Assembly (NCBI GenBank): GCA_039105265.1
Contig: JAPFFF010000049.1
Location: 496,001 to 560,000 of the forward strand
DNA length: 64,000 nucleotides
Source: Tritrichomonas musculus
Lineage: Eukaryota; Parabasalia; Tritrichomonadida; Tritrichomonadidae
Direction: 5' to 3'
In this document: positions 1-64,000 of the stretch, piece by piece
Layout: every line of letters starts with the position of its first letter
How positions within the stretch are numbered: the stretch's first letter is position 1
Notes under the pieces: model-generated
The model's input: only the letters and a program-made list of their open reading frames with translations
Told to the model about the DNA's origin: nothing
The model's database searches: none
Made by a program: the position numbers and the translations under genes

Positions 1-1199
1 CATATTTGTTCTACGCTGAAGTTAAACTAAAATGTCCCACCTCAAAAATAAACTATTTTATCAATTTACCTCCTGTGTTTCGCAATATCAATATCAAAAA
101 TGATGAATCAACAATTGGCACTTATATGTACAATTACATGAAAACAAATAAATTAACTTCTACAGATATGGAAGAACGCAAGCTTACAATGCTTCTTGAT
201 ACTCATGATGAATACATGATTTTCTCAAATTATTATCTCTGGTTTCTGTTAGACCACGGATTGATTATTGATGATGTTAAATCTGTTTCACAATATGAAG
301 CTCATACAGGATTTAATGAATTTGTTAGCACTTTTATGCAAAAACGTCAGGATATTATTAGTGGTGTTAGTAAAGGGAATGAGAAATTTTATAAAATATC
401 TATGAACGGTTCATATGGATATGATGGGATGAACTCTGAGAAATTCAGTAAAGTCAAGATATGTGATGCAAATAAAGCTTATCAATATATCATCTCTCAA
501 ACTTATATGGGTGGGGCACAATTAAGTGATAATACATTTTTAATTCAACAATCACCCAAATCATATCATTGCAATACATGCATTCAAGAATCATTGTGGA
601 CTCTTGATAACGCAAAGTTTTGGTATCTCACATTTTATTACGATTTTATGAATAATTGTTTTGATATGGATAGACTACATTTTATAGAGGGTGATACTGA
701 TTCAGCATATTTTGCAGTTGCTGGGAACCCAAATGAAGGTCCTGAACAATTATTTGATTACGTTATTAAAAACAAAGAGTTCTACGACAAGAATGTATAT
801 AAATTCATGCCTAACCCATCAATCAACACTATTCAAGACGAAAAAAAGATATTGGGATGTGCCATTGAAAAATATGGTGAAAACATGATAGCTCTTGCAC
901 CTAAATGTTATACTATATTTAACAGTAATGGGCAAACCAAATCACTCAAACTAAAAGGTGTATCTTTAAAGAAGAATCATATTGTGTCTTCCGATTACAA
1001 ATCTATTATTGATAATCAATCAATTAAGCTTGGTAAGAATATAAATCTTCAGATGCAAAACAATAAGATGAGTAAAATAACGGTAAACAAGAATGCTCTC
1101 ACAGGATGTCATACAAAGATGATTGTTTTACCAAATCAATCATGCGCACCTTTTGTTAGTGGCTTAACAGCGAATAATTATTTTATTAATTATAACTAA
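1..1199 (+). CDS. Protein-primed DNA polymerase B, C-terminal part (element A; 5' end outside window)
   Basis: C-terminal third of the Maverick family-B polymerase that would copy the linear element from its ends. The reading frame is open from the window edge, so the first in-frame TTG is not a start. Polymerase motif B (K-x3-N-G-SYG type, around 385-425) and motif C (GDTDS, around 690-705) are present, followed by a K-C-Y motif around 900. It is nearly identical to the complete copy in element B. It lacks a 10-residue insertion (GSEGDLSVAN) that B carries just before motif B, and its last residues differ (FVSGL...YFINYN against YINGL...YHIQTKY). It is followed after 25 bp by the 144-aa gene, whereas in B the polymerase is followed by the ATPase. 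Identification is firm. Confidence 0.93.
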   Translation, partial: YLFYAEVKLKCPTSKINYFINLPPVFRNINIKNDESTIGTYMYNYMKTNKLTSTDMEERKLTMLLDTHDEYMIFSNYYLWFLLDHGLIIDDVKSVSQYEAHTGFNEFVSTFMQKRQDIISGVSKGNEKFYKISMNGSYGYDGMNSEKFSKVKICDANKAYQYIISQTYMGGAQLSDNTFLIQQSPKSYHCNTCIQESLWTLDNAKFWYLTFYYDFMNNCFDMDRLHFIEGDTDSAYFAVAGNPNEGPEQLFDYVIKNKEFYDKNVYKFMPNPSINTIQDEKKILGCAIEKYGENMIALAPKCYTIFNSNGQTKSLKLKGVSLKKNHIVSSDYKSIIDNQSIKLGKNINLQMQNNKMSKITVNKNALTGCHTKMIVLPNQSCAPFVSGLTANNYFINYN

Positions 1200-1224
1200 A
1201 TAGTTATTTTTTTATTCTTAACAA

Positions 1225-1659
1225 ATGACAAACGAAATAATAAGAAGAATCGATGATATAATAGCTGATTTGTATACATTAAAATTATGGGTACATACTG
1301 AACAAAAAAAAGACAGTTCGTCTAATAGTGAACCACAAAGTGGTGAAGAGAATTCGTTAGAAGAACATACAATTGAATTACAAAGCAATACCAAAGCTAA
1401 AGCTTGTGACTGTGTAGCAGAACCTAGAAAAGTCATCCATAGACGTACAAACCGTTCATTCCCATTAAATAAATCAAAGAATCTCAATGATGAACAACGT
1501 AATAAAGTATTAGCATTTGCAAATGAAAATAAACAACTCATCTTGGATCAACCATCTGCTACAAGAAATGAATTCCTTCAAAAGCTTGTTCACGATAAAT
1601 TGAATATTAATCTTTCTGCATACATGTCTTGTAAAATAATTACTATGCTCAGTATTTGA
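1225..1659 (+). CDS. Hypothetical 144-aa protein (element A)
   Basis: Starts at an ATG preceded by a T-tract (tagttattttttt). It has an acidic, Ser/Glu-rich central part (residues about 30-60), a basic segment (KVIHRRTNRSFPLNK) and a helical C-terminus that could be a small DNA-binding or interaction domain. I do not recognise the family. Residues around 50-62 (LQSNTKAKACDC) are encoded by a decayed double-hairpin insertion. The same peptide type (DLQSKAQALAC) appears in the fibre gene of element B, so the segment is a mobile insert and not an original part of the protein. The gene abuts the polymerase stop in A but the 150-aa terminal gene in B, which marks an inversion breakpoint. Confidence 0.7.
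   Translation: MTNEIIRRIDDIIADLYTLKLWVHTEQKKDSSSNSEPQSGEENSLEEHTIELQSNTKAKACDCVAEPRKVIHRRTNRSFPLNKSKNLNDEQRNKVLAFANENKQLILDQPSATRNEFLQKLVHDKLNINLSAYMSCKIITMLSI
1373..1411 (+). repeat. Decayed double-hairpin insert within the 144-aa gene (A)
   Basis: Resembles the intact insert in the B fibre gene: an arm containing CAAAGCAA, then a second arm AAGCTAAAGCTT. It is present at the orthologous place in element B, so it predates the split of the two copies. The B version (ACTTGCAAAGCAA) is closer to the hairpin consensus. Confidence 0.55.
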
Positions 1660-1682
1660 ATATGCGCATGCTCTATTTAAAT

Positions 1683-4438
1683 CTATGATTTGAATACAGC
1701 AAGCGTTTTATCATCTATTATTGCAGTGATAACCCCCACAGTCATACGTTTAATCTTTGATGTTATTGCAGTTTCACCACTGAGAATCTTCAATTTATTG
1801 TCTTCATTATCAATAAATACTTCATCTCCAATACCATAACAAGATGAATCATCAACTTTTACAAGATAATCACCATGGGAAGTGAAGGTAATACAATTAT
1901 TTTTTTGGTCAATTCTAACACAAATACCAACATATTCTTTCCATGAACCAGTAGTTTTGACACTGCAAATACAATCTGTTGTATCATCACAGTTGAAGGT
2001 ATCCACGTATCACCATCATGTTTATAAACCTTACCAGTCATATATACGGGAGCTCCAATAACGAAATCATTTATTGAATTTACAGATGACTCGATTGGGG
2101 AGTAGTGGGTGATGGTTGTGTTTGATGTACCGTACATCACGCCCTTATATTTTGCTAAATAACCTCGGGACATGATTTGTCTTGAATATATTTGTTTAGC
2201 ATCTAATAATTCCTGAGTAACTGTCCAAGAATATTCACCTATTGGGAAATTATATGTCAGGGGTCTTCCTGATGATATATCAACAGTGTCTTCATAATAT
2301 AGTGGGAATTTGAAATTGTCGAAATACACAGTTCTTTGATGTAATACAAGAACAATGTTGTGAGGATTTCCAGTTGTATCATAGAATAATATTCTTATTT
2401 CCAAACATAGCGCATAATCACCTACTATATATTCCAGTTTAATCACATTACCTTCAAGTTTTAGATAATGAATTGATATTTCACCACCCTCTGTAATCGG
2501 TCCGCAATCAATAGCACATTTTTTTATTAGTTGTTCTTCTGTAACAGCATTCGACTTCAATGCAAAGTTATCATTTACATATTTCACAGATGAAATCATA
2601 TTATCGCTAACAGGTTGGTTGCTGATTAATGTGATAGATGCATCATAAATATTAGACAATGTATCGTCTGCGGCTCTCAATGAGACAATATGGGTATTAT
2701 AATTAATGTTTATTAATTCATTGCTTGTTGATTTGTAAATCATATTCAAACTTTTATATAAACTGTATTCGTATTCAACTTCTTCATATGATGCATCATC
2801 AGCATTTCGTTTGAATTTGACGATAATATTTTTGGTTGTGAATACTCTTCTTATATCATCATCAGGAACTACACAACCACTTTCATTCTGTGTACATTGA
2901 ATTGTGATTTGTTGGGAACCTTCATTAGTAATATTCTCAGTTTTTACAAATGGTGATTCAATTTGAGCTTTAATGATGTTGATTAACCATTGAGTATTGC
3001 CACTTGAATTACACAACATAAATTCACCACGGTCATACCATACAATAGATAATCCATTATCTAACATCATTCTATATCCTCTCATATATTTTTCATAAGG
3101 CTTGAATATCAAATCAAAATGTTGAATATTGTTAATGTAATCCTTGTTAGAACCCCAATTAACATCAAATATCACATGTATATCGGTTTCTGGTAAGTAT
3201 GGTTTTACAAATATATAATCACGAACTGGATTCGGATATTCAATGTTCAATTCAGTGCCATACAACGCAGTACTCAATGCAGATTCATTAATCAAATCAG
3301 TTGGTATCTCAGGGATATCCTTCTTCAATGCATAAGTGTTTGACACATATCTAGCCGAATAAGCGTTTTTGTCTGTTGGTTCGACAGTTTTGGTTATTGA
3401 ACATGATAATATTTCTGGTGTTTCACCAGTTCCTGGATTGATTAATTCATGGGAGTTATACAGATACCAAAGACTAGAATCACTTCCTTCCATACGCAGT
3501 ATCTGAGAGGGTAGATTATCATCATCGTCATTGTACGAATAGTCTGCGTGAACATAATGGGCCGTATAGTAACTGTCTGATGATACAATATCCAACCCAT
3601 ATTGCTCAATCAGTATATGATATGGGTCGTAATCCAAATCAAGAATTGTATTATTGGCGATTGTGAATTGAATAGTTGTTTGTCCCTCAATAATCTCTGG
3701 GATTTCGCTTTTCACTTGCTCAATAATCTTTGGGAGGTCTTCTTTTGAAACATATTCTCTGGCACAAGAATCCAAAGCCGCTTGAAGACCTTCATTAGCC
3801 GCCATACTTGTTAAACACATTGATGCTTGAGCTGATAATGGGTTAACATCATCAGCCATCAATTTCTGAAACATTTCGTCTGATAATTGGTCTCTTATGT
3901 TCAATTGCAACTCACTATTTTTGAGAACTATGGGTATCTCTGACAAGTCTTCTTTTTTTGCATACAATGTCATATCTGGCAAGTCTTCTGTTTTCGCGTA
4001 CTCATCAAGATTCGTAAGCTTTGCATATGGTTCCAAAGCAGTTGTCAAAGCAGATTCATTAACCAAATCTGTAGGTATTTCAGGTATGTCAGTTGATAAT
4101 GCAAAATTGTTAACAACGTAATCACGTAATGTATTAACAGCGTTTTGGATTTCTTCACTACTAGCATACTTTAATAATTCTTTATTGAATTCCTCTGTTT
4201 TCAAATAATCGAATAAATCAGTTGTTTTCGCGTACTCATCAAGATTCGTAAGCTTTGCGTAAGGTTTCAATAATTCTTTCAATTCCTCGGTATTCAAGCT
4301 TGACCCCAAATTATTTCCGTTATTACACTTACACCCACATGAAGTGGCATATTGTTTTATGTATTCTATTATTAATTCATCTATTGTATTTACCCTTTTG
4401 ATACCACCTGCTTGCTCTATCGTAAACATTTTGAACAT
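1683..4438 (-). pseudogene. Fibre-like protein gene, frameshifted near its 3' end (element A)
   Basis: Long gene reading leftward from ATG 4436-4438. The N-terminal 170 residues carry degenerate repeats of the YAK-(T/L)-x-(D/N)-L type (for example YAKTEDLPDM) as in viral or phage fibre shafts. The middle (about residues 175-790) has no visible similarity to the B copy. The C-terminal 140 or so residues (from ITHYSPIESS) match B again and look like a conserved head. One base is missing near 1987 compared with B, where a run of two T on the plus strand is reduced to one. The frame is therefore lost: the 859-residue frame runs on to 1859, and the true C-terminus (CICSVKTTGSW...AVFKS) lies in another frame at 1683-2006. 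Function as receptor-binding fibre is inference from repeat architecture. It starts head-to-head, 5 bp from the 870-aa gene. Confidence 0.75.
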
Positions 4439-4443
4439 AATAA

Positions 4444-7056
4444 ATGACGTCAGATGTGGATGAACAATTAATAATGAATGAGGTGAAAAAGAAAGATTAT
4501 CAAGATATGCTCATATTCATGTTCCAAAATAGTAAATCAGAGCAAATAAAAACAATAATACACAATATTATTGAGTATCTTAAGAATCCTCGTAACTATA
4601 TCAAAGACGTGAAAGAAAAGCTAAAAGATATGCTTGATAAATATAACGCAAAGCCTAAAGGAAGTAAAAGACAAAAAAATGAATTAGTTAAAATACTTGA
4701 TTCAAAAGCGAATTACTTTATTGATATATCTGGCTTACTAAAAGATAAAGCTGCGGGCACTCGCAGTTGCCGACAAGCGGAGGAAGAAAAGTCTGCTATT
4801 CCACATATTGAGGAAGAGGAGGAGCCCGACTTGGAAGGCCACTATTTTAGAAACAGAATTAATAAAGACATTGAATCACTTAGTAATTTATTTACACTTG
4901 ATAGTAATCATATTAATGCTTTACACTTATTTTATTGTATTGCTGATGACTCAAAAAGGTATCCGTTATTTAATAAAAAAGATACTACACAGATTCAATT
5001 ACTTGTCGTATCATTAACTGAAAACATAGATTCACATAAAAACAATAAGATACCAGATGTCATAAATAACCTAATGCAATTTGAGAAACAAAGAAGACAA
5101 ACCAATATTGAAACAATGAGAAAGTTAGCTGAATCTAATCAAGAAGGTCAGCAATTATTAGATGCTTACAATAAATCTTCTACAATTGATGCTAACCAAC
5201 TAGAAAGGTTTGGCTTATTAAATGAAGAGTTTACTGCTAAAAACCTTTATGGTTACTATAATAGGTCTATAAATCCTAAAGATGACTCCGATGTTAGAGT
5301 TAGGAATATTGCATTACAATTACATGATGCAATAAGAGAAACAAACATATTTGAAGAAACAACTGAACCTAAAAACAAAAAGAAACTCAAACAATTAATA
5401 AAGTACCTTAATGAAAATGGAGATAGAGAAATATTTTTTAATATGAATAGTGATATAGAAGAGCAAAGTGAATCTGCGCCACAGGCGAGTCTTTCAAAGA
5501 AAGCCGAACATTTGCAAAGCAAAGTTGTTAAAGACAATTATCATGCAATTGACGTAAATCTAGAAGATGATAGTGAATCTTTATCCGACTATAAAACAAT
5601 GTCGAAGCGTGTTTTTAGCACACCAACCAAAGAATATCTTAGAAGAAACAAACCAATTGAAGCTGAAGATGACCACACCAACTTTTCAGAACTATTGAAC
5701 TCAAATATTGAAGCAACAAAAGGACCTGAAGTAAATGCTGCTGAATTCTTAAATGAATATATGAAGTCTATCCCAACTGGTAAACGTGCTGGTAAAACAT
5801 TTGAAGCATCACAAAAACGTATGAGCGACCTGTACATTTTCGAAAACAAACAAAGTATTGATGTTAGTAAATATCGAGGGGAATTATTTGATATTCTTAT
5901 TAACGGTAATTACCGTGTCAAGTTTTCACCTAAATGTGCTACAAGAGATGGAGCAGAAGCTTATTGCAAGAAAAGATTTGATAAAAATGGATATCCATTA
6001 TATCGTTTAGTACCAGCTAGGTATGACACTAAAGACCCTCTCGGTAATCCAATTTGTGATTTAAACGGTGATAGAGTTGAAGATATTGTTATTGTTGATA
6101 CCCGTGGTAAGCCTGTTATTATTAATGGATATCGTCTTGTTAAAGCAGACCCTTATAAGAAATTATGGCAAACCGAACGTATTGCTGGTAAAACAAATGA
6201 TTCATTCGAAGTATGGCTTAAGAATCTTATGGGAGCTAAACGAACATGGGAATACACTCCAGAACAATGGAATGAAGGTAAGTTTAAACCTGAAATTGAT
6301 AAGAAATTAGAAAAAGTAATAAACTCATATCAATCTGTTGGTTTATCCAAACCCAAAATCAGTACCAAAATTACTGCAAGAGGTTTGTGGAGTTCTATAT
6401 TTTCAAAAATATGGCAAACTGTTTTATACAATATATTTACTAATGAAGAATACAAAGATTTGGAACCATTAAAATGTATATTTAGTTATTTCAAAGTATG
6501 TACAGCCATATTTATTGCACGTTATGAATCTAAAGTGATGAAAGACCATGAACGCAATGATTGGAGTGATTGGGTTAAATATAAGAAATTACATCCAAAA
6601 TCCGTAAATGCTGAATTGGGTGTTATGATTCAAAAAGAATATAATGAAAGCATTAAAGCGACTATGCCAGTTGATGGAGAAATAAATAGTGATGGTGAAA
6701 TATCAGGAGTATTACAAGAAATATTGGAGCAAACAAATGACCTCATCTTTAAGACTGGTCTTGGATTCACAGAAGATAAGAAAGACCAATATGCACAGTT
6801 AGCTCAAGCTATAATTGAAAATAAAGTAAGTACAGCAACAAAGAAGCAATTACAAGACAAATTTGGTGAAAATATTGATGCTTGGATTGATTCACAAGTT
6901 GGTGGAAATTACACCACAATCAAAGGATTATATAAGGCTGCACATAAAGGTGCTGGTGATAAATCATATATTAGGTCGCGAACTGTTGAAAAGCCAGCTA
7001 CAGCTGAAATTGTTGAGGAACCTTCTGATGATGATGACGATGAAGATGAAGCATAA
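4444..7056 (+). CDS. Large hypothetical Maverick protein, 870 aa (element A)
   Basis: A conserved large protein of this Maverick family that I do not recognise. The N-terminal half is charged, with probable coiled coil (residues 1-150). The centre has a basic, folded-looking domain containing DLNGDRVEDIVIVDTRGKP (about residue 540). The C-terminal third is helical with a hydrophobic stretch (TVLYNIFT...YFKVCTAIFIARY, about 660-700), and the protein ends in an acidic tail of Asp/Glu. It could be a minor virion component. At residues about 100-110 it has AAGTRSCRQ, where B carries a double-hairpin insert; A keeps half of one hairpin (GCAGTTG then CCG), consistent with partial loss. The start is the first ATG, only 5 bp from the divergently read fibre start. 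Confidence 0.75.
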   Translation: MTSDVDEQLIMNEVKKKDYQDMLIFMFQNSKSEQIKTIIHNIIEYLKNPRNYIKDVKEKLKDMLDKYNAKPKGSKRQKNELVKILDSKANYFIDISGLLKDKAAGTRSCRQAEEEKSAIPHIEEEEEPDLEGHYFRNRINKDIESLSNLFTLDSNHINALHLFYCIADDSKRYPLFNKKDTTQIQLLVVSLTENIDSHKNNKIPDVINNLMQFEKQRRQTNIETMRKLAESNQEGQQLLDAYNKSSTIDANQLERFGLLNEEFTAKNLYGYYNRSINPKDDSDVRVRNIALQLHDAIRETNIFEETTEPKNKKKLKQLIKYLNENGDREIFFNMNSDIEEQSESAPQASLSKKAEHLQSKVVKDNYHAIDVNLEDDSESLSDYKTMSKRVFSTPTKEYLRRNKPIEAEDDHTNFSELLNSNIEATKGPEVNAAEFLNEYMKSIPTGKRAGKTFEASQKRMSDLYIFENKQSIDVSKYRGELFDILINGNYRVKFSPKCATRDGAEAYCKKRFDKNGYPLYRLVPARYDTKDPLGNPICDLNGDRVEDIVIVDTRGKPVIINGYRLVKADPYKKLWQTERIAGKTNDSFEVWLKNLMGAKRTWEYTPEQWNEGKFKPEIDKKLEKVINSYQSVGLSKPKISTKITARGLWSSIFSKIWQTVLYNIFTNEEYKDLEPLKCIFSYFKVCTAIFIARYESKVMKDHERNDWSDWVKYKKLHPKSVNAELGVMIQKEYNESIKATMPVDGEINSDGEISGVLQEILEQTNDLIFKTGLGFTEDKKDQYAQLAQAIIENKVSTATKKQLQDKFGENIDAWIDSQVGGNYTTIKGLYKAAHKGAGDKSYIRSRTVEKPATAEIVEEPSDDDDDEDEA

Positions 7057-7088
7057 AAAAATTACTACCTACTTTATATCCTTGCTAA

Positions 7089-8084
7089 TTATTTTTTTGA
7101 ACCTGGTAATTTGAATGTTGTTGTATGCGCCTTATTTGTTCCTGGATTTACCTGTGACTGTTGAGTAGGCCCAAGCTTCGCTTGCGACAAGAAATCATTT
7201 TTAGCTTCTGTTGGACTTGCAACCTTTTGATTCTTAGATGTATTACGAGCGATACTAGATTTTTCAGGCTCTTGGTAAAAATATTTGAATTCAGTTATTG
7301 GTGATGGTAATACCTTCTTTGGGCGTATTTCATCGGGTATATCAAGTTTTTCATTATTATATTCAATATTTACTTTTGGGTCATATCCACTAAATAAGGA
7401 AGGCTCCCTAGGATGTGAATTATTTGTATTTACCTTTAAGATAGGGCTTGTGATATTTGATTTGAATACATTGAATACTGGAAAATGGTATTTCCAATCC
7501 TGAAATTCATATTTGAAACCTTTAATATCAGCATCTTCATTTTTATTTCGCAATCGAACTTTCTGCCATTGGCTCATGAATGTTTCTTTTTCGAAACAGA
7601 GAAAGATAATTATTGGTACTGGCTTAACTGTGCAATCAACGTCTACGCTCGAAGATAGTTGATAACAGAAATTATTTGTTTCTTTTACATCATATCTATA
7701 ATCATAGTCTCCAATCAATAGTATATATGTTTTATTTAGGTCAGGAAATGATTTTTCAACAAATTGGATATCTGTATTACCAAAATTAGAAAAAAGGTCC
7801 ACAGTTATTGTGAATAAACGTAATAGACTAGGATCGTTTGTATTATTTATATTTCTCTCATCTTTGAAATCCACTTTTTTAGGTAAATTCAACGTTACTT
7901 CACTACCATTAATAAGTACAAATAATTCATGGTAATTACTACTTAAATACAATAAGACTCTCCTATTTCTTTCAGAGATATATGAAAACAGTTGATGGTC
8001 CTTATTAATATTGATACAATTTGGATCTTGCAAATTAAGTTCTTGCAGTGCTGTGAATACCGATTTTTGGTTGCTGTTATTCAT
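7089..8084 (-). CDS. Hypothetical 331-aa protein (element A)
   Basis: Family not recognised. The N-terminal two thirds look like a beta-rich soluble domain (residues 40-180, alternating hydrophobic strands such as VLLYLSS and TYILLIGDYDY). The C-terminal quarter is low-complexity and basic. It is followed downstream by the 130-aa gene and the integrase, all read leftward. The ATG is preceded by AGCTTTTTTTGAA, the T-tract shared by many genes here. Residues about 300-310 (QAKLGPTQQ) are encoded by a double-hairpin insert at 7158-7184. It might be a capsid-associated or maturation protein, but no catalytic triad of the adenovirus-type protease is visible. Confidence 0.7.
   Translation of the reverse strand: MNNSNQKSVFTALQELNLQDPNCININKDHQLFSYISERNRRVLLYLSSNYHELFVLINGSEVTLNLPKKVDFKDERNINNTNDPSLLRLFTITVDLFSNFGNTDIQFVEKSFPDLNKTYILLIGDYDYRYDVKETNNFCYQLSSSVDVDCTVKPVPIIIFLCFEKETFMSQWQKVRLRNKNEDADIKGFKYEFQDWKYHFPVFNVFKSNITSPILKVNTNNSHPREPSLFSGYDPKVNIEYNNEKLDIPDEIRPKKVLPSPITEFKYFYQEPEKSSIARNTSKNQKVASPTEAKNDFLSQAKLGPTQQSQVNPGTNKAHTTTFKLPGSKK
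7158..7184 (-). repeat. 27-bp double-hairpin insert in the 331-aa gene (A), second hairpin decayed
   Basis: On the coding strand the first hairpin is CAAGC(GAA)GCTTG, then spacer GGC. The second hairpin reads CTAC(TCA)ACAG and no longer pairs well. The same site in B has a perfect second hairpin, CTGC(TAT)GCAG. Shared by both copies, so it is an older insertion. Confidence 0.75.
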
Positions 8085-8101
8085 TTTTTATTCAAAAAAA
8101 G

Positions 8102-8143
8102 CTATAGCTTAACAAGAACTCTGTTCTCGAAAAGTTGTAGCTT
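8102..8143. repeat. Hairpin insertion in the promoter region of the 331-aa gene (A only)
   Basis: Element A has about 33 bp here that B lacks at 35076-35090. It contains a perfect hairpin AGAAC(TCT)GTTCT at 8115-8127 and is flanked by copies of an AGCTA-containing motif (AAGCTAYA on the minus strand). It is probably an atypical member of the double-hairpin family. It moves the T-tract of the 331-aa gene away from the upstream gene. Confidence 0.5.
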
Positions 8144-8534
8144 AATAAATAAGAAGGCAGCTCATGATAAATGCTGATGGTATGATTGAATTGCCATACA
8201 AATCGGTAAACCATATCTTGTAATCTCTCTTATTGCTACTGAAGAATTCGTATTTTCGATATTTGGTTTGACGCTTATTAGCTAACATAATGAATGAATC
8301 ACAATATGCATCTAATTGAACTATATCTGAATGCACCATTAAATCACCAACTAAAAAGTCTTTTACAATTGCTCCAACATATTGAATTACAATATATTTC
8401 TTGTTTCTGCTTGATACAAATTCAAGTGGCAACGTAAATTCTGTTGATTGAGTGTGGAAATAACGTTTTGTTATGGGCTGTTTTACATTGTTTGTTGCAA
8501 CATTCTTGATATTATTCATAAGCATTTTTTTCAT
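8142..8534 (-). CDS. Hypothetical 130-aa protein, possible minor capsid (element A)
   Basis: Short protein, identical or nearly so in B, immediately downstream of the integrase on the same strand (5 bp apart). After a basic N-terminus, residues 30-130 alternate hydrophobic and polar residues (FTLPLEFVSS, KYIVIQYVGAIV, DYKIWFTDLYGN, FIMSCLLIY). This would suit a single beta-sandwich such as a penton-type jelly roll. That is only a guess from strand pattern and from the absence of another penton candidate. No catalytic motif is seen. ATG 8532-8534 is used, although an in-frame ATG at codon 4 is also possible. Confidence 0.6.
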   Translation of the reverse strand: MKKMLMNNIKNVATNNVKQPITKRYFHTQSTEFTLPLEFVSSRNKKYIVIQYVGAIVKDFLVGDLMVHSDIVQLDAYCDSFIMLANKRQTKYRKYEFFSSNKRDYKIWFTDLYGNSIIPSAFIMSCLLIY

Positions 8535-8539
8535 AGAAA

Positions 8540-9895
8540 CTAAATGTTAAAATACTTAATGTAATCTTCATTTAAGTCTCCAAATGAATTACATATGAAT
8601 TTCGTATATATAATAGGTACTTCAATAATAGCTTTTTCAGCATCAGTCATACGTTTCCTACCTTTACTATGCTTTTCTTGTGGTTCATCTTTTTTAACAG
8701 TCTGATATGGTTTTAATAACTTGCAGATTACATTTCCATTACGATACTCTAGAAACTCAGCAATTTCATTAAATACTCTTCTACGCTTCTCATGCTTTTT
8801 TTGCGTTTTGCCTTTATCGAGATGAACTAATATAATATTACCTCTATTATAAGATAACAGCCCCTTAAAACGTTGTTTATCATTGATTTCCCGCAATTTC
8901 ATTTGCATTTTCCTGATATATCTCCACTCCAAATCAGTATCGTTTTGCATTTGAGCTGGGGTATAATATATGTACTTCGTTGGTTTTACAAGATTCTTGT
9001 CATAAAAATCTGATGGGTCATAATCAAAATTCTTAAATCGAAGAGAACTATGAGGGGTGTTATTATAGTAATCAACCATTTGTCTCATCAAATTATAATC
9101 ACTTAATCTTCGCTCATCTAACCCAAAAGCATTTCTCAGAGTTCTTATAACAGAATCAACATTTTTGTGAGCTAACGCATATGGAGAATCATTAATAATG
9201 AATCTTATAGGATAGAAATCGGTGATTGAATCTATTGTATTTTCCCAAAACTGGATGTCTTCAAATTGTAAATTGAGTAGCCTTTGGAAACGAGGTTTAT
9301 AATAGTCACTTTTTTTAAGCAGTTTTTTAAGAGTTTCCAGTTTGTGGTTCACGAGGATTTTCCTTAATATTTTATCAAACTCTTTTATCCTTGCTTCTTT
9401 AATTACAGCTTTCAAGTCAAATATCAAAGTAGTTTCTCCTGTTGAAAACCAAATGACAGCACTATTATCTTTCATCTCTTTTAATCCAGGTTCTCCATCA
9501 CATTTGATAGTTTTGAATAGAAATTGTGGATATCTTATTATAATTCGTTCAAGGGAAAACCATATATTTCCTTTATCCTTTACAGGTTCAACGATTAGGT
9601 ATCTTGTATTTGTATTGATGAGAACCAAATATATTTTATTTTCTTTTTTCAAATCTCTAGTATAGTATTTGCTAAACATCAAATCTGCTTCCCAACAACC
9701 TGGTTCATTAGAGAAATTTGGTTTTGATAATTCTTTACATGATTTCAACTTGAAGTCAGGAATAAATGGTTCTGTTTTGATATCACTTTTAAAGAAAGGT
9801 TGTATGTAATTATCAATGTATTTATACTTGGATTTGAAAGGGTAATTGAGTAAGGAGTTGTATTCTTTATCGTAGATTCTTACTGATTTAGTCAT
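8540..9895 (-). CDS. Retroviral-type (Maverick) integrase, 451 aa (element A)
   Basis: Integrase that would join the element ends to host DNA. The catalytic core contains W-E-A-D (first Asp, about residue 90), then K-C-D-G-E-P-G (second Asp, about 150), then a region typical of the third catalytic position (HKNVDSVIRTLRNAFG, about 260) followed by Y-Y-N-N-T-P-H-S-S-L. Two oddities are visible. The expected Glu is Asp in VDSV. The spacing from the second to third acidic residue is 113 residues instead of about 35, because a Lys-rich helical insertion sits between. The C-terminus is basic (KKHEKRRR) as in integrase DNA-binding domains. The ATG is preceded by the T-tract TACTTTTTTTGGA. Identification is firm; catalytic competence is not. 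Confidence 0.88.
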   Translation of the reverse strand: MTKSVRIYDKEYNSLLNYPFKSKYKYIDNYIQPFFKSDIKTEPFIPDFKLKSCKELSKPNFSNEPGCWEADLMFSKYYTRDLKKENKIYLVLINTNTRYLIVEPVKDKGNIWFSLERIIIRYPQFLFKTIKCDGEPGLKEMKDNSAVIWFSTGETTLIFDLKAVIKEARIKEFDKILRKILVNHKLETLKKLLKKSDYYKPRFQRLLNLQFEDIQFWENTIDSITDFYPIRFIINDSPYALAHKNVDSVIRTLRNAFGLDERRLSDYNLMRQMVDYYNNTPHSSLRFKNFDYDPSDFYDKNLVKPTKYIYYTPAQMQNDTDLEWRYIRKMQMKLREINDKQRFKGLLSYNRGNIILVHLDKGKTQKKHEKRRRVFNEIAEFLEYRNGNVICKLLKPYQTVKKDEPQEKHSKGRKRMTDAEKAIIEVPIIYTKFICNSFGDLNEDYIKYFNI

Positions 9896-9978
9896 TTTTT
9901 TCCAAAAAAAGTATTGATATACAAAAAAATATCAATTACAGGTAAATCATCACGTTTTTCATAAGATTTGGCGAGGGT

Positions 9979-10011
9979 CGGCAACTTTGTTGACTGGGGC
10001 AATGCCTCCGG
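9979..10011 (+). repeat. 27-bp double-hairpin insert with CGG target duplication (A only)
   Basis: Between the integrase and KilA-N genes. Core 9982-10008: hairpin CAAC(TTT)GTTG, spacer ACT, hairpin GGGGC(AAT)GCCTC with one G-T pair, flanked by CGG on both sides. Element B has the uninterrupted site at 33229-33250 with a single CGG. The target itself is a palindrome centred on GGAATTCC. Confidence 0.85.
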
Positions 10012-10028
10012 AATTCCGACCGTCGATT

Positions 10029-10787
10029 TTATTGGCTCATACTATTAAAGTATTCTTCAATTAATGTATGGAGCTTATTGAGATGCTCTATTTTGATATC
10101 AACACAGTTACCACTATTGGAAACCTTATAATCATCTGTTCCAAATGATGCTTTTATGATATTCTTAATGTTTAAATTTGGTGTCATACTAATAGGAAGG
10201 TCATCTTTGAAGTAAAATCTTTCGTTTTCATTATTATAATGGTTAACAACTTTTCTCCAAGTACTCTTATGACGACGACACAAATGAAGCCTAATGAAAC
10301 CTTCTTTATTAATATCCTCTTTGTAAATCAAATAACGGTAATCATTCTTGTGATTTTCTGGTACTGCACGTGGTTTGAGTTCATCAATTTGTTGCTGATG
10401 TTGTTTGCGTTCACGTTCAAATTGGGAGTCTAAAAGTTTGGCAATATAGATTGCATAAGTTGGTGATGCCCACATTGCGATATGATTGACGAGTAAGCGA
10501 TGAACATAATAACCTTTTAAGTCGTTTGGTAAATTTGGTCGATTTTCAAATATTTTCTGGTCCCTCGGAATTCCGAGGGTCGATTTTTGAGACTCAAATT
10601 CTTGTAATAACTCTTTTGTTGTCTGATTTTCAAACCAATGATATGCTTGTTTATTTGATTGGCATGCAGTTATTATACTTTGCATTTGGTACATTTCATC
10701 TTTAATTGAATGTATGATGCGTAAATGTGCATTATATTGAATAAATTCGTAGTTATCATTAATTCGTTCTACGTTTATTGAAGCCAT
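10029..10787 (-). CDS. KilA-N domain protein, 252 aa (element A)
   Basis: KilA-N is a DNA-binding domain common in large DNA viruses and Mavericks. The diagnostic end of the domain is clear: YYVHRLLVNHIAMWASPTYAIYIAKLLDSQ (residues about 108-137), with an upstream W-F-E-N-x-T-T-K-E-L-L segment. The C-terminal 110 residues form a second domain with H-L-C-R-R-H and GFIRLHL, of unknown role. A 57-bp stretch inside the KilA-N part (residues about 78-98) carries an 18-bp perfect palindrome and is absent from B, so it looks inserted yet in frame. In B the gene is frameshifted. The role is probably transcriptional or DNA regulation. Confidence 0.82.
   Translation of the reverse strand: MASINVERINDNYEFIQYNAHLRIIHSIKDEMYQMQSIITACQSNKQAYHWFENQTTKELLQEFESQKSTLGIPRDQKIFENRPNLPNDLKGYYVHRLLVNHIAMWASPTYAIYIAKLLDSQFERERKQHQQQIDELKPRAVPENHKNDYRYLIYKEDINKEGFIRLHLCRRHKSTWRKVVNHYNNENERFYFKDDLPISMTPNLNIKNIIKASFGTDDYKVSNSGNCVDIKIEHLNKLHTLIEEYFNSMSQ
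10545..10600. repeat. Palindromic insert with GGAATTCC core inside the KilA-N gene (A)
   Basis: Contains CCCTCGGAATTCCGAGGG (10562-10579), a perfect 18-bp palindrome in otherwise AT-rich DNA. Its flanks (GATTTTC..AATATTTTCT on one side and TCGATTTTT on the other) match the sequence after the B capsid gene at 32365-32445. This segment therefore occurs at two different places in two copies and behaves like a mobile unit. Confidence 0.65.
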
Positions 10788-10837
10788 TTGTTCTGGAGAT
10801 AAAAAATTATTTTAAAAATAGATTTGCAAAAAAATGT

Positions 10838-10862
10838 GGTCACAGCAATTTTGCTGCTACCG
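10838..10862. repeat. Small hairpin after capsid gene (A)
   Basis: CAGCAATTTTGCTG is a 6-bp-stem hairpin just beyond the capsid stop codon, where B instead has the palindrome plus double-hairpin insert. It may act at the transcript 3' end or be another insert remnant. Confidence 0.35.
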
Positions 10863-10878
10863 GTTTTCTCAAATCAAT

Positions 10879-12906
10879 TTACTCATTAACTTGACTGCCA
10901 GCTGGTGTTTCATCATCAACATATTCTAATCCATTAAGTGAAAGTTTAAAGTATGTATCTCTTGTGAGCCATAATTGAGTTGGGGGTGGATGTACTGTTC
11001 CTTCTTCGTTAACATTATAGTAAGTATCATTTGGACCTGTATATATTGGTTGACCATTAACCTGAACTTGAATATTTCCAAATCCACCATCCAATCCATC
11101 GTAGCAATATCCTGCTGAAGCACGTTCTGTTTGAATATTGAAAACAAAGCTAGAAGCATCACTTAAAGTATTTCTATAACGAACTCCATTTGCATCATTC
11201 TTTGGCATTGTCATACTATCTTCAAATTCTTTTGTGCATTGTAATGTGATTCCATCAAGGTCTCCAGCAGTTAATTGATTTTCAAAGAATCTTGCACCAA
11301 TTGTGCTAACATTTTCATCTGGGAAGTTCTTACCTCCAATATTGAGATAACAATTTTGATATACTGGATTCTCGAAAACAGTGAGGTCATTATGATGTTT
11401 TGGAAACATAATTGACATTGTAGTAACATTAATTAATGGGATATTCAAAGTAGATTTGATACCATTTGCGGCAGGAGCGATTGGGAATGAATGGTAATCA
11501 ACTTTTTGGGATGGAATTATAATTCCTTCACGAAGAATATTTTCAATACCTCTACGAGTAGATTCACAGACACCATATCCTTGCATATTTGATTTACATA
11601 ATGTGATTGTCATTCTGTTTACAGTTAATGTAGCTTTCTGTGATGAATATGTTTCATTGTGAAGTTGTGATTTAGCATCGTGAATTGCTTGAAGAGTCTG
11701 TTTAGCAGAAACAATTGGTGTTTTAACAATTTGCCAAGCATAATATCTTCCATTTTTGTCAGCATGATTTAATGGTGGTAATGTTACAGCAGGATTGTGT
11801 ATACATATTTCTTCATCAGTTGCACCTGGTTGTAATCCAAATTCTTCAAATTCTTCCTTTGTGTAACTGAAATTGAATTCCAAATCTGTAAGAATATCAG
11901 TGTAACCTGTTCCATCAGTTTCATCCCATTGTTCACCAATTCGATATTGAATCTTATACTTGATAGGTGTTGGGGTTGGTTCAGGAGATGGGTCAGGTGT
12001 TGGAGATGGTGATGGGTCTGGTGTTGGAGATGGGTCTGGAGATGGAGCACCAGGACCTGGAATTATAGCTTCATTACCAATTTGTGTAAATTGATGTTTC
12101 AAGTGACCGCGGGCCTTTATTTCTTTCAATCTTTCTAATTCTGCAGATGAGATACTATCATTATCTTCTAGATAAGCTTTTGTTTCAGCAACAGTATAAG
12201 GGTCTATAGCGGCCCAAACTAATCCTGCAGGTGATACTTGGAAACGAATTGATAAATCACCTATGATACCATTAGGGAATAAATCGAATGCTTGTAATGC
12301 AAGTAAATCATCGAATGGTACGTTTAAATCAAATTCAACTTGGGATTTACCATTAGATTTGAATGAATTGAGGTTAACATAAGCACCAGCAACAGTTTGT
12401 GAATAATTTGAAACGTTTTCCCAAAGTGAATGTACAAAACGCCTACGTTTCTTCTCAGTCTCTGGTTTAACAGTGGAATACAAAAACCCTTCACGAATGC
12501 ATTCATTTTGCTGATATCCAACGTTTACATTATTATGGAGAATCTCCAAACGGTCAAACAATTGATTAGAAGATTTGAGCCCGACAAATAATTTGTAGAA
12601 GTTATTTGGGTCATCAATTTGTTGTAATTTTGCTAAATCAGTATTGAGTTGTAAATCTAGTTTGATGTGAAAGGTGAGGAATCCTTTATCAACATCAGAA
12701 ATGAAGTGGTCAGGATGTGTTAAACTGATTTGGGAATATTGTCCTTGATGAAATGGTGCGGGTTGGTCATGACAATCAACTGTTCTGAATGAAAATGAGC
12801 GTGTACCATCATTAGTGTTAATCATTTCACGCATCTTATTAAAAGTGTCAAGTACATTCCCAGCTTCGATTTTGTAATTATGTGCTCTTTCGTTGCGATA
12901 CAACAT
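10879..12906 (-). CDS. Major capsid protein, double jelly-roll, 675 aa (element A)
   Basis: Main shell protein of the Maverick virion module. It is recognised from the conserved core (FHQGQYSQISLTHPDHFISD at the start, PFDDLLALQAFDLFPNGIIGDLSIRF in the first jelly roll, FPKHHNDLTVFENPVYQNC in the second) and from the matching divergent capsid in element D. Between the two conserved halves, residues about 290-330 are a proline-rich linker of PSP/PTP units, followed by an acidic domain (to about 430) that differs completely in element C. It is probably a surface tower. The gene is divergent to the pVI-like gene with 51 bp between starts. A TACTTTTTTTGTATC tract precedes the ATG. Confidence 0.9.
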   Translation of the reverse strand: MLYRNERAHNYKIEAGNVLDTFNKMREMINTNDGTRSFSFRTVDCHDQPAPFHQGQYSQISLTHPDHFISDVDKGFLTFHIKLDLQLNTDLAKLQQIDDPNNFYKLFVGLKSSNQLFDRLEILHNNVNVGYQQNECIREGFLYSTVKPETEKKRRRFVHSLWENVSNYSQTVAGAYVNLNSFKSNGKSQVEFDLNVPFDDLLALQAFDLFPNGIIGDLSIRFQVSPAGLVWAAIDPYTVAETKAYLEDNDSISSAELERLKEIKARGHLKHQFTQIGNEAIIPGPGAPSPDPSPTPDPSPSPTPDPSPEPTPTPIKYKIQYRIGEQWDETDGTGYTDILTDLEFNFSYTKEEFEEFGLQPGATDEEICIHNPAVTLPPLNHADKNGRYYAWQIVKTPIVSAKQTLQAIHDAKSQLHNETYSSQKATLTVNRMTITLCKSNMQGYGVCESTRRGIENILREGIIIPSQKVDYHSFPIAPAANGIKSTLNIPLINVTTMSIMFPKHHNDLTVFENPVYQNCYLNIGGKNFPDENVSTIGARFFENQLTAGDLDGITLQCTKEFEDSMTMPKNDANGVRYRNTLSDASSFVFNIQTERASAGYCYDGLDGGFGNIQVQVNGQPIYTGPNDTYYNVNEEGTVHPPPTQLWLTRDTYFKLSLNGLEYVDDETPAGSQVNE
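11960..12060 (-). repeat. Proline-rich codon repeat in the A capsid gene
   Basis: Degenerate 6-12 bp repeats encoding alternating PSP, PDP and PTP. B has four more residues (PSPS) than A in the same tract, so it changes length by slippage. C lacks the tract. Confidence 0.8.
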
Positions 12907-12957
12907 TTATGATACAAAAAAAGTACTTATTACAGGACTTTTTTCATTATAAAAACA
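12907..12957. promoter_or_regulatory. Divergent promoter region between capsid and pVI-like genes (A)
   Basis: Only 51 bp separate the two start codons. Each direction has its own T-tract 10-25 bp before the ATG: ACTTTTTTTG toward the capsid gene and GACTTTTTTC toward the pVI-like gene. The same arrangement is kept in B and C. Confidence 0.55.
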
Positions 12958-13212
12958 ATGGGTATCGGAATCTTCAAGAAAATGAAAAATGCTTTTAAAT
13001 CAGTTGGCAATACAATTAAGAATGTTGCAACTAAAGTCGGTAAAGCGCTTCCTAAAGTTGTTGAAATTGGTAAAAGAGTTACCAGTGCGGTAAAGCCTGT
13101 TTTAGGTGATATACCTCTTATTGGAGACACTATAAGAGCAATTGACACAGGGTTGAATGTTGTCGATAGAGGAATGAGAATTGGTAAGAGCTTGATAAAT
13201 GAAGTAGAATAA
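12958..13212 (+). CDS. Small basic Gly-rich minor virion protein, pVI-like, 84 aa (element A)
   Basis: Starts MGIGIFKKMK and continues as a lysine-rich amphipathic helix (residues 5-45), then a hydrophobic glycine-containing stretch (PVLGDIPLIGDTIRAIDTGL). This is the composition of adenovirus pVI-like and other membrane-active minor capsid proteins. Membrane lysis or a capsid-lining role is inferred from composition and from its fixed position beside the capsid gene in A, B, C and (diverged) D. The protein is nearly invariant between copies. Confidence 0.65.
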   Translation: MGIGIFKKMKNAFKSVGNTIKNVATKVGKALPKVVEIGKRVTSAVKPVLGDIPLIGDTIRAIDTGLNVVDRGMRIGKSLINEVE

Positions 13213-13238
13213 AAACAAAAAAATTTTTTTGAAAATAA

Positions 13239-13685
13239 ATGGAATTGGAAGTAATTAACGAAATAACTGAAGAAACAAAAAACTTCAAATCCATCGAAGA
13301 ATTTAATTTGTTCTACCAGAAGCACAAGGACGAGATGAATGGACGCACCACACAGTACCTCAATAGAGTATATAAGATTATTACCCCCGATGGTGTTGAA
13401 TATAGAATAACAAAAAAGAATTGTTCGAAAGAAGGAAATAAGAGAGTTGGGGGTGATATATTTCTAAAAAAAGTGTTTAAAAAGGAAGACCTAAAAGAGT
13501 TAGAACAAGATGTTATCAGAGCTGATATTGAAAGTGTAAAGGATGAGATTAAGCAGATGATATCGCGCATTCATGCGAATGAGCTTCTAGCGAATCGTAT
13601 TGAGCAATCAGAGAAAAAAATAATAGAACTAACATCAACTGTGAATCAGATAGCTAAATATATTAATACTATGAATAATATGTAG
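13239..13685 (+). CDS. Conserved hypothetical 148-aa protein with C-terminal coiled coil (element A)
   Basis: The N-terminal 75 residues form a compact domain (FKSIEEFNLFYQKHKDEM, then TTQYLN and YRITKKN) that is also recognisable in the 100-aa protein of element D, so it is a core component of both lineages. The C-terminal half is a predicted coiled coil with heptad Ile/Leu (IESVKDEIKQMISRI...LTSTVNQIAKYI). It may be a virion assembly or scaffold protein; the family is not recognised. The T-tract AATTTTTTTGAAAA precedes the ATG. Confidence 0.68.
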   Translation: MELEVINEITEETKNFKSIEEFNLFYQKHKDEMNGRTTQYLNRVYKIITPDGVEYRITKKNCSKEGNKRVGGDIFLKKVFKKEDLKELEQDVIRADIESVKDEIKQMISRIHANELLANRIEQSEKKIIELTSTVNQIAKYINTMNNM

Positions 13686-13686
13686 C

Positions 13687-13920
13687 TTAAATCTTACTAT
13701 TAATTGGGACCACTGAATGGTTTAAAGAATATGTATGATAGTTGAGTTTTTTTGTAGTTATTGGAGGCTTTTCATGGTTTATAGTTCCCTTCAAATCTCT
13801 CTTCTTGATTATAGGTGCAGAATTGATTCTAGTACGCTCTTTTTGCATTTCCAATTGAAGTCTATCGTAGAAATTCATTCTTTTATCATCTCTTATCGTG
13901 CGTCTCTGTTGAAAAGACAT
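13687..13920 (-). CDS. Small basic protein, 77 aa (element A)
   Basis: Arg/Lys-rich N-terminal half (RRTIRDDKRMNFYDRLQLEMQKERTRI) and a polar, unstructured C-terminus ending NHSVVPINSKI. It is convergent with the 148-aa gene with 1 bp between stop codons and shares a 16-bp head-to-head spacer with the 76-aa gene. It is conserved in A, B and C with synonymous as well as amino-acid changes, which supports it as a real gene. It could be a nucleic-acid-binding virion protein by charge. Function unknown. Confidence 0.62.
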   Translation of the reverse strand: MSFQQRRTIRDDKRMNFYDRLQLEMQKERTRINSAPIIKKRDLKGTINHEKPPITTKKLNYHTYSLNHSVVPINSKI

Positions 13921-13936
13921 TTTTGTATTGAAATAA

Positions 13937-14167
13937 ATGACTGAATTAAGTGATTATAAGAGGGAAATTCCTGAACTTAAAAGAATCAAACGAGCGCTAA
14001 AAGAGAAATGCTACGACTATAAACAGCATCTCAATAACGTAAAATCAGGTATGCTTGGCTCAAATGGATTAGCAGTAAGAGAATCGTTAATTGAAGATAT
14101 TGAATCTTTAAAAGAGAAAGTTCACAAACTCGAAAAAGAATTTGATAGATTAACCAATAAAGAGTAA
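13937..14167 (+). CDS. Small coiled-coil protein, 76 aa (element A)
   Basis: Almost entirely helical and charged. It contains the motif KEKCYDYKQHLNNVKSGMLG (residues 24-43), kept in A, B and C, and ends in a heptad Leu/Val coil (IEDIESLKEKVHKLEKEFDRL). Family not recognised; its position between structural genes suggests a virion or assembly role. Confidence 0.62.
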   Translation: MTELSDYKREIPELKRIKRALKEKCYDYKQHLNNVKSGMLGSNGLAVRESLIEDIESLKEKVHKLEKEFDRLTNKE

Positions 14168-14194
14168 GATGTACAGAGATTTTTTTGCACTGAA

Positions 14195-14773
14195 ATGTCA
14201 AGTATTATGAATAAAGCACGTATATTATCTTCAGAAAACGATGCAAGTGTAAAACAGAGTCAAGAAACAAATATAGAAATCAAATTAGCTCCTCAAAGAG
14301 GAAGTGCAGTAGCATATCCACAAATACCGCAACCACAAAATGTAAATTTTACTATACCACAGACCCCACAGGAGGGGTTTGCTTCTCAATACATACCTCC
14401 AACCAACAATCTTACCCAAGACCGAGGAATTGCAGATTTAGGAAATGAGTTGGATACACTTGAAAAGAAAAACAAATTTTTGGAGTTGCTTGTTGGGATG
14501 TATGAGAATAACCCATTAAAGGTAAACTCTTATGTGGTATGTAAATCGACATTATTAATGGATATGATAAAGCTGTTGACAGATTGTGATAAAGTTGATT
14601 TGGTTATTGAAGATGAAGAACCTGGTTGTTGTGTTGCTAGTGTTGCAAAACTGATAAAGATTGATAAGATATTAATCACTAAAGATGGTAAATCCGAAGA
14701 ACTAAAATACTGCTACAATCATGTCTATACAGAGTTTGTCAAATATGCAATATCACTCAAATATTGTTGCTAA
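14195..14773 (+). CDS. Hypothetical 192-aa protein (element A)
   Basis: The N-terminal 90 residues are Pro/Gln-rich and look disordered, preceded by a short conserved start (NKARILSSENDASVKQ). The C-terminal 100 residues are a compact, Cys-containing domain (YVVCKSTLLMDMIKLL, CDKVDLVIEDEEPGCCVASVAKLIKIDKILI) ending in CC. The two cysteine pairs could bind metal. B has a 10-residue double-hairpin insert in the linker between the halves, and C keeps only the N-terminal half. A T-tract (GATTTTTTTGCA) precedes the ATG. Function unknown. Confidence 0.68.
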   Translation: MSSIMNKARILSSENDASVKQSQETNIEIKLAPQRGSAVAYPQIPQPQNVNFTIPQTPQEGFASQYIPPTNNLTQDRGIADLGNELDTLEKKNKFLELLVGMYENNPLKVNSYVVCKSTLLMDMIKLLTDCDKVDLVIEDEEPGCCVASVAKLIKIDKILITKDGKSEELKYCYNHVYTEFVKYAISLKYCC

Positions 14774-14831
14774 TTACTTTTTCTTAATAAGAAATGACTT
14801 ACTTTTAGTAAGGCTTTTTTTCGAAGGAAAA

Positions 14832-14963
14832 ATGTTTTGTGAGATACTTTTATGTATGATTCTAGCTGTTAATGTTATGGAGTTATTTGTAATAATATCG
14901 GCATTGAAACCTGATGAACCACCTGAATTAAGTGAAGAGATGCGACAGAAACTTTATTGCTAA
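14832..14963 (+). CDS. Small membrane protein, 43 aa (element A)
   Basis: Start chosen at the ATG following the T-tract GGCTTTTTTTCGAAGG. An upstream in-frame ATG would overlap the 192-aa gene. The protein is one hydrophobic helix (MFCEILLCMILAVNVMELFVI) followed by a conserved tail, KPDEPPELSEEMRQKLY. Element D has a counterpart of exactly the same length with the same layout (DDPPIDEEVRRRMY), so this short gene is conserved across diverged elements. It lies 3 bp before the ATPase start. A virion membrane or packaging-related role is inferred. Confidence 0.72.
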   Translation: MFCEILLCMILAVNVMELFVIISALKPDEPPELSEEMRQKLYC

Positions 14964-14966
14964 GAA

Positions 14967-15845
14967 ATGCTTAAACCTACAAAGTTTGATTATTCGACAG
15001 TGTTTTTTTCAGATTCTAGTGATTCAGAAGAGCTATTTGCTGAACCTCAGGTAAAACCCTTTTTTAACATCGACATTGAGATGAGTAAAGCGTATAAAAA
15101 AAATGAATCCAAGATATTGAGTGAATCTATTAGACCAATTGCTAATGGTATCTACGCAAATTATAATTCATTAAACATCATTGTTGGAGCTCAAGGAAAG
15201 GGTAAATCTCATATTGTATTGCGTGATATTATTCAAATATCAAGAATCCCTGGTGCTGCTCATTTAATTGTTTATATTAGTAAGAACGGAGTGATAAATG
15301 ATTCAACATTTGAGGCCCAGCGAGAATTGATTAAACTTCCTGTGAAAGTCATATCTGATTCAAATGCTGAGAATTACTTAAAAGAACTTGATTTATGGAA
15401 AGAATTGTATGATAAATACGTTAATAATAATACTCGATTAGATGAAGAGAAGATAAATAAGATGCTCTCCTTTTTATGTATTTCACAGTTGAACTCCTCA
15501 AAAAGTCCTCTAAATACCATCATTTTATGTGAGGATTTCATTAAATCAAAGCTATTGAAATCAGAATATTTTACCAATTATATCACTCAATTACGGCACA
15601 AACATTCTATTGTCTATGTTAATGTTCAATTCTTTAAAGCAATACCGACGGATTACAAGAATAATTGCACATCTTTCTTCATATTTAATGGATTCTCACG
15701 ACAGAAAATGGGTTATATATACCAACAAGTTGTTATGCCAATTGAATTCGAAGATTTGTGGAGGAGATATTGTTGTATGAAAAATCATGATTTCATCTTG
15801 GTGAACACACGAGAAGGTAGTATAGAGTTTATTAGTTGTGTGTAA
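14967..15845 (+). CDS. A32/FtsK-HerA-type genome-packaging ATPase, 292 aa (element A)
   Basis: P-loop ATPase expected to pump the element's DNA into capsids. Walker A is GAQGKGKS (residues 75-82) after the strand LNIIV. Walker B is TIILCEDF (about 190). A C-terminal conserved segment (FFIFNGFSRQKMGYIYQQV) has a counterpart in element D. The first 40 residues are acidic and Ser-rich. It is adjacent to the small membrane protein upstream and convergent with the 152-aa gene downstream. Confidence 0.88.
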   Translation: MLKPTKFDYSTVFFSDSSDSEELFAEPQVKPFFNIDIEMSKAYKKNESKILSESIRPIANGIYANYNSLNIIVGAQGKGKSHIVLRDIIQISRIPGAAHLIVYISKNGVINDSTFEAQRELIKLPVKVISDSNAENYLKELDLWKELYDKYVNNNTRLDEEKINKMLSFLCISQLNSSKSPLNTIILCEDFIKSKLLKSEYFTNYITQLRHKHSIVYVNVQFFKAIPTDYKNNCTSFFIFNGFSRQKMGYIYQQVVMPIEFEDLWRRYCCMKNHDFILVNTREGSIEFISCV

Positions 15846-15873
15846 AAAAATATTGTGTTCAAAGTATATTTTT

Positions 15874-16332
15874 TTAGTCTAATACAATATTTTGATGAGT
15901 ACCCTTAAATATTGTTGGTTCTGGTATATCATATTTCTCTCTTAGCTTTAATAACATATCGCGGTTTGTTTTGTTGATTCGTTCAATAGAATAGTTATAA
16001 TATTCATGTTCTTTATATACTTGCTTTTCTGTATTACCGTTAACAAAGAACTCTAATGAATTACAGTTAATTCTTCTCCTTGTATTTGATGTTAAAACGA
16101 CGTGCTCAAACCCCATTTCTTTGATTTTATCTGGGTAGAATCTAATTGTTTTATCCGGTGTTTGTAGTGAAATGTATAACACTTTCGCAATAAAACTCGA
16201 TTTGTTGATAATAGGATATTTTTCGCAAAGCAGTGTGAAATCACATTTATTGAAATCATCAGGGTTTTCCAATAGTGAGATAAGATTGTTGATATATTCG
16301 AAAACTCTAAGTGATTTGCTATTGCAAGCCAT
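15874..16332 (-). CDS. TIR-proximal hypothetical protein, 152 aa (element A)
   Basis: Reads leftward out of the right TIR; the ATG at 16330-16332 sits at the inner end of the TIR. Contains VYEYIN-like N-terminus, then DFTLLCEKYPI, AKVLYISLQTPDKTIRFYPDKIKEMGF and the ending PTIFKGTHQNIVLD. It is a clear but noticeably diverged homologue of the 150-aa gene of B, whereas the core genes next to it are almost unchanged, so the element ends have a different history from the core. Family not recognised. The adjoining gene is the ATPase here and the 144-aa gene in B. Confidence 0.68.
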   Translation of the reverse strand: MACNSKSLRVFEYINNLISLLENPDDFNKCDFTLLCEKYPIINKSSFIAKVLYISLQTPDKTIRFYPDKIKEMGFEHVVLTSNTRRRINCNSLEFFVNGNTEKQVYKEHEYYNYSIERINKTNRDMLLKLREKYDIPEPTIFKGTHQNIVLD

Positions 16333-16605
16333 TTTGTAATGAAATAAAAATTTAAAAAAATATTTGATTTACTGTTTGGCTGTCAATTGGAGGCTCAAAT
16401 TATTCGACTCCAAAAAAGTGCTAGAAATCATTGAGTTTCATAGTTGGGGCTCACAGTGTTGTAGACAGTGAGCTAGAAAACCTTGAGTTCTGAAAATGGG
16501 GTTAAAAATAAGGAAAATCGCATGAAACCCTTGAGCGACTAACATGGGGTAGGCCGTCAGATGTGATTAATTATCTGACCCCCAATACGCACATACTACA
16601 CTACT
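16330..16605. repeat. Right terminal inverted repeat of element A
   Basis: Outer end reads (minus strand) AGTAGTGTAGTATGTGCGTA then TTGGGGGTCAG, matching the B terminus AGTAGTATATG...GGGGGTCAG with differences. It begins 5'-AG as Polinton ends do. The inner end carries the same T-rich promoter (ATTTTTTTAAATTTTTATT) as both B TIRs. The body is diverged from B. The left TIR is outside the window. Confidence 0.88.
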
Positions 16606-16611
16606 CTCCAA
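16606..16611. other. Predicted 6-bp target-site duplication of element A
   Basis: CTCCAA (minus strand TTGGAG) directly abuts the TIR. It should be repeated at the left end of A, outside the window. It differs by one base from the verified B duplication TTGGAT. Confidence 0.6.
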
Positions 16612-18091
16612 CGGTTAATTGATTTTCAAAGAATCTTGCGCCAATTGTGTCAACATTTTCATCTGGGAAGTTCTTTCCACCAATGTTTAAATAACAATTT
16701 TGGTAAACCGGATTCTCAAAAACAGTTAAATCATTATGATGCTTTGGAAATAGTAATGACATTGTTGTGACATTAATTAATGGTATATTTAATGTTGATT
16801 TAATTCCATTTGAAGCTGCTGCTATAGGAAATGCATGATATTCAATTTTCTGAGATGGAATTATGATTCCTTCACGAAGAATATTTTCAATACCCTGTCT
16901 AGTAGATTCACATACACCATAACCCTGCATATTTGATTTGCAAAGTGTGATTGTCATTTGATTGCATGTCAATGTTGCAACTCCATTTGAATATTCAATG
17001 TCATGATAATTTGATTCCAAAATTTTAACAGTATCTCCTGGTGCTAAGGGAGCATCAGGATTATTTGCAGCAACCATTTCAGCAAATGGACCTTTATTTA
17101 CATCAGATTCACGAACATCAAATTTGGTATAATCCTCTGGAGTATAATGGAATACAACTTCTTTTGGAGTCTCATCTTCTGCAACAGGTGCTCCAGCATG
17201 CATTCTCTGATATTTGATTGTAAGAGTTTGGTCAAAAACAGCTGGTATAGTTGCTTCATTACCAATTTGTGTGAATTGACGTTTGAGCTTACCGCGAACC
17301 TTTAAATCACGAAGTTTATCCAATTCATCAGCGGAAACAGTTTCATCATCTTCAAGGAAAGCCTTTGTTTCAGCAACAACATATGGGTCAATTACTGCCC
17401 AAACCAAACCAGCAGAAGTAACTTGAAAACGAATTGATAAATCACCAATAATTCCATTTGGAAACAAATCGAAAGCTTGAAGGGCAAGTAAATCATCAAA
17501 TGGAAGGTTCAAATCAAATTCAACTTGTGTTTTACCACTTTCTTTGAAATCCATTAGATTAACATATGTGCCAGCCATTGTTTGAGAATATTGTGAAATA
17601 TTTTCCCATAATGAATGAACAAACCTACGACGCTTTTTTTCAGTTTCAGGTTTAAGAGCTGAATACAAAAATCCTTCTCGAACACATTCGTTTTGCTGAT
17701 ATCCAACATTAACGTTATTATGAAGAATTTCCAGTCTGTCCAATAATTGATTTGAAGATTTAAGTCCAACAAATAATTTGTAGAAGTGTTGTGGGTCTTC
17801 GATTGAACGCAATTTGGCAAGGTCTGTGTTGAGTTGTAAATCCAATTTGACGTGAAATGTTAAGAATCCTTTATCAACATCAGAAATGAAATGGTCTGGA
17901 TGCGTTAATGAGATTTGAGAATATTGTCCTTGATGAAATGGTGCAGGTTGGTCATGACAATCAACAGTTCTGAATGAAAATGAGCGTGTACCATCATTAG
18001 TATTAATCATTTCACGCATCTTATTAAATGTATCAAGAACGTTTCCTGCTTCAATTTTGTAATTATGTGCTCTTTCGTTGCGATACAACAT
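16606..18091 (-). pseudogene. Major capsid protein, N-terminal part, interrupted by element A (element C)
   Basis: Begins at the same MLYRNERAHNYK start as A and B and is highly similar for the first 285 residues. The proline-rich linker and acidic domain are replaced by a different sequence (about residues 290-385, e.g. PKEVVFHYTPEDYTKF). Similarity then resumes at NQMTITLCKSNMQGYGVC. The frame stops within ENQLTVGE, exactly where element A inserted, so the last quarter of the gene should lie on the other side of A. An upstream in-frame extension to 18142 has no ATG. Confidence 0.88.
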
Positions 18092-18141
18092 TTGATAAAC
18101 AAAAAAAGTACTATTATGGGTCTTTTTTCGTAATGAAAACA

Positions 18142-18396
18142 ATGGGTATCGGAATCTTCAAAAAAATGAAAAACGCTTTTAAATCTGTAGGTAATACAAT
18201 TAAGAATGTTGCAACTAAGGTTGGTAAAGCACTTCCCAAAGTTGTCGAAGTTGGTAAAAGAGTAACTAATGCTGTAAAACCTGTTTTGGGTGGAATACCT
18301 CTTATTGGTGATGCTGTTAGAGCAATTGATACAGGATTAAATTTTGCTGACAAAGGTCTTAAAATTGGTAAAAGTTTAATTGATGAAGTAGCTTGA
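18142..18396 (+). CDS. pVI-like small basic protein, 84 aa (element C)
   Basis: Same MGIGIFKKMKNAFKSVGNTIKN start as in A and B, with conservative changes in the C-terminal half (NFADKGLKIGKSLIDEVA). Intact, and head-to-head with the capsid fragment across 50 bp that retain both T-tracts. It has synonymous differences from A, showing that C is a different sublineage and not a duplicate. Confidence 0.65.
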   Translation: MGIGIFKKMKNAFKSVGNTIKNVATKVGKALPKVVEVGKRVTNAVKPVLGGIPLIGDAVRAIDTGLNFADKGLKIGKSLIDEVA

Positions 18397-18426
18397 AAAT
18401 GATTAAATTGTATTTTTTTATTTTAA

Positions 18427-18927
18427 ATGGATTTGAAAGTAATTAATGAAATAACTACTGAAATAAAGAATTTTAAATCAATTGAGGAGTTCAATCTGTA
18501 CTATCAGAAACACAAAGATGATATGAACAACCAGACAACTCAATATCTAAATCGGGTTTACAAAATTGTTACACCAGATGGTGTTGAATACAGAATCACA
18601 AAAAAGAATTGTCAAAAAGAAGGTACAAAACGAGTTGGGGGAGATATATTTTTAAAGAAAGTTGTCAAAACTAATGAATTGAAAGAACTTGAACAAGATG
18701 TTATTAAAGCTGAACAACAATTGTTAAACAATCGTTGCTCAGAGCTCTCACATGATATTGAGAATCTCAAAAGTATGTTCTCACAAAATTTGTCAACATT
18801 TGATAACGAGATTAAAGATTTGAAACAAAGCTATGAACTTAAATTCACAACATTAGATAAAAAAATTGCTGAATTAACCAATACTGTAAATCAGATTGCC
18901 AAATATATTAACCAACAGATGTTTTAG
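18427..18927 (+). CDS. Coiled-coil protein, 166 aa (element C)
   Basis: Homologue of the 148-aa protein of A. The N-terminal domain (FKSIEEFNLYYQKHKDDM...YRITKKN) is conserved, while the coiled coil is about 18 residues longer (SHDIENLKSMFSQNLSTFDNEI inserted region), which suggests that coil length is free to vary. Its 3' end overlaps the convergent 77-aa gene by 4 bp. Confidence 0.65.
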   Translation: MDLKVINEITTEIKNFKSIEEFNLYYQKHKDDMNNQTTQYLNRVYKIVTPDGVEYRITKKNCQKEGTKRVGGDIFLKKVVKTNELKELEQDVIKAEQQLLNNRCSELSHDIENLKSMFSQNLSTFDNEIKDLKQSYELKFTTLDKKIAELTNTVNQIAKYINQQMF

Positions 18928-19157
18928 ATTTTGTCACATCGAGGGACAACTGAATGATTTAATGAATAAGTGTGAAAATTCAATTTTTTTGTTGTTGATA
19001 CTTGAGGTTCATGTTGAATACTTCCTTTATCCTCGTATTTCTTAACAGTTGGTGCAGAATTAATTCTGGTACGTTCTTTTTGCATTTTAAGTTGTAATCT
19101 ATCGTAGTGATTCATTCTTTTATCATCGTGAATGGTTCGTTTTTGTTCATAGGACAT
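18924..19157 (-). CDS. Small basic protein, 77 aa (element C)
   Basis: Homologue of the 77-aa protein of A with the same length. It retains TI-DDKRMN-YDRLQL-MQKERTRINSAP and the ending YHTYSLNHSVVP. The conserved C-terminal motif argues for function despite the low-complexity middle. Confidence 0.6.
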   Translation of the reverse strand: MSYEQKRTIHDDKRMNHYDRLQLKMQKERTRINSAPTVKKYEDKGSIQHEPQVSTTKKLNFHTYSLNHSVVPRCDKI

Positions 19158-19172
19158 TTTTGCTTCGATTAA

Positions 19173-19403
19173 ATGTCTGAATTAAACGAATATAAGAAGG
19201 AGATTCCTGAACTTAAACGTATCCAACGAACCCTCAAAGAAAAATGTTATGATTACAAGCAACATCTAAATAATGTCAAATCTGGAATGCTTGGTTCCAG
19301 TGGGCTTGCTGTTCGTGAATCATTGATTGAAGATATTAATTCATTAAAGGAAAAAGTAAAAAAATTGGAAAACGAATTGAATGAATTAGCTAACAAGGAT
19401 TGA
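19173..19403 (+). CDS. Small coiled-coil protein, 76 aa (element C)
   Basis: Same length as in A and B, with KEKCYDYKQHLNNVKSGMLG unchanged and the C-terminal coil diverged (INSLKEKVKKLENELNEL). Intact reading frame. Confidence 0.6.
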   Translation: MSELNEYKKEIPELKRIQRTLKEKCYDYKQHLNNVKSGMLGSSGLAVRESLIEDINSLKEKVKKLENELNELANKD

Positions 19404-19433
19404 GTAATCTACGAATAAAGGTTTTTTTGGATT

Positions 19434-19467
19434 CGGCGCATAGCACCTCAGCCAAACTTTTAGTTTG
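19434..19467. repeat. Double-hairpin insert, variant form, upstream of the C 192-aa homologue
   Basis: GGCGC(ATA)GCACC (one mismatch), spacer TCAGC, then a perfect hairpin CAAACT(TTT)AGTTTG, flanked by ATT at 19431-19433 and 19468-19470. It sits between the T-tract and the ATG, where A has only about 10 bp. It is longer than the 27-bp form but has the same two-hairpin plan. Confidence 0.6.
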
Positions 19468-19474
19468 ATTGAAA

Positions 19475-19897
19475 ATGTCGCTTAACAAAGCAAGAATATT
19501 AAGTTCTGAAAATGATGCTTCTGTAAAACAGGAACAGAATACAAATGTTGAAATCAAAATCAAACCATCGAATTCACAACCGGTTGGTCAACCAATTAGT
19601 CAACCTGTTTATTATCCAAACATTCCCCAAATGACTCCTCAAACAAGGGATATAAATTTTACTATACCAGAGGAGAATTCACAGTCTCAATTTCAACCTC
19701 AAACAAGCAATATTATCCGAGACAAGGGTATCATCGATTTGGGAAATGAGATTGAAGACTTAACTGTCAAGAATAAGGATACCTCCAAAGCCTATTTTTC
19801 AGGTGTTGGAGGAAGATTTTGTAAAACGTGGAGGATGTTTCACCGACAAAAAATTTTTGGCCAAGTGTCTTTAGCAGGGACAATTTATAAAAATTAG
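19475..19897 (+). pseudogene. Truncated N-terminal part of the 192-aa-type protein (element C)
   Basis: Starts MSLNKARILSSENDASVKQ as in B and continues through the Pro/Gln-rich linker to IDLGNEIEDLTVKNK (about 19775). Similarity to Mavericks then stops and unrelated sequence follows to a chance stop. The Cys-containing C-terminal domain is lost. This point is the broken right edge of element C; the small membrane protein, ATPase and terminal gene are missing. Confidence 0.75.
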
Positions 19898-20027
19898 CAT
19901 TATTGACTATTTAATAAATGCTTTCATTAGCTTATTTTTTTATTATAAATAAAAAAATGAAGATTTGGCGTTTTTTTATTTCACATGTCATGAACACTTG
20001 GAATTTCCAATTTTTTTTTTCTCCGAG
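19776..20027. other. Unassigned sequence beyond element C
   Basis: A short open stretch in another frame (PPKPIFQVLEEDFVKRGG type, about 19785-19880) ends at a stop and may be a fragment of a host or transposon gene. The remainder is AT-rich with no gene that I can support. Confidence 0.3.
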
Positions 20028-20431
20028 CTTTTCTTCAACAATATCAAGAACAAAATGATAAAAAACGCGTTAATACTTTAAATTTAATAAGTTATCAATA
20101 TCATTTGACAATTTTTTTCGTGCATTTCATCCAAATCTTAAAATGCTGATACTGATATCTTTACGCCATGCTTATCAAAATACAAAAACAAATACGAACT
20201 ACTGCGATTAGCACTTTAATAACAGCATACGATTCATTTACCATGCGAATTTCGAAATTTTCATTTTCACTCTCATAATTAATATTTTCAGTAATAATAC
20301 TAGTATAATTAACATACATAATTACATTAATATGGAAAATTAACTGATTTGAGATTATAGTAGTTATGATTATTACTATTTACATATTAAATTTAATATA
20401 GCTTCAATAATCATTTTTTCTTTACCGCGAG

Positions 20432-20460
20432 ATCTCTTATTGTTGTACAACAAAAGAGAT
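20432..20460. repeat. 29-bp near-perfect palindrome
   Basis: ATCTCTT, then a TTGTTGTACAACAA centre, then AAGAGAT. Lies near the middle of the foldback element and could be its hairpin tip or a protein site. Confidence 0.6.
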
Positions 20461-20503
20461 GATATATCATATTGTAATAAAAATGTGCCTTGTTTTTAAA
20501 TAT

Positions 20504-20505
<2 letters not shown>

Positions 20506-20538
<33 letters not shown>
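20506..20538. repeat. Homopolymer of 33 T
   Basis: Uninterrupted T run inside the foldback element. The length may be unreliable in the assembly. Confidence 0.9.
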
Positions 20539-20539
<1 letters not shown>

Positions 20540-21081
20540 TGAGTATAAATGGCTTGATTATTTTCAAAAAGTTTATATTTTGATAACTAATTTGGCCATA
20601 TATAAAAAACAGAGTTATAGAAGAAAAAATATAAAAAAATTTTTATAAAAGATTATGACTTGTTATTTCATCTAAAATTTATGGTCAAAAAACATTAAAT
20701 AAAGGTCCATATACGGAAAATTGAAATATGAAATATCTTTCCTAAATTTATAAAAAAATACATCCTTAATTTTTCGTACAATATGTGCTTTTAAAATTCG
20801 GGAAAAAGTATAACATTAGCTTAATATTCAGATAATATAAAATTGTATTTGTATCAAAATTAATGGATTTCAAATATCGCTTTGAATATATAATTGTTCA
20901 CTTGAATAGTAGTATATGACAGATTTGCATTTGTTTTTGTATTTTGATAAGCATGGCGTAAAGATATCAGTATCAGCATTTTAAGATTTGGATGAAATGC
21001 ACGAAAAAAATTGATAACTTATTAAATTTAAAGTATTAACGCGTTTTTTATCATTTTGTTCTTGATATTGTTGAAGAAAAG

Positions 21082-22319
21082 ATCGAAAAAAAAACATGGA
21101 TTTTTTTCCGCATCCGATTTGAAGGCGATAAAGTAACTACTGGTAATATTACATATATTCTAAATGCAGTAATGCAATTTAGTGTTCAACATAATTATCA
21201 AAGCGCGGTAGAGAGTGCTTTGGTTTAACCAAAGGGGAACCGATTTGAGCTTTTTATCAAATTTGGATTTGTGATTTTTAAATATGATAAATAATTTTAA
21301 TTTTCAATTCTGATAAAATGTTAATTAGTAATAAAAAAAATTTATCGTAGCAAAAAAAAGATATGATAAAAAAGATGTTTTTCATTCAAAAATTTAAACT
21401 TTTTGATACAAATCCTAATTTTTTATTCAATTTTAATTTTTTATTATCAAATAAATTCGAATAATATGTTTATATCTTTTTATTAAATAGAGTAATTAAA
21501 AAAATATCATATAATAATACTTATATATATACTCAATTTATATATAATAATTATTTATATAAAATATTAAACCTAAAATAAGATATGCATTAAATTAATA
21601 GTATTTGAATTTTAAGAAAAAACGTTATTTAATGAGTAGATAACGTATTTTTTGTTTAATAAATGATCATTATTTTGATAAACAAAAAATATTTGTTTAA
21701 GGGTAAAGTTGGCTTTTCTCAACTTTTTTCCACTTTTTGTAATATCTTTCAAAATATTCTATGAGTTTTTGCTAATGGCAAATCTGATATTTCATTAAAA
21801 TATAAAAAATTTATATATTTCTTATCAAATCAACGTTTAATCATTTTTTATTTTATCCATTAAGATTATCATGTATAATCTTAATTTAAAAAAATATAAT
21901 TAATTTAAGATTAATTTTTTAAATAAGAATATTCTTGTTTAGATAGTTTTTTTCGAATTTCTATTTTCTCAAATAATTGAATAAAAAAAAATTTCTTTCA
22001 AAAAATTGTGAACCAATTTCTCTCATCAAAAAACAGTTTTATTGAATCAATATGAAAATAAAAAAGATATTTGTAATGAAATTTTATATGGAATACCTTA
22101 TAATTTTAAAATTATTTAATTTCGTAAATAAAAGGATTTATTCGGAAATTTTATAAAAACAATGGTTTGGATTCAGCAAAAATATATAGCTATTTCAATT
22201 GATAAATGGCTATTATAATACTTTTTCTATTCAATCAACCAATTAAATATAGAAAAAAAATAGTTTGGTATCTTGTTTTCTTTTATGCATAGAAGAATAA
22301 AAAAAAATTCGACTTTTTT
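21082..22319. other. AT-rich flank left of element B
   Basis: A short open frame at about 21110-21225 (EGDKVTTGNITYILNAVMQF) ending in a stop could be the tail of a broken host gene. Just after it is the palindrome TTTGGTTTAACCAAA (21220-21234). The rest is extremely AT-rich with no gene that I can support. Confidence 0.35.
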
Positions 22320-22325
22320 TTGGAT
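22320..22325. other. Left 6-bp target-site duplication of element B
   Basis: TTGGAT directly before the TIR terminus AGTAGTATATG, repeated exactly at 42455-42460. Six bases is the size expected for Maverick integrase. Confidence 0.93.
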
Positions 22326-22589
22326 AGTAGTATATGTATGTTCGTATTGGGGGTCAGATAATTTGAAGCATTTTCGCGGTTCCTCCTTATTGGTTTCTCC
22401 GGCCGTTTCGTCATTTTTGGGTCACAACATTGAACTCTAGGATTTCTAGCTCATTGTCTACAACACTGTGAACCCCAACTATGAAACTCAAGGATTTGTA
22501 GCACTTTTTTGGAATCAAATAATTTCAGCCCCAGAATCACCAAAGAGCAAATCAAATATTTTTTTAAATTTTTATTTTCCACCCAAATG
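22326..22589. repeat. Left terminal inverted repeat of element B (264 bp)
   Basis: Starts AGTAGTATATGTATGTTCG and is an exact inverted copy of 42191-42454 as far as I can compare by eye. It ends with the ATG of the polymerase gene; the opposite TIR ends with the ATG of the 150-aa gene. The inner 35 bp hold ATTTTTTTAAATTTTTATT, a T-tract promoter candidate. Confidence 0.95.
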
Positions 22590-25500
22590 CGATACGATTA
22601 CCGATCACTTAAAAATATTAGTAATGATGATATTGTTGAATTAATCAAAAGTATTAACACAATTTTCAATGCAAATCTACCAATTACAACAACTGCTAAA
22701 ACAGAAGCTTGGAATAGAAGGAAAAACGTAGAAGTATTATGTGATTGGCTTAATAATCGTAATGCCCACAGATTTATTAAAAATGATTTACCAAATGCAG
22801 AAGAAATAGATAGTTTCATTATACATGTGCATAAACTTAAACGAATATTGGATGATTCGCATGAACAGCACTACCAAGATATACTCAAACGTGATGATTA
22901 CTTTGAAGAAGATATTAATGAAGAAGATGAACGCTATTTCAACACAAAACAACAACAAATCGAGAGAGAATTCGAGATAAAAGAAGCTATTAATAGGGCT
23001 TATGAAGCAGTTGATGATGCAATACAATTAATCAAAGAACAAAAACATCCAGTTTTACAGAAGACTGAGAGATTAATCATCCCTGAGGCTCCATTAATCA
23101 AAAATCATCAAAAACAATACTTTCCAGAGAATGAAGAACTATATGAATATCTCGATAAATTCGCACACAATTTCACATCAAAACACAGTGATTTCCTTAT
23201 GATTAACGAGCCACATGATTTCGATAGAGCTGTAAATGAATGGAATCACTATAATAAATATCCCACAGAAAATGCTGTTGAACGAGGTCCTATAACAACA
23301 TATTATTTCAATCAAATTGCATCATTAGATAATATCTTTGAGTGTCTTCACAATGTATACAAGAAAGAGCTGAAACCATTTAAGGTTCATTTTCAACTAT
23401 CAGGAGTCTTCGAAACATACACTTATGATTTTGAATCATTAGAAGAGAAATACGAATATATAGCTAGAGATATTATTTGGAAGAACTATCAATCAATGGT
23501 CCCCATCATCATCAGTAAATTTGAAGACCTTGAAATAGTGAAATTATATATCGAATCAGTTCTTCACTCATATGAGACAGAATCATCAAGCACAAAACTT
23601 ATATTAGTTGGTTCAATAGCTTTCACAGTTTCAAGAATGAGAAAGATAACTGGTCGCATAAAGGATTTACCAATAGAATTCATCAAAAATGATTTCATTA
23701 TTGCTGACAATGAAGATGATAAACTATGTTTCTTCAGATTCTTAGCTGTATGTTTAAATGAAGAACTAGCAAATACCAAAAAATATAAAACTAAAGAACG
23801 AACCAAAATCGCTAAGAAACTACTTCTTAAAGAACATAATATTATATACAACACAAAGATTCCAAATGAAGGTAAGAAAATACTTAATGAATTCGAAGGT
23901 GTTTCAATGGAGCAAATGAAAGATTTAGCACAAAAGAATCACATTAATGTTAACATATATGAGTTTCACAAGACAGATTCTGAGCAATATTATGATTTAT
24001 CAGAGCAGTGGTTTTTCGATAAAACATTTACAACATATTCTGCATTACTTTTCACTCAAAATCAAATCATCCATATAATGTACATCAAGAATCCTGAAAA
24101 GCTTACCCAAATACATATTTGCCCTAAATGTAATTCATATGTGCACTACGGAGCAGAAAATATGCATAGATTTGTATCCCATGTTAAACATTGTGATGGT
24201 GTATTTAAAAAGAACTTCATACCAGTTAAAGAAGCTTTACCTTATTGCCCTCACATATTGAATAACCCTGTTTATGAATATTGTTTAGCATACAATCTTC
24301 AATGGAAACCTGAAATATACTATATAACATATGATTTCGAAACAATGGAGCAATCAATAAATAAATCAATCTCTAACTCAACAACAATAAATTCAAGGTT
24401 AATTCCGTTATCAGTTTCATCTTGTGTGAAGACTTTAAGTGGTTTGACAACAAAGAATTTCTCATTAAGAGACTCTCAAGAGTTCATACCACAATGGATA
24501 AAATGGTTGTTCGAGCAATCAATGAAAGTCTATGCAGATAAGATATCATATTATGAATCATTCTTACTGGACACCTCTATTAACAAAAATATGAATGTAA
24601 TTACTGTATTAGGGTTCAACTCATCACGTTTTGACAGTAATCTCTTTAAACAATATTTCAATTATTCCTTTTTCGATGAAGTTGTAGGGAGCGAAGTTAG
24701 CTGGAAAGTCGAATCAAATTCAATAATAGGAACCCTATCTTCATTAAAACAATTCATTCTCACATCAGATAATTATCCAACAAAGTTGAGATTCATAGAC
24801 GCCCAGTCATTTGTTGCAGGAGGTACATTAAAGCAATTTGGTGAAGATTTTGGCAACAATAATAGTGAAAAAGGTGTGTTTCCTTACGAAGCAATCAACG
24901 ATAAGAACTACAATGAAGTATTATCAAAATCAGAACCATTTTCATATGATGATTTTTATAGCTATCTCAATCAAAAGAATCCTCTCACTAAAGAAGAATA
25001 TGATGCTTATCTTGAAGATTCAAAACGTTTTGCAACACGATGGGACTACCTATTAGCATACAATGATAATGATGTTGAAATGATGATTAAACCTATTGAT
25101 AATTTAATAGCACTCAATGCTCAATACAATGTTGATTTACTTTCAAATCTCTCATTATCAAAGAATGCTTCGTGCATCAAATATGCTTTGGCTTATAAAG
25201 ATTTTGACGAGTGGATGCGAGGCTCTGGCGAAGACAGTAATCCGAGAAACAACATTGGGATTACAAATAAATATAATACATTCAAACCAAGCAAGAAATG
25301 GTGGCAATATAAATGTGATAGTTATTATAATCAAGATGAGAAATACAATAGATTAAACCCTAAAAAACCACAACGAGATTTAACAAAATGTGTGTCAGAA
25401 AATGATTTTGAAGCTTTTATGAAAATGTATGACGATCCAAATAAAGGGAGATGCCATTTATGTCATGAACATTTTACTTATCAAAATAAGCCTACATTAG

Positions 25501-27245
25501 ATAGAATTGACAATAATAAAGGTCACCAAATTGATAACTGCTTATTAGCATGTGCTGAATGTAATAAACTTCGTAAACGTGATGACCCTAAAATAACAAC
25601 TCTAAGAATCCAATTAAAAAAATATTGTAAATTGCATCATTTACCAACACTCATCAATGATGAACGTGAATACTACTCCATTCGAAATGCCATCACAGGA
25701 GGGCTCTCTAATGTAATGCATCGAGTGAATATTAAAGATGAAACTCACATCAATAAATTCCGTTATGACATTCAAAACAACAGAGTCATTTCAAGTGATA
25801 ATCAAAATGTTCAGACACATATCGTCGGAATCGATTTTAATTCTTTGTATCCATCATCATTCTCATCTTGTAAACATGAATTTAATAAGTATCATGGAGG
25901 TATAATGTATATGCCTGGAGCATTTATTAGACGAATTGATGTTAAAGATAAAGCTTCAAAAAAGAGATGCCTTGATATCATAACAAACTACTCAAGATTC
26001 TCGAATAAACCATCATATTTGTTCTATGCAGAAGTTAAACTAAAATGTCCCACCTCAAAGATAAACTATTTTATCAATTTCCCTCCTGTGTTTCGCAATA
26101 TCAATATCAAAAACGATGAATCAACAATTGGCACTTATATGTACAATTACATGAAAACAAATAAATTAACTTCTACAGATATGGAAGAACGCAAGCTTAC
26201 AATGCTTCTTGATACTCATGATGAATACATGATTTTCTCAAATTATTATCTCTGGTTTCTGTTAGACCACGGATTGATTATTGATGATGTTAAATCTGTT
26301 TCACAATATGAAGCTCATACAGGATTTAATGAATTTGTTAGCACTTTTATGCAAAAACGTCAGGATATCATTAGTGGTGTTAGTAAAGGTAATGGCTCTG
26401 AAGGAGACTTGAGCGTAGCGAATGAGAAATTCTATAAAATATCTATGAACGGTTCATATGGATATGATGGGATGAACTCTGAGAAATTCAGTAAAGTCAA
26501 GATATGTGATGCAAATAAAGCTTATCAATATATCATCTCTCAAACTTATATGGGTGGAGCACAATTAAGTGATAATACATTTTTAATTCAACAATCACCC
26601 AAATCATATCATTGCAATACATGCATTCAAGAATCATTGTGGACTCTTGATAACGCAAAGTTTTGGTATCTCACATTTTATTACGATTTTATGAATAATT
26701 GTTTTGATATGGATAGACTACATTTTATAGAGGGTGATACTGATTCAGCATATTTTGCAGTTGCTGGGAACCCAAATGAAGGTCCTGAACAATTATTTGA
26801 TTACGTTATTAAAAACAAAGAGTTCTACGACAAGAATGTATATAAATTCATGCCTAACCCATCAATCAACACTATTCAAGACGAAAAAAAGATATTGGGA
26901 TGTGCCATTGAAAAATATGGTGAAAACATGATAGCTCTTGCACCTAAATGTTATACTATATTTAACAGTAATGGGCAAACCAAATCACTCAAACTAAAAG
27001 GTGTATCTTTAAAGAAGAATCATATTGTGTCTTCCGATTACAAATCTATTATTGATAATCAATCAATTAAGCTTGGTAAGAATATAAATCTTCAGATGCA
27101 AAACAATAAAATGAGTAAAATAACGGTAAACAAGAATGCTCTCACAGGATGTCATACAAAAATGATTGTATTGCCAAATCAATCATGTGCACCCTATATT
27201 AATGGCTTAACAGCGAATAATTATCATATCCAAACGAAATACTAA
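22587..27245 (+). CDS. Protein-primed DNA polymerase B with embedded HNH domain, 1552 aa (element B)
   Basis: ATG 22587 is chosen because it sits at the TIR edge after the T-tract; the longer frame begins at TTG. The N-terminal 500 residues include a region (about 380-500) resembling an OTU-like protease fold (KLCFFRFLAVCLNEEL...LAQKNHINVNIYEF...IIHIMYI), which is tentative. Next come a C-x2-C...H...H-x4-C zinc knuckle (about 510-535) and the exonuclease motifs: DFE (about 580), NSSRFD (about 676) and Y-x3-D (about 820). An HNH nuclease module follows (CHLC...LDRIDNNKGH...NCLLACAECNKLR, about 955-1003). Polymerase motif A is DFNSLYPSSF (about 1082), motif B KFYKISMNGSYG (about 1285), motif C GDTDS (about 1381). 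It would replicate the linear element using a protein primer. A 10-residue double-hairpin insert precedes motif B. Confidence 0.93.
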   Translation: MRYDYRSLKNISNDDIVELIKSINTIFNANLPITTTAKTEAWNRRKNVEVLCDWLNNRNAHRFIKNDLPNAEEIDSFIIHVHKLKRILDDSHEQHYQDILKRDDYFEEDINEEDERYFNTKQQQIEREFEIKEAINRAYEAVDDAIQLIKEQKHPVLQKTERLIIPEAPLIKNHQKQYFPENEELYEYLDKFAHNFTSKHSDFLMINEPHDFDRAVNEWNHYNKYPTENAVERGPITTYYFNQIASLDNIFECLHNVYKKELKPFKVHFQLSGVFETYTYDFESLEEKYEYIARDIIWKNYQSMVPIIISKFEDLEIVKLYIESVLHSYETESSSTKLILVGSIAFTVSRMRKITGRIKDLPIEFIKNDFIIADNEDDKLCFFRFLAVCLNEELANTKKYKTKERTKIAKKLLLKEHNIIYNTKIPNEGKKILNEFEGVSMEQMKDLAQKNHINVNIYEFHKTDSEQYYDLSEQWFFDKTFTTYSALLFTQNQIIHIMYIKNPEKLTQIHICPKCNSYVHYGAENMHRFVSHVKHCDGVFKKNFIPVKEALPYCPHILNNPVYEYCLAYNLQWKPEIYYITYDFETMEQSINKSISNSTTINSRLIPLSVSSCVKTLSGLTTKNFSLRDSQEFIPQWIKWLFEQSMKVYADKISYYESFLLDTSINKNMNVITVLGFNSSRFDSNLFKQYFNYSFFDEVVGSEVSWKVESNSIIGTLSSLKQFILTSDNYPTKLRFIDAQSFVAGGTLKQFGEDFGNNNSEKGVFPYEAINDKNYNEVLSKSEPFSYDDFYSYLNQKNPLTKEEYDAYLEDSKRFATRWDYLLAYNDNDVEMMIKPIDNLIALNAQYNVDLLSNLSLSKNASCIKYALAYKDFDEWMRGSGEDSNPRNNIGITNKYNTFKPSKKWWQYKCDSYYNQDEKYNRLNPKKPQRDLTKCVSENDFEAFMKMYDDPNKGRCHLCHEHFTYQNKPTLDRIDNNKGHQIDNCLLACAECNKLRKRDDPKITTLRIQLKKYCKLHHLPTLINDEREYYSIRNAITGGLSNVMHRVNIKDETHINKFRYDIQNNRVISSDNQNVQTHIVGIDFNSLYPSSFSSCKHEFNKYHGGIMYMPGAFIRRIDVKDKASKKRCLDIITNYSRFSNKPSYLFYAEVKLKCPTSKINYFINFPPVFRNINIKNDESTIGTYMYNYMKTNKLTSTDMEERKLTMLLDTHDEYMIFSNYYLWFLLDHGLIIDDVKSVSQYEAHTGFNEFVSTFMQKRQDIISGVSKGNGSEGDLSVANEKFYKISMNGSYGYDGMNSEKFSKVKICDANKAYQYIISQTYMGGAQLSDNTFLIQQSPKSYHCNTCIQESLWTLDNAKFWYLTFYYDFMNNCFDMDRLHFIEGDTDSAYFAVAGNPNEGPEQLFDYVIKNKEFYDKNVYKFMPNPSINTIQDEKKILGCAIEKYGENMIALAPKCYTIFNSNGQTKSLKLKGVSLKKNHIVSSDYKSIIDNQSIKLGKNINLQMQNNKMSKITVNKNALTGCHTKMIVLPNQSCAPYINGLTANNYHIQTKY
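26391..26423 (+). repeat. Double-hairpin insert in the polymerase gene (B only), AAT flanks
   Basis: Adds 30 bp compared with A (27 bp plus a second AAT). Hairpins are degenerate: CTCT(GAA)GGAG, spacer ACT, then TGAGC(GTA)GCGAA with mismatches. It encodes GSEGDLSVA and lies right before polymerase motif B, so the protein evidently tolerates it or the insertion is very recent. Confidence 0.7.
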
Positions 27246-27337
27246 GTATACTCAAGATTTGATAGCTTTATTTGCCGAAAATGTTGTTGAGGTGAACAGG
27301 TGAAGTTTCACCCACAAGTTCACCACCTTTTGATTTT
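27246..27337. other. Inversion junction between polymerase and ATPase genes (B)
   Basis: Convergent stop codons flank 92 bp found in neither junction of A. It contains a nested inverted repeat at 27291-27324: outer arms GGTGAAC and GTTCACC, inner hairpin GGTGAA(GT)TTCACC. It could be a terminator hairpin or the site used in the inversion. Confidence 0.55.
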
Positions 27338-28246
27338 TTACACACAACTAATAAACTCTATACTACCTTCTCGTGTGTTCACCAAGATGAAATCATGATT
27401 TTTCATACAACAATATCTCCTCCACAAATCTTCGAATTCAATTGGCATAACAACTTGTTGGTATATATAACCCATTTTCTGTCGTGAGAATCCATTAAAT
27501 ATGAAGAAAGATGTGCAATTATTCTTGTAATCCGTCGGTATTGCTTTAAAGAATTGAACATTAACATAGACAATAGAATGTTTGTGCCGTAATTGAGTGA
27601 TATAATTGGTAAAATAAGCTGATTTCAATAGCTTTGATTTAATGAAATCCTCGCATAAAATGATGGTATTTAGAGGACTTTTTGAGGAGTTCAACTGTGA
27701 AATACATAAAAAGGAGAGCATCTTATTTATCTTCTCTTCACAAGCAAAGCTTGGGCCAGCAGAGCTGTCATCTAATCGAGTATTATTATTAACGTATTTA
27801 TCATACAATTCTTTCCATAAATCAAGTTCTTTTAAGTAATTCTCAGCATTTGAATCAGATATGACTTTCACAGGAAGTTTAATCAATTCTCGCTGTGCCT
27901 CAAATGTTGAATCATTTATCACTCCGTTCTTACTAATATAAACAATTAAATGAGCAGCACCAGGGATTCTTGATATTTGAATAATATCACGCAATACAAT
28001 ATGAGATTTACCCTTTCCTTGAGCTCCAACAATGATGTTCAATGAATTATAATTTGCGTAGATACCATTAGCAATTGGTCTAATAGATTCACTCAATATC
28101 TTGGATTCATTTTTTTTATACGCTTTACTCATCTCAATGTCGATGTTAAAAAAGGGTTTTACCTGAGGTTCAGCAAATAGCTCTTCTGAATCACTAGAAT
28201 CTGAAAAAAACACTGTCGAATAATCAAACTTTGTAGGTTTAAGCAT
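27338..28246 (-). CDS. A32/FtsK-HerA-type packaging ATPase, 302 aa (element B)
   Basis: Same protein as in A, apart from a substitution or two and a 10-residue insert (DSSAGPSFAC) between the Walker A and Walker B motifs (about residue 163), encoded by a perfect double-hairpin element. Walker A GAQGKGKS and Walker B TIILCEDF are untouched. In this copy it is convergent with the polymerase gene, not with the TIR-proximal gene as in A. Confidence 0.88.
   Translation of the reverse strand: MLKPTKFDYSTVFFSDSSDSEELFAEPQVKPFFNIDIEMSKAYKKNESKILSESIRPIANGIYANYNSLNIIVGAQGKGKSHIVLRDIIQISRIPGAAHLIVYISKNGVINDSTFEAQRELIKLPVKVISDSNAENYLKELDLWKELYDKYVNNNTRLDDSSAGPSFACEEKINKMLSFLCISQLNSSKSPLNTIILCEDFIKSKLLKSAYFTNYITQLRHKHSIVYVNVQFFKAIPTDYKNNCTSFFIFNGFSRQKMGYIYQQVVMPIEFEDLWRRYCCMKNHDFILVNTREGSIEFISCV
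27738..27770. repeat. 27-bp double-hairpin insert with TCA target duplication in the ATPase gene (B only)
   Basis: Core 27741-27767: hairpin CAAGC(AAA)GCTTG, spacer GGC, hairpin CAGC(AGA)GCTG. TCA is duplicated on both sides; A has the empty site with a single TCA. Total gain is 30 bp, so the frame is kept. Confidence 0.92.
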
Positions 28247-28249
28247 TTC

Positions 28250-28411
28250 TTAGCAATAAAGTTTCTGTCGCATCTCTTCACTTAATTCAGGTGGTTCATC
28301 AGGTTTCACTTGCTTTGCAAGGGCCAACTCTGTTGTCAATGCTGATATTATCACAAATAACTCCATAACATTAACAGCTAGAATCATACATAAAAGTATC
28401 TCACAAAACAT
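28250..28411 (-). CDS. Small membrane protein, 53 aa (element B)
   Basis: Homologue of the 43-aa protein of A, lengthened by 10 residues (TTELALAKQV) between the hydrophobic helix (MFCEILLCMILAVNVMELFVIIS) and the conserved KPDEPPELSEEM tail. The extra residues come from a perfect double-hairpin element. The start ATG is at 28409-28411, three codons upstream of the hydrophobic core. It is 3 bp from the ATPase start on the same strand. Confidence 0.7.
   Translation of the reverse strand: MFCEILLCMILAVNVMELFVIISALTTELALAKQVKPDEPPELSEEMRQKLYC
28306..28338. repeat. 27-bp double-hairpin insert with TCA target duplication in the small membrane protein gene (B only)
   Basis: Core 28309-28335; on the coding strand hairpin CAAC(AGA)GTTG, spacer GCC, hairpin CTTGC(AAA)GCAAG, flanked by TGA both sides (TCA on the plus strand). 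The empty site is seen in A at about 14905. Confidence 0.93.
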
Positions 28412-28431
28412 TTCTTATAAAGAAAAAGTAA

Positions 28432-29031
28432 TTAACAACAATATTTGAGTGATATTGCGTATTTGACAAACTCTGTATAGACATGATTGTAGCAGTATTT
28501 TAGTTCTTCGGATTTACCATCTTTAGTGATTAATATCTTATCAATCTTTATCAGTTTTGCAACACTAGCAACACAACAACCAGGTTCTTCATCTTCAATA
28601 ACCAAATCAACTTTATCACAATCTGTCAACAGCTTTATCATATCCATTAATAATGTCGATTTACACACCACATAAGAGTTTACTTTTAATGGGTTATTTT
28701 CATACATCCCAACAAGCAACTCCAAAAATTTGTTTTTCTTTTCAAGTGAATCCAACTCATTTCCTAAATCTGCAATTCCTCGGCTTCCAAAGGAAGACTC
28801 ACCTACGGTGCGGTCTTGGGCAACACTGTTGGTTTGAGGTATGTATTGAGAAGCAAACCCCTCCTGTGGGGACGGCATAGTAAAATTTACATTTTGTGGT
28901 TGCGGTATTTGTGGATATGCTACTGTACTTCCTCGTTGAGGAGCTAATTTGATTTCTATATTTGTTTCTTGACTCTGTTTTACACTTGCATCGTTTTCTG
29001 AGCTCAATATACGTGCTTTATTCAAAGACAT
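28432..29031 (-). CDS. Hypothetical 199-aa protein (element B)
   Basis: Homologue of the A 192-aa protein, starting directly at MSLNKARIL. It contains a 10-residue double-hairpin insert (TVGESSFGSR) in the Pro/Gln-rich linker at about residue 80. The C-terminal Cys-containing domain is unchanged from A, which points to selection on that half only. Confidence 0.68.
   Translation of the reverse strand: MSLNKARILSSENDASVKQSQETNIEIKLAPQRGSTVAYPQIPQPQNVNFTMPSPQEGFASQYIPQTNSVAQDRTVGESSFGSRGIADLGNELDSLEKKNKFLELLVGMYENNPLKVNSYVVCKSTLLMDMIKLLTDCDKVDLVIEDEEPGCCVASVAKLIKIDKILITKDGKSEELKYCYNHVYTEFVKYAISLKYCC
28781..28813. repeat. 27-bp double-hairpin insert with CGG target duplication in the 199-aa gene (B only)
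   Basis: Core 28784-28810: hairpin CTTCC(AAA)GGAAG, spacer ACT, hairpin CACC(TAC)GGTG, both stems perfect, CGG on both sides. The empty site in A has a single CCG (coding strand) in CAAGACCGAGG. Confidence 0.93.
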
Positions 29032-29058
29032 TTCAGTGCAAAAAAATCTCTGTACATC

Positions 29059-29289
29059 TTACTCTTTATTCGTTAATCTATCAAATTCTTTTTCGAGTTT
29101 GTGAACTTTCTCTTTTAAAGATTCAATATCTTCAATTAACGATTCTCTTACTGCTAATCCATTTGAGCCAAGCATACCTGATTTTACGTTATTGAGATGC
29201 TGTTTATAGTCGTAGCATTTCTCTTTTAGCGCTCGTTTGATTCTTTTAAGTTCAGGAATTTCCCTCTTATAATCACTTAATTCAGTCAT
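29059..29289 (-). CDS. Small coiled-coil protein, 76 aa (element B)
   Basis: Same amino-acid sequence as in A as far as I can compare. It is read away from the 77-aa gene across a 16-bp spacer. Confidence 0.62.
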   Translation of the reverse strand: MTELSDYKREIPELKRIKRALKEKCYDYKQHLNNVKSGMLGSNGLAVRESLIEDIESLKEKVHKLEKEFDRLTNKE

Positions 29290-29305
29290 TTATTTCAATA
29301 CAAAA

Positions 29306-29539
29306 ATGTCTTTTCAACAGAGACGCACGATAAGAGATGATAAAAGAATGAATTTCTACGATAGACTTCAATTGGAAATGCAAAAAGAGCGTACTAGAAT
29401 CAATTCTGCACCTATAATCAAGAAGAGAGATTTGAAGGGAACTATAAACCATGAAAAGCCTCCAATAACTACAAAAAAACTCAACTATCATACATATTCT
29501 TTAAACCATTCAGTGGTCCCAATTAATAGTAAGATTTAA
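29306..29539 (+). CDS. Small basic protein, 77 aa (element B)
   Basis: Identical in translation to the A copy. Convergent with the 148-aa gene, with stop codons 1 bp apart. Confidence 0.62.
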   Translation: MSFQQRRTIRDDKRMNFYDRLQLEMQKERTRINSAPIIKKRDLKGTINHEKPPITTKKLNYHTYSLNHSVVPINSKI

Positions 29540-29540
29540 G

Positions 29541-29987
29541 CTACATATTATTCATAGTATTAATATATTTAGCTATCTGATTCACAGTTGATGTTAGTTC
29601 TATTATTTTTTTCTCTGATTGCTCAATGCGATTCGCTAGAAGCTCATTCGCATGAATGCGCGATATCATCTGCTTAATCTCATCCTTTACACTTTCAATA
29701 TCAGCTCTGATAACATCTTGTTCTAACTCTTTTAGGTCTCCCTTTTTAAACACTTTTTTTAGAAATATATCACCCCCAACTCTCTTATTTCCTTCTTTCG
29801 AACAATTCTTTTTTGTTATTCTATATTCAACACCATCGGGGGTAATAATCTTATATACTTTATTGAGGTACTGTGTGGTGCGTCCATTCATCTCGTCCTT
29901 GTGCTTCTGGTAGAACAAATTAAATTCTTCGATGGATTTGAAGTTTTTTGTTTCTTCAGTTATTTCGTTAATTACTTCCAATTCCAT
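29541..29987 (-). CDS. Coiled-coil protein, 148 aa (element B)
   Basis: Differs from the A copy by isolated substitutions (for example LNKVYKI for LNRVYKI and FKKGDL for FKKEDL). No insert. It has the same T-tract before the ATG. Confidence 0.68.
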   Translation of the reverse strand: MELEVINEITEETKNFKSIEEFNLFYQKHKDEMNGRTTQYLNKVYKIITPDGVEYRITKKNCSKEGNKRVGGDIFLKKVFKKGDLKELEQDVIRADIESVKDEIKQMISRIHANELLANRIEQSEKKIIELTSTVNQIAKYINTMNNM

Positions 29988-30013
29988 TTATTTTCAAAAA
30001 AATTTTTTTGTTT

Positions 30014-30268
30014 TTATTCTACTTCATTTATCAAGCTCTTACCAATTCTCATTCCTCTATCGACAACATTCAACCCTGTGTCAATTGCTCTTATAGTGTC
30101 TCCAATAAGAGGTATATCACCTAAAACAGGCTTTACCGCACTGGTAACTCTTTTACCAATTTCAACAACTTTAGGAAGCGCTTTACCGACTTTATTTGCA
30201 ACATTCTTAATTGTATTGCCAACTGATTTAAAAGCATTTTTCATTTTCTTGAAGATTCCGATACCCAT
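30014..30268 (-). CDS. pVI-like small basic protein, 84 aa (element B)
   Basis: One substitution from A (KNVANKVGK for KNVATKVGK). Divergent to the capsid gene across 51 bp. Confidence 0.65.
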   Translation of the reverse strand: MGIGIFKKMKNAFKSVGNTIKNVANKVGKALPKVVEIGKRVTSAVKPVLGDIPLIGDTIRAIDTGLNVVDRGMRIGKSLINEVE

Positions 30269-30319
30269 TGTTTTTATAATGAAAAAAGTCCTGTAATAAG
30301 TACTTTTTTTGTATCATAA
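30269..30319. promoter_or_regulatory. Divergent promoter region between pVI-like and capsid genes (B)
   Basis: Same 51-bp arrangement as in A: GTACTTTTTTTGTATC before the capsid ATG and, on the other strand, a GGACTTTTTTC tract before the pVI-like ATG. Confidence 0.55.
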
Positions 30320-32362
30320 ATGTTGTATCGCAACGAAAGAGCACATAATTACAAAATCGAAGCTGGGAATGTACTTGACACTTTTAATAAGATGCGTGAA
30401 ATGATTAACACTAATGATGGTACACGCTCATTTTCATTCAGAACTGTTGACTGTCATGACCAACCTGCACCATTTCATCAAGGACAGTATTCCCAAATCA
30501 GTTTAACACATCCTGACCACTTCATTAGTGATGTTGATAAAGGATTCCTCACCTTTCACATCAAACTAGATTTACAATTGAATACTGATTTAGCAAAATT
30601 ACAACAAATTGATGACCCAAATAACTTCTACAAATTATTTGTCGGGCTCAAATCTTCTAATCAATTGTTTGACCGTTTGGAGATTCTCCATAATAATGTA
30701 AACGTTGGATATCAGCAAAATGAATGTATTCGTGAAGGGTTTTTGTATTCCACTGTTAAACCAGAGACTGAGAAGAAACGTAGGCGTTTTGTACATTCAC
30801 TTTGGGAAAACGTTTCAAATTATTCACAAACTGTTGCTGGTGCTTATGTTAACCTCAATTCATTCAAATCTAATGGTAAATCCCAAGTTGAATTTGATTT
30901 AAACGTACCATTCGATGATTTACTTGCATTACAAGCATTCGATTTATTCCCTAATGGTATCATAGGTGATTTATCAATTCGTTTCCAAGTATCACCCGCA
31001 GGATTAGTTTGGGCCGCTATAGACCCTTATACTGTTGCTGAAACAAAAGCTTATCTAGAAGATAATGATAGTATCTCATCTGCAGAATTAGAAAGATTGA
31101 AAGAAATAAAGGCCCGCGGTCACTTGAAACATCAATTTACACAAATTGGTAATGAAGCTATAATTCCAGGTCCTGGTGCTCCATCTCCAGACCCATCACC
31201 AACACCAGACCCATCACCATCTCCAACACCTGACCCATCACCGTCTCCATCTCCTGAACCAACCCCAACACCTATCAAGTATAAGATTCAATATCGAATT
31301 GGTGAACAATGGGATAATGATGATGGAAGTACTGGTTACACTGATATTCTTACAGATTTGGAATTCAATTTCAGTTACACAAAGGAAGAATTTGAAGAAT
31401 TTGGATTACAACCAGGTGCAACTGATGAAGAAATTTGTGTTCATAATCCTGCTGTAACATTACCACCATTAAATCATGCTGACAAAAATGGAAGATATTA
31501 TGCTTGGCAAATTGTTAAAACACCAATTGTTTCTGCTAAACAGACTCTTCAAGCAATTCATGATGCTAAATCACAACTTCACAACGAAACATATTCATCA
31601 CAGAAAGCCACATTAACTGTAAACAGAATGACAATCACATTATGTAAATCAAATATGCAAGGATATGGTGTCTGTGAATCTACTCGCAGAGGTATTGAAA
31701 ATATTCTTCGTGAAGGAATTATAATTCCATCCCAAAAAGTTGATTACCATTCATTCCCAATCGCTCCTGCCGCAAATGGTATCAAATCTACTTTGAATAT
31801 CCCATTAATTAATGTTACTACAATGTCGATTATGTTTCCAAAACATCATAATGACCTCACTGTTTTCGAAAATCCGGTATATCAAAATTGTTATCTCAAT
31901 ATTGGTGGTAAGAACTTCCCAGATGAAAATGTTTCAACAATAGGAGCAAGATTCTTTGAAAATCAATTAACTGCTGGAGACCTTGATGGAATCACATTAC
32001 AATGCACAAAAGAATTTGAAGATAGTATGACAATGCCAAAGAATGATGCAAATGGAGTTCGTTATAGAAATACTTTAAGTGATGCTTCTAGCTTTGTATT
32101 CAATATTCAAACAGAACGTGCTTCAGCAGGATATTGCTATGATGGTTTGGATGGTGGATTTGGAAATATTCAAGTTCAGGTTAATGGTCAACCAATATAT
32201 ACAGGTCCAAATGATACTTACTATAATGTTAACGAAGAAGGTACAGTGCATCCACCTCCAACTCAATTATGGCTCACAAGAGATACATACTTTAAACTTT
32301 CACTTAATGGATTAGAATATGTTGATGATGAAACACCAGCTGGCAGTCAAGTTAATGAGTAA
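30320..32362 (+). CDS. Major capsid protein, double jelly-roll, 680 aa (element B)
   Basis: Almost the same as the A capsid. Differences cluster in the loop between the two conserved halves: four more residues in the PSP/PTP linker, and QWDNDDGSTGYTD for QWDETDGTGYTD. The second half (FPKHHNDLTVFENPVYQNC, GFGNIQVQVNGQPIYTG) is intact and shows what C has lost. Probably forms the trimeric capsomer of the virion. Confidence 0.9.
   Translation: MLYRNERAHNYKIEAGNVLDTFNKMREMINTNDGTRSFSFRTVDCHDQPAPFHQGQYSQISLTHPDHFISDVDKGFLTFHIKLDLQLNTDLAKLQQIDDPNNFYKLFVGLKSSNQLFDRLEILHNNVNVGYQQNECIREGFLYSTVKPETEKKRRRFVHSLWENVSNYSQTVAGAYVNLNSFKSNGKSQVEFDLNVPFDDLLALQAFDLFPNGIIGDLSIRFQVSPAGLVWAAIDPYTVAETKAYLEDNDSISSAELERLKEIKARGHLKHQFTQIGNEAIIPGPGAPSPDPSPTPDPSPSPTPDPSPSPSPEPTPTPIKYKIQYRIGEQWDNDDGSTGYTDILTDLEFNFSYTKEEFEEFGLQPGATDEEICVHNPAVTLPPLNHADKNGRYYAWQIVKTPIVSAKQTLQAIHDAKSQLHNETYSSQKATLTVNRMTITLCKSNMQGYGVCESTRRGIENILREGIIIPSQKVDYHSFPIAPAANGIKSTLNIPLINVTTMSIMFPKHHNDLTVFENPVYQNCYLNIGGKNFPDENVSTIGARFFENQLTAGDLDGITLQCTKEFEDSMTMPKNDANGVRYRNTLSDASSFVFNIQTERASAGYCYDGLDGGFGNIQVQVNGQPIYTGPNDTYYNVNEEGTVHPPPTQLWLTRDTYFKLSLNGLEYVDDETPAGSQVNE
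31180..31270 (+). repeat. Proline-rich codon repeat in the B capsid gene
   Basis: Repeats of CCATCACC, CCAACACC and CCATCTCC-type codons encoding PSP/PTP/PDP; 12 bp longer than in A. Confidence 0.8.
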
Positions 32363-32364
32363 AT

Positions 32365-32445
32365 TGATTTTCGAATATTTTCTAGTCCCCCGGAATTCCG
32401 CAAGCAAAGCTTGAGTCAACAAAGTTGCCGAGGGTTGATTTTTTT
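32365..32445. repeat. GGAATTCC palindromic unit containing a perfect double-hairpin insert (B)
   Basis: The outer unit matches the palindromic insert in the A KilA-N gene (GATTTTCGAATATTTTCT, CCCCGGAATTCCG, then CCGAGGGTTGATTTTT). It is split by a 27-bp element at 32401-32427: hairpin CAAGC(AAA)GCTTG, spacer AGT, hairpin CAAC(AAA)GTTG, with CCG duplicated at 32398-32400 and 32428-32430. This is one mobile unit nested inside another. Confidence 0.88.
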
Positions 32446-32485
32446 GCAAATCTATTTTTAAAATAATTTTTTATCTCCAGAACAA

Positions 32486-33219
32486 ATGGCTTCGATAAAC
32501 GTAGAAAGGACCAATTGGTCCCACGACTTTGTCGTACGAATTAATGATGACTACGAATTTATTCAATATAATGCACATTTACGCATCATACATTCAATTA
32601 AAGATGATTTGTACCAAATGCAAAGTATAATAACTGCATGCCAATCAAATAAACAAGCTTATCGATGGAAACAATTAGCCGAAAAACAAAAGAAATTATA
32701 CAAGAAAGACCAAATTTACCAAACGATTTGAAAGGGACATATATTCACAGACTTCTCGTTAATGATTTTGCATGCTGGGCGAGTAGAAAATACGCAATCT
32801 ATATTGCCAAACTTTTAGACTCCCAATTTGAACGTGAACGCAAACAACATCAGCAACAAATTGATGAACTCAAACCACGTGCAGTTCCAGAAAATCATAA
32901 GAATGATTACCGTTATTTGATTTACAAAGAGGATATTAATAAAGAAGGTTTCATTAGGCTTCATTTGTGTCGTCGTCATAAGAGTACTTGGAGAAAAGTT
33001 GTTAACCATTACAATAATGAAAACGAAAGATTTTACTTCAAAGATGACCTTCCTATTAGTATGACACCAAATTTAAACATCAAGAATATCATAAAAGCAT
33101 CATTTGGAACAGATGATTATAAGGTTTCCAATAGTGGTAACTGTGTTGATATCAAAATAGAGCATCTTAATAAGCTCCATACATTAATTGAAGAATACTT
33201 TAATAGTATGAGCCAATAA
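32486..33219 (+). pseudogene. KilA-N domain protein gene, frameshifted (element B)
   Basis: Starts MASINVER as in A and reads 81 codons, then shifts frame within an A-rich stretch near 32685; the rest (NDLKGTYIHRLLVNDFACWASRKYAIYIAKLLDSQ onward) is in another frame to 33219. The offset fits loss of one base. A double-hairpin-like insert (TNWSHDFVVR) follows residue 8. The part around the frameshift differs from A beyond single substitutions, so this region was also exchanged. The C-terminal domain matches A. Confidence 0.78.
32507..32538 (+). repeat. Double-hairpin-like insert in the KilA-N gene (B only)
   Basis: GGACCAATTGGTCC palindrome followed by a perfect hairpin ACGAC(TTT)GTCGT. The net gain is 30 bp. 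Flanks are AGG and ACG, i.e. a 3-bp duplication with one mismatch. Confidence 0.7.
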
Positions 33220-33220
33220 A

Positions 33221-33256
33221 ATCGACGGTCGGAATTCCGACCCTCGCCAAATCTTA
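33221..33256. repeat. GGAATTCC palindrome between KilA-N and integrase genes (B)
   Basis: GGTCGGAATTCCGACC is a perfect 16-bp palindrome. The same site in A is interrupted by a double-hairpin element, so this copy shows the empty target. Confidence 0.85.
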
Positions 33257-33323
33257 TGAAAAACGTGATGATTTACCTGTAATTGATATTTTTTTTGTAT
33301 ATCAATACTTTTTTTGGAAAAAA

Positions 33324-34679
33324 ATGACTAAATCAGTAAGAATCTACGATAAAGAATACAACTCCTTACTCAATTATCCTTTCAAATCCAAGTATAAATA
33401 CATTGATAATTACATACAACCTTTCTTTAAAAGTGATATCAAAACAGAACCATTTATTCCTGACTTCAAGTTGAAATCATGCAAAGAATTATCAAAACCA
33501 AATTTCTCTAATGAACCAGGTTGTTGGGAAGCAGATTTGATGTTTAGCAAATACTATACTAGAGATTTGACAAAAGAAAATAAAATATATTTGGTTCTCA
33601 TCAATACAAATACAAGATACCTAATCGTTGAACCTGTAAAGGATAAAGGAAATATATGGTTTTCCCTTGAACGAATTATAATAAGATATCCACAATTTCT
33701 ATTCAAAACTATCAAATGTGATGGAGAACCTGGATTAAAAGAGATGAAAGATAATAGTGTCGTCATTTGGTTTTCAACAGGAGAAACTACTTTGATATTT
33801 GACTTGAAAGCTGTAATTAAAGAAGCAAGGATAAAAGAGTTTGATAAAATATTAAGTAAAATACTCGTGAACCACAAACTGGAAACTCTTAAAAAACTGC
33901 TTAAAAAAAGCGACTATTATAAACCTCGTTTCCAAAGGCTACTCAATTTACAATTTGAAGACATCCAGTTTTGGGAAAATACAATAGATTCAATCACCGA
34001 TTTCTATTCTATAAGATTCATTATTAATGATTCTCCATATGCGTTAGCTCACAAAAATGTTGATTCTGTTATAAGAACTCTGAGAAATGCTTTTGGGTTA
34101 GATGATCGAAGATTAAGTGATTATAATTTGATGAGACAAATGGTTGATTACTATAATAACACCCCTCATAGTTCTCTTCGATTTAAGAATTTTGATTATG
34201 ACCCATCAGATTTTTATGACAAGAATCTTGTAAAACCAACGAAGTACATATATTATACCCCAGCTCAAATGCAAAACAATGTTGATTTGGAGTGGAGATA
34301 TATCAGGAAAATGCAAATGAAATTGCGGGAAATCAATGATAAACAACGTTTTAAGGGGTTGTTATCTTATAATAGAGGTAATATTTTATTAGTTCATCTC
34401 GATAAAAGCAAAACGCAAAAAAAGCATGAGAAGCGTAGAAGAGTATTTAATGAAATTGCTGAGTTTCTAGAGTATCGTAATGGAAATGTAATCTGCAAGT
34501 TATTAAAACCATATCAGACTGTTAAAAAAGATGAACCACAAGAAAAGCATCATAAAGGTAGGAAACGTATGACTGATGCTGAAAAAGCTATTATTGAAGT
34601 ACCTATTATATATACGAAATTCATATGTAATTCATTTGGAGACTTAAATGAAGATTACATTAAGTATTTTAACATTTAG
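33324..34679 (+). CDS. Retroviral-type (Maverick) integrase, 451 aa (element B)
   Basis: Same length as in A, with isolated substitutions (for example LTKENK for LKKENK, NNVDLEW for NDTDLEW). First Asp in W-E-A-D, second in K-C-D-G-E-P-G, third acidic position is again Asp in KNVDSVIRTLR. Because this element has an exact target duplication and intact ends, an enzyme of this type was presumably active recently, in cis or in trans. Confidence 0.88.
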   Translation: MTKSVRIYDKEYNSLLNYPFKSKYKYIDNYIQPFFKSDIKTEPFIPDFKLKSCKELSKPNFSNEPGCWEADLMFSKYYTRDLTKENKIYLVLINTNTRYLIVEPVKDKGNIWFSLERIIIRYPQFLFKTIKCDGEPGLKEMKDNSVVIWFSTGETTLIFDLKAVIKEARIKEFDKILSKILVNHKLETLKKLLKKSDYYKPRFQRLLNLQFEDIQFWENTIDSITDFYSIRFIINDSPYALAHKNVDSVIRTLRNAFGLDDRRLSDYNLMRQMVDYYNNTPHSSLRFKNFDYDPSDFYDKNLVKPTKYIYYTPAQMQNNVDLEWRYIRKMQMKLREINDKQRFKGLLSYNRGNILLVHLDKSKTQKKHEKRRRVFNEIAEFLEYRNGNVICKLLKPYQTVKKDEPQEKHHKGRKRMTDAEKAIIEVPIIYTKFICNSFGDLNEDYIKYFNI

Positions 34680-34684
34680 TTTCT

Positions 34685-35077
34685 ATGAAAAAAATGCTTA
34701 TGAATAATATCAAGAATGTTGCAACAAACAATGTAAAACAGCCCATAACAAAACGTTATTTCCACACTCAATCAACAGAATTTACGTTGCCGCTTGAATT
34801 TGTATCAAGCAGAAACAAGAAATATATTGTAATTCAATATGTTGGAGCAATTGTAAAAGACTTTTTAGTTGGTGATTTAATGGTGCATTCAGATATAGTT
34901 CAATTAGATGCATATTGTGATTCATTCATTATGTTAGCTAATAAGCGTCAAACCAAATATCGAAAATACGAATTCTTCAGTAGCAATAAGAGAGATTACA
35001 AGATATGGTTTACCGATTTGTATGGCAATTCAATCATACCATCAGCATTTATCATGAGCTGCCTTCTTATTTATTAA
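34685..35077 (+). CDS. Hypothetical 130-aa protein, possible minor capsid (element B)
   Basis: Translation matches the A copy. The start is 5 bp after the integrase stop, suggesting read-through expression or a promoter within the integrase 3' end, since there is no room for the usual T-tract except TTTAGTTTCTATG. Confidence 0.6.
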   Translation: MKKMLMNNIKNVATNNVKQPITKRYFHTQSTEFTLPLEFVSSRNKKYIVIQYVGAIVKDFLVGDLMVHSDIVQLDAYCDSFIMLANKRQTKYRKYEFFSSNKRDYKIWFTDLYGNSIIPSAFIMSCLLIY

Positions 35078-35101
35078 GCTACAGCTTTTTTCGAAGGAAA
35101 A

Positions 35102-36097
35102 ATGAATAACAGCAACCAAAAATCGGTATTCACAGCACTGCAAGAACTTAATTTGCAAGATCCAAATTGTATCAATATTAATAAGGACCATCAACTGTTT
35201 TCATATATCTCTGAAAGAAATAGGAGAGTCTTATTGTATTTAAGTAGTAATTACCATGAATTATTTGTGCTTATTAATGGTAGTGAAGTAACGTTGGATT
35301 TACCTAAAAAAGTGGATTTCAAAGATGAGAGAAATATAAATAATACAAACGATCCTAGTCTATCACGTTTATTCACAATAACTGTGGACCTTTTTTCTAA
35401 TTTTGGTAATACCGATATCCAATTTGTTGAAAAATCATTTCCTGACCTAAATAAAACATATATACTATTGATTGGAGACTATGATTATAGATATGATGTA
35501 AAAGAAACAAATAATTTCTGTTATCAACTATCTTCGAGCGTAGACGTTGATTGCACAGTTAAGCCAGTACCAATAATTATCTTTCTCTGTTTCGAAAAAG
35601 AAACATTCATGAGCCAATGGCAGAAAGTTCGATTGCGAAATAAAAATGAAGATGCTGATATTAAAGGTTTCAAATATGAATTTCAGGATTGGAAATACCA
35701 TTTTCCAGTATTCAATGTATTCAAATCAAATATCACAAGCCCCATCTTAAAAGTAAATACAAATAATTCACATCCTAGAGAGCCTTCCTTATTTAGTGGA
35801 TATGACCCAAAAGTAAATATTGAATATAATAATGAAAAACTTGATATACCCGATGAAATACGCCCAAAGAAGGTATTACCATCACCAATAACTGAATTCA
35901 AATATTTTTACCAAGAACCTGAAAAATCTAGTATAGCTCGTAATACATCTAAGAATCAAAAGGTTGCAAGTCCAACAGAAGCTAAAAATGATTTCTTGTC
36001 GCAAGCGAAGCTTGGGCCTGCTATGCAGTCACAGGTAAATCCAGGAACAAATAAGGCGCATACAACAACATTCAAATTACCAGGTTCAAAAAAATAA
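35102..36097 (+). CDS. Hypothetical 331-aa protein (element B)
   Basis: As in A with few substitutions. The C-terminal insert reads QAKLGPAMQ and retains a perfect second hairpin at the DNA level. The upstream region is shorter than in A (GCTTTTTTCGAAGGAAAAATG). Convergent with the 879-aa gene. Confidence 0.7.
   Translation: MNNSNQKSVFTALQELNLQDPNCININKDHQLFSYISERNRRVLLYLSSNYHELFVLINGSEVTLDLPKKVDFKDERNINNTNDPSLSRLFTITVDLFSNFGNTDIQFVEKSFPDLNKTYILLIGDYDYRYDVKETNNFCYQLSSSVDVDCTVKPVPIIIFLCFEKETFMSQWQKVRLRNKNEDADIKGFKYEFQDWKYHFPVFNVFKSNITSPILKVNTNNSHPREPSLFSGYDPKVNIEYNNEKLDIPDEIRPKKVLPSPITEFKYFYQEPEKSSIARNTSKNQKVASPTEAKNDFLSQAKLGPAMQSQVNPGTNKAHTTTFKLPGSKK
35999..36031 (+). repeat. 27-bp double-hairpin insert in the 331-aa gene (B)
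   Basis: Core 36002-36028: hairpin CAAGC(GAA)GCTTG, spacer GGC, hairpin CTGC(TAT)GCAG; flanks TCG and TCA. Also present, decayed, in A. Confidence 0.88.
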
Positions 36098-36131
36098 TTA
36101 GCAAGGATATAAAGTAGGAATAGTAATTTTT

Positions 36132-38771
36132 TTATGCTTCATCTTCGTCATCATCATCAGAAGGTTCCTCAACAATTTCAGCTGTAGCTGGCTTTTCAAC
36201 AGTTCGTGACCTAATATATGATTTATCACCAGCACCTTTATGTGCAGCCTTATATAATCCTTTGATTGTGGTGTAATTTCCACCAACTTGTGAATCAATC
36301 CAAGCATCAATATTTTCACCAAATTTGTCTTGTAATTGCTTCTTTGTTGCTGTACTTACTTTATTTTCAATTATAGCTTGAGCTAACTGTGCATATTGGT
36401 CTTTCTTATCTTCTGTGAATCCAAGACCAGTCTTAAAGATGAGGTCATTTGTTTGCTCCAATATTTCTTGTAATACTCCTGATATTTCACCATCACTATT
36501 TATTTCTCCATCAACTGGCATAGTCGCTTTAATGCTTTCATTATATTCTTTTTGAATCATAACACCCAATTCAGCATTTACGGATTTTGGATGTAATTTC
36601 TTATATTTAACCCAATCACTCCAATCATTGCGTTCATGGTCTTTCATCACTTTAGATTCGTAACGTGCAATAAATATGGCTGTACATACTTTGAAATAAC
36701 TAAATATACATTTTAATGGTTCCAAATCTTTGTATTCTTCAGTAGTAAATATATTGTATAAAACAGTTTGCCATATTTTTGAAAATATAGAACTCCACAA
36801 ACCTCTTGCAGTAATTTTGGTACTGATTTTGGGTTTGGATAAACCAACAGATTGATATGAGTTTATTACTTTTTCTAATTTCTTATCAATTTCAGGTTTA
36901 AACTTACCTTCATTCCATTGTTCTGGAGTGTATTCCCATGTTCGTTTAGCTCCCATAAGATTCTTAAGCCATACTTCAAATGAATCATTTGTTTTACCAG
37001 CAATACGTTCGGTTTGCCATAATTTCTTATAAGGGTCTGCTTTAACAAGACGATATCCATTAATAATAACAGGCTTACCACGGGTATCAACAATAACAAT
37101 ATCTTCAACTCTATCACCGTTTAAATCACAAATTGGATTACCGAGAGGGTCTTTAGTGTCATGCCTAGCTGGTACTAAACGATATAATGGATATCCATTT
37201 TTATCAAATCTTTTCTTGCAATAAGCTTCTGCTCCATCTCTTGTAGCACATTTAGGTGAAAACTTGACACGGTAATTACCGTTAATAAGAATATCAAATA
37301 ATTCCCCTCGATATTTACTAACATCAATACTTTGTTTGTTTTCGAAAATGTACAGGTCGCTCATACGTTTTTGTGATGCTTCAAATGTTTTACCAGCACG
37401 TTTACCTGTTGGGATAGACTTCATATATTCATTTAAGAATTCAGCAGCATTTACTTCAGGTCCTTTTGTTGTTTCAATATTTGAGTTCAATAGTTCTGAA
37501 AAGTTGGTGTGGTCATCTTCAGCTTCAATTGGTTTGTTTCTTCTAAGATATTCTTTGGTTGGTGTGCTAAAAACACGCTTCGACATTGTTTTATAGTCGG
37601 ATAAAGATTCACTATCATCTTCTAGATTTACGTCAATTGCATGATAATTGTCTTTAACAACTTTGCTTTGCAAATGTTCGGCTTTCTTTGAAAGACTCGC
37701 CTGTGGCGCAGATTCACTTTGCTCTTCTATATCACTATTCATATTAAAAAATATTTCTCTATCTCCATTTTCATTAAGGTACTTTATTAATTGTTTGAGT
37801 TGCTTTTTGTTTTTAGGTTCAGTTGTTTCTTCAAATATGTTTGTTTCTCTTATTGCATCATGTAATTGTAATGCGATATTCCTAACTCTAACATCGGAGT
37901 CATCTTTAGGATTTATAGACCTATTATAGTAACCATAAAGGTTTTTAGCAGTAAACTCTTCATTTAATAAGCCAAACCTTTCTAGTTGGTTAGCATCAAT
38001 TGTAGAAGATTTATTGTAAGCATCTAATAATTGCTGACCTTCTTGATTAGATTCAGCTAACTTTCTCATTGTTTCAATATTGGTTTGTCTTCTTTGTTTC
38101 TCAAATTGCATTAGGTTATTTATGTCATCTGGTATCTTATTGTTTTTATGTGAATCTATGTTTTCAGTTAATGATACGACAAGTAATTGAATCTGTGTAG
38201 TATCTTTTTTATTAAATAACGGATACCTTTTTGAGTCATCAGCAATACAATAAAATAAGTGTAAAGCATTAATATGATTACTATCAAGTGTAAATAAATT
38301 ACTAAGTGATTCAATGTCTTTATTAATTCTGTTTCTAAAATAGTGGCCTTCCAAGTCGGGCTCCTCCTCTTCCTCAATTTGTGGAATAACAGGCTTTTCT
38401 TCCTCCGCTTGTCGGCAACTGCGTTGACTGGAACTTTGTTCCCGGAGGCTGCGAGTGCCCGCAGCTTTATCTTTCAGATAGTTGGTTAAATCAATAAAGT
38501 AATTCGCTTTTGAATCAAGTATTTTAGCTAATTCATTTTTTTGTCTTTTACTTCCTTTAGGCTTTGCGTTATATTTATCAAGCATATCTTTTAGCTTTTC
38601 TTTCACGTCTTTGATATAGTTACGAGGATTCTTAAGATACTCAATAATATTGTGTATTATTGTTTTTATTTGCTCTGATTTACTATTTTGGAACATGAAT
38701 ATGAGCATATCTTGATAATCTTTCTTTTTCACCTCATTCATTATTAATTGTTCATCCACATCTGACGTCAT
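36132..38771 (-). CDS. Large hypothetical Maverick protein, 879 aa (element B)
   Basis: Homologue of the A 870-aa protein: one Asp fewer in the acidic tail, and a 10-residue insert (SLREQSSSQR) in the N-terminal charged region from a perfect double-hairpin element. A few residues around it also differ (LTNYLKDK for ISGLLKDK). Starts 5 bp from the fibre gene, head-to-head, as in A. Confidence 0.75.
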   Translation of the reverse strand: MTSDVDEQLIMNEVKKKDYQDMLIFMFQNSKSEQIKTIIHNIIEYLKNPRNYIKDVKEKLKDMLDKYNAKPKGSKRQKNELAKILDSKANYFIDLTNYLKDKAAGTRSLREQSSSQRSCRQAEEEKPVIPQIEEEEEPDLEGHYFRNRINKDIESLSNLFTLDSNHINALHLFYCIADDSKRYPLFNKKDTTQIQLLVVSLTENIDSHKNNKIPDDINNLMQFEKQRRQTNIETMRKLAESNQEGQQLLDAYNKSSTIDANQLERFGLLNEEFTAKNLYGYYNRSINPKDDSDVRVRNIALQLHDAIRETNIFEETTEPKNKKQLKQLIKYLNENGDREIFFNMNSDIEEQSESAPQASLSKKAEHLQSKVVKDNYHAIDVNLEDDSESLSDYKTMSKRVFSTPTKEYLRRNKPIEAEDDHTNFSELLNSNIETTKGPEVNAAEFLNEYMKSIPTGKRAGKTFEASQKRMSDLYIFENKQSIDVSKYRGELFDILINGNYRVKFSPKCATRDGAEAYCKKRFDKNGYPLYRLVPARHDTKDPLGNPICDLNGDRVEDIVIVDTRGKPVIINGYRLVKADPYKKLWQTERIAGKTNDSFEVWLKNLMGAKRTWEYTPEQWNEGKFKPEIDKKLEKVINSYQSVGLSKPKISTKITARGLWSSIFSKIWQTVLYNIFTTEEYKDLEPLKCIFSYFKVCTAIFIARYESKVMKDHERNDWSDWVKYKKLHPKSVNAELGVMIQKEYNESIKATMPVDGEINSDGEISGVLQEILEQTNDLIFKTGLGFTEDKKDQYAQLAQAIIENKVSTATKKQLQDKFGENIDAWIDSQVGGNYTTIKGLYKAAHKGAGDKSYIRSRTVEKPATAEIVEEPSDDDDEDEA
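38413..38445. repeat. 27-bp double-hairpin insert with CGG target duplication in the 879-aa gene (B)
   Basis: Core 38416-38442: hairpin CAAC(TGC)GTTG, spacer ACT, hairpin GGAAC(TTT)GTTCC, CGG on both sides. A lacks 30 bp here but keeps part of the CAAC hairpin, as expected if it lost the element by recombination between two CGCAG copies. Confidence 0.92.
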
Positions 38772-38776
38772 TTATT

Positions 38777-41221
38777 ATGTTCAAAATGTTTACGATAGAG
38801 CAAGCAGGTGGTATCAAAAGGGTAAATACAATAGATGAATTAATAATAGAATACATAAAACAATATGCCACTTCATGTGGGTGTAAGTGTAATAACGGAA
38901 ATAATTTGGGGTCAAGCTTGAATACCGAGGAATTGAAAGAATTATTGAAACCATATGCGAAAACAACTGATTTATTCGATTATTTGAAAACAGAGGAATT
39001 CAATAAAGAATTATTAAAGTATGCTAGTAGTGAAGAAATTGACTTGCAAAGCAAGGCCCAAGCTTTAGCTTGTCAAAACGCTGTTAATACATTACGTGAT
39101 TACGTTGTTAACAATTTTGCATTATCAACTGACATACCTGAAATACCTACAGATTTGGTTAATGAATCTGCTTTGACAACTGCTTTGGAACCATATGCGA
39201 AGCTTACGAATCTTGATGAGTACGCGAAAACAGAAGACTTGCCAGATATGACATTGTATGCAAAAACAGAAGACTTGCCAGAGATACCTACAGTTCTCAA
39301 AAATAATGAACTACAATTGAATCCGAATGAAGAACCAACAGAAGAAGTTCAACAGAAATTGATGAATGATGATACACCATTATCAGCTCAAGCATCATAT
39401 ATATTATCATCCATGGCAGTAACTAAAACATTGGATTTGATTAATCTTGATGAGTATTCGAAGAAACAGGACTTACAGTCTTATGTGAAGCTTACGAATC
39501 TTGATGAGTATTCGAAGAAACAGGACTTGCCAGATATGACATTGTATGCAAAAAAAGAAGATATTCCAGAACCTGTTGATTTGACACCATATTATACTAG
39601 CGCACAAACTGATGAGAAGTTTGTTGATGAAGATGAATTGGCTTATGAATTAGATAAGTATGAGACAAAGGATGTGGCTAATGGGAAATACGCTCTCAAA
39701 ACGGATATCCCTGAGATACCCACAGATTTGGTTAATGAATCTGCACTGAGTACTGCGTTGGAACCATATGCGAAAACAGAAGACTTGCCAGATATGACCA
39801 AGTATGCACTCTCAACAGATATACCAAAAGAGTATTTCACTGATATCAGTGGAGAGGTTTATATCAAAGACCCAAACAACATCCTGACATTGGGTGGAGC
39901 AAATCATACAAGTAGTGATGCACCTCTCATGGTCATGAAACCAAATCATTCTCGAAATAGAAGAATATTTAGCATTGGCAATCAACTAGATAGTTCAAAG
40001 GAGAGATGGTTAGATTTTGATATTGATGCAAACAGTGATACAGCGACCATCAAATACAATGAAATAACTGCATTGGAGATTACTCGATCAAAAGTTTGTG
40101 TTATGAATGCATGTGATATAGACGGTAATGCCTATGTTAAAATCAATGAATTACCAGATATGACCAAGTATGCACTCACTGAAGATATCCCAGCACCAGT
40201 TGATTTGACACCATATTATTCTAGTTCACAAGCTGATGAGAAGTTCGTTGATAAAGATGAATTGGCTTATGAATTAGATAAGTATGTTCCCAAAGAAGGT
40301 AATTCAACTATTAAAGGTACATTGTCAATATTAGATACAAATACTACAGAATCAGATTTTAAAACCTTGTTAATAGCAGGCATAGGTACAAATGAAAATG
40401 AAGCCGCAACTTTCGGTTTTTATATTGGTTCAGGTGTTTTAGGTGTTGTAGGTTGTGAAAATATTATTGGTTGGGATATAGAACATACAATTTTTCATAA
40501 TAATGTTTTTATAACATATGGTGATTTAGAAATAGATGGTGTAGATGCAGATTGTTTAAAGATATATCAAGGAAATCCAAATTTATATGAATCGAACATA
40601 ATTCTCGGTCTTAATTCAGCAAAATGTGCAAAAATACAATATTATAATCAAGGTAATTTAGCTCGTTATAGAGTAATATTGAATAATTCAAACGCGTTTT
40701 CTTATGAAGTTTCTCCATCAGGAAGAAATACAACAATTGATTCAAATTTACATGTTAACGGTAAGATAACATCAAATGGTTCAAATACAATCACTCATTA
40801 CTCCCCAATTGAGTCATCTGTAAATTCAATAAATGATTTCGTTATTGGAGCTCCAGTATATATGACTGGTAAGGTTTATAAACATGTTGGTGATATGTGG
40901 ATATCTTCAACTGTGAATGATACAACAGATTGTATTTGCAGTGTCAAAACTACTGGTTCATGGAAAGAATATGTTGGTATTTGTGTTAGAATTGACCAAA
41001 AAAATAATTGTATTACCTTCACTTCACATGGTGATTATCTTGTAAAAGTTGATGATTCATCTTGTTATGGTATTGGAGATGAAGTATTTATTGATAATGA
41101 AGACAATAAATTGAAGATTCTTAGTGGTGAAACTGCAATAACATCAAAGATTAAACGTATGACTGTGGGGGTTATCACTGCAATAATAGATGATAAAACG
41201 CTTGCTGTATTCAAAAGCTAA
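38777..41221 (+). CDS. Fibre-like protein, 814 aa (element B)
   Basis: Intact version of the gene broken in A. The N-terminus (MFKMFTIEQAGG, then Cys-rich SCGCKCNNG) and the first shaft repeats match A. The centre is different and contains more shaft repeats (LDEYSKKQDL, YAKTEDLPDM, LTPYY-S-QTDEKFVD) and then an unrelated globular stretch to about residue 665. The C-terminal head from ITHYSPIESSVNS to AVFKS matches A. The architecture resembles trimeric viral fibres or tail spikes, so receptor binding is the likely role (inference). It carries one double-hairpin insert near residue 90 and another exactly at the stop codon. Confidence 0.72.
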   Translation: MFKMFTIEQAGGIKRVNTIDELIIEYIKQYATSCGCKCNNGNNLGSSLNTEELKELLKPYAKTTDLFDYLKTEEFNKELLKYASSEEIDLQSKAQALACQNAVNTLRDYVVNNFALSTDIPEIPTDLVNESALTTALEPYAKLTNLDEYAKTEDLPDMTLYAKTEDLPEIPTVLKNNELQLNPNEEPTEEVQQKLMNDDTPLSAQASYILSSMAVTKTLDLINLDEYSKKQDLQSYVKLTNLDEYSKKQDLPDMTLYAKKEDIPEPVDLTPYYTSAQTDEKFVDEDELAYELDKYETKDVANGKYALKTDIPEIPTDLVNESALSTALEPYAKTEDLPDMTKYALSTDIPKEYFTDISGEVYIKDPNNILTLGGANHTSSDAPLMVMKPNHSRNRRIFSIGNQLDSSKERWLDFDIDANSDTATIKYNEITALEITRSKVCVMNACDIDGNAYVKINELPDMTKYALTEDIPAPVDLTPYYSSSQADEKFVDKDELAYELDKYVPKEGNSTIKGTLSILDTNTTESDFKTLLIAGIGTNENEAATFGFYIGSGVLGVVGCENIIGWDIEHTIFHNNVFITYGDLEIDGVDADCLKIYQGNPNLYESNIILGLNSAKCAKIQYYNQGNLARYRVILNNSNAFSYEVSPSGRNTTIDSNLHVNGKITSNGSNTITHYSPIESSVNSINDFVIGAPVYMTGKVYKHVGDMWISSTVNDTTDCICSVKTTGSWKEYVGICVRIDQKNNCITFTSHGDYLVKVDDSSCYGIGDEVFIDNEDNKLKILSGETAITSKIKRMTVGVITAIIDDKTLAVFKS
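39040..39075 (+). repeat. Double-hairpin insert (30-bp core) in the fibre gene (B only)
   Basis: Hairpin CTTGC(AAA)GCAAG, spacer GCC, hairpin CAAGC(TTTA)GCTTG, flanked by TGA and TCA. Encodes DLQSKAQALAC. A has the empty site (GAAATCCAAAAC). Net gain 33 bp, in frame. Confidence 0.85.
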
Positions 41222-41247
41222 AAGCTTTGGTCAAGCTATGCTTGTCA
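41211..41247 (+). repeat. Double-hairpin insert at the fibre stop codon with TCA duplication (B only)
   Basis: Hairpin AAAGCT(AAA)AGCTTT, spacer GGT, hairpin CAAGC(TAT)GCTTG, TCA at both ends. It replaces the original TCA TAG with AGC TAA, so the protein still ends VFKS. Confidence 0.85.
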
Positions 41248-41278
41248 AATCATAGATTTAAATAGAGCATGCGCATAT

Positions 41279-41713
41279 TCAAATACTGAGCATAGTAATT
41301 ATCTTACAAGACATGTATGCAGAAAGATTAATATTCAATTTATCGTGAACAAGCTTTTGAAGGAATTCATTTCTTGTAGCAGATGGTTGACCCAAGATGA
41401 GTTGTTTATTTTCATTTGCAAATGCTAATACTTTATTACGTTGTTCATCATTGAGATTCTTTGATTTATTTAATGGGAATGAACGGTTTGTACGTCTATG
41501 GATGACTTTTCTAGGTTCTGCTACACAGTCACAAGCTTTAGCTTTGGTATTGCTTTGCAAGTCAATTGTATGTTCTTCTAACGAATTCTCTTCACCACTT
41601 TGTGGTTCACTATTAGACGAACTGTCTTTTTTTTGTTCAGTATGTACCCATAATTTTAATGTATACAAATCAGCTATTATATCATCGATTCTTCTTATTA
41701 TTTCGTTTGTCAT
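41279..41713 (-). CDS. Hypothetical 144-aa protein (element B)
   Basis: Near-identical to the A copy (ELQSNT is DLQSNT here, LDQPS is LGQPS). It lies beside the 150-aa terminal gene in this copy. The hairpin-derived segment at about 41531-41568 is better preserved than in A. Confidence 0.7.
   Translation of the reverse strand: MTNEIIRRIDDIIADLYTLKLWVHTEQKKDSSSNSEPQSGEENSLEEHTIDLQSNTKAKACDCVAEPRKVIHRRTNRSFPLNKSKNLNDEQRNKVLAFANENKQLILGQPSATRNEFLQKLVHDKLNINLSAYMSCKIITMLSI
41531..41568 (-). repeat. Decayed double-hairpin insert within the 144-aa gene (B)
   Basis: Coding strand begins TTGACTTGCAAAGCAA, matching the fibre insert of the same element, then diverges in the second arm (AAGCTAAAGCTT). 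Gives the peptide LQSNTKAKAC. Confidence 0.6.
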
Positions 41714-41740
41714 TTGTTAAGAATAAAAAAATAACTATTT

Positions 41741-42193
41741 TTAGTCTAATACAATATTTTGATGAGTACCCTTAAAGAGTGTTGGTTCAGGTATATCATA
41801 TTTCTCTCTCAGCTTTAATAGAATTTCTTTGTTTGCTTTATTAATTCGCTCAATAGAGTAGTTATAAAAAGGATGCTCCTTAAATACTTGTTTTTCTCTA
41901 TTACCGTTTACAAAGAATTCTGGTGAATTGATATTGATTCTTCGTCTCGCATTTGATGTTAAAACAACATATTCGAAACCCATTTCTTTGATTTTATCAG
42001 GGTAGAATCTAATTGTTTTATCAGGTGTTTGTAGTGAAATGTATAACACTTTCGCGAGATAATTTGATTTCCCAGAATTGATAGGATATTTATCACAAAG
42101 CAATGTAAAATCGCAGTGCTTGAAATCTTCTGGTGTTTCCAATAATGAAATGAAAGAATTGATATACTCATAGACTTTCAGTTGAGCACTCAT
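41741..42193 (-). CDS. TIR-proximal hypothetical protein, 150 aa (element B)
   Basis: ATG 42191-42193 coincides with the inner end of the right TIR; the longer frame that reads into the TIR has no ATG and simply repeats the polymerase upstream sequence. Conserved with the A 152-aa protein in SLQTPDKTIRFYPDKIKEMGFE and FKGTHQNIVLD but clearly more diverged than the core genes. Family unknown. It shares its promoter sequence, via the TIR, with the polymerase gene, so both are probably expressed together. Confidence 0.7.
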   Translation of the reverse strand: MSAQLKVYEYINSFISLLETPEDFKHCDFTLLCDKYPINSGKSNYLAKVLYISLQTPDKTIRFYPDKIKEMGFEYVVLTSNARRRININSPEFFVNGNREKQVFKEHPFYNYSIERINKANKEILLKLREKYDIPEPTLFKGTHQNIVLD

Positions 42194-42454
42194 TTGGGTG
42201 GAAAATAAAAATTTAAAAAAATATTTGATTTGCTCTTTGGTGATTCTGGGGCTGAAATTATTTGATTCCAAAAAAGTGCTACAAATCCTTGAGTTTCATA
42301 GTTGGGGTTCACAGTGTTGTAGACAATGAGCTAGAAATCCTAGAGTTCAATGTTGTGACCCAAAAATGACGAAACGGCCGGAGAAACCAATAAGGAGGAA
42401 CCGCGAAAATGCTTCAAATTATCTGACCCCCAATACGAACATACATATACTACT
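42191..42454. repeat. Right terminal inverted repeat of element B (264 bp)
   Basis: Inverted copy of 22326-22589, ending ...CATACATATACTACT. Contains the GGGGGTCAGATAATT motif near the end and an internal segment (TGTTGTAGACAATGAGC) also kept in the A TIR. Confidence 0.95.
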
Positions 42455-42460
42455 TTGGAT
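42455..42460. other. Right 6-bp target-site duplication of element B
   Basis: TTGGAT, matching 22320-22325 exactly. Confidence 0.93.
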
Positions 42461-44760
42461 TAATATACTAATTTAATTATTTATTTTGATTTTTATGCAA
42501 TGCATTAAAGCTTAAGTAATAATATAAACTATGGTTTCAATTGATAAATTAGTTTATTGTTCAAAATAAATAAATATTTTTTAATATATATGGATATATA
42601 TGTTTTTGTAGTTTAATTATGTCTATTAGCTGATATTACATATATAAATTATGATAAATTTATTGAGATAAAAACATTTTTTATCTCATAATTTTGAATA
42701 AAAAAACGAAAAAGCATTCATTCAAATTTTTTTATCTCCATTGAATTTTTAAGTTAACTTAAAAAAAGAATATTTATTTCCATATTCATTATATTATTAA
42801 TATTTAATATATAATATATATATATTATTATATATAAATTAATATAAAAATTATAATAATTTTTGCTTTTTTAATAATAAGATATGATAAATATTTTTTT
42901 TTTTTTGATTTTATTCAACTTTTCAACCCTTTCAATATTTTCAAAAACAAACTTATTTGAAAGTGCCAATTTTTCATTTTACACGCAATTATATTCCTTA
43001 ATTTTATGTATATATCAAATACTACATAAAATATAATAGGAAAAATCCATCAAATCAAAAAATCACAGAAATATCAATATTCAATTTTCTCCATGATTCA
43101 AATTTTCTAATTTTTAATGGGCCATTTTATTATAATAAATGCTATTAATTATATTTTCCTAGTACAAATCCAAAAAGTTTCCTATTCGAGAAGAGCCGAC
43201 TTGCTAACATCAAAATTTTCATGATAAAATTTTCAAATAATTTTATTGCATTTTATAACAAATATTTTTCTTAATGAATATCGAATATCAATTTAAAATA
43301 TTCGTATGAAAAATATATATCAACCAGTATCAATAGAATTAAGTAGAAAAAATATTTTTTTCGAAATTGAAGAAAAAAAAGCATTGTAATTCAGTCTGCT
43401 TCAAATTAAATATGATAAAAACAAATGATTCCCCTTGTATATATGTTTAAAATTAGAAATATGCACTTTTTTTAGTAAAAAAATGTTTTCTTGATATTTT
43501 TTGGATTATGATATTTTCATTTTTTATTTTTTTCATGATTTGGACCATTTTTTGTTATATATCCAAAATTCAGAATATTTTACATTACGTTGTAATGCTT
43601 TTTTGTACAAAAATTGATTTGATAGCTCTGTGGAGCTCTTTTTTTTCTGTTCATTTGAATGCCCCTCAGAAAAGATTGAATTTACATAGAAATAAATTCA
43701 ATGATCAAACAATTCATTCAAGCAGCACATAGAATAAATTATAAGATTTCAAAAAAAAGAAAAGCCAACTTTACCCTTAAAAAAAAAATAAGTAATTCAA
43801 TTAAATATGCGTTTAAAACAATTATTTATTATTCATTTACATTAAAATTTAATATTTCAAATAAATTATATTTAATTTTTCCAATTTTTGATTTTTAATT
43901 TGCAAATTTATTGTCCATTGAGTTGTATAAGATGAAATTGAATCTTTTAAATGCGGAAATAAGTGGATTTTGAAAAAGAATTATGCATATTTTAAATAAC
44001 AATTCAATACTAAAGTTTATATAAAAATAGGTTTTTTTCGAGTGAAACGAAATCATTGAACTGTAATATTAATTTTTCTGCATTTTCAGCCAAAATTGAT
44101 AATTAATTCTTTAAAAAAATTAATATTTCCATATCATATTATATATACAAAAAGTTGTTTCGGAAATATTCAATTTTTTGGAAAATAAAAAAGTAATAAT
44201 TGAAAAAGTTTTGAAATAAAAATTATTGGCTTTCAAAACATAAAGATTTTATATCAAAAAGTTATTTGGAAATAGTTCAAATTTTTTTTTGAATAAACTT
44301 ACTCAGAAATATAATATATTGAGTTATCTTTTTATTCCTACGATGAGTATTCTTTATTTATTCTCATTGAAATTAATATACTTATTTTTATAATTATATT
44401 AATTCTGGATTACTGAATGTATTTCTATATGTAAAAAACACTTAATTGTATAAAAAATCTTGAAATAAAAGATTATTAATATATATTTTATTCTATATAT
44501 ATTTTAGGTTCCATTATATATTTTATATTATATAAATTTGTTTTAAAATATTTTATATTTATTTGTATATCTTCATTTTTTTTAACAAAAAAAATTGAGG
44601 CAAAAATCCCCCTTTGGTTTAACCTTTGAAAAGTAGTTTTCTTATAGTTACAATATCTTATTAAACAATTTAAATTTGTTTAAAAAAACAAATAATTGTT
44701 TAATAAAATAATTAAATAAATTAAAGAATTAAATTATTAAATGTTTTTCTTCACATTTAT

Positions 44761-44886
44761 AGTTCCTCCAAATTGAGAATGGAGGAACTTCCTCCTTGAC
44801 GGTTTTTTCCTCCTTTTTGAATGCTTTTTTTTCCTCCAAACCGCCATAAGTTCCTCCATACTCAATTTATTCAATCTGGAGGAAAC
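44761..44886. repeat. Compact foldback structure, about 126 bp
   Basis: AGTTCCTCC and GGAGGAACT arms at 44761-44789, and another TTCCTCC...GGAGGAA pair at 44850-44883 that is itself an inverted match of the first. Probably a small inverted-repeat element. Confidence 0.5.
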
Positions 44887-44942
44887 CAAAAAACTCATTT
44901 TTTGATAAAATAATGCATATATTTATATTTAATTATAGTTAG

Positions 44943-44972
44943 TGGACAAAAGTCAATTTCTGGACAAAAGTC
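44943..44972. repeat. Direct repeat TGGACAAAAGTC
   Basis: Two 12-bp copies 18 bp apart. The motif recalls ends of Tc1/mariner-type transposons but no transposase is nearby. Confidence 0.35.
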
Positions 44973-45662
44973 TGTTTCACTACTGTTTCTTCATTATAGA
45001 ATAATAATTTTTCCATGAAAATTTATAATAATAAAATGCATTAAATGCAATCATTTTTTATACCATTAAAAAGTATTTTAAAGGAAAAATAAAATCATAT
45101 AAATTATTGATAAAAACTATCATATGTTTTCCTTTTTCAGTATTTGTATTTATATATATATTTATATTTAATTGATGGGAATTTTTCTTCATATTACTAT
45201 GTTTTTATTAAGATAATTTAAAATATTTCTTTTGGCATCAGTCTCAAAAAGTTCAAAAGTAAACTTTTTGAAACATTTACTAAAAAACTTTTAAAATTGA
45301 AGAAAAATGAGCATTTATTAAAGAGTAATGGTAAGTAAAAAGAGTAATGGCTGTAAAATAATTGATAAATCAAATTTATAAATACTAATTATTCATTTTT
45401 ATTTTTATCAAAATCTAATTAAAAATTATTCATTTTTAGTAGTTATATATTTGCCACGATTTTTGCACTTCGTTCAAAAACCGCGTCAAATATTTCCCAT
45501 CCGCGACCCCAGCCCCGCTATGTCAGGTATGATCCCCCACTCCCATTAATGATCTTCCACTGGGCTGCTCTCAGGATTCCTCTCAACGCTCTGCTAGGAA
45601 GGAGGTCCCGTATCGTTAACATCAAAAAAGCTATAGAAAAAGTTGTTAATTGTGTGGTTTAC

Positions 45663-46184
45663 TTAAAGGCAATCGTTTGCATGGCATTCAATTGGATAGT
45701 ATATCCATCTTGTGTAAAATCCTATTCTATTAAATAAATGCTCTGCATATGAATCTAGAAATTGGTTCATTCCTCTTTGAGGGTCCATTAGGGTCCAATC
45801 AATTGTGGTATTTGGGAAAAATTGAAAGAATCTGGTAGAAATGCTCGTAAAAAGATTTTCATCGAAATTGAATTTACATTTGACTATATCAAGGGTTGTT
45901 TCAAACATTTTTTGTCGAATTTCTATGCATTTGTGAAGTTCACGATAATAATTTCTGATAAATTCTTGCTTTGGGCCAATATTGAATGGTGTATCTTTTG
46001 CTGTTACAATTTTGCATAAACTCTGGTACATATAGTCATCTTCATTTAAATCTAAATCTTCTGGGTGTTTATCGATAAGATCTGATAGGTTCTCTATTGG
46101 GTAGTTCTCTGTAGGCTCTACGTTGGACTCGGAGATGGCGAACATAAGTAAAAATGATGTGGTGAGGTGAGCACGAAAAATCAT
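45663..46184 (-). CDS. Hypothetical protein, about 173 aa (element D)
   Basis: ATG 46182-46184 is chosen; the longer frame starts at TTG. Possible N-terminal hydrophobic segment (LTTSFLLMFAIS). An acidic region follows (ENLSDLIDKHPEDLDLNEDDY), then a helical C-terminus with FFPNTTIDWTLMDPQRG. No family recognised. It is divergent from the 136-aa gene and could be the outermost gene of element D, in the position of the 150-aa gene in B, but I see no sequence similarity. Confidence 0.5.
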   Translation of the reverse strand: MIFRAHLTTSFLLMFAISESNVEPTENYPIENLSDLIDKHPEDLDLNEDDYMYQSLCKIVTAKDTPFNIGPKQEFIRNYYRELHKCIEIRQKMFETTLDIVKCKFNFDENLFTSISTRFFQFFPNTTIDWTLMDPQRGMNQFLDSYAEHLFNRIGFYTRWIYYPIECHANDCL

Positions 46185-46290
46185 ATTTTTTATTTGGGCC
46201 CCTCGAGGGGTGTCCTCTAAGTTTTTGGGGTGGAGACCGTTTACCAAAAATCTATTTTTTTCTCGTTAGGTCATCACATCACTTTTTTTC

Positions 46291-46701
46291 ATGTACAAGA
46301 GGAAGCAAGATAAGCAAAGTCTTAAGGTTTTCAGAAAGACAGTACGCAGCTTTATTTATGATACAACAAGGTTATTGGAATTAGCTGATTCATTAAACGA
46401 CGACATGAAAACAATCGAAAAACTGGAATCAGAAAATCGAAGGCTCACCGAACAAAACGGCTATATAAATTCTGAAATTGGGAAAAATTCAATGTCCGAT
46501 CCGAGATGGGAAATGATTGTCGAAAATGAGCTAAAAATTGATAAAAATCAAGATAAATTGGACGATTTGAAAAAAGAAGAAGAAAAAAAGAAAGTCCAAT
46601 TGGAAACAAAAGCACAAGTATTGAATCAATTTGTCGATGAGTTACGAGATTGCTTCGTTGACCCACTAAATTTGGGAGAACCAGAATATTCAGATGAATA
46701 A
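46291..46701 (+). CDS. Coiled-coil protein, 136 aa (element D)
   Basis: Start follows CACTTTTTTTCATG, the T-tract seen in the other Mavericks. Basic N-terminus (YKRKQDKQSLKVFRKTVRSF), then a long charged coil (residues 35-125) with Leu/Ile heptads. Lies 49 bp before the giant gene and reads the same way. Function unknown. Confidence 0.6.
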   Translation: MYKRKQDKQSLKVFRKTVRSFIYDTTRLLELADSLNDDMKTIEKLESENRRLTEQNGYINSEIGKNSMSDPRWEMIVENELKIDKNQDKLDDLKKEEEKKKVQLETKAQVLNQFVDELRDCFVDPLNLGEPEYSDE

Positions 46702-49700
46702 ACCATTTAATTTTCACTATTTGTTGTTTTATGTTTATTTTTATTGAAAAATGACTGAAAATCAACAACCTGAACAAAATCAACAACCTGAACAATTAAC
46801 AGATGAACAACTCCTTGCAAAATATCAAGAAGCAAAACAAGATTTATTAAATAATAAGGGTGGTGTGATAAGTAAATATGGCGGTTATATATTTCCTGAT
46901 GAAGATAGTAGACAAGAATTTGATTGGTTGTATGATGCATGTTGTAAAGTATCGAAAGAACCACCGAAATTAAATACAGTAATTAATTATTATCAAAAAC
47001 ATCCAAAGGAAATAGAGAATGAATGGATTGATTTGATTGAATACACTCGAGTAGTTTTAGATTTTACGATTAACAGTGAAGTCAGAAATATTTATTGCCC
47101 TGGATTCGGTATGGCAGAAATTGATAAAGAATTTCAAATATGTAAAACCAACAATAAATCTCTACTGGATAGTTTGGAAAATTTTCGAAAATATAGATTG
47201 GACAGACTTTTTAAAGTATTTGGAATAGATGATGAGGAAATAAAAGAATGGAAAAGTAATTATCAAAGTGGGGGAGAATATCTTGGGTGGACAGAATTGG
47301 AAGCTGCTTTTTGGTGGAGTGTTTGTCAACGCATTTATCGATTTAATGGAAAATATGAAATTGATTATCTTGTTAAAATTTTAGAGATTAGAGATCCACT
47401 CGCAGATATTGTTTCATTTCGCGGAATCAGTTATCATCAAGAAATGGTCAAATTTTATTTAACAATGAAGGATGATATTCTGAATATTAATTTCAACATT
47501 TTGACTGGTTTAATTCAAAATCAAGATTTGAATACAATGGTTAATTACTTCAGATCAAAAATAACTCGAACAAGTCCGGCAGGAAATCAAATTATTTGTC
47601 CAAAAGAATTGTTTGACATAAGAGTATGGGATTATTATCAAGATGCAGCAAATAATACCATAAAAGACGTATTTTCAAAATTGAAGTTGTTAGAAGAAAA
47701 ATTTAATGAGTTGGAAGCACTTGGATGGAAAAATACATATATTGTTTACACATGGACTTTTTATAAATTGAGAGAGCAAAACATTCGTTATCTCGAACCT
47801 GATAATGCGATTAATACATTTATTGATCTTACAAATATCTTACCCACACTCGGAACAGATGATTGTTTAAAATTATTATATGTTCCAGGAATCGAAACAA
47901 CATATAATGCAATCGCTAAGCTGACTGATACACAAATAACTGCATTTAGAATCGACACTCAAAAATCTAAAAATTATCAAAGAATTTTAGAAGCTCAGAG
48001 AATAAAGAAAAGAGCGATTTATGATTTAATTAGAGAGATTTATGCTGTAAAAAATCCAAACGTACAAGGTCAATTAACAGTAGACCAAGTAGATCAAATT
48101 TATTATACAAAATTCAACGAAAGATATAAAAATAATCAAGATCCATCTCAAATAAATGAACATATTCTAGATGAATTACAAAATGAATATAAAGAAATAT
48201 CTCCTGAAAAAGCAAAATTGAAAATCAAAGAATTCCAAAAACAGAGGTTATGGTCAAATGAAGAACTTTGGAGATTTTGTGTTATGTTTAACTATGCAAA
48301 AGGCATTGAGACAAGTGGAGATGCTGATATATTATGTGATTCGTTAAGTCAAGAATATGATTTGAATTATTATGCTGCTAATGAATTTTTAAAAGATACA
48401 TTGGATCAATCAAATCCGATAGAAATGGAAAAATATATTGAAGCATGTATCGTAGCAATGTATGTTAATCTAATATTGATAAAAGAAAAGAATGGCTATT
48501 CTCGAAAATTATTTTGGGACGGCTTTTATTATAATATCCCACAATTACAGGAAACAAAAGAACATGAAGTAAATGAAGCAATTCAAGGATTAGGTCCGCA
48601 AAATTTGACAGATGAGCAACAATTTACACAAAAACATAATTTGACAATGAAGTGGTATCGGGAAGAATATAAGAGAAAAAAGGATGAATTCAAGAAATTT
48701 TTAACAGATCATCCAGGACAACAATTTGAAACATTCGCAATTTTCCATGATCAATATCAAGAAGAAATGATGAAAAGAGAAAAAAAGCAAAATGAAGAAG
48801 ATGAGGCATTTGCAAAAGAAATCCAAGATTCAATTGAAATTCCAGAAAGAAAATTAGAGGCTATCGTTCAAGAATCAAATATGGAAATAGAGAATCCAGA
48901 AAGGGTTAAAGAAATAAAAAAACAATCTTTGCTTTTAGAAAAGGATGAATTATTAGAAGAATATAAGCAAAAGTGTTTATCCTTTTTTGAGGAGAACTCA
49001 TATGGTTTACCATGGATTCAAATATCGAATTGGGCAAATTTAGATAACGAAATATCAGGAATTCAAAAGTTAATAGCAGATGAGACAATACAGACGATTG
49101 ACGAATTACAAGCATGTATTAGTGAACATTCACGAAATATGATTGATAATTGGATAAAAGTGATTGGAAAATTTTATTTAAAATTTGAGAATAACATTCA
49201 AACTACAAATGAAACATTGGACGCAGAATTGGGAAAACTAACAATTGTTAAACAAGCAGATAATCATTATGCGAAAGATGACTTAGAAAAAATATTAACT
49301 TTATTGAATAGATCATTTCAAGATATTCGTTTAATCGTTAATGAAGAATTTGATTCATTATATCGTATGACAGGAAATACAACAAATTTAGATGCAGAAT
49401 CATATTATCAGAAAAAAATAATTCAAAAATTAAATAATGATTTTATAACAAGAGGTGAAGTACCAACGAAAATAGAGGTTATTGAACAATTACAAAAAGG
49501 ATCAGGATCAAAAATAGAAGAAGTAGAATTTCCACGATATCTTGGATTATATCAAAGTGCTGTGAACGAAATATTAAAGCCGTTTAATTTAAGTAAGAAC
49601 AAGTTAACTGAATTTTATTCATTATTTGTTAAAGATGGATCTTGTCAAGCTTTGTTCAAAGCAGATAGAGAAAAACAATGGGAGAACAAATTAAATGAAA

Positions 49701-50728
49701 CCTCAGAAATTGTTAAAAATTATCGAGATCGTTATGAACAATCGTTATCAAATCGAAAGAATATGATAAAGGATCTAATTCAAATAGAAGAAGAAACAAG
49801 TAAATATCGTCCAAATTCAAATTATAATCAAGCAGTAAGAAAAAGTGAATTGGAAGCTTTTTATATAAACGGTGATCAAATTACAAAAGATTTGGACGAG
49901 GATTTATCTCGTAGATTGAATCTCGCAATTCAAGAGAATGATATCGAACAGAAAGAAAATAAGAAAAAGAAGGTGTTGTCAATGTTAGAGAGTCATGGAT
50001 TACAAGTTGATGACGATACTCTGGAAAGATATACGGCAATATATAATGATAAAGAAGGAAAACGAGCCGTGGAACAAGATATTACAAATGCAAAGACTAC
50101 ATTAACAAATAAATTAAAATCAGATGTACAATCAAAAATAACAGAAAATCTTATCAAAATTAATCAAATCGCTGAAAAAGTTCCAGGGGTTAGCTCAGTT
50201 GATGAAAATACAATCTTACAAAATGTTACAAATAAAATTTTATCAAATCCTAATCAAATAAATACAATTATTGATGAAGAAGAAGAGAAATGGAAAGAAA
50301 AGTTGGAACAAGCATTAAAACAAGAAAATGATTATATGTCAGCAAAAATCGTCGAGATATTAAGACAATCAAAGAGAAAATTTGACCAAAATGATGTTAT
50401 ACAAATAAGATCTCAATTTATTAAACAAAATGATATTCCGACTAAAGAAGCACAATTTGAAGAATGGCAAAGATCATGGATTGCTTCAAAACAAGATATT
50501 GATAAGAAAATGGGAGAAATAATAACAATAATAGCACAAAGAGCAAATCTAGAAGGTCAACCATTTGATCAACAGAAAGAAGAGAATGAAATATTTATAA
50601 AGGATATTGAATCAGAAACCGAACAAAGTAAAGCCTTAGAAAAATTACAAAATCGGCTCAATAATGAAAAATCTCTATTGAAATCTGTTCAAGATAAAAA
50701 GAAACTTGAGAATTTAAAAGTTCAAGTA

Positions 50729-50731
50729 TAA
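50729..50731 (+). other. In-frame stop codon inside the giant gene
   Basis: TAA between KVQV and HAYGSEF; the reading frame, codon use and helical composition continue on both sides, and there is no alternative ATG with an upstream T-tract before 50867. Either a nonsense mutation or an assembly error. Confidence 0.7.
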
Positions 50732-53250
50732 CATGCTTATGGAAGTGAATTTACTGATAACTTTTGGAATGGAATATTAGTCGATCAGAAAATTGAAAAT
50801 AAAGAAGAGTATATCAAAGAATTAATTAAAAATAAGAATACAGAAAAAGGAAAAGAAGATGAGAATTTGAAAAATGCTATTAACGAAAGTTTTACAACTC
50901 TATTTCCTGATTGGGATATCAATCAGTATCGTTTTGATCATTTAGTTCAATACTTAGTTTTGTATACACCAAATGTAGAAACAAAAGCTGATTTATTAAA
51001 ATATATGAATGATCATAAGGAAGATTTCTTCAGGGGAGGAATTGTAATGAAACGTTGGAATAAATATTCATATAACAATAAAAAAATAGGGTTTCAATCA
51101 TTAATTGACTATCGTTATAATTTAGACGAAATCTTTAATATGTTAAAGAGATACCAAGCTGAAATTCAAATTTTCGAATATTCACCTATTAAAATTATTG
51201 AATTGAAAAATGTTTCACCTCCGTTAAAATCAGATGGTCAACCAGATTATAATCAAATTATAACTAATTACCAAAATATCGTTCAACAATACCAAAATTT
51301 AGAAAGACAAAAGAAAAATGATCAGGCCTTTTATCAAGAATTCAACGAACGAACAAAAAAGATTCATGACAAAGAACAAAAAGATGACTTATTCAAAGAA
51401 GTTGTTGGCCATTGTAATAATTCAGGAGATATTCAACAATACTTGAATGCACGAACTTATTACATTTCGATGGGTCATGATATGGATAAGTATTTTGATA
51501 GATTAGAATTTGAAAAAGTTTATAAAAGTTATGAAGGAAAAGAAAATATGAATTTAAAAATGGACGTAATCATTGGAAATACAAAAGCAGAAGATATTCC
51601 TCAAATCAATATGCTCGAACAAGAATTACATAATCTTTATCCAACTCGATTTACTGACAAGAGATTTCGTGATGTAAAAATGACTTATTTCCCTCAGAAT
51701 GGTTCTGCATATAAATTTTATTTAGAGTCTGAATTAGCTTATGACAAATATAAAAAATATCATGAAAAACAAAGTCATTTTCCAACATTTATGGATTATT
51801 TTCAAAATCAGACAAATGGTGATTTGTCAACTCATGGACAGTATTTTCAAGATGAGGTTGCAGATATCGAAGAAACAGAACGTGTTTTATCTTTGAATGA
51901 TAACATAAATAACAAAATAAGAGAATTGAATGAATTTTTACCGAATGATGATCAATATTCAATAAAAAGAATAGCAGCTGCTTGGAGAAATAAAAATGTT
52001 GTTCAAGTTGGTGAATCTTTACAAAATATGATTAATAATCAAATCAACGGAAGAGATACGAATGCTAATTTGGATCAAGCTTTAATGATTTGGAAACAAC
52101 ATTTTCCTGAGGATCTCAAAAGTCCATCTGATTGGAGAATGGAATGGGAAGGAAATTATAACGCTATCAATGCAATAAATAAATTAGGTGCGTTGTATGA
52201 ATTTTATTATAAAACTCATCCTTGGGAAGGTGTTAATTTAAAGAAATTTGTAAGAGAGAAGGCGAAGGATTCAATCACAGAAGCTCAAAAAATACTTCAA
52301 GATTATTATGATAAAAATTATCACAATTATTCTGTCACTTGGGATCAAAGTAGTGTGTTTCATGATTATCTTGAAAAATATTCAAAAGCATTTGGACGAA
52401 ATTATGTTGAAGCTTGGGGACATTTGTATGGAAAATTCAATGGAGATTTGAATGAATGTATTGATTTCTTTGAGAGTTATGAAAAAGTGAAGAAAATAAA
52501 TGAGAAATTTCCGAAAAAAGGTAATAAATTATATAACGACGTCATTCAATACTTTAATGAATACATGAAAATGACAGATCCAACAGTCAAATCTGCTTAT
52601 CGAAAGAATTGGCAAGAAAAATATGATTCCTATAAGAAAACTTCAAAAACTTGGTCAACTGATAGTAACTATAAGAAAGCAAGAGAATTGTTAGCGAAAA
52701 TAAAACCACAATATGTTTCTTATATAACTCAACCTGATTTAACTTGGACAAATGAAGAAATGTATGCAAACTATTTAATTCCTATTGTTTCAACATATTA
52801 CAAACAATTAAATAATGGAAAAGATTATTCAATGACAGGTCAAGAAAAAGATTCAACATTATTTGATCAAATTTTGGTGAAAGTGGAAGAAAAAGAACAA
52901 GATGAAGAAACATGGGGGAAATCAGATGTTGAAGCAACATTTGAATCATATAAATCAACAAATCAAATAGATTCAACATTAACATATAAACAATTGAAAG
53001 ACAAATATAAAACTCCTGAAAAAGCTCGAATTGCAATTGAAATTGATAAATATAGAAAATTAATTAAAAATAGATTCTCTATATTTGATGAAGATTTGCC
53101 AGGTGATACTCGTTTTACTGGATATCATGAGACTGCAATAGATTCAGAAGAAAGATTAGCTTGGTGTCGAAAATTTTATAGTCAAATAACACAAAATTAT
53201 GCACAATCATGGAATTCACCTGCATTCAATGATATTTGGCATAAATATCG

Positions 53251-54508
53251 ATATTATCTAGGGTTGCATAGGGTCAAAAAATTGAAGAAGTGGGCAGCCC
53301 ACTGGGCAATTGAGCCTCAAAAATTATGATGATGTGATGTGATCAATTGTACAATGTAAAGGCCACTTTTTAAGGACATCATTAAAGTGTGAACTTTTCG
53401 GTATTGAATAAAAGCATAAAATATATATCAATACTTCCAAATTATGAAAATGATGATATTTGTTCTGAATTTGATTGCTAGTTGTGGAATGTAGTTGCAT
53501 TTGAATCTATTAATTCATCATTTTTATTATTATTTGAACTAAAAAAAATCGGTAATGTGCCCTTTGTTCATGGAATTCTTTTTATTTATTTTGTGAATTC
53601 TGTTAATTAAAATGTCTTTTTTAAAAATTATATCTTTTCTTAATTATTTTAAACAATATATTTATATATTATATTTTATAATGAGTATCTATTTTTAATA
53701 TGTAATAATATAATGATTAAATATACTTTAAACGAGAATATTCATAAATATTTATTTTTTTTAATTTATTAAATTATTCAATAATAAAAATAAAATTATT
53801 TTAATTTATTTAATATTTTATTTACATTTTATATGATTATTAAATATATTGATATTTATTTCACTTTATTATCCTAATTTTATGATTATTTTAATGAAAT
53901 ATCTTGCCAAAAATCCATTCCAAACTTTATTTTATTTATATACAAAAATATGTTTGAATTTTTTATTTTATCAAACACAATAATCAATTAATATCATATA
54001 TTAAAGAAAAGATAATGATTTAAAAAGAAAAATATTAAAAATAGCTTTTGAATTTATCATATAACTTCCCTTGGGCTAGCCCAGCCCCGATTAAAAAGGA
54101 TTGAAAAAATGGGCTATCGTCGCTGCCCAGCCACTTTGCCCAGGGCAAATTTTTATTTTTTAACTGAAAAATTGAATGAAAACATAGAAAAGTATCCAGC
54201 CCAATAGAATTTATAAATAACAACAGAATTTATCTTTGAAAAAATTGAATATATAAACAAATAAATAAAAAAATAAAAACTCCAAAATATCTATTTTAAT
54301 TTTAATTATATTTTATTATTTTTATGCAAAACAACATATTTAAAATATACATATTTTTAAGAAAAGTTAAATATAATTAATAGGGTTGCAAAACAACATA
54401 TTTAAATATATTCAACAAATAATTTGCTTATACCCGTTGGGTTATCAAAATAACTTGGGTGGGCAGCTTTTTTGCCCAAACCGTGCCAAATGCAACCCTA
54501 ATATTATC
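53251..54508. mobile_element. hAT-like non-autonomous transposon, 1,242 bp, with 8-bp target duplication
   Basis: Element 53259-54500 has ends TAGGGTTGCAT and ATGCAACCCTA, and the octamer ATATTATC occurs at 53251-53258 and 54501-54508. Eight-base duplications and TA-GGG type ends fit the hAT superfamily. There is no transposase reading frame. Internal copies of AGGGTTGCAAAACAACATATT and GGGC/GCCC-rich segments near both ends suggest nested or subterminal repeats. It disrupts the giant gene. Confidence 0.82.
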
Positions 54509-57500
54509 ATAATGATGATGAACAAACATCATCGATAGAAAAGACAGCCGCGTTATATAATTTTGACTATAATAAAGGTAAAACTGATTTAAATTATAAA
54601 TATCATTTAGATTTATATAATGACACATTCAAGAAAAAATATACTGTTAAAACAAAGAAGGATAAATATCTTTCATTAACAAGTGATAAACCAGGTGAGT
54701 TGACGGATGAACAGAAAGAAAAAGTGATAGATATTATTCAAACAGCTGTTCGTGGTTATAATCAATATCGAAGTGATGAATTTCAAAATGCGTTATTAAC
54801 GCTTAATAGACATGCTGATCGTGAATGGACAATTCATGATATAGTGCTTGAATATGAAGATAACTATCAAGGAGCATTATTCTTTTGTCAATGTCAAACT
54901 TTGAAATACAAATTAATTGCTTTACTTCCAGATAAGGTCACAGAAATAAACGAAATTCCGAATTCAACGGATGGAAAGACAAAATTAGAAAAAATGTTAC
55001 GTGAAGCTGAAAAAGATGAGAGGTCATTTTTCTCTGTGACTTTTCAAGATCTACTCCGTTATTATAATCATATTACACAAGAAGTTCACGATGTTGATTC
55101 AATCAGAGACAAATTAGGAAAAAATTTCAAAGATTGTACAAATCGAATGAAGATTGAATTAATCAAATATGAATTAGAAACCGTATACGAATATCCAAAA
55201 GTGAAACTCAATGCAATCAATGGTGACAATTGGGAACAAATATTAGATAAATTAGAACGATTACAAAATGAGTTGAATTTAAAAATTAATAAATTCCAAG
55301 TAGATACAGTTGTCACTCGATATTGGAATGAATATGCAAGAACAGGGAATGCATTTAGTGATAGCACAGAACTTTTGAAATATAAAGAATACGATATCGA
55401 TGAGGCAAAGTATGAATTCTTATCAAAAATATGGGAAAAATGGTCAGGACAAAAAGATGATCTCAAAGGAACAACATTGAAAGAAAAAATCAAAAACTTA
55501 CAGATATTATGTGATGCATATTTTGATAAATATAATAGATTCCGAAGTGATCCCGTATTGATACAATTAATAAATGATCACTCTAATAAAGTTACTTGGG
55601 AAACTCTCATAAACAAATTTCAAACAGAAACAAATGTAGAAAAAGCAGTGTTTGATGCAAGAGCTTATGTTGCGAATGAAATGAATCGAGACCAATATGC
55701 AGTTATGCTACGAGATTTGGGTGAAACGGACAATGACTATTTAAAAATTGAAGACCCTCAACAACTTTTCAAATATTTGGAAGATAAGATTCAGAGATAT
55801 CATGAAAATAGAACAAAATGGACAACGTTCGATGCTGATAGACAGATTTGGAATTCGAATCATAAAGAAGATAAACTACCTGAATGGCAAAATGCTTATA
55901 AAAAATGGAAAGGTGATTGGGATAATGCATACGAAGCACTTCGTGCAAATGCGTTAAGTGTTTGGTATAAAAATGAGTTTGGTAAGGATTATGTATCAGA
56001 TAAAACGAATAAAGAAAAAGTTATCACATTAACTGATTTAAAGAATCGATATGACTCACATTATAAAGGAGTTGGGAAATGGAGGAGATATTGGAAAGAT
56101 TATGACAAAAGATTCAAAAAGAAAACGACTTTTGAAGAGATTGTTAACCAATTTCAAGATGATGTTGACGCTGCAGAAGACTATTTTCTTTATCATATTA
56201 TGAGAAGCAAATATAAAAATCAATTTGGTAAAGAGTTTGATGATCTGAAGAATCCAACACGAGAAGATATAAAAGATTTAGAAATTGAGGTGAAAAGATT
56301 AGATAAAGCTAAAAATAAAGCAGCAAATGACCAAAAACTAAGAGACTTATTTGAAGAATATCAAAGAAAATATCCAGAATCCGATACTGCTGTAGTTTCA
56401 ACAATACGTTCAATGTTGAACCAACATAATATGAATGTTGAAGAAACTAAATATTATCTAGAACTGAAAAATATTATCAAAGATTTTGAAACGAAATACA
56501 ATTATGTAATTTCTGATCACGATCTCATGGAAGGTGAGTATGGATCAACAAAAGAAGCACAAATAAAGAAATTAAAAGTTGAATATCAAAGATTTGAAAA
56601 TGAATATGATAAATTACAAAACTTTCCAAAAATCAAAGAATATTTAGAAATTTATAATGATGATTTAGGTGAAGGAAAGAGTTTATTAGATTTGTTTAAT
56701 AAAGAAGAGAATGATCATAATGCTTACAAAACTTATTATGAAATATTGATAACTGTTCATAACAAAAAGAATCCGAATAAAGCAAAAGATATCAATCAGA
56801 AACCTCAAAGTTATTCAAGAGCATGTGATGATTTGAAATTAGAAGTTGAAAATATTCTTGAAGCAATTAGAAAATTCGGTGGAAACAAACAATGGTCAAA
56901 ATTAACAAATGCAGAGAAAGATGAAATTGTGAAAGAATATAAAAATACCGAATATGGTCACGTTCGAATGGCAATGAAGAAAGATATTGAAAATTATAAC
57001 AAAAAGAATGATAACGAATTTAATTTCGAAGTTGAACGGAAAAAGTTTGAGAAGAAAGGGAAAGATTTATCATTACTTAATAATTATGTGAAAGCTGCTT
57101 TACAATATTCATATGATGAAAATTTAGATGATCTCATAAGTGAATTCAATGCAAATATTGACGATGAAAAATTGAAATTAGATTCAGAAAAACTTCAAAC
57201 ATACACAAATGCTTATGAAATTGTAAAATATTGTAAATTAACTCCATTACAGAAAAGATATGAAACTGCTTTTGGCCAAAAAATAACTTTGGATCAAATG
57301 ATGTATTACCCATATAAAATTCGTGATAAGGTTCAATGGAACATTCAAAACGAGAAAGATTTACAATTCGATATCGATACAGCTTATCACGCAAATCTCG
57401 CAAGAATTGTTCATAAGGAATCTCTAGAATTTCAAGGAATACCAAGAAAAAAACAAGAAACATATGAAGAATATATTGATAATTTACGATATAATCCGGC

Positions 57501-58594
57501 TACTCAACAACATGATAAAATTTCAGAAGACGAATTGATTGGTGAATATCAAATAGCGTTTAAATCCTTTGAGAAAGAAAAAACTGACACAGAAAAGAAA
57601 ATAATTGAAAACATCGATGCAATAAATAAAAATTTGGAAGAAGGTTCAAAAGTGACAAAAGATGAGTTGAAAGGATTAACATATTCAGCAAAAGATTTGG
57701 ATTATGTGAACGCAATTTTAGACTTCAAACCATTATATGAAAATCATTTTGGAAAAACAAAAATAAATGTAAAAGATATTGTTAATAAATTTGCACCAGA
57801 TAAGAAAAATATCGATTGGGTATATGTTTTAGAAAGTATTGCATTTATACCAATTTTAGATGATCATAATGCACTTCAAAAGAAGAAAGGAACAATGAAA
57901 ACAGAAGATGTTGCATTTGTTCATCAAAGTTATATCGAACCAGAAATAGCAAAAAGAACAGATAAAAAAGTGACAGTAGATGATATTCGAAATGCATATA
58001 TCAAATATAAAGAAAAAGTCAATACCGAAAAGAAAGAATTTTTCAAGAATCTATTAGAAGAATATCATAAACATATCGATGATAGTTCTGAAACATATGA
58101 AAAGCTAGCTGAGTTATATCCGTCATTGGATGATTTAGAAAGATATTTGAAATTGAATCGCTATATTGCAAAGACGAATAAATATTATCGAGATCTGAAA
58201 ACAAATTATAAGAAAGAAAATACTCTCTTAAAATATGATGATTATAAAGATAAACCATTGAATAATTTGGAACCAAGTATCATTCTTTTGCAACAAAAAG
58301 AGAATGAAGCAAAGAAACAATGGGATGATGAGAAAACCAAAGATGATAAAGAGAAAGAACATAAAAAGAAAGTAGAAGAGAAATTAAAAGATTTGAATTC
58401 GTATCGTCGAAAAATAAATATGACTGAAATTGGATTTGAAAGATTTAAGAATCAAGATACTGAAACTGCATTACATGAAATTCAAAATATGATAAATGAA
58501 GCTCAAGAAAAAGAAAGACAACAAAATCAAAATAATGGTAATACAATTGGTGGCGCATTAAGAAATACTGGATATACAAATCCATTCAATAAGC

Positions 58595-58650
58595 CCGCAA
58601 CACCAACAACCACAACACCAACAACCACAACACCAACACCAACAACCACA
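58595..58650 (+). repeat. Thr/Pro codon repeat in the giant gene
   Basis: CCAACAACCACAACA-type units encode TTTTPTTTTPTP, a probable flexible linker before the basic C-terminal tail. Confidence 0.7.
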
Positions 58651-59416
58651 ACAAATACAGATTTAACAATTAATGATGATTCAGAAAAGAAAGAAGAAAG
58701 TGTTTGGGCTAAACGTTATGAAGGTGGAATTACAAGTTTAATTCAACAAAGTTCGAAAGGTAATGTATCAATACGTCAATTATTGTTAGAACAACAAAAG
58801 AAAAATAAATTAAGTGGGAGACCAACAATAATGTCTCAATTCAATGAAAATCTTCCTTCTAAACCAGTTGTTCCATATCAAACAAATTCAAATATTAATA
58901 ATTTATTTTCATCTAAAACAACAATGACAGAAGAGAAAGAAACACCAATAGAAAAGAAACCATTAGTAAGTCCAATATCTGAAAAACCAATGACAATGAC
59001 AAAAATTGAACCAGGAAAGAAAATTAACTTATTACCTACAAAAGTTGACGAACCAGAAGTAATTCAAACAAAATCAATGACTCAAATTTTACCAAGAAGA
59101 GGTCGGAAAAATGCACCATTACGATTTAAAGTATTGGCTCAAAAACAGAAACCAATTGAAACAAAAATTGAGGAAAAGATTGATAATGATGATGATGATG
59201 ATGTTGAGGAAGATAAACCAAAGAAACCAACAATTAATACAAAAGCTAAAGGAAATAAGAATTTGAAGAAACAAAAATCAGAAAGAAGTAAACTTTTGAA
59301 AAAGAAGAAGAAAGAACCAAAAAATAAATTTGATATTGATATTGAAGCGAAAACAAAACCAAAAATAATTGATGAAAAAAGTACAATCGACAAACTCGAT
59401 CTATCAAAAACAAAAC

Positions 59417-59478
59417 CCGTGAAACCTATTATTGAACCCGTGAAACCTATTATTGAACCCGTGAAACCTATTATCACA
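59417..59478 (+). repeat. 21-bp tandem repeat, three copies, in the giant gene
   Basis: Unit CCCGTGAAACCTATTATTGA(A) encodes KPIIEPV. Copies are nearly identical, so the expansion is recent. Confidence 0.85.
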
Positions 59479-59581
59479 TCTGAAACTCCAAGTGTTATTT
59501 CAAATAATCCTCAATTAATGAAGTTCATGAATTCAAAGCTTTAAATTTATCTTCTTTGATTTTTATTTTTATTCAAAAATC

Positions 59582-60052
59582 ATGAGTAACGCAGAGATAA
59601 CAGAATTAAGAAAGTTGTTACAGGAATTCAAGAAACCAGAAAAGAAACCAAGAAAATTATCAGCATTAAATAAATTTAAGAAATATGTTATGGGAAGAGT
59701 TACTGAAAAAGCAATGGCTGAAACAAATTATGTTGATTTAATTCCAGTTGATAAAATGAGATTATTATGTAAAGCTTATCCAATTGTTTGGAATCAATTA
59801 GTTTTACAACCACTTTATCAAGAATATGGTTTAACAACAGAAGAAGAACAAAGAAGATATCGTGGAAATAAAACAACTCAAGAAGATTATCATAGAGTTG
59901 TTGACGGTTTAATTGAAAAATTGAAAACTGGACCAAAAGACGATAGACAACATTTTGAAGAAGATATTGAATCATTATTAGTAGCTGCAATTCAACAAGC
60001 ATCAGGTGAATTTGATGATGATGATGGAGAAGAAGAAATTACTGAAGAGTAA
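59582..60052 (+). CDS. Hypothetical 156-aa protein (element D)
   Basis: Begins MSNAEITELRKLLQEF, has a basic segment (KKPEKKPRKLSALNKFKKYV), a central helical domain with PVDKMRLLCKAYPIVWNQLVLQPLYQEYG and a strongly acidic tail. Preceded by TTTATTTTTATTCAAAAATC. No similarity found to A/B proteins. It lies between the giant gene and the ATPase, so it is likely a virion or assembly component. Confidence 0.65.
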   Translation: MSNAEITELRKLLQEFKKPEKKPRKLSALNKFKKYVMGRVTEKAMAETNYVDLIPVDKMRLLCKAYPIVWNQLVLQPLYQEYGLTTEEEQRRYRGNKTTQEDYHRVVDGLIEKLKTGPKDDRQHFEEDIESLLVAAIQQASGEFDDDDGEEEITEE

Positions 60053-60097
60053 ATTTTTATAACTTTTTTTACATAATTTAGTCGGAATTTAAAAAAT

Positions 60098-60961
60098 ATG
60101 AGTGACAGTGATTATTTCAGTGAGAGTGAAGAAGAAGAAGTTAATTTTGCAAAAGAAAACATTAGATCAAAAATAAAAGCAAGGTTAAAATCAAATTTGA
60201 GTCCAAAAAATGATTCTTTAATTGCTCCAATTCATGAAGATATTGTTGCTAAATATAATTCTGTTAATGTTATTGTAGGTAAACAAAGTATGGGAAAAAC
60301 AGTTACAGCGTTAGAAGAAATAATTAAAATTTCAATACTTAATACTCATCATTTATTAGTTTATGTTACAAAAGATGGTGAAGAGAATGATAAAAGTTGG
60401 TTATCATTGAAACCATTATTACAAATGCCAACAGTTGTAGTTAGTGAAAAAGATGCTGAAAAATGTATTGATGAATTATTAGCAGCAAAAAGTTTATATT
60501 ACAAAATTCGAAGAGAAAGAACAAAAAATAAAATTAAACAAGAACAACTCGATGATTTATTTAATGTTTTATTTGTTGAAGATTTTGATAGAGAATATTT
60601 ACATTCAATTGTATTATTTGATGATATTTCTAATTCAAAATTATTCTCATCTGAAGAATCATTTTTTAGTCAATTATTACGTAGATGTCGTCATACAAAT
60701 ATGTCTTATTTCTTATTAGTTCAAGGTTGGAAAGGGTTAAAACCACATATTAAAAATGAAATTAGTACATTATATTTATTACCTGGTTTTAATAAACAAC
60801 AATTACGTTACATTTATTCTCAAGCTGCTAGTAATTTAGATTTTGAAGACTTTTTTGATGCATTTCAACAATTAAATGAAATGAAACATGAACATCCTGA
60901 TGAACATCCAATGATTGTTATTCAATGTTCTTCAGGTGGTGATACATATATTAGGTCTTAG
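60098..60961 (+). CDS. A32/FtsK-HerA-type packaging ATPase, 287 aa (element D)
   Basis: Walker A GKQSMGKT (about residues 61-68) after VNVIV, Walker B SIVLFDD (about 173-179), and the C-terminal LLPGFNKQQLRYIYSQA segment that parallels FNGFSRQKMGYIYQQV of A and B. The acidic, Ser-rich N-terminus is also shared in style. Identity to A/B is low outside these motifs, so D separated from the A/B/C lineage long ago. It overlaps the convergent 100-aa gene by 11 bp. Confidence 0.87.
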   Translation: MSDSDYFSESEEEEVNFAKENIRSKIKARLKSNLSPKNDSLIAPIHEDIVAKYNSVNVIVGKQSMGKTVTALEEIIKISILNTHHLLVYVTKDGEENDKSWLSLKPLLQMPTVVVSEKDAEKCIDELLAAKSLYYKIRRERTKNKIKQEQLDDLFNVLFVEDFDREYLHSIVLFDDISNSKLFSSEESFFSQLLRRCRHTNMSYFLLVQGWKGLKPHIKNEISTLYLLPGFNKQQLRYIYSQAASNLDFEDFFDAFQQLNEMKHEHPDEHPMIVIQCSSGGDTYIRS

Positions 60962-61253
60962 AGTTAATAAAATTTATAACATCATTCAAAGTAATTTTAA
61001 TTTTTGCAATATCATCTTTTATCTTCAAAATTTCTGAATCGTCTTTTTCTTCTTCTTCATTGACCTTCTTTAACATTAATTCACCTTTGATTTTGGTTAT
61101 ACGATAACCTTGAATATGATACTTTTTGTTTAGTTTATGTGTTGTTTCTGAATCTAGTTGTTCTTTGTTCTTAGAATAGAATAAATTAAACTCATCCGTT
61201 GTGTTAAACTCTTTTAAATAATTTTGAATTGGTTCAATAATTTTCAATTCCAT
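60951..61253 (-). CDS. Conserved hypothetical 100-aa protein (element D)
   Basis: Counterpart of the 148-aa A protein: MELKIIEPI...TTDEFNLFYSKNKEQL...TTHKLN...YRITKIKGELMLKKV. It lacks the longer coil but ends similarly in an Ile-rich helix (LNDVINFINSKT). Conservation across diverged elements shows that the N-terminal domain is the functional core. Confidence 0.68.
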   Translation of the reverse strand: MELKIIEPIQNYLKEFNTTDEFNLFYSKNKEQLDSETTHKLNKKYHIQGYRITKIKGELMLKKVNEEEEKDDSEILKIKDDIAKIKITLNDVINFINSKT

Positions 61254-61304
61254 TTTAAAAAAAATAAAATTTATTTAAACATTTTTGAAACTATTTAAAA
61301 CAAT

Positions 61305-61436
61305 ATGCTGATTGAAATTCTCTTAGGAACGCTTGTTTTAATTGAATTAGTGAACACATTATTAAGAGTGATAAAACTTTTCCATCCTGATGATCCACCA
61401 ATAGATGAAGAAGTAAGAAGGCGAATGTATTCTTAA
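61305..61436 (+). CDS. Small membrane protein, 43 aa (element D)
   Basis: MLIEILLGTLVLIELVNTLL is a single hydrophobic helix; the tail HPDDPPIDEEVRRRMYS matches KPDEPPELSEEMRQKLYC of A in pattern and length. Here it lies apart from the ATPase start and between the 100-aa and 90-aa genes. It overlaps the convergent pVI-like gene by 4 bp. Confidence 0.72.
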   Translation: MLIEILLGTLVLIELVNTLLRVIKLFHPDDPPIDEEVRRRMYS

Positions 61437-61705
61437 GAAGCATGTTCTTTTTCATACGCAGGTTGTAAGAATTTGTCTTTTCCTGTTGCATTCCAAGATT
61501 GAACACGATCATTCACTGCTCGAATTCCTTTGCCAACATTACCCAAAATAGTTCCAGCAGTAGTTCCTCCTAAAAAAGTGTCTCCAAATTTTTCTACGGC
61601 TGGTGCAACGTAATCTGATGCAAATTGTAAAACTTTAGGCCCATTTTTCTTTGCAAAGTTTGCAATATCGGTTCCTATTTTTTTAATCCATGTTCCAAAA
61701 GCCAT
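61433..61705 (-). CDS. pVI-like small protein, 90 aa (element D)
   Basis: MAFGTWIKKIGTDIANFAKKNGPKVLQFA forms a basic amphipathic helix, followed by a Gly/Ala-rich hydrophobic middle (FGDTFLGGTTAGTILGNVGKGIRAVNDRV). Composition and position (divergent to the capsid gene) match the 84-aa A/B/C protein, although pairwise identity is low. Confidence 0.62.
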   Translation of the reverse strand: MAFGTWIKKIGTDIANFAKKNGPKVLQFASDYVAPAVEKFGDTFLGGTTAGTILGNVGKGIRAVNDRVQSWNATGKDKFLQPAYEKEHAS

Positions 61706-61781
61706 CTTTTTGAATTTCGTCTGTTTTTCATCTTTGAAAAAAATTGGCTTTTCGAATTTTTTAAATTCTTCATAAAAACAG
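61706..61781. promoter_or_regulatory. Divergent promoter region of pVI-like and capsid genes (element D)
   Basis: 76 bp with T-tracts in both directions (GGCTTTTCGAATTTTTTAAATTC toward the capsid gene in two segments; ATTTTTTTCAAAG toward the pVI-like gene). Same gene arrangement as in A, B and C. Confidence 0.45.
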
Positions 61782-63581
61782 ATGACATATCAAAACGCAC
61801 AATTTAAGAATTCAGGAAATGATGAAGGTGACATTTTAAACTTTTTCAATAATCATTTGAGGACATTAGTACAAAAGAATGGAGGTGATAATACTTTTTC
61901 AATTGTTGAGGAATTATGTCATGATAAAGATGAACCTATTCCAATTGGTACAAAAACAAAAATAAGATTAACTCATTCAGGCCATACAATATCTCAAATA
62001 GAAAAAGGTTTTATCAAATTAGATTTAGAAATGAAACTCAAATTAGATAAAAGTTTCGCAAATGCAACGGCATTAAATCCTTGTAAACATCTAAATTATA
62101 TCTTTATTGGTTTCAAAAATGCAGCAGAAATTATATCTGAATTACAATTTTGGGTTGATGGAAAATTAATTAATGGTTATCATCAAAGTGAAATGATTAA
62201 AGAAACTTTTGCATATAATTCAATTCGACCAAAAGATTCCAAAAATAATGCAGCTCATGCTCATTCATTATGGGAAAGTGTCAATTGTATGAGTCCAAAT
62301 GTTGCAGGTGTTTATGTTCCTCTCATTGCATTCCAGCCTGATACCATAGTTCCTGTTCATATGGAATTGAATATACCATTTACAGATTTGTTAGCTTTAC
62401 AAGCTTGGAGATTGTATCCAAATAGAATTTTAGGTGAAATTGAAATAGAAGTCAAATTTTCTCTTGATGCTCTTGTTTGGTGTCAACTTCAACCTAAAAA
62501 TGTTGGTGAAATCAAAAGATTTTGGGGATGGATAGACTCTGGGCAATTAGAATATGATGCACCAATATTGCCTATTTTAAATCACTTTTCTCAATACCGA
62601 GATGAAATCATAACTGTCAAAGCTGTGAAACATGTTGCAAACGACAGTATTAAAACCGAGGATATTACAGGTGGTGATAATCAAGAGTCTTATCCATGTG
62701 TATCAACAGTCTTAGCTGCGAAAAATGCACAAAACATAAATTACTGGCATGTTCAGATGAATAAGCTCAATCTCACGAATGATGATGTGACAATAGTGAA
62801 ATGTCGATCGAATTGTAGTGGATTTGGAGTCAAACCTGATGTAATTGAATCATTAATGACAACATTACAAGAACCAATCATCATTCCATCACAAGAATTA
62901 ACCAAATATCAATTTGATATGAGGGTAACAGGAGGAAGGATTGATATTTCAAAATCTGTTCCATTAAAGAATGCAACAAATATAACAATGATGTTTCCAG
63001 CAAAAACTACTCATTGTACTGTTTATAAAAATGTTATGTTGGAGCAATGTTGGTTATCAGTCAATAAAAAGAAATATCCAGAAACTTATTTTGATAATAT
63101 TTGGGATGGAAGATTTGTTCAATATCAATTAATGGCAAATGAATTAGATGGAAATATTGAACCAACAGATGAATTTGTTGAATCAATCTCAAAACCAATC
63201 AATAATGTTTATCCAAAACATATGCGTCTGGATAGTGATCCAGCTGAGAATGTGAGATTCTTTATGTCCCCATTTGATAACACAAGTTTCGGAATCAATT
63301 TTCAACTAGAACGTGGAAATTCTGGTTATGTTTTCGATGGCGTTGATTCTGGAAATCAAGCAGTGTCAATTGAATTCAAAGGAAATTTGATTAATGATGA
63401 TGTTAATAACGCATATCTGTATCCAGATTTCAATGTCTCTGCGACAAATGGGGTAACAATATCAAATCAAAAACAAACCCCAATTCCAGAAATGTGGATT
63501 TGTTCTGATACTTATTGGACTTGGTCAATTCAAGATGGAGTTCAATATTACCCACGAGGAAGACCAACTGGTTATGACTAA
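61782..63581 (+). CDS. Major capsid protein, double jelly-roll, 599 aa (element D)
   Basis: Homologue of the A/B/C capsid: HTISQIEKGFIKLDLEMKLKL parallels DHFISDVDKGFLTFHIKLDLQL; NIPFTDLLALQAWRLYPNRILGEIEIEVKF parallels NVPFDDLLALQAFDLFPNGIIGDLSIRF; HAHSLWESVNCMSPNVAGVYV parallels VHSLWENVSNYSQTVAGAYV. It lacks the PSP linker; the loop region (about residues 235-310) is unrelated to A/B. Ends RPTGYD. A second, truncated copy follows 31 bp later. Confidence 0.88.
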   Translation: MTYQNAQFKNSGNDEGDILNFFNNHLRTLVQKNGGDNTFSIVEELCHDKDEPIPIGTKTKIRLTHSGHTISQIEKGFIKLDLEMKLKLDKSFANATALNPCKHLNYIFIGFKNAAEIISELQFWVDGKLINGYHQSEMIKETFAYNSIRPKDSKNNAAHAHSLWESVNCMSPNVAGVYVPLIAFQPDTIVPVHMELNIPFTDLLALQAWRLYPNRILGEIEIEVKFSLDALVWCQLQPKNVGEIKRFWGWIDSGQLEYDAPILPILNHFSQYRDEIITVKAVKHVANDSIKTEDITGGDNQESYPCVSTVLAAKNAQNINYWHVQMNKLNLTNDDVTIVKCRSNCSGFGVKPDVIESLMTTLQEPIIIPSQELTKYQFDMRVTGGRIDISKSVPLKNATNITMMFPAKTTHCTVYKNVMLEQCWLSVNKKKYPETYFDNIWDGRFVQYQLMANELDGNIEPTDEFVESISKPINNVYPKHMRLDSDPAENVRFFMSPFDNTSFGINFQLERGNSGYVFDGVDSGNQAVSIEFKGNLINDDVNNAYLYPDFNVSATNGVTISNQKQTPIPEMWICSDTYWTWSIQDGVQYYPRGRPTGYD

Positions 63582-63612
63582 GATAAGATCTAAATTTTTT
63601 TTGCAAGATCAA

Positions 63613-63861
63613 ATGACTTATCAAAACGCTCAATTTAGAAACTTTGGAAACGATGAAGGTGACAATTTAAACTTTTTCAATGAACATTTAAGAAATTTGG
63701 TAGCAAAAAATGGAGGTGATAATACTTTTGCTATGTATTGTGAAGATTTCCATGATCATGATATTCCAATTGAAAAATTTTCCGAAAGAACTCGAATAAA
63801 ACTAACTCACCCAAATCATACAATATCTCAAATAGAAAAAAGTTTTATTGAAATGACAGTA
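63613..63861 (+). pseudogene. Second major capsid gene, truncated after about 80 codons (element D)
   Basis: ATG after AATTTTTTTTGCAAGATCAA. MTYQNAQFRNFGNDEGDNLNFFNEHL and HTISQIEKSFIEMT repeat the start of the preceding capsid with many substitutions. It is an old tandem duplicate, not an assembly artefact. The match ends near 63861 where GC-rich sequence begins, so the gene is broken by an insertion or rearrangement. Confidence 0.75.
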
Positions 63862-64000
63862 GTATCTAGTTGTCATGATTCCTGGTCCAAGGCCCAGGAC
63901 TCCTGACAACCCCCGTGAATGCCTCCACCCTGCCGAAACGCCCTCTAAAACACCCGTTAGCGTGACTCCTGACAACCCCCGTGAATGTCTCCACCCTGCC
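63862..64000. repeat. GC-rich 65-bp tandem repeat at the window edge
   Basis: GACTCCTGACAACCCCCGTG begins at 63898 and again at 63963 with one C/T difference in the visible part. It is far more GC-rich than any other part of the window and has no coding signal that I can support. It may continue beyond the window. Confidence 0.75.

Follow-up and report, generated by a model that had tools for sequence, protein, structure and literature searches.

A family of tiny double-hairpin insertions, which is conserved in structure and has precise empty sites, is present in the nuclear genome of the gut protist Tritrichomonas musculus. The window, i.e. the whole stretch of 64,000 nucleotides analysed here, corresponds to positions 496,001–560,000 of JAPFFF010000049.1 (a 1.2-Mb contig of the 193-Mb genome). 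The typical inserted unit is 30 nt long. In it, a 13-nt hairpin (5/3/5) is followed by a 3-nt spacer, then by an 11-nt hairpin (4/3/4) and, at the 3' end, by a triplet. The unit is located directly 3' of another triplet, which is usually equal to its own. We give about an even chance to the explanation that the units are non-autonomous ultra-short mobile DNA elements, which would perhaps travel as folded single strands, the spacer being guide-like. An earlier note on this DNA had proposed such a family, and the proposal is supported here; the note had wrongly taken the host for T. vaginalis.

Host DNA and genome copies

The window contains inverted copies of a long repeat, A (1198–15849) and B (27334–41740). 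Forty genome copies of the repeat, from 172 candidates, were scored at 99–100% identity over 1369 bases. For comparison, 85 loci of the T. musculus genome (L numbers below), each of 1–4 kb, were used. By searches against Pfam, PHROGs and PDB, a KilA-N domain at 10029–10787 (copy A) and a Pox_A32-type ATPase at 60098–60961 were identified. The other window proteins gave nothing above the cut-off in these databases, and an integrase or recombinase was not recognised. According to the KilA-N domain of copy A and the element-bearing polymerase B genes elsewhere in the genome, the label Maverick is plausible for the host repeats. The units sit in a 1.2-Mb contig, in virus-like repeats, and not in mitochondrial DNA. 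No relatives of the polymerase were confirmed in IMG/VR. A protein filed under Bacteroides acidifaciens (P0004) shows 90% identity over 46% of the product of L072, and this similarity suggests that protist DNA may lie inside the bacterial record.

Architecture of the units

The sites of the window are as follows.

27741..27767, + strand: core 13-GGC-11, triplets TCA/TCA; antisense in a 303-codon frame
28309..28335, + strand: core 13-GGC-11, triplets TCA/TCA; intergenic, derived insertion
28784..28810, − strand: core 11-AGT-13, triplets CCG/CCG; sense in a 208-codon frame
32401..32427, + strand: core 13-AGT-11, triplets CCG/CCG; intergenic
38416..38442, − strand: core 13-AGT-11, triplets CCG/CCG; sense in an 879-codon frame
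9982..10008, − strand: core 13-AGT-11 with one stem mismatch, triplets CCG/CCG; intergenic, copy A
5477..5503, + strand: core 11-AGT-13, triplets CTG/CCG; copy A
37682..37708, − strand: copy B counterpart of the 5477–5503 element
36002..36028, + strand: core 13-GGC-11, triplets TCG/TCA; sense in a 339-codon frame, core identical to that at L047:1504
39043..39072, − strand: 30-nt core 5/4/5-GGC-5/3/5, triplets TGA/TCA; derived insertion
41214..41244, + strand: 31-nt core 6/3/6-GGT-5/3/5, triplets TCA/TCA; at the end of the frame 38777–41221
26394..26420, no strand assigned: 30-bp insertion relative to copy A, outside the plan

All the sequences listed in the earlier note were found in place. 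The 13+3+11 double hairpin with adjoining 3-bp repeats is exact at 27741, 28309, 28784, 32401 and 38416. The site 9982, given as another perfect case, follows the plan with one stem mismatch. The list had missed the element common to copies A and B (5477–5503 and 37682–37708). Among the proposed variants, 36002 and 39043 are double hairpins with unequal triplets (TCG/TCA and TGA/TCA), and 26394 and 32510 differ from copy A by 30 bp and do not fit the plan. Palindromic A-versus-B insertions outside the 13-3-11 plan are located at 32510–32535 and 10541–10597. An intergenic allele of 33 bp at 35074–35090, present in some copies and absent from others, has 7/3/7 and 4/4/4 hairpins and does not obey the triplet rule; it was seen in about two thirds of 29 copies. 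Copy length at 37714 varies by an 18-bp tandem repeat. The indels at 38952 were rejected as family members; they belong to a 27-bp coding tandem repeat.

The exact plan (5/3/5-3-4/3/4) with adjacent 3-bp repeats occurs five times in the window, against a mean of 0.1 in ten order-1 resamples. Spacers of 0–2 and 4–7 nt gave no case in the window, and other loop pairs gave none or one. The canonical order is 13-nt hairpin, spacer, 11-nt hairpin and triplet; the order with the 11-nt hairpin first also exists and is rarer. Genome-wide patterns that specified the two triplets, the spacer and two positions in the second hairpin gave 87 matches for CCG/AGT against 14 for the reversed control, and 114 for TCA/GGC against one. 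At most two of the nine pairs are broken in 21 of the 29 distinct CCG strings and, among the matches listed (101 of the 114 TCA rows), in 21 of the 38 distinct TCA strings, one of which stems from a separate pattern listing. With the 11-nt hairpin first, nine genome matches were obtained for CCG (at most two of nine pairs broken in eight of them) and 16 for TCA (hairpins in two). In an IMG/VR control with more constrained patterns, perfect double hairpins were found in 0 of 25 and, among the matches listed, 1 of 120 cases. Systematically placed host DNA of 50 kb yielded a single chance match, which was A+T-rich. An origin as chance palindromes of A+T-rich sequence is ruled out by the resampling, by these two controls and by the indel survey described below.

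In 27 hand-picked units, the stems show strong covariation, and 97.9% of the stem cells are paired. Cells changed on both sides number 74, against 21.7 in shuffles, a level that kinship alone can exceed, and the score falls from 0.826 to at most 0.181 when the stem partners are slid. A C-G pair closes the loop in 41 of 53 distinct hairpins. The TCA and CCG classes share two hairpins of 13 nt and two of 11 nt. It had been claimed that structure and not sequence recurs; the architecture is indeed kept, but the triplet and the spacer hardly vary and go together, and the closing pair is mostly C-G. The G+C content of six cores is 0.41–0.59, compared with 0.302 for the window. Single-stranded folds of four units are only modestly better than those of shuffles (z from −0.75 to −1.8). 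Immediately after the triplet, A is found in 27 of 39 hand-listed rows (two rows have common flanks), compared with 0.40–0.42 after TCA/CCG in the window. The whole unit has no terminal inverted repeats, which are the mark of a MITE or classical DNA transposon; it is composed of two separate hairpins. In the A+T-rich repeats at L053:1661–2868, a 28-nt unit (5/3/5-GGC-4/4/4, TCA triplets) occurs 11 times beside unit-free versions of the motif.

Coupling of spacer and triplet

The coupled spacer/triplet pairs are GGC/TCA, AGT/CCG, GGT/CCA (L073) and AGC/TCG (L040). When the spacer RGY is placed opposite the triplet YCR, unlike bases meet at the outer positions (A faces G, C faces T) around a central C-G. 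Fifteen hand-listed sites were found without fixing the triplet, and 14 of them obey the rule at each outer position (Fisher p 0.0014 each). For the AGC spacer of L040, the triplet TCG was expected from the rule and the first two triplet bases, and TCG was observed. The uncoupled pattern, TCA with AGT, gave one genome-wide match. The coupling is broken at one position each in 41214 and L035:2373, and L021 is a point variant. In a 45-row scan for units, many loci of which had been selected by coupled patterns, eight rows with the spacers CGA, CGC, CGG, GGG and TGA and unequal flanks were excluded as members. At L039:1458, L041:473 and L041:2534, perfect double hairpins have a CGG spacer and stand between unequal flanks; perhaps they represent another small palindromic family.

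Indel survey and empty sites

Sixty of the 85 genome loci, 30 of which (L031–L060) had been selected with an element pattern, were compared with the window, and 84 distinct alleles of 6–90 nt were obtained. Double hairpins account for 16 of the 21 alleles at 30 bp, none of the 58 at 6–29 and 31–40 bp, and three of the five at 41–90 bp. The 16 alleles fall at nine sites by hand count.

Clean empty sites are present in copy A at 27741, 28309, 28784 and 41214, and in copy B at 9982; the flanks are 100% identical at 41214, at 9982 and at 27741, which is also empty in L035 and L047. The site 32401 is empty in copy A at a flank identity of 91.7%. Empty sites in the other copy had been claimed for 38416 as well, but copy A (locus L025) has a 30-bp deletion between CTGCG repeats there, and part of the element is kept. 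Clean empty copies of 38416 are L002, L008, L010, L019, L020 and L021, i.e. six of the 30 loci L001–L030, five of which lack the anchor used; gap-tolerant counting overcounts, giving 16 instead of these six exact copies. The exact empty string of 28309 was found in 18 loci and the filled string at two genome places among the matches listed; on this basis, 28309 is a gain. The exact empty string of 28784, with CCG or CAG, was found in 13 loci and copy A, and the site is filled in the window, L050 and L058 (left triplet CAG). No empty copy of 36002 was found among the loci examined. The family thus shows presence/absence variation with short flanking repeats.

The presence of units differs between near-identical copies, and both gains and losses were observed. 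The site 39043 is filled in one copy and empty in four, and the L040 site is filled in one and empty in five. Several further copies of 38416 show deletions that are partial or larger than the unit: the element is damaged in L003, L017 and L018, and L026, like L025, is a deletion between CTGCG repeats. On a tree of 29 copies, 38416 requires seven changes, at least two of which are forced by well supported branches, with deletion, damaged and anchor-less copies all scored as empty. The sisters L001 and L002, with an identity of 99.95% over 4339 positions, differ at 38416. Compared with the L072 product, a metagenome protein of 96% identity is shorter by exactly ten residues, which are those missing at the element. 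In L069, tandem units with a common triplet are present, and the second unit is absent from L073. Only one of 45 distinct cores was found at two unrelated sites (36002 and L047:1504), and near-identical cores occur at several sites. As identical donors are rarely seen, plain copying is less favoured; either the units diversify fast or they are rewritten during movement.

Origin of the 3' triplet

The earlier note had described a 3-bp target duplication. Equal triplets are indeed present at most sites, but the derived insertions 39043 and L040 are not simple duplications. At 39043, the filled copy reads TTTTGA-[30]-TCA-ATTTC, and the empty copies read TTTTGA-ATTTC (L011, L012 and L013) and TTTTGG-ATTTC (copy A). 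At L040, a further unit of the TCG class lies directly after the 26394 insertion; the filled copy reads GCG-[27]-TCG-AATGAG, and the window, L036, L043, L052 and L057 have the empty form GCG-AATGAG. The right triplet at both sites arrived with the unit and not from the target. Since these empty sites lack the right triplet, the unit consists of the hairpins and its own 3' triplet. Where the triplets are equal throughout a site, a carried triplet and a duplication look the same.

At 37682, the filled copies read CTG-[27]-CCG, and the single empty copy, L027, keeps CTG. Because almost every copy is filled, L027 may represent a loss. A carried end motif, with insertion 3' of a short target, is thus seen at 39043 and L040, and is possible at 37682. 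Further unlike pairs deviate on the left: 36002 (TCG/TCA), L068 (TTG/CCG), L083 (TTA/TCA) and L058 (CAG/CCG), for which the empty copies carry both CAG and CCG. For the standard unit, TKR-type unlike triplets were found nowhere in the genome, on the left or on the right, a result that speaks neither for nor against the left-side asymmetry, which rests on few sites.

Units in genes

Among 42 site rows, some of which are flank variants of one site, frames of 120 codons or more contain the unit in sense orientation in 15 and in antisense orientation in 18, and nine units lie in no such frame; the loci of 1–4 kb may cut frames short. The earlier note had placed the insertions in Maverick genes, but 28309, 32401 and 9982 lie in no frame of 120 codons. 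The genic units leave the frame open in either orientation. The CCG class occurs in several phases; the TCA class is in phase 0 when sense and mostly in phase 2 when antisense. DNA polymerase B genes (L033 and L071) contain elements, as does a frame that encodes a DEAD helicase domain (L069). Introns were ruled out by inspection, as GT...AG ends are absent. Translational bypass is not needed, as the frames are open through the unit.

Proposed movement and alternatives

In the explanation that we hold at even chance, the unit would move as folded single-stranded DNA. Single strands would perhaps be exposed by strand-displacement replication of Mavericks, and the enzyme would be provided in trans. 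Lying 5' of the second hairpin, the spacer would be guide-like, and the triplet, 3' of the same hairpin, would be like a cleavage site. Cleavage 3' of a like triplet would admit the unit, so that every insertion would create a new target. The stems would change quickly yet remain paired. The Y1 transposase profile PF01797, the one HUH profile searched, had no match in the genome and was positive in five of 14 control genomes. More specifically, and tentatively, the spacer might be a 3-nt target code that sets both the 3-nt end and the insertion site by unlike-base opposition, the units being moved in trans among endogenous virus copies with their stems rewritten.

The triplets could also be true duplications, if an enzyme with 3-nt staggered cuts at TCA/CCG moved MITE- or GC-cluster-like double-stranded units and the unlike triplets were later mutations. 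The left and right triplets mostly equal each other and match the empty site at the examined sites, TKR-type unlike triplets are absent genome-wide, and yeast mitochondrial GC clusters have AG or ACT flanking repeats in the cited account (PMC4478555). We consider true duplication rather unlikely, as the right triplet missing from the empty sites of 39043 and L040 equals the class triplet both times, and as the spacer/triplet coupling would be left unexplained. If the units were instead written or rewritten at each insertion, e.g. by fold-back synthesis copying the second arm from the first, the near-perfect stem compensation would be expected, as would the 45 distinct cores with one at two unrelated sites and the 28309 core without a second site among the matches listed. 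The hairpins, however, recur as modules in both classes, near-identical cores stand at several sites, and fixed spacers and triplets find no explanation, which makes such rewriting improbable.

An RNA-level origin, in which the units are reverse-transcribed transcripts or translational bypass signals, has precedents in the double-hairpin gene inserts of Magnusiomyces mitochondria, described as bypassed (PMC5009743), and in the RNA route proposed for GC42 (PMC4478555). It appears very improbable here, given both gene orientations (15 sense and 18 antisense of 42) and frames open through the unit. Least credible is the explanation that most of the alleles arose by independent deletion of old hairpins and not by insertion. 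It draws on the several kinds of deletion at 38416 and on the difference between L001 and L002 at 99.95% identity; the 18 empty loci at 28309, the one filled and five empty copies at L040, and the one filled and four empty copies at 39043 argue against it.

Relation to known elements

The earlier note's likeness to mitochondrial GC clusters and double-hairpin elements is supported. Double-hairpin elements, compared by description, also have two hairpins per short mobile-looking unit; they belong to another genome compartment, and the coupling and target rule belong to the units here. Yeast mitochondrial GC clusters (GC42) are, in the cited account, short palindromic G+C-richer units in A+T-rich DNA, with short flanking repeats, presence/absence variation, and merging and shuffling of modules (PMC4478555). 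In contrast, the present units are nuclear and proviral, are 30 nt long with a fixed 13-3-11 plan, show spacer/triplet coupling and carry the triplet at two sites. By appearance, GC clusters are the nearest kin.

In IS608, as outlined in the cited report, a short guide lies 5' of a hairpin and insertion occurs 3' of a retained short target (PMC5934647). The units resemble IS200/IS605 (IS608) and REP, as these reports present them, in the guide 5' of the hairpin foot, the 3'-end motif and the target kept in the left flank (PMC5934647, PMC8266576). They differ in being 30 nt in all, with no ORF and no Y1 transposase match, and in the opposition of unlike bases, which stands in place of the known pairing. 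Judging from this analogy, the units may work like IS200/IS605, but cannot be filed there because the Y1 profile has no match. Perhaps the units work like IS200/IS605 or REP; they look like mitochondrial GC clusters.

In Rickettsia, palindromic coding inserts occur in-frame in protein genes. PARCELs are likewise palindromic DNA inserted in-frame in protein genes; their repeats are 75 nt, compared with 30 nt here, and a triplet rule or empty-site boundary is not described in the part of the report drawn on (PMC2996958). The byp elements of Magnusiomyces mitochondria are also short blocks in protein genes between similar triplets; according to the cited description they break the frame and are skipped by ribosomes, whereas the present units leave frames open in both orientations (PMC5009743). 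Among the listed titles and abstracts of the literature searched, no description of such elements in Mavericks or trichomonads was found.

Mitochondria have been known since 1976 to contain palindromic mobile units of ultra-short length, the origin of which the cited 2015 account still called 'poorly understood' (PMC4478555). Here, dozens of near-identical nuclear host copies provide filled and empty alleles, from which boundaries, target rule, gain and loss are directly readable. The units put ten in-frame codons into the genes of virus-like elements, DNA polymerase B included. The spacer/triplet coupling is a concrete, testable code. At 30 nt, the units would rank with the smallest known pieces of mobile DNA and, if the tentative target code is true, would be the smallest guided ones described, a eukaryotic counterpart of the IS200/IS605 guides.
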